Positions 1 to 64,000 of a stretch of DNA of 64,000 nucleotides are shown here, in pieces. Source of the DNA: Beroe forskalii (taxonomy: Eukaryota > Ctenophora > Nuda > Beroida > Beroidae); assembly GCA_011033025.1 (NCBI GenBank), contig WFMF01000467.1:1-64000 (forward strand). Reading direction: 5' to 3'. The notes under the pieces are model-generated. The model saw only the letters and a list, made by a program, of their open reading frames with translations, ran no database searches and was not told the DNA's origin. Position 1 is the stretch's first letter. The number at the start of each line of letters is the position of its first letter. Position numbers and translations under genes: made by a program.

Positions 1-640
1 AGCCACGTTATGGGTTCTCCGGACGAGGGCATCTGCGAAGGGCAGATGCCCCTCGGCCCGAAGAACCGAGGGCATCTCAGACGATCAGCACCCCCGGCCT
101 CGGGGCAAAGGCCATCGGCCCGAAGGGCCGGGCAGCAGTCCCGGCCCGAAGGCCGGGACGCTGGCAATTTACAGTAAAAAAGGCCAAGGAGTACCAGCAC
201 GAAGTGCTGAAAAAAGTCAGCGGGACCGATTTTCAAGTCTTGAAAAATGAGTTTGCCAGCGCCCAATATATAAAAATTCAGTGATTTGCGAAAATCGCGA
301 TTTTTGAGTCGCGTTCTAGACACGTTAACGAGCTCTGTTGGACACAAAAATTTGCACAGTTGTAGTCCATGGTATGAAGAACAATCCCTGAAAATTTCAT
401 GAAAATCGACCGCACCGTTTTTTCATAATAAATTATCAAAAATATCCCATTTTGCCGAAAATTAGTGTTATGGACGGTACGACTCCTCCTCCTCCTCCTC
501 CTCCTCCTCCTCCTCCTCCTCCTCCTCCTCCTCCTCCTCCTCCTCCTCCTCCGACTACTACCACAAAACGGGAAAACACTTCACGGGAGAACCATAAAAG
601 ATAGAACCGTAATCTAAACGGCATATGAAACTTTAGAATG
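1..640 (+). repeat. Left copy of a dispersed repeat, inverted relative to 9262-9777
   Basis: This stretch reads as the reverse complement of 9262-9777, from the first bases (AGCCACGTTATGGG, matched near 9777 as CCCCATACCGTGGCT) through to CGGCATATGAAACTTTA near 630. The first 170 bases are GC-rich and built of short palindromes around CGGCCCGAAGGGCCG. The remainder is AT-rich. The copy may extend beyond the window. The two copies enclose 8.6 kb of nested transposons. No coding potential was seen apart from the Gly-rich shadow of the CTC microsatellite. Confidence 0.8.
484..552. repeat. (CTC)n microsatellite
   Basis: This is an uninterrupted run of about 23 CTC/GAG triplets. The inverted partner at about 9340-9365 has only a short GTC/GGA triplet tract, so the expansion is specific to this copy. 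The poly-Gly minus-strand ORF across it is an artefact of the repeat. Confidence 0.95.
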
Positions 641-689
641 AGGTGCGTGCACTAGGGCATGTTAAAAATATTTTTGCCAAATCCTTAAT

Positions 690-1420
690 TGGATAATTGA
701 CCAATTAAAGTAATTATCGCTTATAACTCAGAAGGTATTGATGATAGCGACTTTATTCCAACGGCATCATTAACTAGAGCCAAAATAACGTTATATGCGT
801 TTAATTTGCGTACCGGTTCTCAACCGCCTAATGAGATAATTGACCAATTAAAGTAATTATCGCGTATAACTCAAAAAGCAAAAATGATAGGGACTTAAAT
901 CAAACGGTGTCATTAACCAGAGCCAAAATAACGTTTTATGCGTTTAATTTGCGTACCGGTTCTCAGCCGCCTAATGACATAATTAGCCAATTAAAGTAAT
1001 TATCGTGTATAACTCGAAAAGTAAAAATGATAGCGACTTAATTCTAACGGCATCATTTACAAGAGCCAGAATTACGCTTCTTACGTTTATCTTGAGTGCC
1101 GGTTCTCAACCGCCTAATGAGATAATTGACCAATTAAAGTGATTATCGTATATAACTCGAAAAGTAAAAATGATAGCGACTTAATTCTAACGGTATCATT
1201 TACAAGAGCCAAAATTACACTTTATACTTTTATCTTGAGTGCCGGTTCTCAACCGCTTAATGAGATAATTGGCCAATTAAAGTAATTATCGTTTATAACT
1301 CGAAAAGTAAAAATGATAGCGACTTAATTCTAACGGTATCATTTACCAGAGCCAAAATCACGTTTTACACATTGATTTGGGTACAGGTTGTCAACCACTT
1401 AATTGAATAATTGACTGATT
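690..1420 (+). repeat. 142-bp tandem repeat, left foldback arm
   Basis: The motif AATTGACCAATTAAAGTAAT recurs near 697, 837, 976, 1121 and 1263, giving a period of about 140-144 bases. Each unit also carries AGCCAAAATNACG and ACCGGTTCTCAACCGCC. The same unit in reverse complement makes up 3480-4820. Confidence 0.85.
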
Positions 1421-1480
1421 AAAGCAATTATCTCTACTTGTACTGAATGTAGTGAGTTTCTTGCCAAAAAAGGGTGATAT

Positions 1481-1894
1481 GGATAGCCAAAAACAATTGA
1501 AATTGTTTGGGTTTCGCAGCCACTACAGTACCTAAAATTATACGATTAAAAGTATTGATATGAATTTTAATCGCAGCCCGGTCGTGGCGGTGCAGTTCGG
1601 TTTCAAAGCTAATCGATTTGAAGATTCACGTTTTTCAAAGTTATTAAGGGGCTAGAACGTCTAACACATTTCTGTGTTTAGGTACAGCTCGATCCTGACA
1701 AAGTCAAAGACGGATTTACACAATCAATTAATGCTGTTTTTCCATTACTACAATGAAATTGTGGTAGTCTGCTACCTCAGTGCACCGCCACGACCGGGCT
1801 GCGATTAAAATTCATATCAATACTTTTAATCGTATAATTTTAGGTACTGTAGTGGCTGCGAAACCCAAACAATTTCAATTGTTTTTGGCTATCC
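1481..1894. repeat. Inner palindrome with GGATAGCC ends
   Basis: This is an inverted repeat of roughly 110-base arms. It begins GGATAGCCAAAAACAATTG and ends CAATTGTTTTTGGCTATCC. Both arms include ATGAATTTTAATCGCAGCCC next to GGTCGTGGCGGTGCA. It resembles a small foldback MITE embedded in the larger foldback. A second copy lies at 2979-3389 and a decayed arm lies at about 57340-57450. Confidence 0.75.
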
Positions 1895-1974
1895 ATACCT
1901 CTATATATATATATATGGTCGTAACCCAATTTAACAAGAACACCCTCGATTTTGGCAATATTCAAGTTGTAATA

Positions 1975-2180
1975 ACTCGGTCATTTTTCATCCGATTGAC
2001 CTGAAATTTTGACAGTTGCACCTTTGACCCCTAAACATGTGATGTTCAAATTTTAGTGCGATTTCGGCAACGGGAACTTGCTCAAATTTCAACGTGAAAT
2101 ATGGTGAATCCATGAAAACATATAGTTGGGGGCTGGCAAGCAAGTTAAGAAAACTCACTCCGATGCTCGGAGGCTCGTGT
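1975..2180 (+). repeat. Dispersed 200-bp repeat, copy 1
   Basis: This matches 9930-10135 in the same orientation with moderate divergence. Shared blocks include TTCGGCAACGGGAACTT and GATGTTCAAATTT. Both copies are followed by a short stretch ending in GAGGCTCGTGTA. No coding sequence was recognised. Confidence 0.75.
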
Positions 2181-2189
2181 ACTGTTAGG

Positions 2190-2430
2190 ATAGCCGTCAA
2201 TGCTCGCCCTCGGACCCTTCGGGTCCTCGGGCTCACGCTCGAGGCATTCGGCCTTCGCACTGTTAGGGGTCCGCCGTCCAATGCTCGCCCTCGGACCCTT
2301 CGGGTCCTCGGGCTCGCGGCTCGGGCCTTCGGCCCTCGCACTGTTTGGACCGCCGTTCAATGCTCGCCCTCGGGCCCTTCGGGCCCTCGGGCTCGCAAAC
2401 CGCCGCGGGGGGCTTGCCAGCCCCCTGATA
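2190..2430 (+). repeat. GC-rich imperfect tandem repeat
   Basis: Three imperfect units each begin AATGCTCGCCCTCGG and contain palindromes such as CCCTTCGGGCCCTCGGGC. GC content is far above that of the surroundings. An inverted, shorter relative lies at 11637-11765, just upstream of the SET gene. Arg/Pro/Gly-rich ORFs in several frames are by-products of the repeat. Confidence 0.8.
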
Positions 2431-2780
2431 TATTCTAATTTATATTCTAATTTATTCAATTCAGTTTTCAGATGTATTCAAGTTTGATGTTTTCAGGATG
2501 TAGTTATAATTTGATATTGTATGCTTTTAGTTGTTAGAAATTCATTGATATTGTAAGTTATTCCTTTTGATGTATTTGGATTCATTGAGATTGTTATAAC
2601 CGTTGTAATTTGTGCTCTGACCGTACGTCATCACTTGACTTTTCCAGTTATATATTGTATCAGTATGTTTTTACTAATTTGTTACATTGTCTTTTTAGCT
2701 ATAATGATCCACAGAAGATTGCACAATTCGAAGTTACAGACATCCTAAATGTTGTTTCATTTGAGTACTGATGAAATTGA

Positions 2781-2783
<3 letters not shown>

Positions 2784-2852
<69 letters not shown>
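2784..2852. repeat. (TA)n microsatellite
   Basis: This is an uninterrupted AT dinucleotide run of about 68 bases. It sits between two blocks related to the PLE-associated sequence at 59245-59410. Confidence 0.95.
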
Positions 2853-2854
<2 letters not shown>

Positions 2855-2978
2855 CAAAATTCAACAGGACTCAAAAAATACAACATTTAACTGATCTGGA
2901 ACTTCGATAAATTACATCTTCTAAGGATCATACTCAAATTTGATTGTATAAAGTAGTGTTGTAATATATATATATATA

Positions 2979-3389
2979 GGATAGCCAAAAACAATTGAAA
3001 ATTGTTTGGGTTTCGCAGCCACTAAGTAAAATAAAACGATTAAAAGTAATGATATGAATTTTAATCGCAGCCCGGTCGTGGCGGTGCACTGTTGAAAAAC
3101 TAGTCGATACAAGTTTTCAAGGTTACGAGAATTAGTTAACATGCAGATGCTAGTATGTCTATCAACTTCTTATGTTTAGTTTCAGCTCGACCCTTAAAAA
3201 AGTGAAAAGGAAGAAGGATCCGCATTAACACATAGAATTCATGTTATTACTCTATTACTGCAGTAATATTGTGGTCTAGTGCACCGCCACGACCGGGCTG
3301 CGATTAAAATTCATATCATTACTTTTAATCGTTTTATTTTACTTAGTGGCTGCGAAACCCAAACAATTTTCAATTGTTTTTGTCTATCC
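2979..3389. repeat. Second inner palindrome with GGATAGCC ends
   Basis: This has the same family and structure as 1481-1894. The left end is GGATAGCCAAAAACAATTGA and the right end is TTTTTGTCTATCC. The arms carry the same CAGCCCGGTCGTGGCGGTGC block. It follows a short TA run. Confidence 0.75.
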
Positions 3390-3479
3390 ATATCACTCTT
3401 TTTTGGCAAAAAAACTTACTTCATTCAGTACAAGTTGAGATAATTGCTTTAATAAGTCGATTATTTCATTAAAAAAATA

Positions 3480-4820
3480 TCCCTATGTTCTGTAAACATG
3501 TAATTTGTCTACTTGTTTTCATTTTTTTCTTCTACAACCGGTACTCAAATTTAATGTACAAAAGGTAATTTCGGCTTTAGTAAATAAGGTCCTTGAATAA
3601 AGTCGGTATCATTTATAATTTTTGAGCTATACGAGATAATTACTTTAATTGGCCAATTATTCAATTAAGCGGTTGAGAACCTGTACTCAAATTAACGTAT
3701 AGTCCGTAATTTTGGCTCTAGTTAATAATGCCGTTAGAATTAAGTCGTTATCATCTTTTGTTTTCGAGTTATACACGATAATTACTTTAATTGGTCAATT
3801 ATCTCATTAGGCGGTTGAGAACAGGTACTCAAATTAACCGTATAAAACGTAATTTTGGCTCTAGTTAATGATGCCGTTAGAATTAAGTCGTTATCATCTT
3901 TTGTTTTCGAGTTATACACGATAATTACTTTAATTGGTCAATTATTGGTCAACCGGTACGTAAATAATACGCATAAAATATAAATCGTAATTTTGACGTA
4001 AGTTACTGATGCCGTTGGAATTAAATCGTTATCATATATACTTTTCGAGTAATACACGATAATTGCTTTAATTGACCAATTATCTCATTAGGCGGTTGGC
4101 AGTCGGTACTTAAAATGAACGAATAAATCGTAATTTTTGCTTAGGTTAATGCTGCCGTTAGAATTGAGACGCTATCATTTTTACTTTTTGAGTTATACGC
4201 GATAACTACTTTAATTGGCCAATTAACCTATTAAGCAGGTGGCAAGCGGTACGTGAATAATACGCATAAATCGTTATTTTGGTTTAAGTTAATGATGCCG
4301 TTGGAATTAAATCGTTATCATATATACTTTTCGAGTTATACACGATAATTACTTTAATTGACCAATTATCTCATTAGGCAGTTGGCAGTCGGTACTTGAA
4401 ATGAACGAATAAATCGTAATTTTTGCTTAGGTTAATGATGCCGTTGGAATTGAGACGCTATCATTTTTACTTTTTGAGTTATACGCGATAACTACTTTAA
4501 TTGGCCAATTAACCTATTAAGCGGGTGGCAACCGGTACGTAAATAATACGCATAAATCGTTATTTTGGTTAAAGTTAATGATGCCGTAGGAATTAAGTCG
4601 TTATCATATTTACTTTTCGAGTTATGTACGATAATTACTTTAATTGACCAATTATCTCATTAGGCAGTTGGCAGTCGGTACTTGAAATGAACGAATAAAT
4701 CGTCATTTTTGCTAAGGTTAATGATACCGTTGGAATTAAGCCGCTATCATAGTTAATTTCTGAGTTATAAGTGATAATTACTTTAATTGGTCAATTATCC
4801 AATTAAGGATTTGGCGAAAA
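3480..4820 (-). repeat. 142-bp tandem repeat, right foldback arm
   Basis: Reverse-complement units are marked by ATAATTACTTTAATTGGTCA near 3633, 3777, 3920, 4059, 4200, 4344, 4490, 4631 and 4772. There are about nine units against about five on the left, so the two arms have changed copy number independently. Confidence 0.85.
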
Positions 4821-4860
4821 TATTTTAACGTGCCCTAGTGCACGCACCTCATTCTAAAGG

Positions 4861-5029
4861 TACTTTAGCGAAAGACCAGGAATTAACATATCTCTATTAC
4901 ATACGAATGAAATGAGTATGTAATAGGATATAAATATTGAGTAGCTTGCTACGAAATATTTATATCTAATTTATCACGCGACACTCGAAGAGTGGAGCCG
5001 TGATAAATTTAGATATGTTATGAATGGCT
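4861..5029 (+). mobile_element. Right-truncated MITE with TACTTTAGCGAAAG end
   Basis: This is nearly identical to the left 170 bases of the intact MITE at 26445-26626, starting TACTTTAGCGAAAGACC and running to TGTTATGAATGGCT. The right terminal repeat CTTTCGCTAAAGTA is missing. The sequence passes directly into the pogo-type element at about 5030. Confidence 0.8.
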
Positions 5030-8000
5030 GTTTGGTTATATGGCATACCTGGTGTTCCAGGAAATATAACGGTCAGAAGAGTAATCAGATCATACAGCTA
5101 TGATTTACAAATTGAATCAATGATATGTTGAATGTTTCAGCACTCCCGAACTTAATTAGATGATGGAATCATTATTTCACTTCCTCAATCACAAATGTTT
5201 ACGATGTCGCTCTACATTACATTTAGCTTGTGTCGTTTGATTTGGCGTCTGGAAACATTTTTTGCTTTTGAACCTGTCATAGACCTTTCATGTACTAGAA
5301 CTGGCCGACTTTTTTGATTGATATAGCTTTATTACTACGTTATGTTGAGTCACCTGAAGGTTGTCGATTTTGGTTAAATGGTACAAATTCAGTTTTGTCA
5401 AATGGCCTATGCCATTTAACCAAAAAATAGGTATGCCATTTAACAAAACTTGGTAATTTTAACAGCAGGTAATTTTAATACTAGTAGGAATAATTTTTGA
5501 ATAACACAATTTTCTGTTTTTAAGTTACAATGGCCAAGTCACCTGTAAAAGCTAGAAAACGTAAACGTGGAGAGGGTTACAGCTACAAACGGAAATCTAC
5601 TGTAAGGCAGGCATGGTCTGAACATGACATGGATAGGGCGATAGCTGCTGTGAGGAATAAGGAATGTGGGTATGAATTGGCATCTAAAACTTACTCGGTG
5701 CCTAAAACCACTCTAGTCCGCAGAGTGAAAGATAAAAATAAGCTGGTTTTGGGTTCTAAGAAGGGCATGGGCCATAGTTCAATCCTGCCAGCTGAAATGG
5801 AGAAACGTCTAGTAGATCATATACTGCGTATGGAAGAAGCTTTGTTTGGACTAACCTATACTGATGTTAGGAAATTAGCATTTGAATTGGCTGAGCGAAA
5901 TGGCATTACCAATAACTTTAACCAAACGACTAAGATGGCTGGTTATTATTGGCTTTATGGATTTCTGAGACGACACCCAGATATAACATTGAGGGAGCCT
6001 GAAAATACCTCGATAGCGAGGTCAAGATCTTTTAATAAGACTAATGTTGATCGGTTCTTTGAACTCTTTCAAAACTCCTGGATGACCATAAGTTTCTGCC
6101 TAACAGAATATTTAACTGTGACGAAAGGAGTAACAACGGTACCTAATAATCCACCCAAAATTTTGGCTCGAAGTGGCAAGAAGCAGGTCGGCACAGTTGG
6201 GAGTGGGGAGAAAGGGACAAATACAACAGTGATGCTCTGTGCCTGTGCTGATGGCAACCTCATCCCCCCCATGTTTGTTTTTCCAAGGGCGAAAGATAAT
6301 CCAGACCTTCTTCGTGGGGCCCCAGTGGGTAGCATCCAAGTGAACAACAAGAGTGGTTGGATGATACAAGACTCTTTTATTCAATGGCTGCATCATTTTA
6401 TTAAATATAGTGCTTCTTCCAAATCCAACCCATGTCTTCTCATACTTGATGGTCATGGCACTCACATCAAGTCAATTGAGGCCATCAATATTGCACGTGA
6501 CAATGGTGTACACATCCTATGCTTACCCCCCCATAGCACCCACCGGATGCAGCCGCTTGATGTCACCTGCATGAAGCCGCTCTCAGCTGCACTTGCACGC
6601 GAGGTGCAGCTGTGGCATAGAGACAATCCATCCAACATCCTTAAAATCAACCACATAGCTGAGATTTTTTGCAGTGCATATACTGGATCTATTGGACCAG
6701 CAGTTGTTCTAAGTGGCTTTGCTAAGTGTGGAATTAGTCCTCTAAAAACCTGATGTTTTGATGGTTGCTTTACCTCCGCACACCAAACGTCTACAAATGC
6801 TCAAGATGATGAGGAAAACACCACTCCAAGTGATCAGCCCACCAGCAGTGCTAATTCGGATCTTGGAGTATGTCCTGATGCTGATGTTGTTTCTGGTATA
6901 AAGTCTCCAGCTGCAGATCCAGATATTGATGTATCAAGAGAGATTTTGCCTGCGGATATAATACCTGTTCCCAAGATTTTCTACAAAGACAATCAAGGAG
7001 GCAACCAACAAATCGGGAAAAGCTAAGGGTGCAACAGCTATTGTAACGTCCAGCCCGTACTTGAAAAATTGACAATTGAGGAGGAGAATAAGAAACTCAA
7101 GGAAGATTTAAAGAACTATAGCCGGGAGATAAAGGCCTTGAAGAAGGCATTGAAGTTGAAGGAGGCTGGTGAAGCAGGAGATTCAAGTTCAACAGCCAAG
7201 ACAAAAGTGAGGAAAGAACTTTTTTCTGGAAAAGGAAAATCGAAGATGATCAGTAAGAAGAAAAAGAAGAACAAGGTGCTCAACATTGAGAATGACGAAG
7301 TTCCTAAAGTAATCAGCAGTTTGGCCTGCACAACACCATCCACTATAGACTGTAATAATTTGTCCCCTGGGCAGTTTGTTCTTGTCTCATTTAATGACTT
7401 TGGTGTGAGTGATTTGACTGATGAAAATCCTACTACATCCAAAGAATCAAAGCCTGTTTACTATGCTGGCTTTATCAAGACATTGTGCTCCCAGAAAGAT
7501 GTTGAAACCAAATTTCTGAGGAGATCTGATTTGAAGAAGGGGAATCAGATAAAGTTCACATATCCTGATGAGGAGGACCTATGTAAACATGCTATAGAGA
7601 ACATTGTTCTTTTGCTACCAAAACCCAAAACGGCTGTTGGAAAGTCAAAGAGACTTGAATCAATCCTGGAGTTCGAAGATGAACGACTATTGGACTATAG
7701 CCCAATAATGTGATAGATCAACTCCTTTATTACATATATTATAATATGCATATCATCAAATCCCACGATTATTGTGCAATAATAAGAGAATATAGTAGTG
7801 CTGTAGTGGATAGAGTACATTTTCCTCATTAAAAAGTATAATTATAAGTTTTTGGTTATTTGGTACACCAAAATTTTGGTCAAATGGCATATGCCAATTC
7901 CCCAAAATCTGAATGTACCATTTCACCAAAACAAAATGAGATTGTATTTTTTACAGGTTAAATGGTATACATGCTTTTATGCCTTACCAAGCAAAGAATT

Positions 8001-8131
8001 GTGTTTACACTGGCTTTAACATGTTTAAAATGTCGCAAACAATCCTTAATTAAAAAAAATATGATTCAAATGAACATAATCTGATCGTAAAATATCTCTA
8101 AAGTTAGGTATGCCATATCCCCCGTAATTCC
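5030..8131 (+). mobile_element. Pogo/Tigger-type DNA transposon (decayed)
   Basis: A 3.1-kb unit is bounded by short inverted motifs, ATATGGCATACC at about 5038 and GGTATGCCATAT at about 8107. It encloses a degraded pogo-type transposase. The ATGGCATACC/GGTATGCCAT motif and the related TGGTTAAATGG recur subterminally (about 5370-5450 and 7850-7970), as expected for transposase-binding repeats. The exact ends and a TA duplication could not be fixed by eye. Confidence 0.65.
5530..7713 (+). pseudogene. Pogo/Tigger-like transposase, frameshifted
   Basis: The family cuts and pastes its own transposon in the nucleus. The first open part (5530-6753, 407 codons) has a basic start, a psq-type helix-turn-helix (residues about 30-70), a CENP-B-type region, and a DDE_1 core with LLILDGHGTH and PPHSTHRMQPLD. 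These supply the second and third acidic residues, 36 residues apart. The codon for the first catalytic Asp (6120-6122, within an FNCDE context) is not in the reading frame. Two compensating shifts near 6070 and 6125 throw about 17 codons out of frame while leaving the ORF open. Further shifts follow after 6740 and near 7000-7070. The C-terminal tail reopens at 7069-7713, with a coiled coil, a Lys-rich stretch and a PVYYAGFI/FLRR region typical of invertebrate Tigger transposases. It is almost certainly inactive. The family call is firm. Confidence 0.85.
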
Positions 8132-8137
8132 CCTAGA

Positions 8138-8233
8138 GCTCATGTAATAGATGGGTTTTTCATTTAGCATCCTTATAAAGTGTATGTGAGAGACGCTTGA
8201 TATCAAGGGATGTAATTCGCAGAGGAGCTATGT
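8138..8233 (+). repeat. Fragment of dispersed repeat XY, left of a hAT insertion
   Basis: This is nearly identical to 27620-27716 (GAGCTCATGTAATAGATGGG through GAGGAGCTATGT). The match resumes at 9236-9262 after the hAT element. The 27.7-kb copy is therefore the empty site for this insertion. Confidence 0.85.
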
Positions 8234-9235
8234 CAGGGCCGTAATTCCCGGGGGGGCTAGGGGGGCTGAAGCCCCCCCAAGATTTTTGAACTGACTCAAA
8301 AAATTCTAACTCCCTATTAAAATTTCCAACTTTACCGATCTTTACAGTTTACTCATTGAATGGGGAATGATATTGATGCATCATTCGCAATTGCGAAGGT
8401 TTCAACATCATATCAACTCTTCATGTATGCTAGTTTGTAGGTTCATCATGGTATTTTTTATCTACAAACCACAGTACAGAAGTGCTGTAATAAATCCATG
8501 TCTCCATAGTAAGTAGGCAAAAATAATAACAAGGAAAGGAATAACTAAATATCGTGCTCATATCATGCTCATAACATGATCATAGATTTATGCAAGTGAC
8601 AAACTCGAATGAATAAAAAAGATTCAATGATTGAGGGCGAGAGCTCCGGATGGAGGATGGAGTGTCTTCTGACCATTGGGCGAAACGGTAATTGAGTGCA
8701 CCGGTCATGCTAATGATGGGGCGGAGTGGGGTGCCTTGCTTGTGTACTTTGGGCAGACCGTTTCGCCCAATGGTTGGGAGACGCTCTGTCCACCATCTGG
8801 AGCTCGCTCTAATAATCAAGGACTCCTTCAGCCTCAGGGATATCTTGGGAAGTCAAAAGATTCAATGATGTTCATAATAATTTAACACCTTAAAACAAGC
8901 AAGTGCTCTGGGCTAACAATGGGTCATCAGTTGGGTTAGGGTGATTATGAGGCACAATATGTCTGCACACGGTTTTTAACATGAAAATTGCTCAAGACTT
9001 GTTAAAGTACCATTGTATACGACTCATAATTTTCACGATTCTTGCCCATTTCTGTAGGCCAAAATTCATTCTCAGACATTGAAAACCGCTGTTTTTTCCG
9101 GGGCTCCCTACTTTCGCCAGGGGCTCTGCCCCCCCTGGATGGGGGGCTGCCCCAGACCCCTGCCGCCAGGGGCTCCGCCCCTGGACCCATCCCCTGGCCT
9201 CGCTTCGCTCGCCCAGCCCCCCCAACTCGAAATTG
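8234..9235. mobile_element. hAT-type non-autonomous element, copy 1
   Basis: The left end is CAGGGCCGTAATTCCCGGGG. The insertion is flanked by an 8-bp direct duplication, AGCTATGT, at 8226-8233 and 9236-9243. The unoccupied sequence at about 27709-27716 confirms it. The right terminal repeat present in the second copy (GAATTACGGCCCTG) is missing: the sequence stops at CTCGAAATTG and goes straight into the duplication. The interior holds a PLE-like RT fragment on the minus strand and, near the right end, GC-rich units of GCCAGGGGCTCCGCCCCTGG. It has no transposase. Confidence 0.85.
8673..8759 (-). pseudogene. Captured reverse-transcriptase fragment in hAT copy 1
   Basis: The minus-strand frame contains GLPKVHKQGTPLRPIIS, followed by a Gly-Ala-x-Asn-Tyr-Arg-Phe-Ala-Gln-Trp segment. 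This is the conserved finger region found in Penelope-like and related RTs (GLPKxHK...PLRPIxS). Only about 30 residues match. Nothing else of an RT is present, and the fragment sits inside a hAT element. The same fragment is in the second copy at 25630-25716. Confidence 0.6.
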
Positions 9236-9261
9236 AGCTATGTTAAATGTGCGTGAGACTA

Positions 9262-9777
9262 TTAAAGTTTCATATGCCGTTTAGATTACGGTTCTATCTT
9301 TTATGGTTCTCCCGTGAAGTGTTTTCCCGTTTTGTCGTAGTAGTCGTCGTCGTCGTCGGAGGAGTCGTACCGTCCATAACACTAATTTTCGGCAAAATGG
9401 GATTTTTTTGATAATTTATTGTGAAAAAACGGTGCGGCCGATTTTCATGAAATTTTCAGGGATTGTTCTTCATACAATGGACTACAACTGTGCAAATTTT
9501 CATGTCCAACAGAGCTCGTTAACATGTCGCAAACACGACTCGAAAATCGCGATTTTCGCAAATCACTGTATTTTTATATAGTGGGCGCTGGCAAACTCAT
9601 TTTTCAAAACATGAAAATTGGTTCCGCTACCACATTCAGCACTTCGTGCTGGTACTCCTGGCTCTTTTACCGTGTCTGGCCAGCAGTCCCGGCCCTTCGG
9701 GCTGGGACTGCTGCCCTCAGCCCTTCGGGCTGATCGTTCGGAGACCTCATAGACCTCATAGACCCCATACCGTGGCT
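9262..9777 (-). repeat. Right copy of the 1-640 dispersed repeat (inverted)
   Basis: This is the reverse complement of 1-640 with small differences. It runs from AAAGTTTCATATGCCGTTTA to ACCCCATACCGTGGCT. Its triplet tract is short and mixed (GTCGTCGTC, GGAGGA), unlike the long CTC tract on the left. Confidence 0.8.
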
Positions 9778-9929
9778 GCGAGCGACTTCATTTTTTACCA
9801 ATCACCATGAAATTACTTTTGTGGCTAAATCTCGAGATCTAGATGCTACATAAGTCGGGAAATCATGACGCGGTAGAAAACTTTTCAGATACAGTGCTTC
9901 AAATTGGTATAAAATTACGTTTTTAATCC

Positions 9930-10135
9930 AATCGATCTGAAATTTTGATAGTTGCACATAAATTGACCTCTAAACATGCGATGTTCAAATTTAAGTGCAA
10001 TTTCGGCAACGGGAACTTACTCAAATTTCGACGTGAAATATGGCCAATCCATGAAAACGTATAGTTGGGAGCTGACAAGCAAAGTAACATAAACTCGCTC
10101 CCGATGCTCAGAGGCTCGTGTATGGGTGCACGACA
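9930..10135 (+). repeat. Dispersed 200-bp repeat, copy 2
   Basis: This is a direct-orientation match to 1975-2180, sharing TTCGGCAACGGGAACTT and TCAGAGGCTCGTGTA-type ends. No coding sequence was recognised. Confidence 0.75.
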
Positions 10136-10239
10136 TTTTATCTTTTTTGTTTGTTTGAAAACCCACGGTGGGGCTGGCATGTGCCGAAATAAAGAAATAA
10201 AATTATAACAATAACATGACACTTCATCTCCCTGTCCTG

Positions 10240-10322
10240 ACCCTTACCATAACCCTAACCTAATCCCTAACCCTGACCCTAACCAAGACCCTAAGTCCTA
10301 ACCCTAACCCAGACCCTTACCT
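10240..10322. repeat. Interstitial telomere-like CCCTAA tract
   Basis: A degenerate run of CCCTAA/CCCTGACC hexamers spans about 80 bases (TAACCCTAACC with interruptions). It is consistent with a TTAGGG telomere type for this genome, but it is short, imperfect and internal. Confidence 0.7.
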
Positions 10323-10425
10323 TTGCATAGAGCTGACACATTGCAAGATAAAGTGTCCCGAGATGAAGTGTCCTGAGATGAAATATTCGTTCCCCCAAAA
10401 ATCAACCCCCTCCCTCCCCCTGTCA

Positions 10426-10600
10426 TCATCTGTCAGCATTTAGAAACCCCTTCCCCGTCGGGTGATGACTCACTATGTGACGGCTCCCGAATAAATATTT
10501 CATGAAAGGAAGTTTAGTCAAAACATCAACTTTGTGTTCTCCATAGAAGTTCTTCTCCTGCACTAATGTCTCGACCTGCGATCTGTTAGTTTTAATTCTA
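10426..10600 (-). pseudogene. Partial duplicate of the SET gene 3' end
   Basis: Positions 10495-10580 match 10840-10930 in the same orientation. The minus-strand frame reads KVDVLTKLPFMKY, against RRVDVLTTLPFLKY at the end of the intact gene. The SAM-binding GEELLYDYG segment is disrupted by substitutions and an indel, and no upstream SET sequence precedes it. It lies about 260 bases downstream of the intact copy and looks like a local tandem duplication that decayed. Confidence 0.75.
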
Positions 10601-10838
10601 ACTGATCTTTGTGCCCTTGGCAACAGAGTGTTAGGAAACATTCAGTCGCACTAAAGGCCAAGGTACAAGTGCCTTCAACACGAGCTTGCATTTTCAGTGT
10701 GAGGCATAGAAGACATGAGGTTTGAATGCCTACAACACTGAGCTTGTGTGAGGCTGATTTTGATGGCGTGAAAGTTGCAATGAGTTGAGATGAAACTCTG
10801 GGGCCTTGCCAGCACCTTAACATATTAAGAAGACACAA

Positions 10839-11549
10839 TCAATATTTCAGGAAAGGAAGTGTAGTCAAAACATCAACTCTGCGTTCTCCATAGTCATACA
10901 GAAGTTCTTCTCCTGCACTGATGTCTCGTCCTGCGATGAAGTAGAGATGGGGCTGGTTGTCAATCAGAATCTGCTTTGGAAGGCAATTTGCATTGCTCCT
11001 AGAATGATTTATTAAGCGTCCAAAGCTTCCATCCTCTGTAGTTGCATCGATACAATAGGGAGTCCCATCATAGATAAAGAAGAAAAGATAGCAACCCTGG
11101 TCTTCTGTCATTCTTTGCTCTCTTTCCAATCCGTCTTGTTTGCTGATGAGTTCACCGATGTAGGGTAGAAGAAAGTCATTCTTCTGAAAAGATCGAGCCG
11201 TGAAAACTCCTCTACCTTTCTCCACTGTTTTCCGTATCTCAAAATTTTGATAGGCTGGATCTGTGATAGAGTTTCTGATCTCTGATGTCTTCTCAACAGC
11301 AGTTTTCCTATCTCGACCCGATCTTCTGGGAAGGAGGGAGGGTGGGTTAGGTTCTCCAAGAACAGCATCTGCGAATGATGGTTCTTCTGGAACAGTAACA
11401 TCAGGTTCAGCTGGGATGCTTATTGGATGCCGAAGTTCAAACTCCAGTTTCCGCTTCCTTCTCCTATATTCCCGATCTTTTCTTCTTACCTCCTCTCTCT
11501 GCTCCTCTGTCAGGTTTCTTCTGTGCTTTCTCATTCGTAGATATGACAT
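10839..11549 (-). CDS. KMT5A (SET8)-like histone lysine methyltransferase, 236 aa
   Basis: KMT5A enzymes monomethylate histone H4 lysine 20 in the nucleus. The predicted protein starts MSYLRMRKHRR and has a basic, charged N-terminus (residues 1-45) and an acidic/Pro linker. The SET domain covers about residues 100-225, with GRGVF (112-116), YCIDAT (165-170), the NHS motif (181-183) and GEELLYDYG (213-221). It closes VDVLTTLPFLKY, as in KMT5A. It is shorter than vertebrate KMT5A (about 350 residues), and the N-terminal degron/PCNA-binding region is not evident. The frame is open upstream to 11756, but that extension is GC-rich repeat, so Met at 11549 was chosen (Met at 11534 is an alternative). 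It is intronless, so a retrocopy or a transposon-borne SET gene is possible. Substrate specificity is inferred from family resemblance only. Confidence 0.8.
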   Translation of the reverse strand: MSYLRMRKHRRNLTEEQREEVRRKDREYRRRKRKLEFELRHPISIPAEPDVTVPEEPSFADAVLGEPNPPSLLPRRSGRDRKTAVEKTSEIRNSITDPAYQNFEIRKTVEKGRGVFTARSFQKNDFLLPYIGELISKQDGLEREQRMTEDQGCYLFFFIYDGTPYCIDATTEDGSFGRLINHSRSNANCLPKQILIDNQPHLYFIAGRDISAGEELLYDYGERRVDVLTTLPFLKY

Positions 11550-11636
11550 TCTAAGAATGCTAACAATTTGTGGTACTCTGTTAACAGTGATATCAGTTGA
11601 AATATTAGGGCTACCAATAGTAACAGAATCAGGGGG

Positions 11637-11765
11637 ATGGCAAGCTCCCCGCGGCGGTTTAAGAGCCCGAGGGCCCGAGGGCGAGCATGGGACGGCAAAC
11701 CTTACAGTGCGAGGGCCGAAGGCCCGAGCGCGAGCCCGGGGACCCGAGCATTGCACGGCGATTCT
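11637..11765 (-). repeat. GC-rich repeat, inverted relative of 2280-2430
   Basis: The sequence CCCCGCGGCGGTTTAAGAGC continues into GAGGGCCCGAGGGCGAGCAT. It matches the 2.3-2.4 kb block in reverse complement and is sharply GC-rich. It sits directly upstream (5') of the SET gene and creates the spurious N-terminal extension of that ORF. Confidence 0.8.
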
Positions 11766-11789
11766 AAAGGTAAAAAATCAAAAATAGAC

Positions 11790-11905
11790 CCATTGGATCC
11801 ATTGAACACCATTGGACAATTTTACCGATGGACATCATGTTCATCGATGGATGTCCATTGGATGTCCAATGGACGTCCATTGGACATGTCCATTGGAAAA
11901 AACTC
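11790..11905. repeat. CCATTGGA minisatellite
   Basis: Repeated CCATTGGA/TCCAATGG and GGACATCCATTGG blocks form overlapping small palindromes over about 110 bases before the 20-bp satellite begins. Confidence 0.7.
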
Positions 11906-11925
11906 TTGTGACACTTTTACCTAGG

Positions 11926-14900
11926 GGAACGGACATTTGACCTACGGACATTTAACCTAGCGACATTTGACCTACGACAATTCATCTAGTGACATTTGAC
12001 CTCAAGAGTGCGACAATTGACCTAACGATCCGAGAATTTCCATCCTAATGTAAAACTATTGCAATTCAAAGTACGACTTTTTACCTCAGAAGTATGACAT
12101 TTCACCTACTAGGGTACGACAATTCACCTCAGACTACGATAATTCACCTCAATGTACGACAATTGACCTCATGGTACGACATTTGACCTCAAGGTACGAC
12201 AATTGACCTCAAGGTACGAAATTTGACCTCAAGGTACGACAATTGACCTAAGGGTACGACAATTGACCTCAGAGTACGACATTTGACCTCAATGTACGAC
12301 AATTGACCTCAGGGTACGACATTTGACCTCAAAGTACGACAATTGACCTCAGAGTACGACATTTGACCTCAAAGTACGACAATTGACCTCAGGACACGAC
12401 GATTGACCTCAGACTACGACATTTGACCTCAATGTACGACAATTGACCTCAGGGTACGACATTTGACCACAAGGTACGACAATTCACCTCAGAGTACGAC
12501 AATTCACCTCAGAGTACAACAATTCACCTCAGAGTACGACAATTGACCTCAAGGTACGACAATTGACCTCAAGGTACGACAATTGACCTCAAGGTACGAC
12601 AATTCACCTCAAAGTACGACAATTCACCTCAAGGCACGGGGAACGGACATTTGACCTACGGACATTTGACCTAGCGACATTTGACCTAGCGACATTTGAC
12701 CTACGACAATTCATCTAGTGACATTTGACCTCAAGAGTGCGACAATTGACCTAACGATCCGAGAATTTCCATCCTAATGTAAAACTATTGCAATTCAAAG
12801 TACGACTTTTTACCTCAGAAGTATGACATTTCACCTACTAGGGTACGACAATTCACCTCAGACTACGATAATTCACCTCAATGTACGACAATTGACCTCA
12901 GGGTACGACATTTGACCTCAAGGTACGACAATTGACCTCAAAGTACGACATTTGACCTCAATGTACGACAATTGACCTAAGGGTACGACAATTGACCTCA
13001 GAGTACGACATTTGACCTCAATGTAAGACAATTGACCTCAGGGTACGACATTTGACCTCAAGTTACGACAATTGACCTCAGAGTATGACATTTGACCTCA
13101 AGGTACGACAATTGACCTCAGGGCACGACGATTGACCTCAGACTACGACATTTGACCTCAATGTACGACAATTGACCTCAGGGTACGACATTTGACCTCA
13201 AGGTACGACAATTCACCTCAGAGTACGACAATTCACCTCAGAGTACAACAATTCACCTCAGAGTACGACGATTGACCTCAAGGTACGACAATTGACCTCA
13301 AGGTACGACAATTCACCTCAAAGTACGACAATTCACCTCAAGGCACGGGGAACGGACATTTGACCTACGGACATTTGACCTAGCGACATTTGACCTAAGA
13401 CAATCAACCTAGTGACATTTGACCTTACGAGTGCGACAACTGACCTAACGATCCGAAAATTTCCATCCTTATGTAAAACTATTGCAAAAATGTATGACAT
13501 TTCACCTACTAGGTAAATTTTCACATCCTAATGTCAATTGTCGTACTCTTAGGTCAATTTTCGTAGCTGAAGTGAATTGTCGTAGCCTTAGGTGAATTAA
13601 CGTACCAAGAGGACAATAGGTCAATTGTCGCACTTTGAGGTGAATTGTCGTTCTTAGAGGTGAATTGTCGTACCTTGAGGTGAATTGTTGTACCTTGGGG
13701 TGAATTGTCGTAGTTTGAGGTCAATTGTCGTACCTTGAGGTGAATTGTCGTACCTTGAGGTGAATTGTCGTACCTTGAGGTCAATTGTCGGTTTTGAGGT
13801 CAAATGTCGTACCCTGAGGTCAATTGTCGTACGTCAAATGTCGTAGTCTGGAGGTCAATCGTCGTGCCCTGAGGTCATTTGTCGTACCTTGAGGTCAATT
13901 GTCGTATCTTGAGGTCAAATTGTCTGAGGTCAACGTACCTTGAGGTGAATTGTCGTACCTTGAGGTCAATTGTCGTACCTTGAGGTCAATTGTCGTACCT
14001 TGATGTCAATTGTCGTACAATGAGGTCAAATGTCGTAGTCTGAGGTCAATCGTCGTGCCCTGAGGTCAATTGTCGTACCTTGAGGTCAAATGTCGTACTC
14101 TGAGGTCAATTGTCGTACCTTGAGGTCAAATGTCGTACCCTGAGGTCAATTGTCGTACATTGAGGTCAATTGTCGTACCTAGAGGTGAATTGTCGCACCT
14201 TGAGGTGAATTGTCGTACCTTGAGGTCAATTGTCGTACCTTGAGGTCAATTGTCGTACCTCGAGGTGAATTGTCGTACCTTTAGGTCAATTGTCGTACCT
14301 TGATGTCAATTGTCGTACATTGAGGTGAATATTCACATACTGAGGTCAATTGTCGTACTCTGAGGTCAATTGTCGTAGCTGAGGTGAGCTGTCGTAGCTT
14401 TAGGTGAATTGTCGTACCCTGAGGTCAATTGTCGTACTTTGAGGTGAATTGTCGTACCCTGAGGTCAATTGTCGTACCTTGAGGTCAATTGTCGTACCCT
14501 GAGGTCAATTTTCGTACCCTGAGGTCAATTGTCGTAGTTTTAGGTCAATTGTCGTAGTTTTAGGTCAATTGTCGTACCTTGAGGTCAATTGTCGTACCCT
14601 GAGGTCAATTGTCGTACTTAGGTCAATTGTCGTACCCTGAGGTCAATTGTCGTACCTTGAGGTCAATTGTCGTACCCTGAGGTCAATTGTCGTACCCTGA
14701 GGTCAATTGTCGTAGCTTTAGGTCAATTGTCGTACCCTGAGGTCAATTGTCGTAGCTTTAGGTCAATTGTCGTACCCTTAGGTCAATTGTCGTACCTATT
14801 GAGGTCATTTGTCGTACCCTGAGAGGTGAAATGTCGCACCCATTTCAAACCCCTTAGGTCAAATGTCGCGTTTTTTAGGTGAATTGTCGCACCCTCATTC

Positions 14901-15047
14901 AAAAATCCTCCAAATTTTAAGTGAATTGTCGTAGATCTGGGACATTTGACCTCATCGAATTTCATATACATTAACATTGAGGTCAATTGTCGCTAGGTCA
15001 AATGTACGTAGGTCAAATGTACGTAGGTCAAATGTAAGTAGGTCAAA
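11926..15047. repeat. Satellite foldback: inverted arrays of a 20-bp unit
   Basis: The left half (11933-13515) is an array of GGTACGACAATTGACCTCAA, with ATTTGACC and AATTCACC variants. The right half (about 13523-15047) is the reverse complement, GAGGTCAATTGTCGTACC. The orientation switches near 13520. The left half also shows a higher-order period of about 710 bases: the block GGGGAACGGACATTTGACC occurs at about 11927, 12637 and 13347. The outer ends (AGCGACATTTGACCTA / TAGGTCAAATGT) are inverted too. ORFs in the array are repeat artefacts. Confidence 0.9.
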
Positions 15048-15059
15048 AGTCGGGCTTCC

Positions 15060-15181
15060 TTTTACCTAATATTGATACAAAGAAGACGCATGAAAAATTG
15101 GCATGTGAATTAGCAAAGATCGATTTTATATTATGTTCATGTAGAGATTTAATATTGATGCGGTGTCGGATTTACAAAGTA
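15060..15181 (+). repeat. Dispersed repeat XY, second copy (left part)
   Basis: This matches 26735-26785 joined to 27557-27600: GATACAAAGAAGACGCATGA, AATTAGCAAAGATC, then TTGATGCGGTGTCGGATT. The match continues on the far side of the MITE at 15710 (GGGTTTTTCATTGAGCATG), so the MITE inserted into XY. Confidence 0.75.
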
Positions 15182-15707
15182 CCTTAGTACACTTAAGAAC
15201 GGCGTCACTTTATTAGTGCGGTTTGGAAAAAACCGCACTAATTAAGTGTATAGTATTTAAGTGCGCATAAAATTAAGTTTATGCTAATTAAGTGAACAAT
15301 TTTTGTGAATTTTGCGTTTTTCGATTTTGTTTTTTTCGAACATAGATTAATGAATAACTATACTACCGGATTTAAATATATAGGCACTTAATAAGTTTAT
15401 AGCGACCAAAACAGTAAGTAAAATGACAAGACGAGCTGTATATTGTGACCGTTATCTAAAACTTAAATGGTTTAAAGAAAGAAATATAACTTATTACTGT
15501 AGAAAATTTGATTTATTTTCATAATTCCAAAATTTTTGATCGTTGGTCCTATGAAAGTATGAATATGATGTCCTGCAATCAAGAGGAAAATTTCAAATTT
15601 ATTCAAATTTCCACATCATTTTCTATCTCATAAAAACCGCACTAATAAAGTGCTCCGATCTTAAAGTGCGCGCAAATTACGTGATGCCGTTCTTAAGTGT
15701 ACTAAGG
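15182..15707. mobile_element. CCTTAGTAC-family MITE, left copy (526 bp)
   Basis: The terminal inverted repeats are CCTTAGTACACTTAAGAACG and CGTTCTTAAGTGTACTAAGG, flanked by TA on both sides. Subterminal blocks (CACTTTATTAGTGCGGTTT) are also inverted. There is no ORF. TA target sites suggest mobilisation by a Tc1/mariner-type transposase (inference). The mirror copy is at 43643-44160. Confidence 0.85.
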
Positions 15708-15709
15708 TA

Positions 15710-15917
15710 GACGGGTTTTTCATTGAGCATGTTTATAAAAAATTTTCCCAAAACCAAAAAGGATTTGGTTGTGATGGTCCGCGGCGGTTTTGAGGCGTTC
15801 TTTACTGTAAAACCCGTGATATGAGAAAGAATGTGACGGTTAAAACTGCTGCAACGTCACTTATATTATAAAATATACAGCATTCACGCAACTTAGATGC
15901 ATCAAAAAAGTGCCGTT
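15710..15917 (+). repeat. Spacer of the large inverted repeat, left arm
   Basis: This is the reverse complement of 43433-43640. It runs from GGGTTTTTCATTGAGCATG to TGCATCAAAAAAGTGCCG, with only a few mismatches. No coding potential was seen. Confidence 0.85.
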
Positions 15918-18900
15918 GATGTTCTCTGATCAGTTGCTACATCGTATCACCACGACACAATGATGTTCTCTGATCAGTTGCTACATCGTATCACCACGAC
16001 ACAATGATGTTCTCTGATCAGGTGCTACATCGTATCACCACGACACATTGATGTTCTCTGATCAGGTGCCATCGTATCACCACGACACATTGATGTTCTC
16101 TGATCAGGTGCTACATCGTATCACCACGACACATTGATGTTCTCTGATCAGGTGCTACATCGTATCACCACGACACATTGATGTTCTCTGATCAGGTGCT
16201 ACATCGTATCACCACGACACATCGATATTCTCTGATCAGGTGCTACATCGTATCACTACGACACATTGATGTTCTCTGATCAGGTGCTACATCGTATCAC
16301 CACGACACATCGATATTCTCTGATCAGGTGCTACATCGTATCACTACGACACATTGATGTTCTCTGATCAGGTGCTACATCGTATCACTACGACACATTG
16401 ATGTTCTCTGATCAGGTGCTACATCGTATCACCACAACACATTGATGTTCTCTGATCAGTTGCTACATCGTATCACCACGACACATTGATGTTCTCTGAT
16501 CAGGTGCTACATCGTATCACCACGACACATTGATGTTCTCTGATCAGGTGCTACATCGTATCACCACGACACATTGATGTTCTCTGATCAGGTGCTACAT
16601 CGTATCACTACGACACATCGATGTTCTCTGATCAGGTGCTACATCGTATCACTACGATGTTGCGACACATTGATGTTCTCTGATCAGGTGCTACATCGTA
16701 TCACCACGACACATCGATATTCTCTGATCAGGTGCTACATCGTATCACTACGACACATTGATGTTCTCTGATCAGGTGCTACATCGTATCACTACGACAC
16801 ATTGATGTTCTCTGATCAGGTGCTACATCGTATCACCACGACACATTGATGTTCTCTGATCAGGTGCTACATCGTATCACCACGACACATTGATGTTCTC
16901 TGATCAGGTGCTACATCGTATCACTACGACACATTGATGTTCTCTGATCAGGTGCTACATCGTATCACTACGACACATTGATGTTCTCTGATCAGGTGCT
17001 ACATCGTATCACCACGACACATTGATGTTCTCTGATCAGGTGCTACATCGTATCACTACGACACATTGATGTTCTCTGATCAGGTGCTACATCGTATCAC
17101 TACGACACATTGATGTTCTCTGATCAGGTGCTACATCGTATCACTACGACACATTGATGTTCTCTGATCAGGTGCTACATCGTATCACTACGACACATTG
17201 ATGTTCTCTGATCAGGTGCTACATCGTATCACCACGACACATTGATGTTCTCTGATCAGGTGCTACATCGTATCACTACGACACATTGATGTTCTCTGAT
17301 CAGGTGCTACATCGTATCACTACGACACATTGATGTTCTCTGATCAGGTGCTACATCGTATCACTACGACACATTGATGTTCTCTGATCAGGTGCTACAT
17401 CGTATCACCACGACACATTGATGTTCTCTGATCAGGTGCTACATCGTATCACCACGACACATTGATGTTCTCTGATCAGGTGCTACATCGTATCACCACG
17501 ACACATTGATGTTCTCTGATCAGGTGCTACATCGTATCACCACGACACATTGATGTTCTCTGATCAGGTGCTACATCGTATCACTACGACACATTGATGT
17601 TCTCTGATCAGGTGCTACATCGTATCACTACGACACATTGATGTTCTCTGATCAGGTGCTACATCGTATCACCACGACACATTGATGTTCTCTGATCAGG
17701 TGCTACATCGTATCACCACGACACATTGATGTTCTCTGATCAGGTGCTACATCGTATCACCACGACACATTGATGTTCTCTGATCAGGTGCTACATCGTA
17801 TCACCACGACACATTGATGTTCTCTGATCAGGTGCTACATCGTATCACCACGACACATTGATGTTCTCTGATCAGGTGCTACATCGTATCACCACGACAC
17901 ATTGATGTTCTCTGATCAGGTGCTACATCGTATCACTACGACACATTGATGTTCTCTGATCAGGTGCTACATCGTATCACTACGACACATTGATGTTCTC
18001 TGATCACATCGTATCACCACGACACATTGATGTTCTCTGATCAGGTGCTACATCGTATCACCACGACACATTGATGTTCTCTGCTGATCGTATCGTACAC
18101 CACGACACATTGATGTTCTCTGATCAGGTGCTACATCGTATCACCACGACACATTGATGTTCTCTGATCAGGTGCTACATCGTATCACTACGACACATTG
18201 ATGTTCTCTGATCAGGTGCTACATCGTATCACCACGACACATTGATGTTCTCTGATCAGGTGCTACATCGTATCACTACGACACATTGATGTTCTCTGAT
18301 CAGGTGCTACATCGTATCACTACGACACATTGATGTTCTCTGATCAGGTGCTACATCGTATCACTACGACACATTGATGTTCTCTGATCAGGTGCTACAT
18401 CGTATCACTACGACACATTGATGTTCTCTGATCAGGTGCTACATCGTATCACTACGACACATTGATGTTCTCTGATCAGGTGCTACATCGTATCACCACG
18501 ACACATTGATGTTCTCTGATCAGGTGCTACATCGTATCACCACGACACATTGATGTTCTCTGATCAGGTGCTACATCGTATCACCACGACACATTGATGT
18601 TCTCTGATCAGGTGCTACATCGTATCACTACGACACATTGATGTTCTCTGATCAGGTGCTACATCGTATCACTACGACACATTGATGTTCTCTGATCAGG
18701 TGCTACATCGTATCACTACGACACATTGATGTTCTCTGATCAGTTGCTACATCGTATCACCACGACACATTGATGTTCTCTGATCAGGTGCTACATCGTA
18801 TCACCACGACACATTGATGTTCTCTGATCAGTTGCTACATCGTATCACCACGACACAATGATGTTCTCTGATCAGGTGCTACATCGTATCACTACGACAC

Positions 18901-19257
18901 ATTGATGTTCTCTGATCAGGTGCTACATCGTACATCACCACGACACATTGATGTTCTCTGATCAGGTGCTACATCGTATCACCACGACACATTGATATTC
19001 TCTGATCAGTTGCTACATCGTATCACTACGACACATTGATGTTCTCTGATCAGGTGCTACATCGTATCACTACGACACATTGATGTTCTCTGATCAGGTG
19101 CTACATCGTATCACTACGACACATTGATGTTCTCTGATCAGGTGCTACATCGTATCACCACGACACATTGATGTTCTCTGATCAGGTGCTACATCGTATC
19201 ACTACGACACATTGATGTTCTCTGATCAGGTGCTACATCGTATCACCACGACACATT
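15918..19257 (+). repeat. 44-bp satellite array, left arm (about 76 units)
   Basis: The unit begins TGATGTTCTCTGATCAGGTG and continues CTACATCGTATCACCACGAC then ACAT, 44 bases in all. Two main variants, CACCACG and CACTACG, are interspersed. Rare units have small deletions (about 16070, 18005, 18085) or GTTGC instead of GGTGC. There are no spacers between units. The reverse-complement array at 41450-43432 is shorter. Confidence 0.95.
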
Positions 19258-19523
19258 AATTTTCCCGGTTGAGGTGTTACATCGGCCTACCGACAAGTGC
19301 GCACATAAGAATCTATTTCCCACTCTCTAACAGGGTGACTGAGCACTTCAGATGCTGAAAACTAAAACTGCGCACATTGCAGCACAGCCAAGTCAGAATC
19401 TAATCCAAACTACATCAAACAACAAGTGCGTCCAATGTTTCTTGTTGAGACTGTGAGTGATCTTGAAGCGTCTCTTGGCGCTGCCCCAACATGCACGCAG
19501 CCACAGTGCCCATGCGAGGTCAT
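19258..19523 (+). repeat. Inner flank of the large inverted repeat, left arm
   Basis: This is the reverse complement of about 41187-41449, with some divergence: CCGACAAGTGCGCACATAAG through CCACAGTGCCCATGCGAGGT. The match stops inside what on the right side is a LINE RT tail, so the breakpoint cuts that element. Confidence 0.8.
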
Positions 19524-19892
19524 GATGGGGACTTCGGCATGCGTGTTCATGATAGGCTAGATTTCACTGCGACTACAGTGGCCCTCTTGTTAACAGCTGT
19601 GACTTACTACACCGACTGACTGACACGCGATCATCTGCTCTGATAAGGTGGAATCGTACAGTTTGATCCGCTAGATAGCATGGAGGAGGAAGGCATTACC
19701 TATACCGAGGAACAGTAAGGTCAGATTTAGCTATATCGTCCGCAGTTCGGACTTTTCAGCTAACGGACTTAATAGCTACAGCTAGGACTTTATAGCTAAA
19801 CCTACAGAAAAATTTAGCTATATAGTCCTACAGTTAAATTCATTTGAGAATCATGTATTCAACCATATCAGAACAAGACTCCGGTTTTCAAT
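19524..19892. other. No gene seen
   Basis: This is a unique-looking AT-rich stretch. A small inverted motif around TTTAGCTATATNGTCC and repeated AGCTA blocks occur at about 19726-19840. No ORF or element ends were recognised. Confidence 0.5.
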
Positions 19893-19901
19893 CCTCAGGA
19901 G

Positions 19902-20520
19902 CAACGGTGGAGCAACGTTGATTTTTGAGCCGGGGAATTTTTCCCTCGAGAATTAACGCTAATTGAATTATGGTAATTTAATTAAAGCAGTCCAACAACA
20001 TCTTTGATCACAAAAAACAAACAATAACGTAGTTGTATGAAACATTAGCTTCTCACTCCCAGGTCCAAGGATGTTTGTTTTCCTAAAGCAATCAGGTCCG
20101 GCCAATATCTACGTGTTCTCATGTTGCAGCATATCAAAAATGATAGGCATATGGACGTTACATCATACTATCATAATATTGTGTCATTGCACTGAATTAC
20201 CGATTGGTAAAACCGCCTATCAAATGAAAAAGTCGTGTACACGTCTTACAGTAACCGAACTGAATCTAGTTGGTATCGGTTAATGATGGTCATAATCCTA
20301 TTTGGTCAAGGTAAAGTAGCCTTGAAATAACAAAAGCAAATTTTTACACAATTATAGATTGGCCAGAAAGTGTAACTTGAAAAGCTGGACACAATTTGCG
20401 ATTTTATATAAGAAGGTTGAAAATTTTGTCAAATTTGAGCCGGGAAAAAGGATACTTTCCCCGGCTCCATGAATAAAGCCTGGGAAAAACCCCCTGTCCC
20501 CGGCTCCTGCTCCACCCATG
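19902..20520. mobile_element. Candidate hAT-type MITE with 8-bp target duplication
   Basis: The left end is CAACGGTGGAGCA and the right end, as reverse complement, is CATGGGTGGAGCA. Both are followed inward by GAGCCGGGG. The direct repeat CTCAGGAG flanks it at 19894-19901 and 20521-20528. The terminal repeats are imperfect. The interior is AT-rich without a recognised ORF. Confidence 0.6.
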
Positions 20521-20528
20521 CTCAGGAG

Positions 20529-21212
20529 TGTTCTCATTGCCATCAGAGGTGTTAGAGGTTCTTTGTACAAAGAAAAGACTCTAGGCACAGCTGCATTTAA
20601 CCTCATTCCACAACATCTTATGAATTCCTATTTTTTAATGTATATAAAGTATAATCAGGACCTCCCCAGTTTTATCCTAATTTAATAATCATTATCAATT
20701 GTATAAGGGTTGTGTTTTTATCTAACTCTTTCATCATTTTGTTGTTCTGATATTTTTGATACATAATACTGGTGAGTGGTGATGCACTCTAGTGCTTTCC
20801 CAGGGATTGCTATAGTATTTGATTCTTGCTCTGCTCAGCTTCAGAGATTTTTCATTCTCAATGTGACAATGTGATTCACATTTCACATTACGTGAAATTG
20901 TTACATTCTAGTAAACAGATTGGATTTGAGTAGGTTGTTTGTAAAACCCTCGTAAGGGCTTGCCTCTTTTACGGGCGAGAAAAGTACAATCAAAAAAATT
21001 TAATAAATATGTATATAATAGTAATCATAAGAAGTCTTCAAGTATTACAAAAAATGATAGATTTCGCGAAAACAATAAAGTTTTGTGAGCTACTGTTATC
21101 AAGTTTCTGGAAACCCAGCAAATGACACACCACTTAAGAAATAGAAAATTATTCCTCACGTCACATAAACGTCAATCAAAACCATTATTAGAATGCAAAC
21201 ATTGTGAAATTT
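20529..21212. other. No gene seen
   Basis: This is AT-rich unique sequence downstream of the minus-strand LINE ORF1. The block CCTCGTAAGGGCTTGCC near 20948 and A/T-rich tracts near 20990-21060 could be the 3' end of that element. No ORF2 is present. Confidence 0.4.
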
Positions 21213-21989
21213 TCACGTATCACTATCAGCTGATTTTTCCTGAGTCACGATTTCTCCGCCTTTAATGAAATGTTTCTTGTCCGGGTATTTCTCACGCTTC
21301 TCCTTCAACTCTATGATGAGAAGTTTATGGGTTGAACGTTCTTCTAATGTCCTATCCGGTCTGATAAAAACCCTGCTGAACTTCTCAGAGTTACGCAGCC
21401 TCCTGGCTTGAACAAGGGCGTGTGTTGCACTGCTGCCACATGAGAACGCAATCTTCACTGGTCGAGGGTGATTCTTGTCTCCCGCTCTTCCTACTCGACA
21501 CACGTCCATAGCAGGCTTAAGCCCCAGCTCATTGAACACTTCCTGAACAGTTTCTGATAAGTCCTCATTCTCCTTCTCTGCCACGCCAAACATCATCACG
21601 TTCCTGCTGCGATCCTCCTCCTCACCAACAGACTTCACTGCAGATTTCACCGTGTCTGTATTGATCTGAGCCGCCGATTCACTGGAACACTTCACTACGT
21701 CACTATAAGACTTGATCTCAGCCTTAACAGTTTCCGACACAGTTTCCGTCATCGCGCTCTAAACAGAAGCTAACAACTTGTCCTTGCTCACAATGATCTC
21801 GTGCTGCTGAACGATGACAAGGGGTTCCTTGTTCAGCCTCCGACAACTGGATGACGTCGCACTGATAGGAGCGTCGCAGTGCAGTTCCTTTAGAGCTTTT
21901 CCAAGCCAGGTACTCGCTTTACTGAGCAAATCATCGATCTCCTTGTCGCTGGTGGACTTTGTACTTGTAGTTGTATTACCAGTAGCCAT
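21213..21989 (-). pseudogene. LINE ORF1-type coiled-coil/RRM protein, one stop
   Basis: ORF1 proteins of LINEs bind the element RNA. From Met at 21989 (MATGNTTTSTK) there is a helical N-terminal part. One in-frame TAG at 21759-21761 follows, then 179 open codons to TGA at 21213. The second part has a short coiled coil ending KSYSDVVK, then EDRSRNVMMFGVAE (first strand of an RRM-like fold), CRVGRAG, HPRPVKIAFSC and SRVFIRPDRTLEERS, and a tail with HFIKGGEIV. The same motif order is seen at 39420-40385, 45911-46846 and 63487-64000. No endonuclease/RT frame follows. The single stop is the only lesion seen, so recent decay is likely. Confidence 0.75.
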
Positions 21990-22690
21990 GTATAGTACTA
22001 TAGTAATACACACAGCCACAGTAAGTTACAATGTTATTAACAAGTAGGTAACTGATAAGACAGCGATAAAATCAAACGAATGCAATAATGGTTTGCTGCA
22101 ACTGAAATTTAAGAGTCATTATGTGAGAGTCATTATGTAACACAGATAATGACCTAAATCATTATATTAGACCAGGATTTGGGTTTTTGATGCAATTTAC
22201 TCAGTATAAGTTGGTTTTCGTCGCTATTTTTGAGCAAAAAATTCTTGGTTTGGCAACTGCTTGCAAAAATTTTCGTCTAAGGGGCCAGTTAAAATGGTTC
22301 AACAGGAAAAAATTATTCGATTTTTTGTCCATAGGGTCAATAACTCAATAAGGTAGCTAATATAAGTAAGTGAAACAATAAAACAAATGTGACGCGCAGA
22401 GTCCTACTTGATGTTAATGTTCAACCTGTAAACTACTACTTTGCGTATAGAAAATATCATCGCGTGTTCCATGCAGAAGATGATTTCGCGAAGTGGATGC
22501 AGATTTGAGACAATGAGCGCGCGTCGGAAACTTGTTATTCTGCGTGTGCTGTTGGGTTTACTGCATCACCAATCATCAAATTATGTAATTCCCTCAAAAA
22601 AATTCTATGCCAAATTATGAAAAACAATTTTCATTTCAATAACTGAATTGATCGGCTTTGCGGTCATGAAATGGACCCACCGTCCAAATA
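21990..22690. other. No gene seen; flank of a nested repeat
   Basis: This is AT-rich sequence. The segment GCAGAAGATGATTTCGCGAA at about 22470 resembles CAGAAGATGATTCCGCGGG at about 24534, which suggests that this flank belongs to the 23.5-24.6 kb repeat. Confidence 0.4.
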
Positions 22691-23503
22691 CACTCAGTTT
22701 TTTTTATAAGAAACTTATTGAAATCCTAGGCTACAAGTTTCTTATTTTTTCACGATTTTGAGCCTAAAAGTTTCTTAATCGGTTTCTTAATTCTACAGAC
22801 CGACATACCGTACGAAAATGTCTACGAAATTTCCAACATAGGAACCTACTGTAGACTGTAGTTGAGGATTAGAATCGAACCTTCTGATATTTTCAGTTAA
22901 ATTATACACTTTTAAGCATGTACCTATCTTAAAAGATTTGTGCAGCTGTATACAATAATGTTCAGGGATCTTCATCAAATGTTCTTCCAAAAAAGTTTGA
23001 AATTTAGATAATATCTAAATCCTATAATGCTTGGAACTTTTGGAAATAGATATGGAACTGTAATAGTGTCCTGTCGCAACAACAATTTCTAAATTTCTGT
23101 TTTGTGCTTTAGTATCTGGCATGTTACTTTAAACCGAAAAAAATCATGAAGGTTCATTTTCTAAACTTCTATTCTATATTATGATCAATTATCACATATC
23201 CAGTGTAATACTGTAATAGAAGTTCAATAGAAGTACTAGATTAGTTTCGGAATGTTCACAATCAAAATAGGGGTCTGGGGGCGCAGCCCCCAGAAGCCAG
23301 ACGTATCATGTTAAAAAGAATTTCAGTTGCAATAGGATTTTATACACAAATTTCAAAATCCTAGGCTAGAAGTTTCTTAATTTCTTAATTGTAAATCAGT
23401 GAAGTTTCTTAATTTTTCCGAAATTCTAGGCTAAGTTTCTTAAATTTTCGGAAATCCTAGGCTAAGTTTCTTATAGACAGTTTCTTATAAAAAAAACTGA
23501 GTG
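22691..23503. mobile_element. 813-bp MITE with TA target duplication
   Basis: Terminal inverted repeats are CACTCAGTTTTTTTTATAAG on the left and CTTATAAAAAAAACTGAGTG on the right, flanked by TA. GAAATCCTAGGCTA and TTTCTTAATTT recur inside both ends in opposite orientation. There is a short GC-rich patch at about 23275 (GGGGGCGCAGCCCCCAGAAG). No transposase is present. Confidence 0.8.
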
Positions 23504-23505
23504 TA

Positions 23506-24560
23506 GGCCCATTTTCAAAATGCTCAAATCGATCTGGAAACACTTCCAATCGATTATAAACATCCTCCAAGGTATTCAACAAAGTTTTACGGCCCTAAAT
23601 TGATGTTAAGTGCCCCGGACACTCTGCATCCACGTCGCAAATTCTTGTTCAAAAAAGTGGATGTAAATGAGACAAATTTGAGACATCGATTTTCTACCTA
23701 TAAAAGCGGTATTTTGTGACTTCCTATGATACAAAATGGTTTGTAGGATAGTTCTAAAGGATTAACAACCTGTCACGGGCCAGTTTGGTCATTTTGGGCC
23801 CAATTATGACCCAAATGGGCCCAAAAAGGCCCAATTTTCAAATTGTGCCAATCGATCTGGAAACACGTCCAATCGATTTATAAACATCCTCCGAGGTATT
23901 TTACAAAGTATTACGGCCCTAAATTGATTATTAAGTGCCCCGTACATGTACACTAAGTATCCACTTCGCATATTTTCGCGTTCATATAAGTGGAATGTGG
24001 ATGCAAATGAGACAAATTTGAGACATTGAATTTTTGCTATACCATCGACTAAATTGGCCCCAGAGAGGTTAGAACTATCCTACAAACCATTTGGTATCAT
24101 CGGAAGTCACAAAATACCGCTTTTATAGCCAGAGACCCAATGTCTCAAATTTGTCTCATTTGCATCCAAGAATATACGAAGTGGATGCAGAGTGTCCGGG
24201 GCACTTAATATCAATTTAGGGCCGTAAAACTTTGTAAAATACCTCGGAGGATGTTTATAAATAGATTGGAAGTGTTTCCAGATCGATTGGAGCAATTTGA
24301 AAATTGGGCCTTTTTGGGCCCATTTGGGCCATAATTGGGCCCAAAATGACCAAACTGGCCCGTGACAGGTTGGACATCCTTCAGAACTATCCTACAAACC
24401 ATTTGGCATCATTGGAAGTCACAAAATACCCCTTTTATTGCCAGAAAATCGATGTCTCAAATTTGTCTCAAATTTGTCTCAAATTTGTCTCATTGCATCC
24501 ACTTTGCATCCACTTTGGCGGAATCATGAACCAGAAGATGATTCCGCGGGTTGGATGCAA
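23506..24560. repeat. Foldback with direct and inverted 300-bp units
   Basis: Units marked by ATCGATCTGGAAACAC and TACGGCCCTAAATTGAT occur twice in direct order (about 23520 and 23840), then inverted from about 24070 (CAATTTAGGGCCGTAAAAC near 24213). The runs TGGGCCCAATTATGGCCC and GCCCAAAAAGGCCCAATTTT are themselves palindromic. No gene was seen. Confidence 0.75.
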
Positions 24561-24687
24561 ATTGGGAAAATCCGTGCGCGCTAGATATATGCGATTCTGT
24601 AGAATGAAGTTGGGAAAATTTTACCAATTTCTTAAAAGTGACTCAGACTGATTGAAATATGATTGAATAGACGGATTAGAATATATG

Positions 24688-24832
24688 TACTTTAGAGGCG
24701 TAAGACGAATATAATATTTAAATGTCGACAGCGCAGCTGGAGACATTTAAATAATTTGGAGTGCGAGGCGAAGCGAAGCTGAGCCGAGTGCTCTAAATCA
24801 TATTTCTGCGGTGAGTTTGAGCCTCTAAAGTA
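24688..24832. mobile_element. 145-bp MITE, TACTTTAGAGGC ends
   Basis: Terminal repeats TACTTTAGAGGC and GCCTCTAAAGTA enclose a short palindromic body (ATATTTAAATGTCGAC...). It shares the TACTTTAG terminus with the 26445-26626 MITE. Confidence 0.7.
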
Positions 24833-25187
24833 CTATAGTAGTCGAACGGTGTATACAAGACACACCCTGCACACAACAAGCACACATTACCTTATATGGT
24901 AATAAGCAAAATGCTTGTTTACACATATCAAAAAAGCGCATAACTCAGCCGTTTTTTGAGCAATTTTGATCAAATATTTTCAGGATATCACGGGCAACAT
25001 ATGGCCAATATAATCCTGGAGTAGCTAACATTTTTGACCTTCAGAAGTTGAGATATGGCAAATAAACCGGTATTTTGTTTCTTTAAGTTATCGCTTGAAA
25101 ACTGGCTTTTCGGTCATAACTCCGCTTCTGGAGTTCAAAAATGAATCTAAACTTCACTGAGATGTTGCTTTTATGAAGCTCTAGATA
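24833..25187. other. No gene seen
   Basis: This is AT-rich sequence between two small elements. Its outer motif TAGTAGTC (24839) is inverted near 26434 (GACTACTA), so 24.83-26.44 kb may itself be an older element into which the hAT copy inserted. It ends with the left target duplication TCTAGATA of that hAT element. Confidence 0.4.
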
Positions 25188-26227
25188 CAGGGCCGTAATT
25201 CCCGGGGGGGGCTAGGGGGGCTGAAGCCCCCCCCAAGATTTTTGAACTGACTCAAAAAATTCTAACTCCCTATTAAAATTTCCAACTTTACCGATCTTTA
25301 CAGTTTACTCATTGAATGGGGAATGATATTGATGCATCATTCGCAATTGCGAAGGTTTCAACATCATATCAACTCTTCATGTATGCTAGTTTGTAGGTTC
25401 ATCATGGTATTTTTTATCTACAAACCACAGTACAGAAGTGCTGTAATAAATCCATGTCTCCATAGTAAGTAGGCAAAAATAATAATAATAAGGAAAGAAA
25501 TAACTAAATATCGTGCTCATATCATGCTCATAACATGATCATAGATTTATGCAAGTGACAAACTCGAATGAATAAAAAAGATTCAATGATTGAGGGCGAG
25601 CTCCGGATGGAGGATGGAGTGTCTTCTGACCATTGGGCGAAACGGCAATTGAGTGCACCGGTCATGCTAATGATGGGGCGGAGTGGGGTGCCTTGCTTGT
25701 GTACTTTGGGCAGACCGTTTCGCCCAATGGTTGGGAGACGCTCTGTCCACCATCTGGAGCTCGCTCTCAATAATCAAGGACTCCTTCAGCCTCAGGGATA
25801 TCTTGGGGAAGTCAAAAAGATTCAATGATGTTCATAATAATTTAACACCTTAAAACAAGCAAGTGCTCTGGGCTAACAATGGGTCATCAGTTGGGTAAGG
25901 GTGATTATGAGGCACAATATGTCTGCACACGGTTTTTTAACATGAAAAATTGCTCAAGACTTGTTAAAGTACCATTGTATACGACTCATAATTTTCACGA
26001 TTCTTGCCCATTTCTGTAGGCCAAAATTCATTCTCAGACATTGAAAACCCCAAAAATTTTCCGGGGGCTCCGCCCCCCTAACCCCCCGCCAGGGGCTCTG
26101 CCCCTGGACCCCGCTGGGGGCTGCGCCCCCAGACCCCTGCCGCCAGGGGCTCCGCCCCTGGACCCATCCCCTGGCCTCGCTTCGCTCGCCCAGCCCCCCC
26201 AACTCGAAATTGAGAATTACGGCCCTG
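25188..26227. mobile_element. hAT-type non-autonomous element, copy 2 (1040 bp, intact ends)
   Basis: The ends are CAGGGCCGTAATTC and GAATTACGGCCCTG, a perfect 14-bp inverted repeat. It is flanked by the perfect 8-bp direct repeat TCTAGATA at 25180-25187 and 26228-26235. CAGGG termini with 8-bp duplications are typical of hAT elements. The body is nearly identical to copy 1, including the minus-strand RT fragment and the GC-rich 3' units. No transposase is encoded. Confidence 0.92.
25630..25716 (-). pseudogene. Captured reverse-transcriptase fragment in hAT copy 2
   Basis: The minus-strand GLPKVHKQGTPLRPIIS segment is the same as in copy 1 (with Cys in place of one Tyr). It is flanked on both sides by an inverted copy of CCATTGGGCGAAACGG/CCGTTTCGCCCAATGG. 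This suggests that the fragment was acquired once, before the two hAT copies spread. Confidence 0.6.
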
Positions 26228-26444
26228 TCTAGATATCCTGAAAGTTTCATCAAGTTTGCTCAAAAAACCTCGGAGATATGCACATTTTTGTAACGCAAAA
26301 GCAAAGGTCGCGTAGATGTGTATTTAAATTGGTATTAAATTACAGTGTGTCATAACAAACACATGATATAAAGCGCGTGTGGCAACACTACGGATATATT
26401 ACTACCCTCTAAATCGGTCTAAACCTGTCGTGAGACTACTATAT

Positions 26445-26626
26445 GTACTTTAGCGAAAGACCAGGAATTAACATATCTCTATTACATACGAATGAAATGA
26501 GTATGTAATAGGATATAAATATTGAGTAGCTTGCTACGAAATATTTATATCTAATTTATCACGCGACACTCGAAGAGTGGAGCCGTGATAAATTTAGATA
26601 TGTTATGAATGGCTTTCGCTAAAGTA
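26445..26626. mobile_element. 182-bp MITE, TACTTTAGCGAAAG ends (intact)
   Basis: Terminal repeats TACTTTAGCGAAAG and CTTTCGCTAAAGTA enclose a palindromic middle (AATATTTATATCTAATTTAT next to AGGATATAAATATTGAG). This is the intact reference for the truncated copy at 4861-5029. Confidence 0.85.
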
Positions 26627-26785
26627 ATATAATAGTCGAACGTGTTCTGCATATTTGTAACACGTAGGTTATATGTAGCTGTGGTTTGGGGATGACTGTG
26701 AATAATATTCATCTTGGGGCTATAAATTACATGAGGATACAAAGAAGACGCATGATAACTTGGCATGTGAATTAGCAAAGATCTA

Positions 26786-27557
26786 CCTTAGTGGTAGAAA
26801 TTAAGATGTGTATTTATTAAGGACGTACTTATTAAGAAGTGTACTAATTAAGGCAGTAAAATTTCTCCAAAAATCAGGCAAATCTAGGACTAAATTTCAC
26901 GTCGTTTCACCAATTTTCAACCAAACATACCGATATGAAAACAAGCCGAGGGCAGTTTTTTTCCATTGAATTCAATTTATTTACTATGAAATAGACAAAA
27001 GTAAAACTAGGCGTTCTAGAGAAACGGGTCAATGAGCATCCTAGATTCGACACCAATGCAGTGTGACTGCGGATTCTAAGAAATCATGTCAACAAGAACT
27101 ATCAGTTCGATGAAAGATTGGATGATGATTCCGCTGAAATTTTGAAGGCCTTGTTTCCTGATGAAAACATCGAAGATATCGAAGATGATTCTATTGGACT
27201 TGAAGTGGAAGATATGGAAGATGTGCAGGAAGACGAAGAAGCTGAAGAAATGCCTTTAAGTTTTATCGAGTGATAATTGTTTATCATATCAAGTTTGATT
27301 TCGTCTGCACTGATGCTTTCGCTGAAAAATCCTGAACCTGTATTGAGAGAAAATAGAATACCTTGATATTGTAGTGAATGAAAAGAAAGGTATCAATGTA
27401 TAAATCTTTACTTTAACAAAATTTTCTAAAATTTTGGTATTGTACAAATTACGGTAGGTAGAAATTAAGATTTGTATAATTTAAGGAGTGTACTATTTAA
27501 GACAGTAAAATCGCTCACTGCCTTAAATAGTACACTTCTTAATTTCTACCACTAAGG
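26786..27557. mobile_element. CCTTAGTGG-family element (772 bp) with TA target site
   Basis: Terminal repeats CCTTAGTGGTAGAAATTAAG and TTAATTTCTACCACTAAGG are flanked by TA. The XY copy at 15110 lacks this insertion (AAAGATC followed directly by GATTTTATATTATG). The interior carries a short degraded acidic C-terminal coding remnant on the plus strand. Confidence 0.8.
27028..27273 (+). pseudogene. Acidic C-terminal coding remnant inside the CCTTAGTGG element
   Basis: The plus-strand frame reads VNEHPRFDTNAV, an in-frame TGA, then LRILRNHVNKNYQFDERLDD and an acidic tail ending MPLSFIE. Acidic tails are common at the ends of Tc1/mariner and pogo transposases, so this may be the 3' end of the autonomous ancestor. 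The family is not recognised and the catalytic region is absent. Confidence 0.4.
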
Positions 27558-27834
27558 TACTTTATATAATGTTGATGTAGAGAAGATATAACATTGATGC
27601 GGTGTCGGATTAAACAAATAGAGCTCATGTAATAGATGGGTTTTTCATTTAGCATCCTTATAAAGTGTATGTGAGAGACGCTTGATATCAAGGGATGTAA
27701 TTCGCAGAGGAGCTATGTTAAATGTGCGTGAGACTATTATAATTTAATAGATGATGGTTGATTGGTAAAGCCACTTTAAGGAGACTTTCCGTTTTAGGAT
27801 GCACGATTGAGGCATAATACTGAAAATGAACATT

Positions 27835-28315
27835 TATTGTATGATTTATATCGACTCAAATGTATTCAAAGAAGTCTAAAGAAAAAGTCCGCGTCTTTTC
27901 AGCAAAAATTAGATCATTTTGCTTAAAAACTCGCTTTATTTTCACCAAAAATGGATGCATCCAAGTGCGAATTTTGGTCTGAGAAAAAGTGGATGCATTT
28001 TCTCAATTTCGGGAAAACGACGCAGAATGACATTTAGGATGTTTATAAACACATTTGAGTCGATAGAAATCAATTAATTGAGCAATTTCAATTTTCGGCT
28101 TTTTTCGGCCTTTTTCGCCCATTTCGCCCATATCGGCCAAATTTCACAAAAGCGGTCCTAGGACTCGTGTACCATCTATACAAACATATTCCAACCATTT
28201 GGAATCATTTTCAGTGCATTAAACAGGCTAAAAAGCCATTTTCCCAAAATTGGGAAAATGCATCCACTTTTTCTCAGACCAAATTTCGCACTTGGATGCA
28301 TCCATTTTTACTGGT
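27835..28315. repeat. Foldback repeat with GGATGCATCCA arms
   Basis: AAAATGGATGCATCCAAGTG at about 27950 is mirrored by CACTTGGATGCATCCATTTT at about 28285. The TCTGAGAAAAAGTGGATGCA block is inverted near 28262, and ATCGACTCAAATGT is inverted near 28043. The centre is the TCGGCC/TTCGCCC-rich stretch at about 28100-28140. No gene was seen. Confidence 0.7.
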
Positions 28316-28317
28316 GT

Positions 28318-28560
28318 TACTGTATCGTAACGGTTCTACTGTGTCGTAACAGTGTTACTGTGTCGTAGAAATGAAAGTGTGTTGTAACGGTTCTACTGTC
28401 ACGTCAATGCATTACTGTATCGTAAAACTGGTTCATGTTGTTTTTGTTGATGTGATTGTTGAATGTTGATGCTGTCTTATAGTGTTAATGTTACATACCT
28501 GTGCGAGGAATTACCGTAAAATGTCACCTGCACGGCCAGCAGAACAAATGTTTACATATT
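28318..28560 (-). repeat. GTTACTGTGTCGTAAC-type repeat, inverted partner of 55540-55700
   Basis: TACTGTGTCGTAACAGTG units are followed by GTTGATGTGATTGTTGATG-like sequence and GAGGAATTACCGTAAAATGT, then CACCTGCACGGCCAGCAG. The last three blocks occur in reverse complement at about 55547-55620, where the CAGTAAC array is much longer. Confidence 0.75.
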
Positions 28561-28975
28561 GAAACGGCCACCATATTCCCAGAAACATTCAAAAACACAA
28601 CTTAGATGCTTTTTAACCAAGCTGAGTGATTGATTCATCGATACTAACTGATACTAACTATGGCCCAGGATATATGTCACAATTTTCAGCAATCGATTGG
28701 AAAAAAATGGACCAATGTTGACATATTATTGAAACGGCCACCACACTATATCTAGAAATATTTAAACATTGGTTTGAGATGCCTCATACTTTATTACCAA
28801 TCTTAATATGGGTCCCAACTCCCATAAAATTGTTGAGCAAGCTGTGTGGTATCTCGAAACATTGCAATTCACAGCAATGAGAGAAACATTGAGGGAACTA
28901 TGTGAGATTTGACTCTTTTATCGAGTTACTTGCTACCGATCAAAGCAACACAGAGTGCAACCCACCCCCTCTCAC
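28561..28975. repeat. Two diverged direct units, no gene
   Basis: ATTGAAACGGCCACCA occurs at about 28558 and 28730 in similar contexts (GTTTACATATTG / GTTGACATATTATTG). This suggests a duplicated unit of about 175 bases. The rest is AT-rich and unremarkable. Confidence 0.5.
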
Positions 28976-29111
28976 CTCCTGTTGAAAGTCCTCTTACACT
29001 CCTTGCACTTGAAGATCTTCTCCTCCCTCCGATGGGTCTTGTGTCCGTAGTACCGGGGACTAATCTCATACTTCGGAGACAGCTCATAGTCCCCCATTGC
29101 AACAAAGCGCT
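28976..29111 (-). CDS. Possible exon of a C2H2 zinc-finger gene
   Basis: A minus-strand frame with less AT-biased codons reads ERFVAMGDYELSPKYEISPR, then YYGHKTHRREEKIFKCKECKRTF. The end is the first half of a C2H2 finger (C-x2-C with TF). A strong donor, GAG|GTGAGA, follows at 28975-28974. A weaker acceptor, TAATGTAG|AG, is at about 29112. With these borders the exon is 136 nt and cuts the finger, as real exons often do. No neighbouring exon was identified within several kb, so it may be an isolated fragment. Confidence 0.35.
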
Positions 29112-29611
29112 CTACATTACATGCTACATAACAAGGGTTATTCAATGACGAAGCATAATGATTCAACATCTAGTTTCTTCAATTATAATAGGAAAAAAAT
29201 TTCAAGGAATTTTCAAATTGTAGCGTTATTCAAATAGCACACACTCAAAAGCATGTTAAAAGACTGGTGATGAGTAATTGACTGTAAGAAATGAATGATA
29301 TCAGCTGATTTAATGTTATTGTTAATTATTTTAAAGTCGAATTATAGTACTTGGAGTGGTTGGAAACAATATGAAATAATACATAGAATGCAGATATCAC
29401 AGACCACAGTGGATTTCAAATCAATTAAAATATTGTAATTGTGAATTGAAAATCACAAGATCCTTGATAATTCAGACGTTCAACGTTATAACACAAAAGA
29501 ACAAATAATTTTGCAAATCTTAGAATTATTGTACCCATGCCAAGGAAGACAAAACATGAACAGATCATGTAGCAGCTTTTGCAGCGAAATTTATTAAGCC
29601 TCTTATCATGC
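29112..29611. other. No gene seen
   Basis: This is AT-rich unique sequence without element ends, up to the left target duplication of the 29622-32414 element. Confidence 0.4.
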
Positions 29612-29829
29612 GACTTAACTCTTACCTTCCAAAAGTGGGTAGCAGGAGAAGCCAGGCTACCGAGGGGAAAATTTGACAAAACCGAGGGGATTTTCATGCC
29701 GAGATGCACGCACGCGCAGCGTGCGTGCAGCGCCGAAATCTCGAATAAAGATCTGATAAAAGATCAAGTTTATCCACAACTTATGTTATCTAATAACAAT
29801 GTAGATCAATTTTTACTGTAGGTAAAGAT

Positions 29830-30240
29830 GCATTAAATAGGTGGGGGAATACAAAGAGACATGAGGGGAAGTGATCATAAGGTGAGGGGTAGTGGGTAGT
29901 GAGGCAAGGGGAAGTGAAGCTGAGGGGATGATGGTGTGATTACTAGATGGGGTGAGGGGAATCATTTTGAAGACTGAGGAGATTTAAGGCGGGGGAATTA
30001 AGGTGAGGGGAAGTAAGCTGAGTTGACGTAAAGTGAGGGGAATTACCTAATTAAGGTGAAGGGAAGCGAGGTGAGGGGAAGTAACTTGGTGGATCGTGAT
30101 GAGATGTGAGGTGAGGGGAATTGAGGTGATGAAAGTATTAATTAAGACCAAAGGTGAGGATTGAAGGGAAGGTAAGACTAAGGCGAGAATTACTAAGATA
30201 GGTGGGGCATGGCGGGTGAGGGAAAAGCGACATGCCACAC
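29830..30240 (+). repeat. GGTGAGGGGAAGT minisatellite
   Basis: Degenerate repeats of GAGGTGAGGGGAAGTRA, about 14-20 bases each, span 400 bases. The strand is strongly purine-rich. No coding potential is credible. Confidence 0.7.
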
Positions 30241-30586
30241 GAGAATACTAGAATACTGACCATTATAAACTTTTGTAAAAGCTCAATGACAGATAATGGA
30301 TCTAGAAAACGGCTAGAAAAGGATCGTTAATCAAATTATACATTACCAGATTGATCTCAGGGGCAGATTCAGGTGCAAAACCCTTAAAAAAAATTTCGCC
30401 TGCGGCGGGCTGTTGGGATCCAATTATGTCACTTAATCGATAATAGACACAATTTCAGGTGTAAAACTTTCATAATTTTTGCCTACAGTACGGCTAGCTG
30501 TCTAATCACATTATACATTGACCAAATTGATCTCAGAAGCAGATTTAGGCACAAAATCTATAAAAATTTTCGCCTGCGGCGGGCTG

Positions 30587-32139
30587 GGTCGTATGAAAGT
30601 ATACCAATGACCCCCTGCTGACCCCCTGCTGACCCCCAGCTGACCCCCTACTGACCCCCTGCTGACCCCCTACTGACCCCCTACTGACCCCCTGGTGAAC
30701 CCCTACTGACCCCTGGTGACCCCTGGTGACCCCTACTGACCCCTAGTGACCCCTATTGACCCCCTACTGAACCCCTAATGACCCCTAGTGACCCCCTGGT
30801 GACCCCTAGTGACCCCCAGGTGACCCCCTGGTAACCCCCTACTGACCACCTACTGACCCCTACTGACCACTTCCTGATCATAATTCTAACATATATCATG
30901 AATGTTTTAAAAGCATTTAAAATAGCACTCAGCCTTATAATGACGCTTTATTGGTCAATTGCCACTCGATCAAGGCACCCTAAACGCACGCTCAAAACAT
31001 AAACGAGTCAGTTATATTTTTCATGTTCGTTATGTTATTCTGTTATTCAAGTCAGTCAAATAAGTCAGGACAGTCACGTTAGTCAAGTTATTCAAGTCAG
31101 TTCTGTCAGTCAGGTCAGTCAGGTCGGTCAAGTTGGTCAAGTTAGTCAAGCCATATTAGTCAAGCCACTTAAGTCAAGTTACTTTGATCAAGTCATGTCA
31201 TGTCAGTCATGTCAGTCATGTCAGTCATGTCAGTCATGTCAGTCATGTCAGTCATGTCAGTCATGTCAGTCATGTCAGTCATGTCAGTCATGTCAGTCAT
31301 GTCAGTCATGTCAGTCATGTCAGTCATGTCAGTCATGTCAGTCATGTCAGTCATGTCAGTCATGTCAGTCATGTCAGTCATGTCAGTCATGTCAGTCATG
31401 TCAGTCAGTCATGTCAGTCATGTCATGTCAGTCATGTCAGTCATGTCAGAGTCATGTCAGTCATGTCATGTCAGTCATGTCAGTCATGTCAGTCATGTCA
31501 GTCATGTCAGTCATGTCAGTCATGTCAGTCATGTCAGTCATGTCAGTCATGTCATTCATGTCAGTCATGTCAGTCATGTCAGTCATGTCAGTCATGTCAG
31601 TCATGTCAGTCATGTCAGTCATGTGAAGTTAGTTCGATTAAGTTATTCAAGTCAGCCAGGTCAGCCATACGGTAAAGTCAGACAAGTCCTGACTTATTTG
31701 ACTGACTTGAATAACAGAATAACATAACGAACATGAAAAATATAACTGACTCGTTTATGTTTTGAGCGTGCGTTTAGGGTGCCTTGATCGAGTGGCAATT
31801 GACCAATAAAGCGTCATTATAAGGCTGAGTGCTCTTTTAAATGCTTTTAAAACATTCATGATATATGTTAGAATTATGATCAGGAAGTGGTCAGTAGGGG
31901 GTCAGTAGGGGTTCACCAGGGGGTCACCAGGGGGTCACCAGGGGTTCTGGGGGGTCAGCAGGGGTCAATAGGGGTCAGCAGGGGTCAGTAGGGGGGTCAG
32001 TAGGGGTTCACCAGGGGTCACCAGGGGGTCAGTAGGGTTCACCAGGGGGTCAGTAGGGGGTCAGTAGGGGGTCAGCAGGGGGTCAGTAGGGGGTCAGCAG
32101 GGGGTCAGCAGGGGGTCATTGGTATACTTTCATACGACC
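30587..32139. mobile_element. 1.55-kb foldback nested in the 29.6-32.4 kb element
   Basis: The ends are GGTCGTATGAAAGTATACCA and its exact reverse complement, flanked by the 8-bp direct repeat GCGGGCTG at 30579-30586 and 32140-32147. The arms are mirror arrays of CTGACCCC (left, 30610-30870) and GGGGTCAG (right, 31888-32120). Unique mirrored sequence (ACATTCATGATATATGTTAG type) comes next, then a core of TCAGTCATG satellite. No protein is encoded. Confidence 0.85.
31193..31625 (+). repeat. 9-bp satellite TCAGTCATG
   Basis: There are about 48 near-perfect copies of TCATGTCAG, with a few unit losses (about 31405, 31420, 31448, 31463). Because nine is a multiple of three, several frames stay open on both strands, giving (HVS)n, (CQS)n, (MSV)n and (MTD)n. 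These are artefacts. Confidence 0.95.
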
Positions 32140-32424
32140 GCGGGCTGTTTTGATCCAATTATATGACTAAATGGATCCTAGACACAATCTCAGGTGTAAA
32201 ACTTTCGAAATTTTTGCCTATGGCTGGCTGTTTTAATCGCATGATAAATTAATCAAATTGAGGCGGATTCATGTGCAAAGCCTTAAAATTTTCGCCTGCG
32301 GCGGGCTATACTGATCGAATTATGTCACTTAGTTGGCGCGTGGCTCCGAGCAAGCTTGAAACCGAGGGGATTTTGATATCTGCTACCGAGGGGATTTTCC
32401 TTTTTGGAAGGTAAGACTTAACTC

Positions 32425-32857
32425 CGAATTTAAATATAGCCGATTAAAATGAGCTTATTTAAATCATGCCCACATATTATATTGGCCCGAATGCAGAAGT
32501 TAATGATTTCCCTTATCTTTAAGGAAAAGCTTTAAATTTAAGGGTTTCCTTCAAAAAATGACCTTTTCCCTTGAAACCAGTGGCAAATCTTGGAGAATTT
32601 AGGGCGTTTGAACTCGAAATTATGGTTTTCCGGCACTAGGGCACCCATGCTGGTGTGAACAAGCCATCTCAAGTTCAGAAATATGCATGCAGTACCAAAG
32701 TAGAGCGTGAAGAAGAGGTTCACTAAAACGTAGTTTACTTTAAGGAAATTGCTTTAAAAATGAGGGAATCCCTTATAATTGAAAGGGAAACCCTTAAAAA
32801 TTGAGGGGATCCCTCAGCAAATCCACTATTTTTTAAGGGATTCCCCTATGTTTTCCC
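32425..32857. other. No gene seen
   Basis: This is AT-rich sequence with scattered AAGGGTTTCC/GGAAACCCTT and TTAAGGGATTCCC motifs in both orientations (about 32520-32850). These suggest a decayed palindromic element next to the TTAA element. Confidence 0.4.
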
Positions 32858-32861
32858 TTAA

Positions 32862-33399
32862 GGGGGCAGGGGGGGTCTTCGGGGTGTCGATGGCCAAAAT
32901 GGAGTTTTTGGCTAGAAATGATAGAGGAGCATCCTAGCTACCAGAAAAACTTTACGGAATGAAAAAATCTTGTTCCTAGATATGTTCTAGGGATTAAAAT
33001 GAATAGATTTGTTTAGTAGATTTTTGATTTAGGCCTTTAAACCGAAAATATTTGATTTTGAAATTTCGAATATTTTCGGTTTAAAGGCCTTAATCAAAAA
33101 TCTACTAAACAAATCTCTTCATTTTCATCCCTAGAACATATCTGGAAAGTTTCAGGACGATTCTCCAAAAAATGTAGGAGGAGATAGATTTTTAAGATCA
33201 TTTTTGGCAAATCGCGATTAAAGTTCGCGCGCGTACTGTAATTACAGGCAAATTCCGATTTTCAAAATCACATAACTCAGGCTAGGAACAAGATTTTTTC
33301 ATCCCGTAAAGTTTTTCTGGTTGCTAGGATGCTCCTCTATCATTTCTAGCCAAAAACTCCATTTTGACCATCGACACCCCGAAGACCCCCCCTGCCCCC
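32862..33399. mobile_element. TTAA-target MITE, copy A (538 bp)
   Basis: TTAA (32858-32861) is followed by GGGGGCAGGGGGGGTC. The right end GACCCCCCCTGCCCCC is followed by TTAA (33400-33403). The arms are mirrored throughout (TGGAGTTTTTGGCTAGAAAT / ATTTCTAGCCAAAAACTCCA). TTAA duplications are typical of piggyBac and Kolobok elements; which of the two applies is open. No ORF is present. Confidence 0.85.
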
Positions 33400-33424
33400 T
33401 TAAGATATAAGATACACTTCGGGT

Positions 33425-34175
33425 TAAGAGGGTAACTTAGGGGTGTGATAGGCTTACTTAGGAGTGTGATAGGCACTTGGAGGAGTATGCTTGCTTAGGA
33501 ATTTGTAATGTGGGCTTACTTAGGGTGTGATGGGCTTACTTAGGGTGTGATAGGCTTGCTTAGGGTGTGATGAGCTTACTTAGGGTGTGATAGGCTTACT
33601 TAGGGTGTGATGAAACTTACTTAGGAGTGTGATAGGCTTACCTTACACTTAGGGTGTGATAGGCTTACTTAGAGGTGTGATGGGCTTGCTTAGGAGTGTG
33701 ATGGGCACTTAGGGTGTGATAGGCTTACTTAGGAGTGTGATAGGCTTGCTTAGGAGTGTGATGAGCACTTAGGAGTGTGATAGGCTTACTTAGGGTGTGA
33801 TGGCTTGCCTAGGGTGTGATGGGCTTACTTAGGAGTGTGATAGGCTTACTTAGGAGTGTGATAGCACTTAGGGTGTGATAGGCTTGCTTAGGAGTGTGAT
33901 AGGCTTGCCAGGGTGTGATAGGCTTACTTAGGAGTGTGATAGGCTGCTTAGGTGTGATAGGCTTGCTTAGGGTGTGATAGGCACTTAGGAGTGTGATGAA
34001 ACACTTAGGAGTGTGATAGGCTTACTTAGGAGTGTGATAGGCTTACTTAGGGTGTGATAGGCTTACTTACTTAGGAGTGTGATGGAAGCTTAGGGTGTGA
34101 TAGCTTACTTAGGAGTGTGATAGGCTTACTTAGGGTGTGATAGGCTTACTTAGGAGTGTGATAGGCTTACTTTCG
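33425..34175 (+). repeat. 21-bp minisatellite TTAGGAGTGTGATAGGCTTAC
   Basis: About 35 units of CTTAGGAGTGTGATAGG occur, with a shorter CTTAGGGTGTGATAGG variant interspersed. There is no inverted partner nearby. Confidence 0.9.
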
Positions 34176-34179
34176 CTTA

Positions 34180-35053
34180 GAACATCTCCTCTTCGAAAAA
34201 CAAAAATCTGGAATAGATAATTTTGGAATAAGGAAAATATTTCATGAGTTTATCAACATTTAAGTTATAATAAAAGTTCATGTTGATACTTCACTTGACA
34301 AACCAATGCTACCTGAATAAGTATCCGACATCCATTAACAAAGTAAAAAACTGTACCCCCCGTATCAAGAATTTTACTTTTTCTAAATTTGAAATCAAAC
34401 GAATGTTCTCAACATAGCAGCTCCTGGCTTGGTATGATTTGAAAATTGAAATCAAAATAACTCAAATTTAGATAAATGCATCTCCTTCATCCGTATAAAA
34501 TTAACCCTGCCCCCAATTTTCCCCATTTCCTTGCCCTGTCTCTTCCCTTGGTACCCACCTATGCCTTCCCTCATTAATATATTATGACAAGCAATAAACC
34601 TTCACTAATTTGCATGTGCCATTCTCATAATTTTTTTTTTCTTGCTTAATTTTATCCATCCATGATCCCACCCACTGTCCCAGGGATGTGATTAAGCTGA
34701 CAAGGCGAGAGCATCCTTTAGCTGCAGTGAAGTGTGTCACCCAAAAGTTGAAACTATCAAAATAATATAACACTGAACTGGGATTGCCTGAATTATTGGT
34801 TTACTTAAGCCAACAAGGCATCTCTTGCATACTGAATAAGTACCATAGACACCTAGGCCTAAACTAGGATCAGTCGATTAAGAAACCAAGATCTCAGATC
34901 AATTATCCTACCCTGAAGCCTGAAACAACTACTCAATTTTCCTTTTTTTTTTTCCTTGCTATCCTCCCAAAACCTCCAAACCATCCTCAGATTAATACCC
35001 AGATTAATCTCAACCCTGTATTAACTTAGCAAACCAACAATTTTGCTATTCAG
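34180..35053. other. No gene seen
   Basis: This is unique-looking AT-rich sequence. It may contain decayed gypsy sequence continuing from the RT fragment to its right, but no motif was recognised. Confidence 0.4.
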
Positions 35054-35608
35054 TTAATCTGCAAGGCTGAGTCCTTTCAGTAAAAATATCTCTATCTGTA
35101 CTATATCTGTACTCTTGAAGTTCTTGAAATTTCTGTTTAAAAAGGGTGCCATTGAAAACGATATTTGAGATTTCATACCAGATTTATTTATTACTGTGTT
35201 TTTCAATAAAGAAATTCTGTAAGCTATAAAGATTAATCTTTGTTTCACTAATCTTTGTTTCACTTTTGGAGCTGGTGATTTTAACATATCCTCAACTTTA
35301 CTTCTTACAGGACGAATACCCTCTCTGCTAATTTCATGACCAAGATAAACAACCTTATCCTGATAGAACTTGCATTTCTCCAAACTACATCTGAAACCTC
35401 TTCTTTCAAGCCTTTTGATAACTTCTATCACATTCAGAAGATGATCTACTGGAGTTCTACCTGATATGAGATTATCATCCACCCTGCAACAAGTCATCTT
35501 AGTTCCAAATAGAGTGTTATCAAAAGTCTCCTGAAAAATTGGGCCACTATTGTTCACTCCATATGGTAAACGATTGTACTGATATATAGTAAGGGAACTG
35601 TGTAGCAT
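35054..35608 (-). pseudogene. Ty3/gypsy reverse-transcriptase fragment
   Basis: The minus-strand frame carries YQYNRLPYGV, then IFQETFDNTL, CRVDDNLISGRT (the YxDD position reads R-V-D-D), KCKFYQDKVVYLGHEISREGI and SPAPK. This is the order of Ty3/gypsy RT from the LPFGV motif to the thumb. Residues after SPAPK no longer match a connection domain, so the frame has decayed. Integrase, protease and LTRs are absent. The left end abuts, and slightly overlaps, the inverted repeat at 35570-36200. Confidence 0.8.
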
Positions 35609-36240
35609 ACCTGTGAAAAAAATTCGTTCTTAAGGTTTTGATGCTCCAATCGACTCCAATAGGTGTCTAGAGTCACCAAAAAAATTTATTCAATTTTTGG
35701 AGTTGCGGAAAACCCAGGGTGACCACGCCCTTTTTTGACCGTGGGAATTTTTGAGGAAAATCACTAGAATTTAGCTGAATGGCAACTAAGGCATGATTAT
35801 ACTCTAAACCTAGGTTTTTTGATGCGAGAAATCCATTGCAACCATTACCTAGACTTCAAATCGCATATTTTGGCCATAATTGGCCACGCCCGGTTTTTGT
35901 CAAGGCCATTTTGGCTAAAAATCTCAAAATTTTGACAAGACCATACCATATCAAGATTATACTCTAAACCTACGTTTTTTGGTGCGAGAAATCGATTAAA
36001 GCCACTATCTAAGCGCCAACTCGCATATTTTGGCCACTACTGACCACGCCCAACTTTGTCATGGCCATTCTGGCCAAAATCTTGAAATCTTGATAAGACC
36101 GTACCATACCATGATTATAGTCTAAGTCCATGTTTTTCAATGCGAGAAATCGATAGAAGCCCGTATCTAGACTCCAAATCGCATATTCAAGCAAAAATTG
36201 GTCTCGCCCACTTTTTACAGCCATTTTGCTAAAAAATCTG
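35570..36240 (+). repeat. Foldback arm (left), about 140-bp tandem units
   Basis: This mirrors 38880-39445. ATTATACTCTAAACCTANGTTTTTT, ATGCGAGAAAT and ATATTTTGGCCA recur about three times in this arm, and appear in reverse complement on the other side. The segment ATCGATTAAAGCCACTATCT at about 35990 is the unoccupied site of TTAA element B in the other arm. Confidence 0.8.
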
Positions 36241-38085
36241 GTAATTACTTAATTAGGGATCGTTGACATATTACAGAGTCACATTGGGGGAGGGGGGAGG
36301 TTTCCGAATGATTACGTTTCATGTTATTGTAACAAATACAACAACTAAAAACTCGATTACGAGGGGAGGGGGATAAAATCGGCCAAAAATTGATTACGTA
36401 GTATGACTTGAACGATCCCTTATAACAATTGCGATTTAGAAGGCCATAGCATAAAACATACTCTAAACGACACGATGAACTGTTAAGTCTGACACCCAAA
36501 AGTCTGACATTGGCGAGCTTTTGAATGTCTGTTGGCTTCAACCTGTTGAATACTGGAGGTTTGTAATAAGCCTTCCACCTATTCCTTTCTTAACTTTACT
36601 GCAAACTCCAAGGCCAGCCCCTCAAAAGGTCAAAGTATCAGATGAAGTTGCCTTCTGGTACTTTCATCTTTTCATATGTTTACGGGTAATAACTAAAAAA
36701 TGGGACTTTTTTGTAACGGTCACTGCAGCCGAACTTGATTGGAAACGTTTTGAGCTCTGTCTGCCTTATAAGCCTATAGAAACCGAATACTATCGCCCTC
36801 ACATCCTCAAATTTGATATTATAAAGCAGTGTTGTAAAGTGTTGATATTATTCAGAAGTTCACTTGATATATTCTGATGATGCATACTCAAGTGCATCGT
36901 CAAGGTTTGTGCAGAGAAAAGAGTGTTGCCAAAGGTTGAGTGGTTTCAAAAAGTCAAAGGTAGAATGCTGTCAAGGAGAAATTGGGAAGACCAATGTCAA
37001 GGAAAAGTTGGTTTCAAGGTAAGAGTTCTCCCAAAGCTTCAAAGAAAGCGTGCTGTTACGAATAAATTGCTATCAAGGGAAGAGCGCTGTGAAATGTGGA
37101 GTGTTGTCAAATGTATACTGCTGTCAAGGGTACAGTGCCATCAACTTGACTGCACTCTACCCTTGACTTAATCTAAGGAAGAGTGATGTCTTGCAGTCTA
37201 GAGTAGATTTCTGTCAAGGATAGAGTGCTTCAAAGGGTAAAGTGATGTATAGCATCGAAGAGAATGGTGAAGTGTGTAGTGGAGCCAAGGGAAGAGCCCT
37301 GTCAAGGATAGAGTGATGTCATGGGTAAAGTGATGTCAGGACTAGTAGAGTGATGTCAAGGGTAAACTGTAAAGTGGTGTCATACCCCGTAGAGTGGTGT
37401 CTAGGGATGTGTGCTATCAAGGGTAGCTTGGTGTAAAGGTTGAAGTGAGCTGTGAAGGATATAGTGCTGTCAAGGGAAAGTGCTGTCAAAAATTATGCTG
37501 TAAAGCCAAGCGTAGAATGCTATCAAAGGTTCAAGACTAAATGTGCGATTGAATAAGTTATTTGTCTGCAGTCAAGTAACGAAAGCTGTTATCGTGAAGT
37601 GCAGTCAAAGGTCGATTTTTGTCAAGGATAAACAGTAAAACAGGTTGATGCCATGGGTGGGGGATTCTTCCTCTCCTGACAAGGAATGATTCTTGCCAAG
37701 CGTTGAGTGCTGTTGAGAGTAGAATTCTGTAAGCTGTCAAGAGTCAAGGATAAAGTGTCAAGGGTAGAGTGCTGTCAGGTGGAGTGTACTGTAAAGTGTC
37801 AGTGATGAAGTGTTGTCAAGGGTAGAGTAAAGAATGCTGCCCGGCTCTCAAGCAATGAGTGTTGTCTTGAGGAATATACTATCAAGGTTGGAGTGCTACC
37901 ATTAATTAAGTGTTCCCAAAATTGGCATTACAAAAATTGGGTCAATACTGGTCTGGATGCTGGTTTCACTGGATGTTTCTTAACAAACCCATCGAAGACA
38001 ATATGGGCCTGGAGTATAGTATAATGTTATTGCCTCGAATCAAAATGTATACAGTAATCATTGTATAATAATGGTATGGTATGGT
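36240..38085. repeat. Loop of the 35.6-39.4 kb foldback, with degenerate minisatellite
   Basis: The first part (36240-36880) is unique, AT-rich and without a recognised gene. From about 36900 to 37900 a degenerate motif GAGTGCTGTCAAGGGTA recurs irregularly. ORFs of up to 118 codons show no recognised domain. Confidence 0.5.
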
Positions 38086-38189
38086 CTTATCAAATTTTCG
38101 AGATTTTTGGACAAAACAATCAGGACAAAAACTGGGCGTGGTCAGTAGTGGCCAAAATATGCGAGTTGGTGCTTAGATAGTGGCTTTAA

Positions 38190-38871
38190 GGGGGCCAGGG
38201 GGGGTCTGAGGTCGATTTTCGGTTTTTTATTGTTTCTGATAGAGCTGAACGCCAGCTATCAGTAGGCACGCATCAAAAATATTATTCCCAGCCGAAATTA
38301 TGAATTAAACCGTGATTACCAGTATACAGTGCAAGGAACTTACGACGCGATTTGCCGAAAATAAACTTTAGGTTCTTTCTCCTACAGTTTTTGAGGAAAC
38401 CTTGAAACTTGGTAGTTATGTTCATAAAACGAAACTTTTCATGAGCCGATTTTTTGATTTAGGCCTCAGAAGTGAAAATATGAATTTTTGAAATTCGAAA
38501 ATCGTCATTTTTGACCATTTTTGGGACAGGAGCCAACTTTGAAAATTCATATTTTCACTTCTGAGGCCTGAATCAAAAATTGGCTCGCATGAAAGTTTTG
38601 CTTTAAGCCTTAGAACATAACTACCAAGTTTCAAGGGTTTTCCTCAAAATCTGTAGGAGGAGATAGATTTTAAAGTTAATTTTCGGCAAATCGCGTCGTA
38701 AGTTTGCGCGCACTGTAATTACAGGCGAAATCGCGATTTGAAAAATTTATAACTTCGGCTACGAACAATATTTTTTGATGCGGTAAAAACCTACTGGTAG
38801 CTGGCGTTCAGCTCTATCAGAAACAATAAAAAACCGAAAATCGACCTCAGACCCCCCCCCCCCCGGCCCCC
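38190..38871. mobile_element. TTAA-target MITE, copy B (682 bp)
   Basis: TTAA at 38186-38189 precedes GGGGGCCAGGGGGGGTCTGA. The right end has a long C run, then GGCCCCC and TTAA (38872-38875). The arms are mirrored (TTTATTGTTTCTGATAGAGC / GCTCTATCAGAAACAATAAA). The opposite foldback arm has the intact, unoccupied site, so this insertion postdates the inverted duplication. Confidence 0.88.
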
Positions 38872-38879
38872 TTAATTGA

Positions 38880-39445
38880 TTTCTCGTATCAAAAAAACAT
38901 AGGTATAGAGTATAATCATGTTATGGTATGATCGAATCAAAATTTCGAGATTTTTGGCCAAAAAGGCCTTGACAAAAACTGGGCGTGGTCAGAAATGACC
39001 AAAATATGCGAGTTGACGTCTAGATAGTGGCTTCAATGGTTTCTCGCACCAAAAACGTAGGTTTAGAGTATAATCTTGATATGGTATGGTCTTGTCAAAA
39101 TTTTGAGATTTTTAGCCAAAATGGCCATGACAAAAACTGGGCGTGGCCAATTATGGCCAAAATATGCGATTTGAAGTCTGGGTAATGGTTGCAATGGATT
39201 TCTCGCATCAAAAAACCTAGGTTTAGAGTATGATCATGCCTTAGTTGCCATTCAGCTAAATTCTAGTGATTTTCCTCAAAAATTCCCACGGTCAAAAAAG
39301 GGCGTGGTCACCCTGGGTTTTCCGCAACTCCAAAAATTAAATAAATTTTTTTGGTGACTCTAGACACCTATTTGAGTAGATTGGAGCATCAAAACCTTAA
39401 GAACGAATTTTTTGACAGGTATGCTACACAGTTCCCTTACTACAT
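38880..39445 (-). repeat. Foldback arm (right)
   Basis: This is the reverse complement of 35570-36200. It shares CAAAACCTTAAGAACGAATT and ACAGGTATGCTACACAGTTC at the outer end. The arm continues leftward to about 38085, interrupted by TTAA element B. Confidence 0.8.
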
Positions 39446-40385
39446 GAATCAGTACTCTTTAGACAGTGCTCAGGATATGTTGTTTGATACTTCTACGATG
39501 ATGCGTTCGTTTTGTGCCCAAGTGAAATGTAAGGATGTTGACGAAATGACACCTGACGCATTTGACTGTGCGGAATTCAGAAAATTACATGTCTCAGTCC
39601 GGCTTGTTAATGCGTTGCGGCAGCTTAAGTTGTGCTAGAATGCTCTGAAAGTGTCAACGTGCAAAATTGATCAGCTTAAGGACGAGGTTTTGATTTTGCA
39701 GAGGAGTGAACTTCAGAGCCAGAAGAAGGAGTTCGATGAAATGCAGAGTGATACTGTCGGGAAACTCGAGTCTACGTTAAAGTCAGAGTTAAGGAGTTAC
39801 AGCGATGCAGTTTAGTCAATTTTCAGCAGTCAAGTCTCGCCTGTGTCAGCTAAAGAGATTGCCGATGTTGTAAAAGAAGTGGTTCAGACTGAGGACAGGA
39901 CAAAAACATCATTTTGTTCGGTATTAAGGAGAGCAACAAAACGGATTTGGGTGAGATTGTCAATGAAGTTTTCAGTAAAAGCAGGGGAGAAGCCCCATGT
40001 CGAATTTTGTGAGAGATTGGGGAAGAAGAACGGAGACATACCCCGCCCCGTCAAGGTCTGTCTCACGAACAGTGTCGCAGCTGTACGCCTCCGCAGATGT
40101 GGGAAGAAGTTACGAGAAAGTCCTACGACAAGGTCAGTGTTTGTGGCACCGGATCTAACCCCTGAGGAGAGGCAGGAACGAAAGTAGCTGGTAGAACTGA
40201 TGAGGGCGAAGAAGAGAGAGGATCCAGATCATCACTTCTACATAGCGAAGAGAAGTGTGTGGTGTAGAGAAGAACCAAGGACTAAACCTGCTCCAGTCCA
40301 CCATATCAAGGATTTCCAGCCGGTTCAGGGAGGGACTAACAAAGCGGAAATCAGATCGCAAGCCCTAGAGGATGGCGCAACTTGA
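39420..40385 (+). pseudogene. LINE ORF1-type protein, heavily broken
   Basis: The same family as 21213-21989. The helical N-terminal part contains NQYSLDSAQDMLFDTSTMM, then KLESTLKSELRSYSDAV. The RRM-like part contains GEKPHVEFCERLG, PRPVKVCLTNS and VFVAPDLTPEERQER, and the tail has HHFYIA. In-frame TAG codons interrupt it at about 39637, 39813 and 40184. Two compensating frameshifts (about 39900 and 39985) disturb the first RRM strand. It starts right at the end of the foldback arm. No ORF2 follows. Confidence 0.75.
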
Positions 40386-40850
40386 AAATTGCTGCCAAGC
40401 TTATTGTGCATAAGTCTTTGTGTTTTGTGTTAATAAGCCAGTGACAGTGATAGAGTCAACTTTATTCATATTTATATCTATTTTTATATGTCTGACATTA
40501 CGGAACTGTAATTTGACATTGTATATATAATTCTAATTATTACCCTCCCGTGGCTCAAACTCAGTGTGATAATTATCGATATATCACTCCTTTATAGGAA
40601 TACTGTACAGTGGCGGAATAATAATAGAGCAGAATATCTTTGAATAAATTGTTGATTTTATGAAGGAGCACTCAAAATCTATAAAAACGTTGAATTCAAA
40701 CGAGGGTCGTCAGACCCGAGTGGGAGGGAGTACTGTTTAGTCGGGTAATAATACAATCAACAAACTCATGGATCGTGTGATATCGAAAATTGTCAAACTC
40801 GGCTGACGCCTCGTGTGATAATTTTCACACTCCCATTCGTTTGTTAATCG
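40386..40850. other. No gene seen
   Basis: This is AT-rich sequence between two LINE fragments of opposite orientation. Small palindromic stretches occur, including GTGTGATAATTATCGATAT and CCCGAGTGGGAGGGAG next to ACACTCCCATTCG. Confidence 0.4.
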
Positions 40851-41214
40851 TTCATTCTACATATAGGTTTTCGATGTTCATTATCAACTGTGAGTTGAAA
40901 AGTGGCTTGGTGTGCTCACGCCTGTAAAATTTTTCATCTAGACGTTGCTCCCCATATGGGCGAACTCGTGCACATGTTCTGAACTTATCAAGATATTCTT
41001 CTTTATTGCCAAATTAGATCCGAATGCACTTTTTCTGCATTCTAAATAGAGGTTCGAGTTTTGCGTTACTGACACCACCCCATACTGTTATACCATAAGT
41101 GAGATGACTTTCAAATAATGTATAGTAGATGTTTTTAAGATCAAGAAGCTCATCTGGCATGTTGTCTTTGATGAAATTTATATGACCTCGCATGGGCACT
41201 GTGGCCGCGTGCAT
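40851..41214 (-). pseudogene. LINE reverse-transcriptase C-terminal fragment
   Basis: The minus-strand frame reads NIYYTLFESHLTYGITVWGG, then PLFRMQKKCIRI, an in-frame TAA, FGNKEEYLDKFRTCARVRPY, EKFYRREHTKPLFNSQ and a TGA. This is the region after the RT palm in CR1/L2/jockey-type LINEs, ending at the normal protein C-terminus. Upstream RT and endonuclease are absent. The boundary lies at the inner end of the large inverted repeat. Confidence 0.8.
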
Positions 41215-41449
41215 GTTGGGGCAGCGCCAAGAGACGCTTCAAGATCCTCACAGTCTCAACTAGAAACATTGGACGCACTTGTTGTTTGATGTAGTTTGGA
41301 TTAGATTCTGACTTGGCTGTGCTGCAATGTGCGCAGTTTTAGTTTTCAGCATCTGAAGTGCTCAGTCACCCTGTTAGAGAGTGGGAAATAGATTCTTATG
41401 TGCACTTTTGTCGGTAGGCCGATGTAACACCTCAAACGGGAAAAATTAA
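41187..41449 (-). repeat. Inner flank of the large inverted repeat, right arm
   Basis: This is the reverse complement of 19258-19523. It overlaps the start of the LINE RT fragment. Confidence 0.8.
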
Positions 41450-43432
41450 TGTGTCGTGGTGATACGATGTAGCACCTGATCAGAGAACATCAATGTGTCG
41501 TAGTGATACGATGTAGCACCTGATCAGAGAACATCAATGTGTCGTGGTGATACGATGTAGCACCTGATCAGAGAACATCAATGTGTCGTAGTGATACGAT
41601 GTAGCACCTGATCAGAGAATATCGATGTGTCGTGGTGATACGATGTAGCACCTGATCAGAGAACATCAATGTGTCGTGGTGATACTATGTAGCACCTGAT
41701 CAGAGAACATCAATGTGTCGTGGTGATACGATGTAGCAACTGATCAGAGAACATCAATGTGTCGTAGTGATACGATGTAGCACCTGATCAGAGAACATCA
41801 ATGTGTCGTGGTGATAGGATGTAGCACCTGATCAGAGAACATCAATTTGTCGTAGTGATACGATGTAGCACCTGATCAGAGAATATCGATGTGTCGTGGT
41901 GATACGATGTAGCACCTGATCAGAGAATATCGATGTGTCGTGGTGATACGATGTAGCACCTGATCAGAGAACATCAATGTGTCGTAGTGATACGATGTAG
42001 CACCTGATCAGAGAACATCAATGTGTCGTGGTGATACGATGTAGCACCTGATCAGAGAACATCAATGTGTCGTAGTGATACGATGTAGCACCTGATCAGA
42101 GAACATCAATGTGTCGTGGTGATGTACGATGTAGCACCTGATCAGAGAACATCAATGTGTCGTAGTGATACGATGTAGCAACTGATCAGAGAACATCAAT
42201 GTGTCGTGGTGATACGATGTAGCACCTGATCAGAGAACATCAATGTGTCGTAGTGATACGATGTAGCACCTGATCAGAGAACATCAATGTGTCGTGGTGA
42301 TACGATGTAGCACCTGATCAGAGAACATCAATGTGTCGTGGTGATACGATGTAGCACCTGATCAGAGAACATCAATGTGTCGTGGTGATACGATGTAGCA
42401 CCTGATCAGAGAACATCAATGTGTCGTAGTGATACGATGTAGCAACTGATCAGAGAACATCAATGTGTCGTGGTGATACGATGTAGCAACTGATCAGAGA
42501 ACATCAATGTGTCGTGGTGATACGATGTAGCACCTGATCAGAGAACATCAATGTGTCGTGGTGATACGATGTAGCACCTGATCAGAGAACATCAATGTGT
42601 CGTGGTGATACGATGTAGCACCTGATCAGAGAACATCAATGTGTCGTAGTGATACGATGTAGCACCTGATCAGAGAACATCAATGTGTCGTGGTGATACG
42701 ATGTAGCACCTGATCAGAGAATATCAATGTGTCGTAGTGATACGATGTAGCACCTGATCAGAGAACATCAATGTGTCGTAGTGATACGATGTAGCACCTG
42801 ATCAGAGAACATCAATGTGTCGTAGTGATACGATGTAGCACCTGATCAGAGAACATCAATGTGTCGTGGTGATACGATGTAGCACCTGATCAGAGAACAT
42901 CAATGTGTCGTGGTGATACGATGTAGCACCTGATCAGAGAACATCATTGTGTCGTGGTGATACGATGTAGCAACTGATCAGAGAACATCAATGTGTCGTG
43001 GTGACACGATGTAGCAACTGATCAGAGAACATCAATGTGTCGTAGTGATACGATGTAGCACCTGATCAGAGAACATCAATGTGTCGTAGTGATACTATGT
43101 AGCACCTGATCAGAGAACATCAATGTGTCGTGGTGATACGATGTAGCACCTGATCAGAGAACATCAATGTGTCGTAGTGATACGATGTAGCAGCACCTGA
43201 TCAGAGAACATCAATGTGTCGTAGTGATACGATGTAGCAACTGATCAGAGAACATCAATGTGTCGTGGTGATACGATGTAGCACCTGATCAGAGAACATC
43301 AATGTGTCGTAGTGATACGATGTAGCACCTGATCAGAGAACATCAATATGTCGTAGTGATACGATGTAGCACCTGATCAGAGAACATCATTGTGTCGTGG
43401 TGATACGATGTAGCAACTGATCAGAGAACATC
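41450..43432 (-). repeat. 44-bp satellite array, right arm (about 45 units)
   Basis: This is the reverse complement of the 15918-19257 satellite, with unit CACCTGATCAGAGAACATCA at its core. It is about 1.35 kb shorter than the left array. The same GTGGTGATACG and GTAGTGATACG variants occur. There are no spacers. Confidence 0.95.
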
Positions 43433-43640
43433 AACGGCACTTTTTTGATGCATTTAAGTTGCGTGAATGCTGTATATTTTATAATATAAGTGACGTTGCA
43501 GCAGTTTTAACCGTCACATTCTTTCTCATATCACAGGTTTTACAGTAAAGAACGCCTCAAAACTGCCGCGGACCATCACAACCAAATCCTTTTTGGTTTT
43601 GGGAATTTTTTTTATAAACATGCTCAATGAAAAACCCGTC
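43433..43640 (-). repeat. Spacer of the large inverted repeat, right arm
   Basis: This is the reverse complement of 15710-15917, nearly identical, ending CATGCTCAATGAAAAACCCG at the MITE border. Confidence 0.85.
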
Positions 43641-43642
43641 TA

Positions 43643-44160
43643 CCTTAGTACACCTAAGAACGGCATCGTAATTTGCGCACTTTAAGATCGAGCACTTTAT
43701 TAGTGCGGTTTTTATGAGATAGAAATGATGTGGAAATTTCAATAAATTTGAAATTTTCCTCTTGATTGCAGGACATCATATTCACACTTTCATAGGACCA
43801 ACGATCGAAAATTTTGCAATTATGAAAATAAATCAAATTTTCTACAGTAATAAGTTATATTTCTTTCTTTAAACCATTTAAGTTTTAGCTAACGGTCACA
43901 ATATACTGCTCGTTTTGTCATTTTACTTACTGTTTTGGTCACTATAAACTTATTAAGTGCCTATATATTTAAATCCGGTAGTATAGTTATTCATAAATCT
44001 ATGTTCGAAAAAAACAAAATCGAAAACGCAAAATTCACAAAATTGTTCACTTAATTAGCATAAACTTAATTTTATGCGCACTTAAATACTATACACTTAA
44101 TTAGTGCGGTTTTTTCCAAACCGCACTAATAAAGTGACGCCGTTCTTAAGTGTACTAAGG
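43643..44160. mobile_element. CCTTAGTAC-family MITE, right copy (518 bp)
   Basis: The ends are CCTTAGTACACCTAAGAACG and CGTTCTTAAGTGTACTAAGG, with flanking TA. It is the mirror of 15182-15707. The outer flank (ATGGTCTTAGTTTGG) does not match the outer flank of the left copy. Confidence 0.85.
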
Positions 44161-44162
44161 TA

Positions 44163-45619
44163 ATGGTCTTAGTTTGGTCTGTCATTGATACGGTGGGATC
44201 GAATGATTGAATAATTTGTTACAAAACAGTATGGTCTGGAGCCGCTGGGAGCGGATAATTGCCCAGGGCCAATTAGGGCCTTCATATTCTAATAGCTCCT
44301 CAGACCAGCGTAATTATATTATACTTGAAGCGCTTAGGAGGCTGAAAAATTGCGTGTAGTACACTTTGTGCTGCATAATCACCCTTGCCCAACTGATGAC
44401 CCGTTTTAGCCCGTGAGCACCTTTATGTGACTTTTCTGGCCTTAATTATTTAAATTATTTGTAATTCCATTTATTCCTTACCTGTTCCTTTTAACATGTT
44501 CTCTTGTACCTTTCACTAACCTAACTGAGATGGACTGATCAGGGTACAGCAATTCTGTACTGTGGTTAGTAGATAAAAATATTATGAATATGCCAAGGTA
44601 TGAAAATACTGGGATAATGCACCTTCCAGGCATGTTTATGCTATGTATTCAAAAACCGTATAGGCACCAGGGTACCATGCGCAATGAATTATTACGCACT
44701 GGAGTGCCGAAATCAGGATTTATTACGCACTGTAGGTGATAATGATTTATTATGGTGCAGTAGATCAGTGCGTAATAATTTATTTCGCACAGTTGAGCAA
44801 ACTGTACCTTCATATCTTAATTAAAAACATTTCCTTGCGTTTGAAAATATTGCCATTTTTTCGAGTAAAGTCGGTGCATAATTCAGTTTAATAACTCATA
44901 AAAAGTACTAAACACAGCATTAAAAACCTCGGCCTTCGGCCTCGGTTTTTAATGCCATATTACACACTCGGGCCTTCGGCCCTCGTGTGTAATATGACGT
45001 TTAGTACTCTTTACTCGTTACTAAACCCTTCATTAACTCAATACTTCAATAGAACAAAAAATGGTCTCGGTCTGTGTCACGGCGCGCCTCGGAAATCGAA
45101 ATTGTGACGTGTTACAGACCGAGAGGTGTCACTTTGAATTGTTGTTTATGTTGCAGTGTTGGGACAGCATAATTACCAGCTATAGTATGTTGCATCAATT
45201 TTTATGTAAAATGTTAAGCGGTTTTTGAACGAGGCCAAATATCTTGGCAAATCAAACCAATTAATTAATTAATAAATCAATTAGTCAATTAACATATTTT
45301 GCCATTAAGACCAAACTTATTTCTGGGTCCGACCATTCCAATATAATATTGACTGGGTCTTGTCTCTGACTCAAGATGTGTCAGAGACAAGACCACCCAT
45401 CTGCGCACAGGGACCCCTATCTGCTCCCACATTTTTGGAGAATCGTCCTGAAACTTTCCCGTTATGTTCTAGGGATTGAAATCAAGAGACTTGTCTAGCA
45501 GATTTTTGATTCAGGCCTCAAAACTGAAAATATACGTTACTCGTGTAAATCAAATTGATGATTAGTAAATTTTGAAATGATTCAAATGAAAGATGACAAC
45601 AGCTGTTGATTTTTATAGG
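44163..45619. other. No gene; palindromes and a TTAA-element fragment
   Basis: This holds ATTTATTACGCACT-type repeats (about 44690-44790) and GC-rich palindromes CTCGGCCTTCGGCCTCGG and CTCGGGCCTTCGGCCCTCG (about 44930-44990). An inverted motif around GGTCTGTGTCACGGCGCGCC (about 45065-45125) follows, and a fragment related to TTAA elements (GGAGAATCGTCCTGAAACTT, 45430-45535). No ORF was recognised. Confidence 0.55.
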
Positions 45620-45736
45620 ATGCCAAGACCATTCACATCAGAAAAAAGACGGTCGGTCAGAGAAAGGAATAAAGCCCAACTAGCCGATGCAAGACAAAAA
45701 AAATGGATTCTACAAAATGTAAGAATCACTGGTTAA
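45620..45736 (+). CDS. Small basic ORF or first coding exon, family unknown
   Basis: ATG follows an acceptor-like TTTTTATAG and opens MPRPFTSEKRRSVRERNKAQ, then LADARQKKWILQN. After exactly 33 codons there is a donor-like AAT|GTAAGA. Unspliced, the frame ends at 45736. The peptide is strongly basic. It could be the first exon of a transposon gene or chance. No partner exon was found. Confidence 0.25.
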   Translation: MPRPFTSEKRRSVRERNKAQLADARQKKWILQNVRITG

Positions 45737-45910
45737 AATATCAGGGGCAGGGGGGGGGGGCTTACAGTAACCCACATAAAGCCTGTAGCAAGGGCTATAT
45801 TTGATATATCTGAACATGGGTGTGAAATAAATCTTAATCTAGGTTTGAGGGTTGGATCCGATAGCAAATAGATCAAATATATACCAGAAAAAAAGTCTCA
45901 AAAATTTTCG

Positions 45911-46846
45911 ATGCAGAAACCCATTTTTGGATTGTTTGGTGACAAGTGGCAGGAGATGACGAAGGCAGCATTGATGAAGTGTGACAAACCGACCCTGTCA
46001 ACCCTCGTTTTGTCAGCTGTGGGTGTTTTGGGGAAGAGTGAGGCTATGCTACGATCAGCAGCCTTGTACGTGGAAGGGCTTCACAAGGAACAGATTGAGT
46101 GCCAGAAGGCACTCCTAAGAGGTAAACTCCAGGAGAGCCTGCTGAAGAGTAACTGTGATAAGATTGAATCTCTAGAGACTACTGTGAAGAAGGAGATAAA
46201 GAGTTTCAGCGATGTCCTGAAGCAGGGCTGTGATTAGAAGATCACAGTAAAACAAGTTAAAGCGGCAGTCAAGTCGGCAGTGATGGATGATGACAGAAAG
46301 AGAACCGTGATGGTTTTTGGACTTGAGGAGGGATCCATCGAAGTTGTACGGGATAAGATTGATGAAGTTCTCAGTGTCAGCTATCCTACAGACAAACCTG
46401 CAGTTCGTGACTGTGTTCGTGTTGGTAGTGTTAGAGCAGGAGCCCGGCGTCCAGTCAAGATCGTGTTTCGCAGCATCGAAGGAGCAGCGGCGGTGTTACG
46501 GAGTGCCAAGAACTTGCGGGAGACTCGTTTCAGCAGAGTGTACATCTCCCCCGATAGAACGCGTGAAGAAAGAGCAGAACGGAATGGACTTGTGAGCCAG
46601 ATGAAGGAGAAGATCAGGTGCCAGCCGCAGCTGTATCATTACATCAGTAATGGACAAGTGTGCAGCAGAGAAAAGGTGACACCCTCCCCTCTCTATGTAT
46701 CGCGTCTGTCTCAACCTCAGTCTATCACGCCTCAGACAACGCCACGGATTACATCATCCACAAACCTTCAAATCACGGGCCGTGATCCCTCTCACAGGAC
46801 AGGACTCGGTGGAAACCCTCCGCCAAGTCCTTTTCCACCGTTTTGA
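45911..46846 (+). pseudogene. LINE ORF1-type coiled-coil/RRM protein, one stop
   Basis: An N-terminal helical part (from MQKPIFGLFGDKW) runs to KKEIKSFSDVLKQGCD. One in-frame TAG follows at 46235-46237, and the same frame then stays open to TGA at 46846. It contains DDDRKRTVMVFGLEEG (RRM strand), DCVRVGS, ARRPVKIVFRS and SRVYISPDRTREERAE, a YHYISNGQV block, and a Pro/Thr-rich tail of about 55 residues not seen in the other copies. The frame is otherwise intact. No endonuclease/RT ORF follows. Confidence 0.75.
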
Positions 46847-47062
46847 GTGTGTTTTGCTGTAGTGTATGTATTTGAGTGCTGATTTTGAGTGTCAGATTAA
46901 TAATAGACATGATACAGTCGCAATTTCAGGCTGCACTGTACTGCGAACACATGGCTTACAGCCATCTCAATGTCTCTGTGGTTTTATTTATGATTTTTAT
47001 TGTACTCATTGTATTTTTTTCAAAGCCCTTAGTGGTGCCCCACCACCGTGGGTTTCAATCGT

Positions 47063-47640
47063 TTCAAGGCTCTATCTCAACCTGTTCCTAAGATAATCCC
47101 CGATTTGGCCATTTTGGCTGTCCATGAAGCCCAATTTGGGCACTTGGACAGCTTATTAGATGGAGAACATCAGAACCATGTAACTCTACCGGAAATGATC
47201 GGTTTATGAGGGTAGAGCATGGTTTCAAGGCTCTATCTCAACCTGTTCGCGAGATAATCCCCAATTTGGTCATTTTGACTGTCAATGAGGCCCAATTTGG
47301 GCATTTGGGCAGCTTATGAGTTAGAGAACATCAGAACCATGTAGCTCGACTGGAAATGATCGGTTTATGAGGGGAGAGCATAGTTTCAAGGCTCTATCTC
47401 AACCCATTCCCATGATAATCCCCAATTTTGCCATTTTGACAGTTCAGGAGGCCCAATTCGGGCATTTGGACAGCTTAAATGAGATGGAGACTGTCAGAAC
47501 CATGAAACTCGACTGAAATGGTCGGTTTAAGGGGGTAGAGCATGATCTTAAGGCTCTATAACAACTCTTTCTCGAGATGACCATTCTAATACAACTTGCT
47601 CTTGAGGCTTCCAGTATAGAAATCTTACCGAAACAATAAA
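47063..47640 (+). repeat. Tandem repeat of about 160 bp, three to four units
   Basis: TTTCAAGGCTCTATCTCAAC recurs at about 47063, 47223 and 47391, and in weaker form at 47550. Each unit carries GATAATCCCCNATTTNG and ATGATCGGTTTATGAGG. No credible ORF was seen. Confidence 0.85.
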
Positions 47641-48004
47641 AAATTGACTGCAGAAAAGTCCATATTGCTTTAGACCCTTGCCCTATAGTCACGTGTGTAT
47701 GGATATTGTTTTGAATATAAGTAAAGATAAAACTGAACAAAACAAAACATTAGATTTAGATGTTAAGAAGGTGAATGCAAGCTTAAACAGTCGATCTTTC
47801 TATCTCTGGCCAACAGATTCCAGCGAGATTTTGGGAAGAAGTCTCGTCGGTGGTATCCTAAATGGTATTCATTTAACACAGAACATAATATGATTTGTTT
47901 CTCAATTCAAAAACGTGATTAATCTATGACCGTATCTATGACCGACGTTTTCCTATGCAAGTATGAAACGTTTCTAGAATTTGTTATAAAAGCTGATTAA
48001 ACAA

Positions 48005-48530
48005 GCGGAAACAAGTGGAAAATGCAAAACTGCTTGTTTCGAGTTGATTCGCTTGTTTCGGGTTGTTTCGCTTTTTTCGGGTTGAGTCGCTTGTTTTGGG
48101 TTGATTCGGCTTGTTTTGGGGTGATTCGGCTTGTTTCGGGGTTATTCGGCTTGTTTCGGGGTGATTCGGCTTGTTTCGGGTTGTTCCAGGTTTTAGTAAA
48201 AAATTGGCTTGATTCGGGCTTGATTTGGGTTGTTTCATGTTTTTTCTGTCGTATCAAGCGAACAAGGCGAAACAACCCAAAACAAGCGAATCAACCCGAA
48301 ACAAGCTGAAACAAGCCAAAACAAGTGGAAAATACAAAAATGCTTGTTTCGGAATTCGGGTTGATTCGCTTGTTTCGGGTTGTTTCGCTTGTTTCGGGTT
48401 GTTTTGGGTTGTTTCGGCTCGTTTCGACTTGTTTCGGAAGGTTTTTAGGTTGGTTCGGCGTGGTTTCGGGTCGTTCCGCTTATTTCGGCTTGTTTCGGGG
48501 TGGTTTTGCTAGTTCCTGCTTTTAGTATAC
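48005..48530 (+). repeat. CTTGTTTCGGGTTGATTCG minisatellite, partly inverted
   Basis: Repeats of TTGTTTCGGGTTGATTCGG run to about 48240. A reverse-complement block (CGAAACAACCCAAAACAAGC) spans 48255-48325, then forward units resume to 48510. Long ORFs rich in Phe, Leu, Gly or in Asn, Pro, Lys are artefacts. Confidence 0.85.
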
Positions 48531-48882
48531 ACTACGACTGCGTCTTACAGATGCCGTGACCAGACTTTGGCAACCCAGTTACACAGTATACAAATTGCAA
48601 AACTTTAGATTTGGACAGAGAGGAAAATAGGCTGATCACAAAATTTAGAACTGATGTAATTAGAATTAAAGTTATAGGATGATTCCTTTTGCTCCCAGGT
48701 TTTTATGAGTTATGATTACGTCATCTGTGTTCCTCTTATTTTCATCCATCCTGGCTCATCCTAGTTGAGGGTGAAGGAGCATTCTATAATCGGTTGTTAA
48801 TTCAAAGTCTCAGGTGTTTACTTTAGAATGATTCTATTCTACCGTACTCATTATATTTTCAGACAATCCGTTCTATTTTCAG
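48531..48882. other. No gene recognised; candidate upstream intron
   Basis: This is AT-rich and precedes the first recognised exon of the Gln/Pro-rich gene. It ends with pyrimidine-rich TTCTATTTTCAG, a good splice acceptor. Upstream exons were not identified. Confidence 0.4.
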
Positions 48883-48943
48883 AAAGGTTACTACATGCAG
48901 CAAGATTCCCAGCCCCACCCACATTTCCAACACCAGATGCAAG
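48883..48943 (+). CDS. Gln/Pro-rich UBZ-finger gene, exon 1 of those seen
   Basis: After TTTTCAG the frame reads KGYYMQQDSQPHPHFQHQMQ and one extra base, then AG|GTTTGT. It is 61 nt, starts in phase 0 and ends in phase 1. This fits the next exon, which begins with two bases that complete a Gly codon before YYPQGT. The shared GYY and Gln/His/Pro-rich composition supports its membership in the same gene. The true start codon is upstream and was not found. Confidence 0.6.
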
Positions 48944-49080
48944 GTTTGTTGCTGTGTTTCAAACGCAACATGTGGAGTTCTGAATTGAAACTTGTGTTCT
49001 GGAATGTCAAATGACCCCACTACTATCGATATCGAATCCTTCGAACAACAGTTTTTTTCCTTCCCAATCACCCATGTCTA

Positions 49081-49673
49081 CCTTAGTACAGAATATTTAT
49101 ACGTCACGAATTTTATACGGGTATTATTTATACGACATTAAATTTATACGATTTTATCAGCCACCGAGAAAAAAGAAATTCGGTTTGTTGAATTCAGTAA
49201 AAATTTTGATATTACTTATTCAATGTGAGACAAGAGAATGGGTCCATTAAGCCATCAGTATCCCTTATGTTTTGAGTATCAAGTATTATTATCACTGCTA
49301 AGTGCTTCATAAGCAATACCAGCTGCTGCAGACTATCCTCGTAAAATATTTGACTTTTCTTCTGGTGTCTTAAAGTAAGTGAAAGCGTTGGATATTGTCC
49401 TTGCATGTAGAGTTCGAAGAACAGCGTTTCCTTTATTTACTTTGATGTCAACTATTTCTGGAGAAATGTTAGGTCATAGACTAGTAATCTCAGCACTAGA
49501 ATCCTGTTCAATACTTTTCAATGCACGGTTGACAGTCAGATCAAGTGGCTACAAGAATGGAAAATTTGTACGACACATAATTTATACTTCATAAATTCTA
49601 TACGACATGAAATTTATACAAAAAAATCAAAATTCGTATAAATATTGTGATGTATAAATATTCTGTACTAAGG
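49081..49673. mobile_element. CCTTAGTACAG-family MITE in an intron (593 bp)
   Basis: Terminal repeats CCTTAGTACAGAATATTTAT and ATAAATATTCTGTACTAAGG are flanked by TA. Subterminal ATTTATACGACAT-type repeats are mirrored. It fills most of the intron between exons 48883-48943 and 49690-50390 and ends 16 bases before the next exon, so its right end contributes the region just upstream of the acceptor. Confidence 0.85.
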
Positions 49674-49689
49674 TATATCGAATTTTTAG

Positions 49690-50390
49690 GGTACTACCCT
49701 CAAGGAACGCCGGCTAACCAAGCCCAAGCCATGGGGAATCAGCAGCCTGGCATTCCAAACCAGCAGCACCCTGGTATGCCGCCTAACCACCAGCAAGGCA
49801 TGCCCGCCCAACAAGGCATACCCAACCAACAAGCCCCAAGGATATCCTCGCAGAACCACCAACAGAACATGATGAACGGTCCTCAACAGCAGCAACAAAT
49901 GCTGAACAACCATCACATGAACTCCCAGATGAATGGCGAGCTCCCCAGGCAACCTCAGCACATCCTCCCCAACACCACGCAACAGTTGCTTCAGCAAAGA
50001 AACAATAACCAGGGGGGCCAGCATCCTATGTCGCTGCATCTGCCACCTAACTCGGCCGCTTCGCCACCTAACCCGGCCGCTTCGCAACATCATCTGCAGA
50101 ACAACCATCAACTTCAAAGTCAACAGCAACTCCCAAACAACCAGCAGCAACTTCAAAGTCAACAGCTTCAGGGCAACCCGCAACTCCAAAACAACAATAA
50201 TAGCAACACCAACCAGCAGCAACCCCACAACAACTCCGCCCAGCAGCGACAGCAACGTTCCCAGCAGCAACATTTGACGGGTGTTAGCAACCCTGGGGTG
50301 CAGCAGGGCCGGGGTGGGACTGGGACCATGGGCACCCGCCCCAACCACCCGACTCTCGCCAACACAAAGCCGCAAATCAGAAACGTTAAG
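49690..50390 (+). CDS. Gln/Pro-rich UBZ-finger gene, large Gln-rich exon
   Basis: The exon opens after ATTTTTAG in phase 1 and ends AAG|GTTAGT in phase 0. An alternative donor six bases earlier keeps the same phase. The sequence is low-complexity and rich in Gln, Asn, Pro, His and Met, with repeats such as GIPNQQ, GMPPNHQQGMPAQQGIPNQQ and QLQSQQ. Such regions are common in transcription coactivators and form flexible interaction or condensate-prone segments. That is a family-level expectation, not shown here. The minus-strand ORF opposite it is a shadow. Confidence 0.7.
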
Positions 50391-50858
50391 GTTAGTGGGA
50401 GGAATAGGGCGAGAATTCGTTTAAACTGGGTTTACAATTTTAAGTGAAATCATAAAATTTATTTGCAACTTATTTATGGAAAGTTATCATTCACATGATA
50501 ACGTAATATTTAAACATTCAACAGCCCTGAATTTGTCTTAAATTTACATTTTCTTTCGTTCATGGACTAAATAACGCCAAAATGGAACAATCTGCAGAAA
50601 ACTCCACCTCCAACAAACCACCAGAAACATATACTGCCATAAAGATGAAAGTAGGGATTACCGAAACGCTTGGAGTAAAATTTATCTTTTGTTCCATGAA
50701 CCTTGATAAAAATATAGTTGCATATCTTACTTTTAGCTAAAGACGATAATCACATGATTTTCGAATGATTACCTCTCGTATCAGTTAATTGTTTAAACTT
50801 CAACCGTGCTCAATAACATAATTTGATAGTTCAAAGTTCTCAGACCCGATATTTCAGA

Positions 50859-50930
50859 ATGGCAGCAAGCGATCGCCGTCTCCTTCTAAACTGGAGAACG
50901 CTTTCAAGAAACCAAACATTGGTTTGGAAG
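50859..50930 (+). CDS. Gln/Pro-rich UBZ-finger gene, small exon
   Basis: After TATTTCAG the frame reads NGSKRSPSPSKLENAFKKPN, then IGLE, followed by the donor GTAAGT. It is 24 codons, phase 0 at both ends, so it joins its neighbours in frame or can be skipped cleanly. The Ser-Pro/basic composition suggests a phosphorylatable or nuclear-localisation segment (inference). Ends are given to within one base. Confidence 0.6.
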
Positions 50931-51093
50931 TAAGTGCTAAGTAACCTGCACAAGTTTCTACTATAACTTTTTTACTTTATTCACAATTTAAGACAATAAT
51001 TAAGACAATAATAATAATAAATTAGGACAATAATTTCTCATCGAAATACTTATATTCATGCTGTTAAAGCATCTCACCAACTCTCTCTTCCAG

Positions 51094-51840
51094 GACCAAT
51101 ATGGTGACGAATTCGCTGACTTCATCTCCAACGTCCTGGATGATGAGGATCTGAGTCCCAACCCTCTCAACACCAGCGAATTGAGAGGGTTGTTTGAGGA
51201 CTCCGCCGAATGGGCGGATGGCAAAGCACCGTCCGGGGAGGATATCAAGCTGATCATCTCACCAACCGTCCCTCCCGCGCATGACAAGACGGCTGTTGAA
51301 CCATCCCCCCTGAGCAAAGTGCCGCCTCCCAACATCACCATATCAACTGGTAAGCTGAGTAACAGTGGTACTCTGAGTAACTCCACCCCTCCTAAACCCC
51401 CTGCTGCTGCCTCCACCCCTCTCTCCACTGGGGTTACTCCCCCTGTCACCAAGACTCCAGCCACCCCAAACGTTCAGATCTCACCAGCTACCCAGATGTC
51501 AGCTGGACCCATACCAGCTGGACCCATGCCAGCGGGGCAGCCGGTTGTTCCTCCACAGTCTTCCGTCCAGATGGCTAATTCTTCCGCATCTCAGAACCCA
51601 CAGAACTCAGTCCAAAACACACAGGTGAGAATAGTCACTTCTTCCAATAATGAAATCATTCTTAAACCAAGCGAGGGAGTAAAGATAAAGTGCCCTATCT
51701 GCAAGAAAAATGTGGAAAAAACTATGATTAATACACATATTGACTTCCACCTCTCGCTAAGTATGCAGAAGGAAATTGAAGCACAGTTCAATTCAGCCCC
51801 CAAAAATAATATTAAAGCATTTTTTAGGCAGAAAAAGTAG
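51094..51840 (+). CDS. Gln/Pro-rich UBZ-finger gene, terminal exon with C2H2 finger
   Basis: The exon opens after CTCTCTTCCAG in phase 0 (DQYGDEFADF) and runs 248 codons to TAG. An acidic start with GDEFADFISNVLDDEDL, resembling a short helical interaction motif, leads to a Ser/Thr/Pro-rich middle with repeats of GPIPAGPMPAG. Then comes KIKCPICKKNVEKTMINTHI: Cys200, Cys203, His215 and His219 of the exon, spaced C-x2-C-x11-H-x3-H as in UBZ-type ubiquitin-binding fingers. The end NNIKAFFRQKK resembles a PCNA-binding (PIP-like) tail. UBZ plus PIP-like tail occurs in translesion and repair proteins such as Pol eta, but no polymerase domain is visible and the Gln-rich body argues for another family. 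Identity open. Confidence 0.7.
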   Translation, partial: DQYGDEFADFISNVLDDEDLSPNPLNTSELRGLFEDSAEWADGKAPSGEDIKLIISPTVPPAHDKTAVEPSPLSKVPPPNITISTGKLSNSGTLSNSTPPKPPAAASTPLSTGVTPPVTKTPATPNVQISPATQMSAGPIPAGPMPAGQPVVPPQSSVQMANSSASQNPQNSVQNTQVRIVTSSNNEIILKPSEGVKIKCPICKKNVEKTMINTHIDFHLSLSMQKEIEAQFNSAPKNNIKAFFRQKK

Positions 51841-52079
51841 AGTCAAGTTTTTGGGCACCCGCAAGACATTGTGGAAGCAATTTTTGTATCTCGGCCTAGG
51901 AAGATCATAAAAGCTTGATTTTGGACTTGTACGACTTGTGAATAAACATATGTCCTCAAATGCTCCAAAACAAAGTTCTGGGCGAAAAACTGATGTTTTG
52001 GGCATTATAAGACATGGATGGTGTGTAGAATAGGGATTTCTTCGTCAATTTAATCAGAAATAGGACGAGTAGAGTGGTT
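51841..52079. other. 3' flank of the Gln/Pro-rich gene
   Basis: This is AT-rich sequence with AATAAA at about 51941 (GTGAATAAACATATG), a plausible polyadenylation signal about 100 bases after the TAG stop. Confidence 0.45.
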
Positions 52080-52506
52080 ACGAACATCTTCAATTGTAAC
52101 AATTAAAACGTCGTGTTCTTGTGATATTTCAATGAATATATCATTCATCATAGTCATACATTCTGAGAAGTTTATTGGTTAGAACATACAACTGACACGC
52201 AACATATTCATATCACTAAGCTCTTATCTTAACTAAATCTATAACTAATTGAATTAAATTAATTTATTAGAAAATGCACTGAATATATTATACGGCAATC
52301 TACTGTCTGCTATTATGTGAAGTACAATATACATTATACAATATAATGTATATTGTGCACTTCGAATAATAACGAACGGTTATTCAGTTGTATGTTCTAA
52401 CCAATTCAAACTTATCAGAATGTATGACTCATGATGAATGATATATTCATTGAAATATCACAAAACACGACGTTTTAATGATCAATTGAAGATGAAAATG
52501 TTCGCA
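52080..52506. repeat. Palindromic MITE-like element (about 427 bp)
   Basis: CGAACATCTTCAATTG at the left is mirrored by CAATTGAAGATGAAAATGTTCG at the right (both core blocks shown). TTTCAATGAATATATCATTCAT and GGTTAGAACATACAACTGA are mirrored inside. A central hairpin, TACATTATACAATATAATGTA, lies near 52340. No ORF is present. Confidence 0.75.
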
Positions 52507-54879
52507 TCTATTCTGATAAAATAAGACATGGCCAATGCAACTTCAGCATCTCTGCCCAAGAGGCTTGTAGATTTCATTGTAGACCTCTGGTTATTGGCAA
52601 AAACCCGATGTTTTGTCAATCACGGGTCATGACTCATTAGACATGGCTGAAGCAATTTTATATCCTAGCTCAGCAAAGCAGTATGGATTAATTTTTAGGT
52701 CTTGCTACACATACAGGTCGTAGAGCTAGGTTTCATCAATGAATCATCAATCATCATCTTTACATTAGCCCCTAATTATAGTCAACACGTTGCCGTTCTT
52801 TTAAGCCCTTCTTGGGGCAAAGCTGTGATTCGAAAATTGCGTTTGCCTTACTAGGGAGCCCCATATCAGTTTTGATAAAGTTTGAACCTATGACTATAGT
52901 TCTACTATCTATAACTAACTAATCCTAAACTATAGGCAATCCCGATATCCCAGAGTCAAATGAGTACTACAATATAAGTGATATAAATATATAAAAGGAT
53001 ATCAATACTAAGAGGATAAGAGTGTATGTACAGAGCTGCACTAGGGAAAGGAAGCTGATAATAGGTTCGGTGATCTTCTTGATGAGGGTCCATATCCTAG
53101 CTACTTGAGGTCATCACTAACGGGGCTATCCTATAACAAGGTAGAGTAGGTTAGTATATAGGTGAAGAGCCGTGCTCTTCAATATAAAACCAGTGAGTAC
53201 ACAGCGGTTCCAAACCGCGCCCGCTTCAGGGCTGTAGTCATCTTTCAACTACGCCAAATCGGTGGCAGCACCTGGCTTAGCTTTCGATTGCTTCAGAATC
53301 AACTTCAGAGTATTTACTCTGTCCATAACTAAAAACCTCGTGGTTAATGCCACGCAGCGCAGTAACGCATACAGGAAATGCTGAGCAATGAAGGTAAATG
53401 TACTAAAGGTCAATGTCCACGCCGTACGTATTAAACGCTTGGCGGTAAAATGAAATTGTCTAGATAGATAGATAGATAGATAGTTGACGGAAGGCTTACT
53501 AAAGCCCCCGTAGTGCCCACAACACACAGGATTGGAGGACATATATGCCCGACCATACCCTTCCGGAAACATTGGCCGACATGGTTCCTTGGTGGTATGC
53601 GAGCAGTAATCATATTTAGTACTCCAGTGAGTACGTCTCTGCATTAGCATAGCTCTAGTGCAGAGATATGATTGTGATGACTGCAGTCGGCCCTGTCTAG
53701 TGAAACCAGGTAGGATGTGGGGTCTCTATAACTAGACTGGATCCAGTGTTCTGGTAGTTCCACATGCTCCAACTGCTGCAACAATGCCCTCAAAAAGTTA
53801 GTGCTGCGCACAGGTTCTCCATTGGCTAGTGCCTATGCACAGCCGTACAGGGAGGCCTGCACACTGCACAGGGGACATGATCGATTGTACCTAGGGAGTA
53901 GTCCTGAAAGAGTTGCTGAGAGGTTTCCTGAAAGGGTTGGTCGTTGAGACTTTTATGGTAACAGCATAACTGATAAGCTGCATGCGCATGCGCTGCACTC
54001 TTGATAAGCTCGAAAATGATTTGAATAGGTGTAATTGGTGGGATCTGGGTGTGTTTGTTTGCATCTGTTTGCGATCAAAGTGGAGTTGTGACTCATAGTA
54101 TACCTTGTGTTAAGCTGTGTTTCAGATCACTACATGTCAGATCACTGGAATTTGCCTTATGTCTTTCCATCACGATAGAAGATATCTGAATTTTAAATTG
54201 AAAATCAGATTGATATCTGCTGTTTATTGATATCTGCAGTTTATTGATATATGTAATTAAATAATATACATATATCAGTATAAAAACCACTCATTTTATT
54301 GCAAATCACACCAAGTGTCAGCCACTTGCACACATTTTAAAGCTTTATGACCCTAGGGTCCACCAAGTGTCAACCACTTGCACACATATTTTGTGACCCT
54401 GGGGTGGGGGCCATTGGGGTTCAGTGGGGCGGGTAGAGGGGGATAGGGGAATAGGGGGCTGGTATTATGGTAAGGAACTTACCAGTTTCACCACAGGAGC
54501 ATCTAGACATCGCAACATGTAACAAGCATAGGCATCAATGTCTTGCACATTCTCGCATCATTCCACAGATTGTCATTGAAGACTAAATAATTCGACATCA
54601 CAAGCATTGGAAGCCCAGTGTCACTGTTGCAGGATGCCATTGCCTTGATGCTTGAAGGCACCCCTGGGGCAACACTGGTTCTAGGGGTAGGGATAATATA
54701 AAAAGCATGCTTAGAGGTGTTGTACTCCTTGGTGGCTGTGCACAATTTAATGTAAGAAGTATGTAATTTTTCAGGCTGAGTCAGCGTCAGGGTAGTTACT
54801 ATCTTTGACGTTGAAGAATTAAGAGGGTCTGCAGGTCAGCCTATAATGCTTAGATAAGTAAGACTTATTTGAAAATCTA
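52507..54879. other. No recognised gene; (GATA)n and a small duplication
   Basis: This holds a short (GATA)n run at about 53462-53483, and two direct copies of CACCAAGTGTCARCCACTTG with TGACCCTNGGGT at about 54308-54408. A G-rich stretch lies at about 54400-54470. ORFs of 60-133 codons show no recognised motif. Confidence 0.45.
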
Positions 54880-55165
54880 TTTCGGCAAAACAGATGACAT
54901 GTTTTTAAGGTTCGTATTTGAGCCATCAGTTAGTCACTTGTTGACATCTCCCAGACTCTGTATGCTCATCAGAATTTTCCTCACTTGGCTTTTTACATAT
55001 CCAACTGGTGTTGTTAAGTCAGAATTTTCGCAAGATCCAGGGATCACTACATTAGAAATTTTGTCAGCAGATGGTGCGTTTAGAACATGTGGCATCAAAC
55101 AATTCCAGGTCACAGCTGCCTTATATACAAAATTATTTTGCGATGTCATCAGAGTAGATTGGCAG
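54880..55165 (-). pseudogene. LINE C-terminal fragment
   Basis: The minus-strand frame reads NNFVYKAAVTWNCLMPHVLN, then VVIPGSCENSDLTTPVGYVK and KILMSIQSLGD, with no stop back to about 54870. This type of end (YK.A..WN.L followed by a short charged tail) is found at the C-terminus of several LINE polyproteins. No RT core is present. It is bounded on the right by the GATCAGCGC array. Confidence 0.5.
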
Positions 55166-55182
55166 ATGTTGACTTTGCAATC

Positions 55183-55485
55183 GGCGCCGATCAGCGCTGA
55201 TCAGCGCCGATCCACCGCCGATCGGCGCTGATCAGCGCTGATCAGCGCCGATCAGAAATTTCAAAATTCTCATCGGCGGTCGTCGGCGCTGATCAGCGCC
55301 GATCAGCGCTGATCAGCGCTGATCGGCGATCAATCAGCGCTGATCAGCGCCGATCAGCGCTGATGGCCTAAAATCAGCGCTGATCAGCGCCGACCAAAAC
55401 ACCTGCATAAGAGCCTTTGTAAACGCCATTTTTCCTCATCGGCGCTGATCAGCGCTGATCAGCGCCGATCAGCGCTGATCGCCAA
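55183..55485. repeat. GATCAGCGCTGATCAGCGCC palindromic array
   Basis: Repeats of GATCAGCGCTGATC and GATCAGCGCCGATC occur in five clusters, separated by short AT-rich stretches (about 55255, 55330, 55375, 55400-55435). The unit is itself palindromic (AGCGCT, GATC). Confidence 0.9.
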
Positions 55486-55539
55486 CTTGTTAAATTTGAA
55501 CTGATATGGACATTTGGGCGTGTTAGCCTCAAAAATATA

Positions 55540-56345
55540 ATTCCTGCTGGCCGTGCAGGTGACATTTTACGGCAATTCCTCGCACAGGGCTGTAACATTA
55601 ACATCAACAATCACATCAACAACAACATAAACCAGTTTTACGATACAGTTATGCATTGACGTGACGGTAGAGCCGTTACAGCACAGTTTCATTCCCATGA
55701 CGCGGTTGCACCGTTGCGACACAGTGGCATCGTTGCGGCACAGTAACACCGTTTATACGAAACAGTAACACCTTAACAGCACAGTAAATTAATGTCGTTA
55801 CGACACAATAGCACCCTTACGACACAGTTACGCAGTTACTACACAGTAACGCAGTTACGACGAAGTCACGCAGTTACGATACAATAACAAATAACGCCGT
55901 TACGACAAAGTAACATCGTGACGACACAGTAACCGCACAGTAGCTCACTTACAACACAGTAAGGACGTTACGACAAAGCTGTAACACCATTACGACGCAG
56001 TTACGACACAGTCTGTACGCACTACGCAGTTCCAACACAGTAACACAGTTACGAAAAAAGTCACGCAGTTACGACACAGTCATGCAGTTACGACACAGTA
56101 ACACCGTTACAACACAGTAACGCAGTAACACCATTACGACACAGTAGCACCCTTACGACGCAGTTGTACCGCTACGACGCAGTTATACGCAGTTAAGACA
56201 AAGTCACATTGTCACGACATAGCAATACCGTTACGACACAGTTTCATTGTTAAGTCACAGTAAAACCTTCACAGCACAGTAAGGACGTTACGACACAGTA
56301 ACACCGTCACAACACAGTAAGGACGTTACTACACACCACGGCTGT
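55540..56345 (+). repeat. GTTACGACACAGTAACACC array
   Basis: About 40 degenerate units, 15-20 bases each, are built on TTACGACACAGTAACACCG. The start (GCCGTGCAGGTGACATTTTA, about 55549) and the following CAACAATCACATCAACAACA are mirrored at 28440-28560. Confidence 0.85.
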
Positions 56346-56369
56346 TATACGACACATTCAGGCCGTAAA

Positions 56370-57140
56370 TAAGTGCCTATAGGCGCCGATATTGATCTCT
56401 AGCAATCTGTGTTCTTCCTTATTTTTCGGCGCCTATAGGCGCCGATGAATTTAAAGGCAGTGCTGAATTGGCAAAGACGAGTTTTATTAGCTGAGCTTCG
56501 AGTCAATTATCAGCCAAAGTACTGAATTCATCGTCCTATAGGCGCCTATGAATTAAAAGCAGTCCTAAACTCCTAAATTGGGCTAGAGTTAGGGTTTGGG
56601 TTAGGGTTTGGGTAATGGTTTGGGTTAGGGTTTGGGTTAGGGTTTGGGTTAGGGTTTGGGTTTGGGTTAGGGTTTGGGTTAGGGTTTGGGTTTGAGATTG
56701 TGTTAGGGTTTGGGTTAGGGTTCGGGTTAGGGCTTGGGTTTGGGTTAGGGTTTGGGGGTTAGGGTTTGGGTTACCCAGTTTGGATTAGGCCCAAACCTTT
56801 GGCCTAACCCAAAGCCTAACCCAAAGCCTAACCCAAACCCTAACCCAAACCCAAACCCTAACCCAAACCCTAACCCAAACCCTAACCCAAACCCTAACCC
56901 AAACCCTAACCCAAACCATAACTCAAACCCAAACTCTAACCCAAACCCAAACCCAAACCCTAACCCAGACCCTAACCCAAACCCTAACCCAAACCATAAC
57001 CCAAACCATAACTCAAACCCCAACTCTAGCCCGATTAAGGAGTTTAGGGCTGCCTTAATTCATCGGCGCCTATAGGCGCCGAAAAATAAGGAAGAACACA
57101 AATAGCTAGAGATCAATATCGGCGCCTATAGGCGCGATAC
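56370..57140. repeat. Head-to-head TTAGGGTTTGGG hairpin with GGCGCCTATAGGCGCC borders
   Basis: GGGTTAGGGTTTGGGTTAGG repeats fill 56590-56770 on the plus strand. The complementary orientation (CCCAAACCCTAACCC) fills 56790-57030. Outside lie mirrored flanks, each carrying the 20-bp palindrome TCGGCGCCTATAGGCGCCGA (56429 and 57063) and ATCAATATCGGCGCCTATAG at the outer end. The protein-like (NP)n and (GLGF)n ORFs are artefacts. Confidence 0.9.
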
Positions 57141-57324
57141 TTCAGACTCGTACCGGGCCGTGGATCATGGAAAATATCACGATAGGCGCTTATAGGCGCC
57201 TATAGGCTGGCGTGTTTTTGGGCTGTTTGGTGAAAGGAATATAGGCTTATCACTTCAGTAGTTTCATTCATGTATTTATGAATTCAACTGAATTTATACT
57301 ATGAATTGAAATTTTCCTTGCAAC

Positions 57325-57645
57325 TACAGCCCACCATCACGCCAGCGCTGCGATTAAAGTTCATATCACATCTTTTAATCGCTAAAATTTACAAGGGCGC
57401 TGCGGAACCTACACAATTTCCAATTGTTTTTTGTCATACCATATCATTCTTTTTGTTGAACAAATTCTGCATTACCAATCTCATTCAACATGACTCATGA
57501 TAGTGATTTAAAATTTCCGATGCCGTTTGATCTAAGTCAATACCATAATGCCATATTCCTGTGAAGAGATATTAGCGATAATTGGTGTAATTGGCCAATT
57601 ATCCAATTAAGCGATTTGCAAACGGTTGAAAACGGTTGTTGTCAG
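57325..57645. mobile_element. Remnant of the 629-4860-type foldback
   Basis: CGCTGCGATTAAAGTTCATATC and CAATTTCCAATTGTTTT match the GGATAGCC palindrome arm. TTGGCCAATTATCCAATTAA then GCGATTTGCAAACGG match the outer end of the foldback arm. It interrupts the PLE sequence to its right. Confidence 0.65.
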
Positions 57646-59235
57646 ACATGACTTTCTGATCTATGGCATAGTCAGCCGCCGCATCTGCATAGGAACAAGC
57701 ATGACTAGGGCCCATTGCTGTTCCTTCGATTTGCTTGGTGACTAAGTCACCAAACTGGGCAATGTTTTCTTCAAGGGTTATGGTTAAAGCCTCTATGATT
57801 GATTCTGTCGAGGGAAATGCTTCTGTGCGCTTATTGAGTAAGTCTGTACATGCTTCAATGCCCAGGTCATTTTGAATATTGGGGTACATTGCCTCAATGT
57901 CCCAACTGCAATGAATAATTGAGTGGTCTTTATTACCCTCGTCAGAATTGTAAACAAGAAGCTTTCTGAGGAAATGTGATGAATCTTGAAGTCTGTAAGG
58001 CAATGAATCCATTAGGGGACCTAAGTGAAATTCTAACCATTTAGAAAGATTCTCAGTGGGGGAGCCACAAGCTGAGGTAATCAATCGACCAGGGTAGCCC
58101 TTCTCAGGTTTGTGGGCCTTGTACAACAAATAGTAATAACCACAAGTAGCATTCTCGTTAACAATCCAATCTCTTAAATTATCAGATAAAGACTCTGGAT
58201 ATTCATCCATCCAGTCCTTGATTCTGGCATTGATCTTCACAATCTCAGATGCTGGATCATCAACCACCACATACGTTTGTGGATTGAGGATCTCTTTCTT
58301 CACTCTATTCTCATAATTAACTACATCATCCACCACATAACCTATTCCTTTATCATAGGGTCTCACAATTACATCTTTCCAAGATCTCATATCTTTGAGA
58401 GCTGATCTTTCTTCCTTAGAAAGGTTATCTCCACTGAAAGTTCTTTCTTTGTGGTCTTTAATACCCAGGTCCACCTTGTGGAAGAACAGTTCCAAGGCAT
58501 GATTTTGGTTGAGAGGAGCCATGTACTGAGATTTCTTCTCATTACGTAGGGCCTTTTCTGCAGCAAGGAGTTTCTGCACGTCAGGGTTTATGTCTTCTTC
58601 AGACTCTGGTTCTGGTTCAGGAAGGGAAGTGTGGGCAAAGGAACTTTTTCAGCCTTGCCATATTCATGATGATAAGCCCACCTAAGACGGTTCTTCCACA
58701 TAGTATAGTCCTTTGGAATTCTGCCAGGTCAGGTTTAGAGGTGTAGGGACAAATTTTGGCCCCTTTGGAAAATTCCAAAATGCCCTTCTGTTATGATTTT
58801 AGAGGTAGATAAGTTGATGACAGGAGGGGGAGCTGAGGATGAACCTGGTTGACACAGAACAGCCTCTGGGGTATCACTGTTCTCAGAACGCAGACTTCTC
58901 CTTTTGAGTTTCCTACTAGACTTCCTAGCTGCTTTAGACTTGGCCCTAAACCTCCTATTTTTCTTTCTTAGTCTAGGGTCATAATTTTTCTGAAAAGGGA
59001 TATAGAACTTTCCATGTTCTAGATCACGTTGAAGTTTCTTCTGATGGATCACAATTTGTTTAGATTGCAGAGCTGAGTCCTTTGAAGCAGTGTGAGCAAT
59101 GACAGATTCCAATTCCTTGGCACTCAATCTTTGCTTTAAGGTCTCATCTAAGCGGAAAATTTTCTGACGTAGTCTTTCAATGGTTACATTCAGATGTGTC
59201 CGGATAACATCTGAAGACCTAGATGCAGCATAGTG
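57646..59235 (-). pseudogene. Penelope-like retroelement RT, truncated and frameshifted
   Basis: PLEs copy themselves by reverse transcription. Reading from 59235 down, an N-terminal basic region (with TIERLRQKIFRLDETLKQRL and KNRRFRAKSKAARKSSRKLK) breaks by frameshift near 58740. Remnants continue, and a 326-codon frame opens at 58579. It holds YKAHKPEKGYPGRLITSACG (153-172), SWDIEAMYPN (225-234, motif A with its Asp) and GTAMGPSHACSYAD (286-299, motif B region). PLE sequence stops after about residue 312, where the 57.3-57.6 kb foldback remnant begins. The YxDD motif, thumb and GIY-YIG endonuclease are therefore missing, and the last 14 residues of the frame are foreign. Confidence 0.85.
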
Positions 59236-59244
59236 AAAGAATTT

Positions 59245-59410
59245 TTGACAATTATCTATATATATATAAACTTTACAACACTACTTTACAACACTACTTT
59301 ATACAATCAAATTTGAGCACTATGATCCTTAGAAGATGTAATTTATCGACATTCCAGATCAGTTAATTGCTGTTTCATTCGAGTCTTGATGAAATTTTGA
59401 AATATATATA
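59245..59410 (-). repeat. PLE-associated terminal sequence
   Basis: The blocks ACTTTATACAATCAAATTTG, GATCCTTAGAAGATGTAATT and CAGATCAGTTAA occur in reverse complement at 2890-2965. A short hairpin (TTTCAT...GATGAAA) lies near 59377-59398 and recurs at about 2757-2776 and 59805. It sits directly 5' of the PLE coding remnant, consistent with a PLE terminal repeat. Confidence 0.55.
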
Positions 59411-59884
59411 TTTTTTCTTAACTTTCTTTAACACAATGATACGAAATGAATGTTGCTAACGTCTCGTAATCTTTAAAAGCATTGTATCATAAACTCTGAA
59501 ACACATAAAATTGCCTGGGTTAGTTTCATAAGAATATAATAACCTGGACATGCTTTGAAAAATCCAAAAAGATGAAAGCAATTATGCGCTGAAAAATAAA
59601 CAGTTATCTGTTCAAGATGGAAAAAATTCCTGAATTTCAATCAATTATCAAATCTTTGAATCAGATTATCAATCAATAGAATATCGCAGATAAATTTATT
59701 AACAATCAATGAATAAATCAATGTTATCCTTTATTCTGAAAGAAATTGTAACAAAAAACGGAAAAAATCAATTAATTAATTAATATATATATAGTTTAAA
59801 TTTCATCAGTACTCAAATAAAACAACATTTAAGATGTATATATATACTTTCAGAAAGGCTAAGACTTTGGGGGATTCACTGGTA
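59411..59884. other. No gene; 5' flank of the 520-codon ORF
   Basis: This is very AT-rich, with TA runs at about 59404, 59780 and 59840 and another hairpin motif (TTTCATCAGTACTCAAAT). Acceptor-like TTTCAG (about 59854) and TTTTAG (about 59960) could define 5' UTR exons. Confidence 0.4.
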
Positions 59885-59907
59885 CACTCCCGATATTCTC
59901 GGGAGTG
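59885..59907. promoter_or_regulatory. Palindrome upstream of the 520-codon ORF
   Basis: The inverted repeat CACTCCCGA / TCGGGAGTG has a 5-base spacer and lies 73 bases before the start codon. It could be a protein-binding site or part of an element terminus. Nothing shows which. Confidence 0.35.
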
Positions 59908-59980
59908 AGTTTATGTAACTTTGCTTGTCATAATAACTCCAAATTTCCCCAAATTTTAGCTATCTTACTAAAAAATCAAG

Positions 59981-61543
59981 ATGAATGGCTATGGTCAAAT
60001 AAGTGGATTTCAACCTGCCCCCTACGCTTCATACCAAAGAGTGTGCCCTGCCCATGACTCCACTCCAGACCTTGATATGTATCAGGTGACTTTGCTGACT
60101 CGTAAACCTATCTTTGTGGAAGACAACTTGGGAGACATCCTAAACAAACTCTGTGGCGAGGAGGTACTTTTGTCATTGAAGAGCAATCGACGGTCTGGAT
60201 TAGCCAGAGAAGTCCCTGATACACACTTGATCCTTACTTACCATCCCGTAATGATCTCCACCTTGTTGACTCCAGGACTCAAGGAGAAGATATGCAGCAT
60301 GGCTACAGCAAAGGGGTATCCCTGCCTACCTGATGACTCTGGCCCAGAGCTGGTTCGCGCAACTCGTCATATCCCTACATTCAAATTCCGCGAAATTCTA
60401 TCTGACCTCTCCCGTTTCATGAGGGCCATTACCCTCACGAACTACGGGATGAAGGTGCCCCTAGGCGAGTCAGTAATATATCAGTATTCTTCTCACCTTG
60501 AGCGCAACGCCATACCTCCTGGATACCCACCTAACTCATTCGACATCTCCTTCACCTGCCACAGTTTGGATCTCTTCACCATCCGCCTGCGTGACAACCT
60601 TCAAGGATTGATACAGCGATATGTCCTCTTCTCACCCCTGGATTTCAGACCTAATCCAGCCTACAACATTGGTGGCTCCTACAAGCGTGTCCTAGTTACA
60701 AATCCTAACCGATCTGAACGAAAAGTCATCTCTATCAACACTTACATGCCCCTTCACCACTACTTCATCCAGTCTGTTAGCAAGGGACAACGTGGAGCAC
60801 CTTCTGATATGCGCACTGGCCAGAATCGCCTGCAGACCTTCAGCAGAATCTGCACTGACCTCCAGAATTTTCCTCCTAATCTACTGGGCGGACTAAGGCA
60901 CGAATGCCGCGTGCAGGCAACTACTCCTGAGGAAGCTCTACAACTGGTCTGGGCATCTGAGCCTTGGAATCTCCAACGTCTCCAACATGAAATCTTCTCC
61001 ATGTCTGTGGCCGAATACCTTGTTGCAGTCCCGCAACTTCTTGTCACAGCAAAAAATAAGCTCAACCACCTTGGCTTCACCCTATCCCATGTTCCTCCAC
61101 CCGATGGAGCCACGTCAACCATCACCCAAGCACAAAAGAACATCTTCGGAGACCTACGGAGGATGTTTGGGGAATCCAACATTCCTACATTTTGCACAGA
61201 CCCTATTGATCCGAATGCCTGGTGGAGACAAAGCCCCTTGATTGCCAACTGGATTGCCCTACCTGATGTCATTGTGCCTCCTACTGACGACCTCAGACTT
61301 CCAGCTCCTCCAGTCCTTCCAAGTGTCCAAGATGAGGCCTTCAATAACTGTCTTTTGAGCGCGATCACCTCCTCCCTCCACTTTGCCCAAAACCGCATTA
61401 GGATGCGAGTGGCTTGGTCTCAAGTCCTCTCCAGGGTGAGTCAGCACTACCCTGGCTTTACTAAAGACCAGATCAAGAACAGGGCATACTGGATGAGGAG
61501 GAGGGGTCTCTTCGTGAACTGGACTGTGATAAGACAATATTGA
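59981..61543 (+). CDS. Unknown 520-residue protein with Myb/SANT-like C-terminus
   Basis: This is a single intact, intronless frame from ATG (purine at -3, context AAG before it) to TGA. It has balanced codon use and no low-complexity sequence, so it is very likely a real gene. The N-terminus (MNGYGQISGFQPAPYASYQR) is Gly/Pro/Tyr-containing. The middle (about 45-450) is globular in composition, with several Trp and Pro but no motif I can assign. The last 45 residues include AWSQVLSRVSQHYPGFTKDQ, then IKNRAYWMRRRG (478-509), which has the Trp-Trp spacing and IKNR...R pattern of a Myb/SANT-type helix-turn-helix. No signal peptide or membrane segment was seen. It lies between a PLE remnant and a TTAA MITE, so a transposon-encoded DNA-binding protein is as possible as a host gene. 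Confidence 0.7.
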   Translation: MNGYGQISGFQPAPYASYQRVCPAHDSTPDLDMYQVTLLTRKPIFVEDNLGDILNKLCGEEVLLSLKSNRRSGLAREVPDTHLILTYHPVMISTLLTPGLKEKICSMATAKGYPCLPDDSGPELVRATRHIPTFKFREILSDLSRFMRAITLTNYGMKVPLGESVIYQYSSHLERNAIPPGYPPNSFDISFTCHSLDLFTIRLRDNLQGLIQRYVLFSPLDFRPNPAYNIGGSYKRVLVTNPNRSERKVISINTYMPLHHYFIQSVSKGQRGAPSDMRTGQNRLQTFSRICTDLQNFPPNLLGGLRHECRVQATTPEEALQLVWASEPWNLQRLQHEIFSMSVAEYLVAVPQLLVTAKNKLNHLGFTLSHVPPPDGATSTITQAQKNIFGDLRRMFGESNIPTFCTDPIDPNAWWRQSPLIANWIALPDVIVPPTDDLRLPAPPVLPSVQDEAFNNCLLSAITSSLHFAQNRIRMRVAWSQVLSRVSQHYPGFTKDQIKNRAYWMRRRGLFVNWTVIRQY

Positions 61544-61583
61544 TGATAGTTGGTTTGTAAATTATAGGGATTTTGTTTCTTAA

Positions 61584-62220
61584 GGGGGCAGGGGGGTCAT
61601 CGGGGTGTCAATGGCCAAAATGGAGTTTTTGGCTAGAAATGATAGAGGAGCATCGTATCTCCCAGAAAAGCTTTACAGAATGCAAAAATCTTTTTCCGAG
61701 CCTGAGTTATGCGATTTTGAAAATCGGAATTTGCCTGTAATTACAGTTTGCGTGCAAATTTCTATTGCAATTTGCCAAAAATGATCTTAAAAATCTATCT
61801 CCTCCTACATTTTTTGGAGAATCGTCCTGAAACTGTCCAGATATGTTCTAGGGATTAAAATGAAGAGATTAGTTTAGTAGATTTTTGATTTAAACCGAAA
61901 ATATTCAATTTTTAAATTTCGAGGTGCCGAATTTTGATGATTTTTGGCGAGTTAGAAATTTCAAAATCGAATATTTTCGGTTTAAAGGCCTAAATCAAAA
62001 ATCTACCAATCAAATCTCTTCATTTTAATCCCTAGAACATACCTGGAAAGTTTCAGGACGATTCTCCAAAAAATGTAGGAGGAGATTTTTAAGATCATTT
62101 TCGGCAAATCGTGATTGAAATTTGCTCGCATACTGTAATTACAGGCAAATTCTGATTTTCAAATTCTGATTTTCAAAAACGTGTTTTCCAAAAAATTTGG
62201 CTTGAACCCCCCCCCCCCCC
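61584..62220. mobile_element. TTAA-target MITE, copy C
   Basis: TTAA at 61580-61583 is followed by GGGGGCAGGGGGGTCATCGG. The arms are mirrored around about 61930 (TTTTCGGTTTAAAGGCCTAA and relatives). The right end is decayed: it ends in a long C run and CTAA in place of TTAA. It is related to copy A. It starts 37 bases after the stop of the 520-codon ORF. Confidence 0.75.
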
Positions 62221-63486
62221 TAATTATGAAGATTTCTTTGTTTTGCGATAAAGCTGGATATCACATTTAACTTCGAGTTCGATAGGTTGCTTTTAGAACT
62301 CGATATTTAGCTTTAAAACGAGTTTTAGGGTGATCAGCCGAATAATGTTGTCATTAGAGGTCTCTGGATATTGAACTACATACTGCTTGAAATTATGTTT
62401 ATAGGATGGTGAATGAATAAGGGTTTCTCCATGTCTCGCATGGGAAATATACGCAGCACTCATAAAGCATTCGATTCACATGGACGTTTTGTAGAAATAA
62501 GGGGTTTGAATCAAATTGATTTTTAAACGCAATTTTCGAATGATTACATTGAAAAAGTTCAAATAGGTACGATAAATACATGTGAAATTGAACCCAGTTG
62601 CTGTATTTCTGCACATGAGTTCACATGGGCGATTTGTAGAAATTAGGGAATATGAAGAAACTGATATTTACATGTGATTTTCGACTTGATTACATTGAAA
62701 TTAGTCATCCTGGGTCCAATCCCCCCAGAAGTTCTCAACTGCCACCTTGCCAAAAACTTCCCCCTTAAATTTTCAAAATCTCCTATCCCCTTTTTAGCAC
62801 CCCACCCCTGAATTTCAAAAATTCGACCAACCCCCCACCAAAAACTTCGAAAATTTTTCTAAGATATCTTCATTGAACTTTTTACAAAAGAATTAACCCA
62901 AAGTAGAAACTTATTTCTACCCTGAGTTATGGGATTTTAAAAATCGGAATTTGCCTGTAATTACAGTATGCTCGCAAATTTCTATCGCGATTTGCCAAAA
63001 ATGACCTTAAAAATCTACCTCCTCCTACATTTTTTAGAGAATCGTCCTGAAACTTTCAAAATATGTTCTAAGGATTAAAATGATTTGTTTGAAAACCCCG
63101 AAGGGCACCACAAAGGGCTTCTAAATATAGTTAAAAATTAACATCAATCTTCACTTTGTATACATCAATCTTAAGTATATAATCCTATCAAAGTCGATGC
63201 TGGGATAATTCCGGCAATGAAAAAGTGTCTGTAGGCCACATCAAAATAAAACCAAATGAAATCAAAACCGCGAAAACTTATCAGTTTTGTGTGGGAAATA
63301 ATTGTCAAAAACTGCTCGATCAGTGATGAAACAAAACACACAATCGACATACACGGAATATTCAACTTGGGCTATACAATACTTTCATATTAATTGCATT
63401 TTTCATACATGTTTGTAATTTAAAGAGCCTTAATAATGTAATTATGTAATTATAATCACAAAGAGAAATAAATTATATGATAACAT
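62221..63486. other. No gene; diverged duplication and a TTAA-element fragment
   Basis: Two diverged direct units occur at about 62470-62560 and 62610-62700 (TTCACATGGACGTTTTGTAG / TTCACATGGGCGATTTGTAG; both with GATTACATTGAAA). A fragment of a TTAA element lies at about 62930-63080 (AATTTGCCTGTAATTACAGT). The rest, up to the LINE ORF1 stop, is AT-rich and unremarkable. Confidence 0.5.
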
Positions 63487-64000
63487 CTACTCCTTATCAG
63501 CGCTCAATACGTGGCCTCCTTTAATGAAATGTAACTTGTTTGGTTCAGCAATTCGTTTTGATTTCAGCTGATTGACTAAATTGCGGTGCACTTCACGTTC
63601 CTCTAAAGTCCTATCCGGCAAATGAAAACTTGTTTGTACTCCTCCGAATCCCTCAACATCCTGGCTTTTTTGAAAATCTGCATAACAAAGTCCGAGCAGG
63701 AGAGAGCTACTTTAACCGGACGTGGAGTTTGCTTCTTACCCTTCATTCCGATCCTGCATGCTTCAAACTTCGGCTTCTCTCCGACATTATTCAGAACATC
63801 ACTGACTCTCTCGTTGATATTCTCCTCGGATTCCTCTGCGAGGCCGAATATCACTACATTCCGACTACGGTCCTCCTCTGCAACCACGTTCTTCACCACT
63901 TATTTCAGAATTCTTTGGTCCAATACACTTCCATCAGTCCTTGAGCTTTGCACCGTCTCACTGTAAGACTTTAACTGTGTCTCAACTCTGTCTCCAACTG
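63487..64000 (-). pseudogene. LINE ORF1-type protein, fourth copy, runs off the window
   Basis: Read from 64000 down: TQLKSYSETVQ, an in-frame TAA near 63901, EEDRSRNVVIFGLAEE, CRIGMKG, PRPVKVALSCS, and a frameshift near 63605 in the VFI...PDRT segment. It continues with PDRTLEEREVHRNLV and LHFIKGGHVL to TAG at 63487-63489. Order and motifs match the other three copies. The N-terminal helical part lies outside the window. Confidence 0.75.

Follow-up and report, generated by a model that had tools for sequence, protein, structure and literature searches.

An inverted segmental duplication whose outer edge coincides with a MITE terminus in Beroe forskalii

The window analyzed here is the opening 64 kb of C544, a contig of 133,677 bp, from a 216-Mb genome assembly of 1,134 contigs. 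A BLAST self-comparison of the window reveals one pair of composite inverted arms, the left at 15180-19523 and the right at 41182-44162, which share about 96.4% identity across a gap of about 22,000 bases. The match comprises two overlapping inverted pieces, 15180-17930 against 44162-41420 (96.4%) and 17286-19523 against 43434-41182 (96.5%). Base-level alignment places its beginning, on both sides, at a TA dinucleotide plus the terminus of the transposable element MITE1, and its end at 19523/41182; the same alignment detects no relatedness between the outer flanks of the two arms. The arms and their surroundings are built from the following parts:

15074..15178, + strand: outer left flank, part of the dispersed repeat XY and donor site of MITE1
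15180..15181, unstranded: TA on the outer side of MITE1-L, where the mirror begins
15182..15707, + strand: MITE1-L, 526 bp, with terminal inverted repeats CCTTAGTACACTTAAG
15710..15739, + strand: continuation of XY inside MITE1-L, as in 11 of 11 XY loci examined
15743..15918, + strand: half of the ~290-bp hairpin element MITE2, left arm
15916..19284, + strand: 44-bp tandem array, left, 76.7 copies, grown within a TE4 copy
19285..19563, + strand: TE3 copy nested in TE4; the inner limit of the mirror falls within it, at 19523
19574..19832, + strand: remainder of TE4, beside the left arm only, 71-82% identical to 5 of 5 TE4 loci
40858..41181, - strand: LINE fragment, 324 bp, broken on either side, to which the right arm is joined at its inner end
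41182..41419, - strand: TE3, right arm, truncated at 41182
41448..43434, - strand: 44-bp tandem array, right arm, 45 copies
43432..43607, - strand: half of MITE2, right arm
43611..43640, - strand: XY piece in the right arm, with no XY outside
43643..44160, - strand: MITE1-R, identified by sequence alignment and tree
44161..44162, unstranded: TA with which the mirror closes, at the right arm's outer junction
44163..44329, + strand: right outer flank

The first-pass annotation had described mirrored multi-part arms, a mirror that halts at the outer MITE ends on both sides, and outer flanks that do not match each other, the left one being XY. BLAST and base-level alignment bear out the arms, the halt is accurate to the base with the TA included, and the alignments agree on the flanks. 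Its inner parts take on a different identity. The "208-bp spacer" exists and consists of 30 bp of XY plus half of the ~290-bp hairpin element, while the "266-bp flank" is present as a section of the dispersed element TE3. As for the LINE reverse transcriptase named for the inner side, only the right arm adjoins LINE DNA; the left arm instead runs into TE3 and then TE4.

Several other features share the window. An open 409-aa frame at 5524-6750 (+) matches DDE_1, HTH_psq and HTH_Tnp_Tc5 in Pfam and looks like a pogo/Tc5-type transposase gene; as a guess, this putative transposase could serve TA-inserting MITEs. A frame at 10842-11777 (-) contains a full-length SET domain match, and long arrays of ~20-bp units of the AGGTCAATTGTCGTA type, in inverted orientation, lie just beyond the left flank at 11991-14823. 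Near-identical dispersed pieces occur in direct orientation at 8134-9237 and 25188-27718 (1 kb at 95.5%, 100 bp at 100%). Between the arms, 30587-32139 has inverted arms (90%) with 11-bp arrays around a 9-bp TCATGTCAG array and looks like a foldback-type element with satellite arms, and a further inverted pair (92%) with 158-bp tandem repeats lies at 35576-36154 and 38875-39455.

Both MITE1 copies in the window are flanked by TA on each side with their ends facing outward, and their four ends are the only MITE1 ends found there at up to 3 mismatches. Across the genome, CCTTAGTACACTTAAG ends occur exactly 289 times and a reversed control pattern has no match. A TA stands on both sides in all 30 newly read copies, such that MITE1 shows both the terminal inverted repeats and the TA target duplication of a TA-inserting MITE. 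A 4.7-kb pair on contig C290 has ends that match MITE1, and its frames of at least 60 aa show no transposase by eye; it is not favored as an autonomous element, as its middle looks like other inserted DNA.

A tree of 30 loci, taken from the 40 scored among 277 candidates, unites five copies with a support of 100 in the order (R,(C218,(L,(C188,C991)))), with internal supports of 57, 70 and 75. Pairwise substitutions are 2/527 for L-C188, 4/516 for L-C991, 7/526 for L-C218 and 10/519 for L-R, and the flanks of C188, C218 and C991 match neither the window nor one another. MITE1-L has a branch of length zero in this tree, as a source copy would; the simplest reading is that MITE1-L, or a copy identical to it, served as the source. 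Furthermore, a subgroup base at MITE1 position 30 is present only in L, R, C188 and C218 (4 of 30 copies), which ties MITE1-R to the subgroup of MITE1-L up to the last 30 bp before its outer tip.

The outer left flank belongs to XY, which matches it (query 92-196) in at least 39 other places among the 40 of 170 candidates scored. A query that joined the left flank to the sequence inside MITE1, with MITE1 itself omitted, aligns straight through the insertion point in 11 of 11 XY loci examined, at 82-84% identity; since XY runs through this point in all of them, MITE1-L sits in its original target. In a control query that combined the right outer flank with the same inside piece, the match was limited to the inner 30 bp. 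At the MITE1 point the XY copies have about 14 extra bases relative to the window, which may mean that the window copy has lost a few bases, perhaps by deletion between two TAGA motifs located there.

Further inward, the arms contain only half of MITE2, both halves of which were found in 13 of 13 loci compared, followed by the 44-bp array, which measures 3.4 kb on the left and 2.0 kb on the right, a difference of 1.4 kb. A 32-base core of the monomer has 139 genome sites at up to 2 mismatches, 115 in the window arrays and 24 elsewhere; among the 100 core sites listed, 10 lie on other contigs, each of them solitary. Five of these ten were read (L082-L086), and all belong to one dispersed family, TE4, with one full monomer and one diverged second monomer and without an array in the copies read. 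The array is thus a young local satellite grown from a 44-bp stretch of dispersed TE4. Other TE4 matches in the window beyond the arrays lie at 33.4-34.2 and 48.8 kb; they measure 25-55 bp and correspond to the far ends of two TE4 loci. Monomer order was considered as evidence that the arrays were duplicated together and was rejected, as the two arrays are no more alike than shuffled ones (score 23.2; shuffled mean 18.7, sd 4.2, maximum 33.8; not significant). Either the arrays have turned over since, or they expanded separately.

The two ends of the structure therefore point in the same direction: XY continues outside and TE4 continues inside at the left arm only, which marks the left arm as the donor. 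These comparisons show the left arm to be the original and the right arm an inverted copy truncated at both ends, with the outer cut exactly at the MITE1 terminus plus TA and the inner cut within TE3. A 29-base pattern spanning the MITE1-XY junction occurs at exactly 2 sites in the 216-Mb genome at up to 3 mismatches, one per arm. For the right outer flank (44163-44329), the 40 candidates scored out of 1,177 include no other match; all others start at query position 170 or beyond. At its inner end the right arm meets the LINE piece, which represents part of a reverse-transcriptase frame downstream of the RVT_1 domain and is 94-96% identical to its best eleven other places (40 of 60 candidates scored). 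The piece alone gives no Pfam match; it falls in a 391-aa open frame of the relative L088, the upstream part of which matches RVT_1. In the relatives L088, L089 and L091 the LINE extends past both ends of the window piece, which is thus truncated on both sides. TE3 and the LINE meet at one base common to both partners, a microhomology of 1 bp.

The available data best fit a model in which MITE1 hopped from left to right and break repair then copied from MITE1-L, an account to which we assign slightly less than an even chance. MITE1-L would have placed a daughter, MITE1-R, about 28 kb away in inverted orientation, at a TA followed by atggtc. Next to MITE1-R, a double-strand break, for which a cut by transposase is a plausible cause, could then have left a broken end that invaded the homologous MITE1-L. 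Repair synthesis, either break-induced replication or synthesis-dependent strand annealing, would have crossed the inner flank of MITE1-L and copied a tract of the XY piece, half of MITE2, the array and part of TE3. In TE3 the synthesis would have aborted, and the end may have been joined to the 324-bp LINE fragment via the 1 bp of microhomology. The steps of homology-primed copying out of a repeat are general knowledge; their order here is our reconstruction. On this proposal the mirror goes no further than the MITE1 end because the two loci share no homology beyond it. Since MITE1 inserts at TA, a MITE1-R that arrived independently would come with an outer TA of its own, in agreement with the sequence.

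Several observations count for a hop followed by repair: the continuity of XY, the presence of TE4 on the left only, the two sole MITE1-XY junctions and the five-copy group in the tree. The doubly truncated LINE piece and the single shared base at the inner junction likewise fit repair. Divergence counts against this account: the arms differ by 10/518 substitutions in MITE1, 5/208 in the XY-MITE2 part and 8/266 in the array end plus TE3, with 6, 0 and 2 gap runs, respectively; since MITE1 is no more diverged than the rest, hop and copying would have been close in time, or a single event. Also against it stand the non-collinear array order, such that the array gives no independent support, the internal supports of the five-copy group, which reach only the values given above, and the ~14-base excess of XY, for which a small deletion must be assumed.

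A comparison of 60 MITE1 copies addresses recurrence. It covered the 30 tree loci and 30 pairs picked from 100 listed of the 289 places; pairs on C2 and C25, a wide pair on C247 and the C290 pair lay outside it, and the C2 and C25 pairs, compared separately, show no one-sided match. Among the 60 copies, which are not all independent given that both flanks are common to the members of one group, located mainly on contig C403, and likewise to three C206 copies, the window arms are the only clean pair with one flank common and the other not. Seven further pairs were flagged as one-sided, all within the C403 repeat group: L065 with L051, L052, L053, L056, L060 and L067, and L051 with L067. They were set aside, as a separate comparison shows both flanks matching in each; for L065 the MITE1 match starts only at position 31 and the match on the 5' side is displaced outward by about 178 bp, while L051/L067 narrowly missed the start threshold. 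The arm duplication thus looks like a single event. The C206 copies (338176-344513) lie about 3 kb apart with 100-bp flanks identical on both sides and the middle copy inverted, and represent either an inverted triplication or an assembly effect.

The strongest competitor dispenses with a separate hop: transposase would have linked MITE1-L by its outer end alone to the right-hand TA, and replication would have copied MITE1 and its inner flank until it aborted and the end was joined to the LINE fragment. A single event would then yield one constant transposon end and one variable end, in line with an outer junction that is exactly the MITE1 terminus plus TA, with the similar divergence of MITE1 and the remaining arm, and with the position-30 base of MITE1-R, which 4 of 30 copies have. 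Maize offers a precedent in alternative Ac transposition coupled to replication (PMC4270019). That case, however, involves two transposon ends and a target duplication, whereas the MITE1 ends in the window number only four, two per copy. No second such product appears in the 60 MITE1 copies, and the lack of both a second transposon end and a second example favors ordinary repair, leaving one-ended transposition doubtful, though a serious contender. The broader proposition behind it is less likely still: that a cut-and-paste MITE in a eukaryote can transpose replicatively by one end, with one terminal repeat joined to a TA about 28 kb away and several kb past the element's other end copied along, so as to generate local inverted duplications with one edge always at an element end. 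An improbable alternative is that a longer inverted duplication once included XY, and that its right outer flank was later exchanged through crossing-over or deletion involving MITE1-R and a further MITE1. The mirror would likewise end exactly at the outer MITE1 end, and partners are plentiful given the 289 exact ends; however, the rarity of the position-30 base implies few possible partners or an exchange within the outermost 30 bp, and two rearrangements are required.

Breakage and template switching independent of the MITE, with a boundary at the MITE1 end by chance, would account for an inner junction that resembles microhomology-mediated joining with filler. It is nonetheless very unlikely, as the outer boundary equals a transposon terminus plus TA to the base, a coincidence that we estimate at about 1 in several thousand arm positions. 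An assembly artefact that merged two places or two haplotypes is even harder to credit: substitutions separate the arms by 2-3%, one array is 1.4 kb longer than the other, the flanks differ, no third MITE1-XY junction exists, and the right flank in its first part is without another match among the 40 of 1,177 candidates scored. Least plausible, to the point of near dismissal, is a 29-kb MITE-bounded composite transposon or giant foldback element. The first-pass annotation had offered both next to an inverted segmental duplication, and of its three readings only the last stands, with an outer edge set by the MITE. Outward-facing MITE1 ends with TA on both sides would suit such an element, but MITE1-L still occupies the XY target in which it first inserted, and XY does not carry on in the right flank. 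The same continuity in 11 of 11 loci contradicts both the MITE-driven 29-kb composite and the predicted empty site in which the left XY flank joins straight to the right flank; the flanks are not two halves of one target. A foldback element, expected to have long modular terminal inverted repeats and dispersed copies, finds no support either, as the MITE1-XY junction is confined to the two window arms and the array is internal, not terminal. Three further candidates were rejected: a staggered-break inversion would have put TE4 beside the right arm, yet the TE4 remainder adjoins the left one; a right arm inserted into a LINE at TA disagrees with L088, L089 and L091, where the LINE continues upstream with sequence other than the right flank; and LINE-mediated chimeric retroposition conflicts with the lack, in the LINE piece, of the frame part that follows in the same three relatives.

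Taken together, the structure is a clear case of a known type of genome rearrangement and not a new mobile element of giant size. A repeat-rich segment was apparently duplicated and its copy placed elsewhere in reverse orientation, and the position of the copy edge exactly at the MITE1 end suggests that MITE1 guided the copying. More generally, nested repeats serve as landmarks by which donor and copy can be distinguished at both ends of a segmental duplication, and the locus suggests that the limits of a duplication which carries a young satellite array to a new place can be set by an abundant non-autonomous element. If transposition by one end were the true course of events, MITEs would be direct makers of inverted duplications.

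Known systems share some of these features. The foldback transposon Tetris has its repeats in its terminal arms. Tetris is reported to have fed emerging satellite DNA in Drosophila virilis, and the likeness lies in a tandem array derived from part of a transposable element (PMC4079207). In the present case, by contrast, the array sits inside one copy of a dispersed element, the other copies of which, where read, are without an array. In maize, transposition of reversed Ac ends followed by re-replication produces Composite Insertions, in which the transposon and its contiguous flank are duplicated (PMC4270019). There, too, a transposon terminus meets the target and microhomology joins the copied segments (4 bp in one allele), but two nearby termini and an 8-bp target duplication are involved (PMC4270019), as opposed to one MITE end, a TA target and an inner LINE fragment in the window. 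Measured against an Ac-type Composite Insertion, the window therefore has a terminus at the target and a copied contiguous flank, and lacks a second end and a target duplication. Tn3-type one-ended transposition, carried out by bacterial replicative transposases, leaves a constant end at the terminal inverted repeat and a variable other end; this pattern is alike, whereas only one product is known here. In break-induced replication and ectopic repair between dispersed repeats, homology ends with the repeat, such that a boundary falls at a transposon terminus while the copied tracts end arbitrarily; what sets the present locus apart is that the repeat is a short MITE and that its template is inverted and 28 kb distant.
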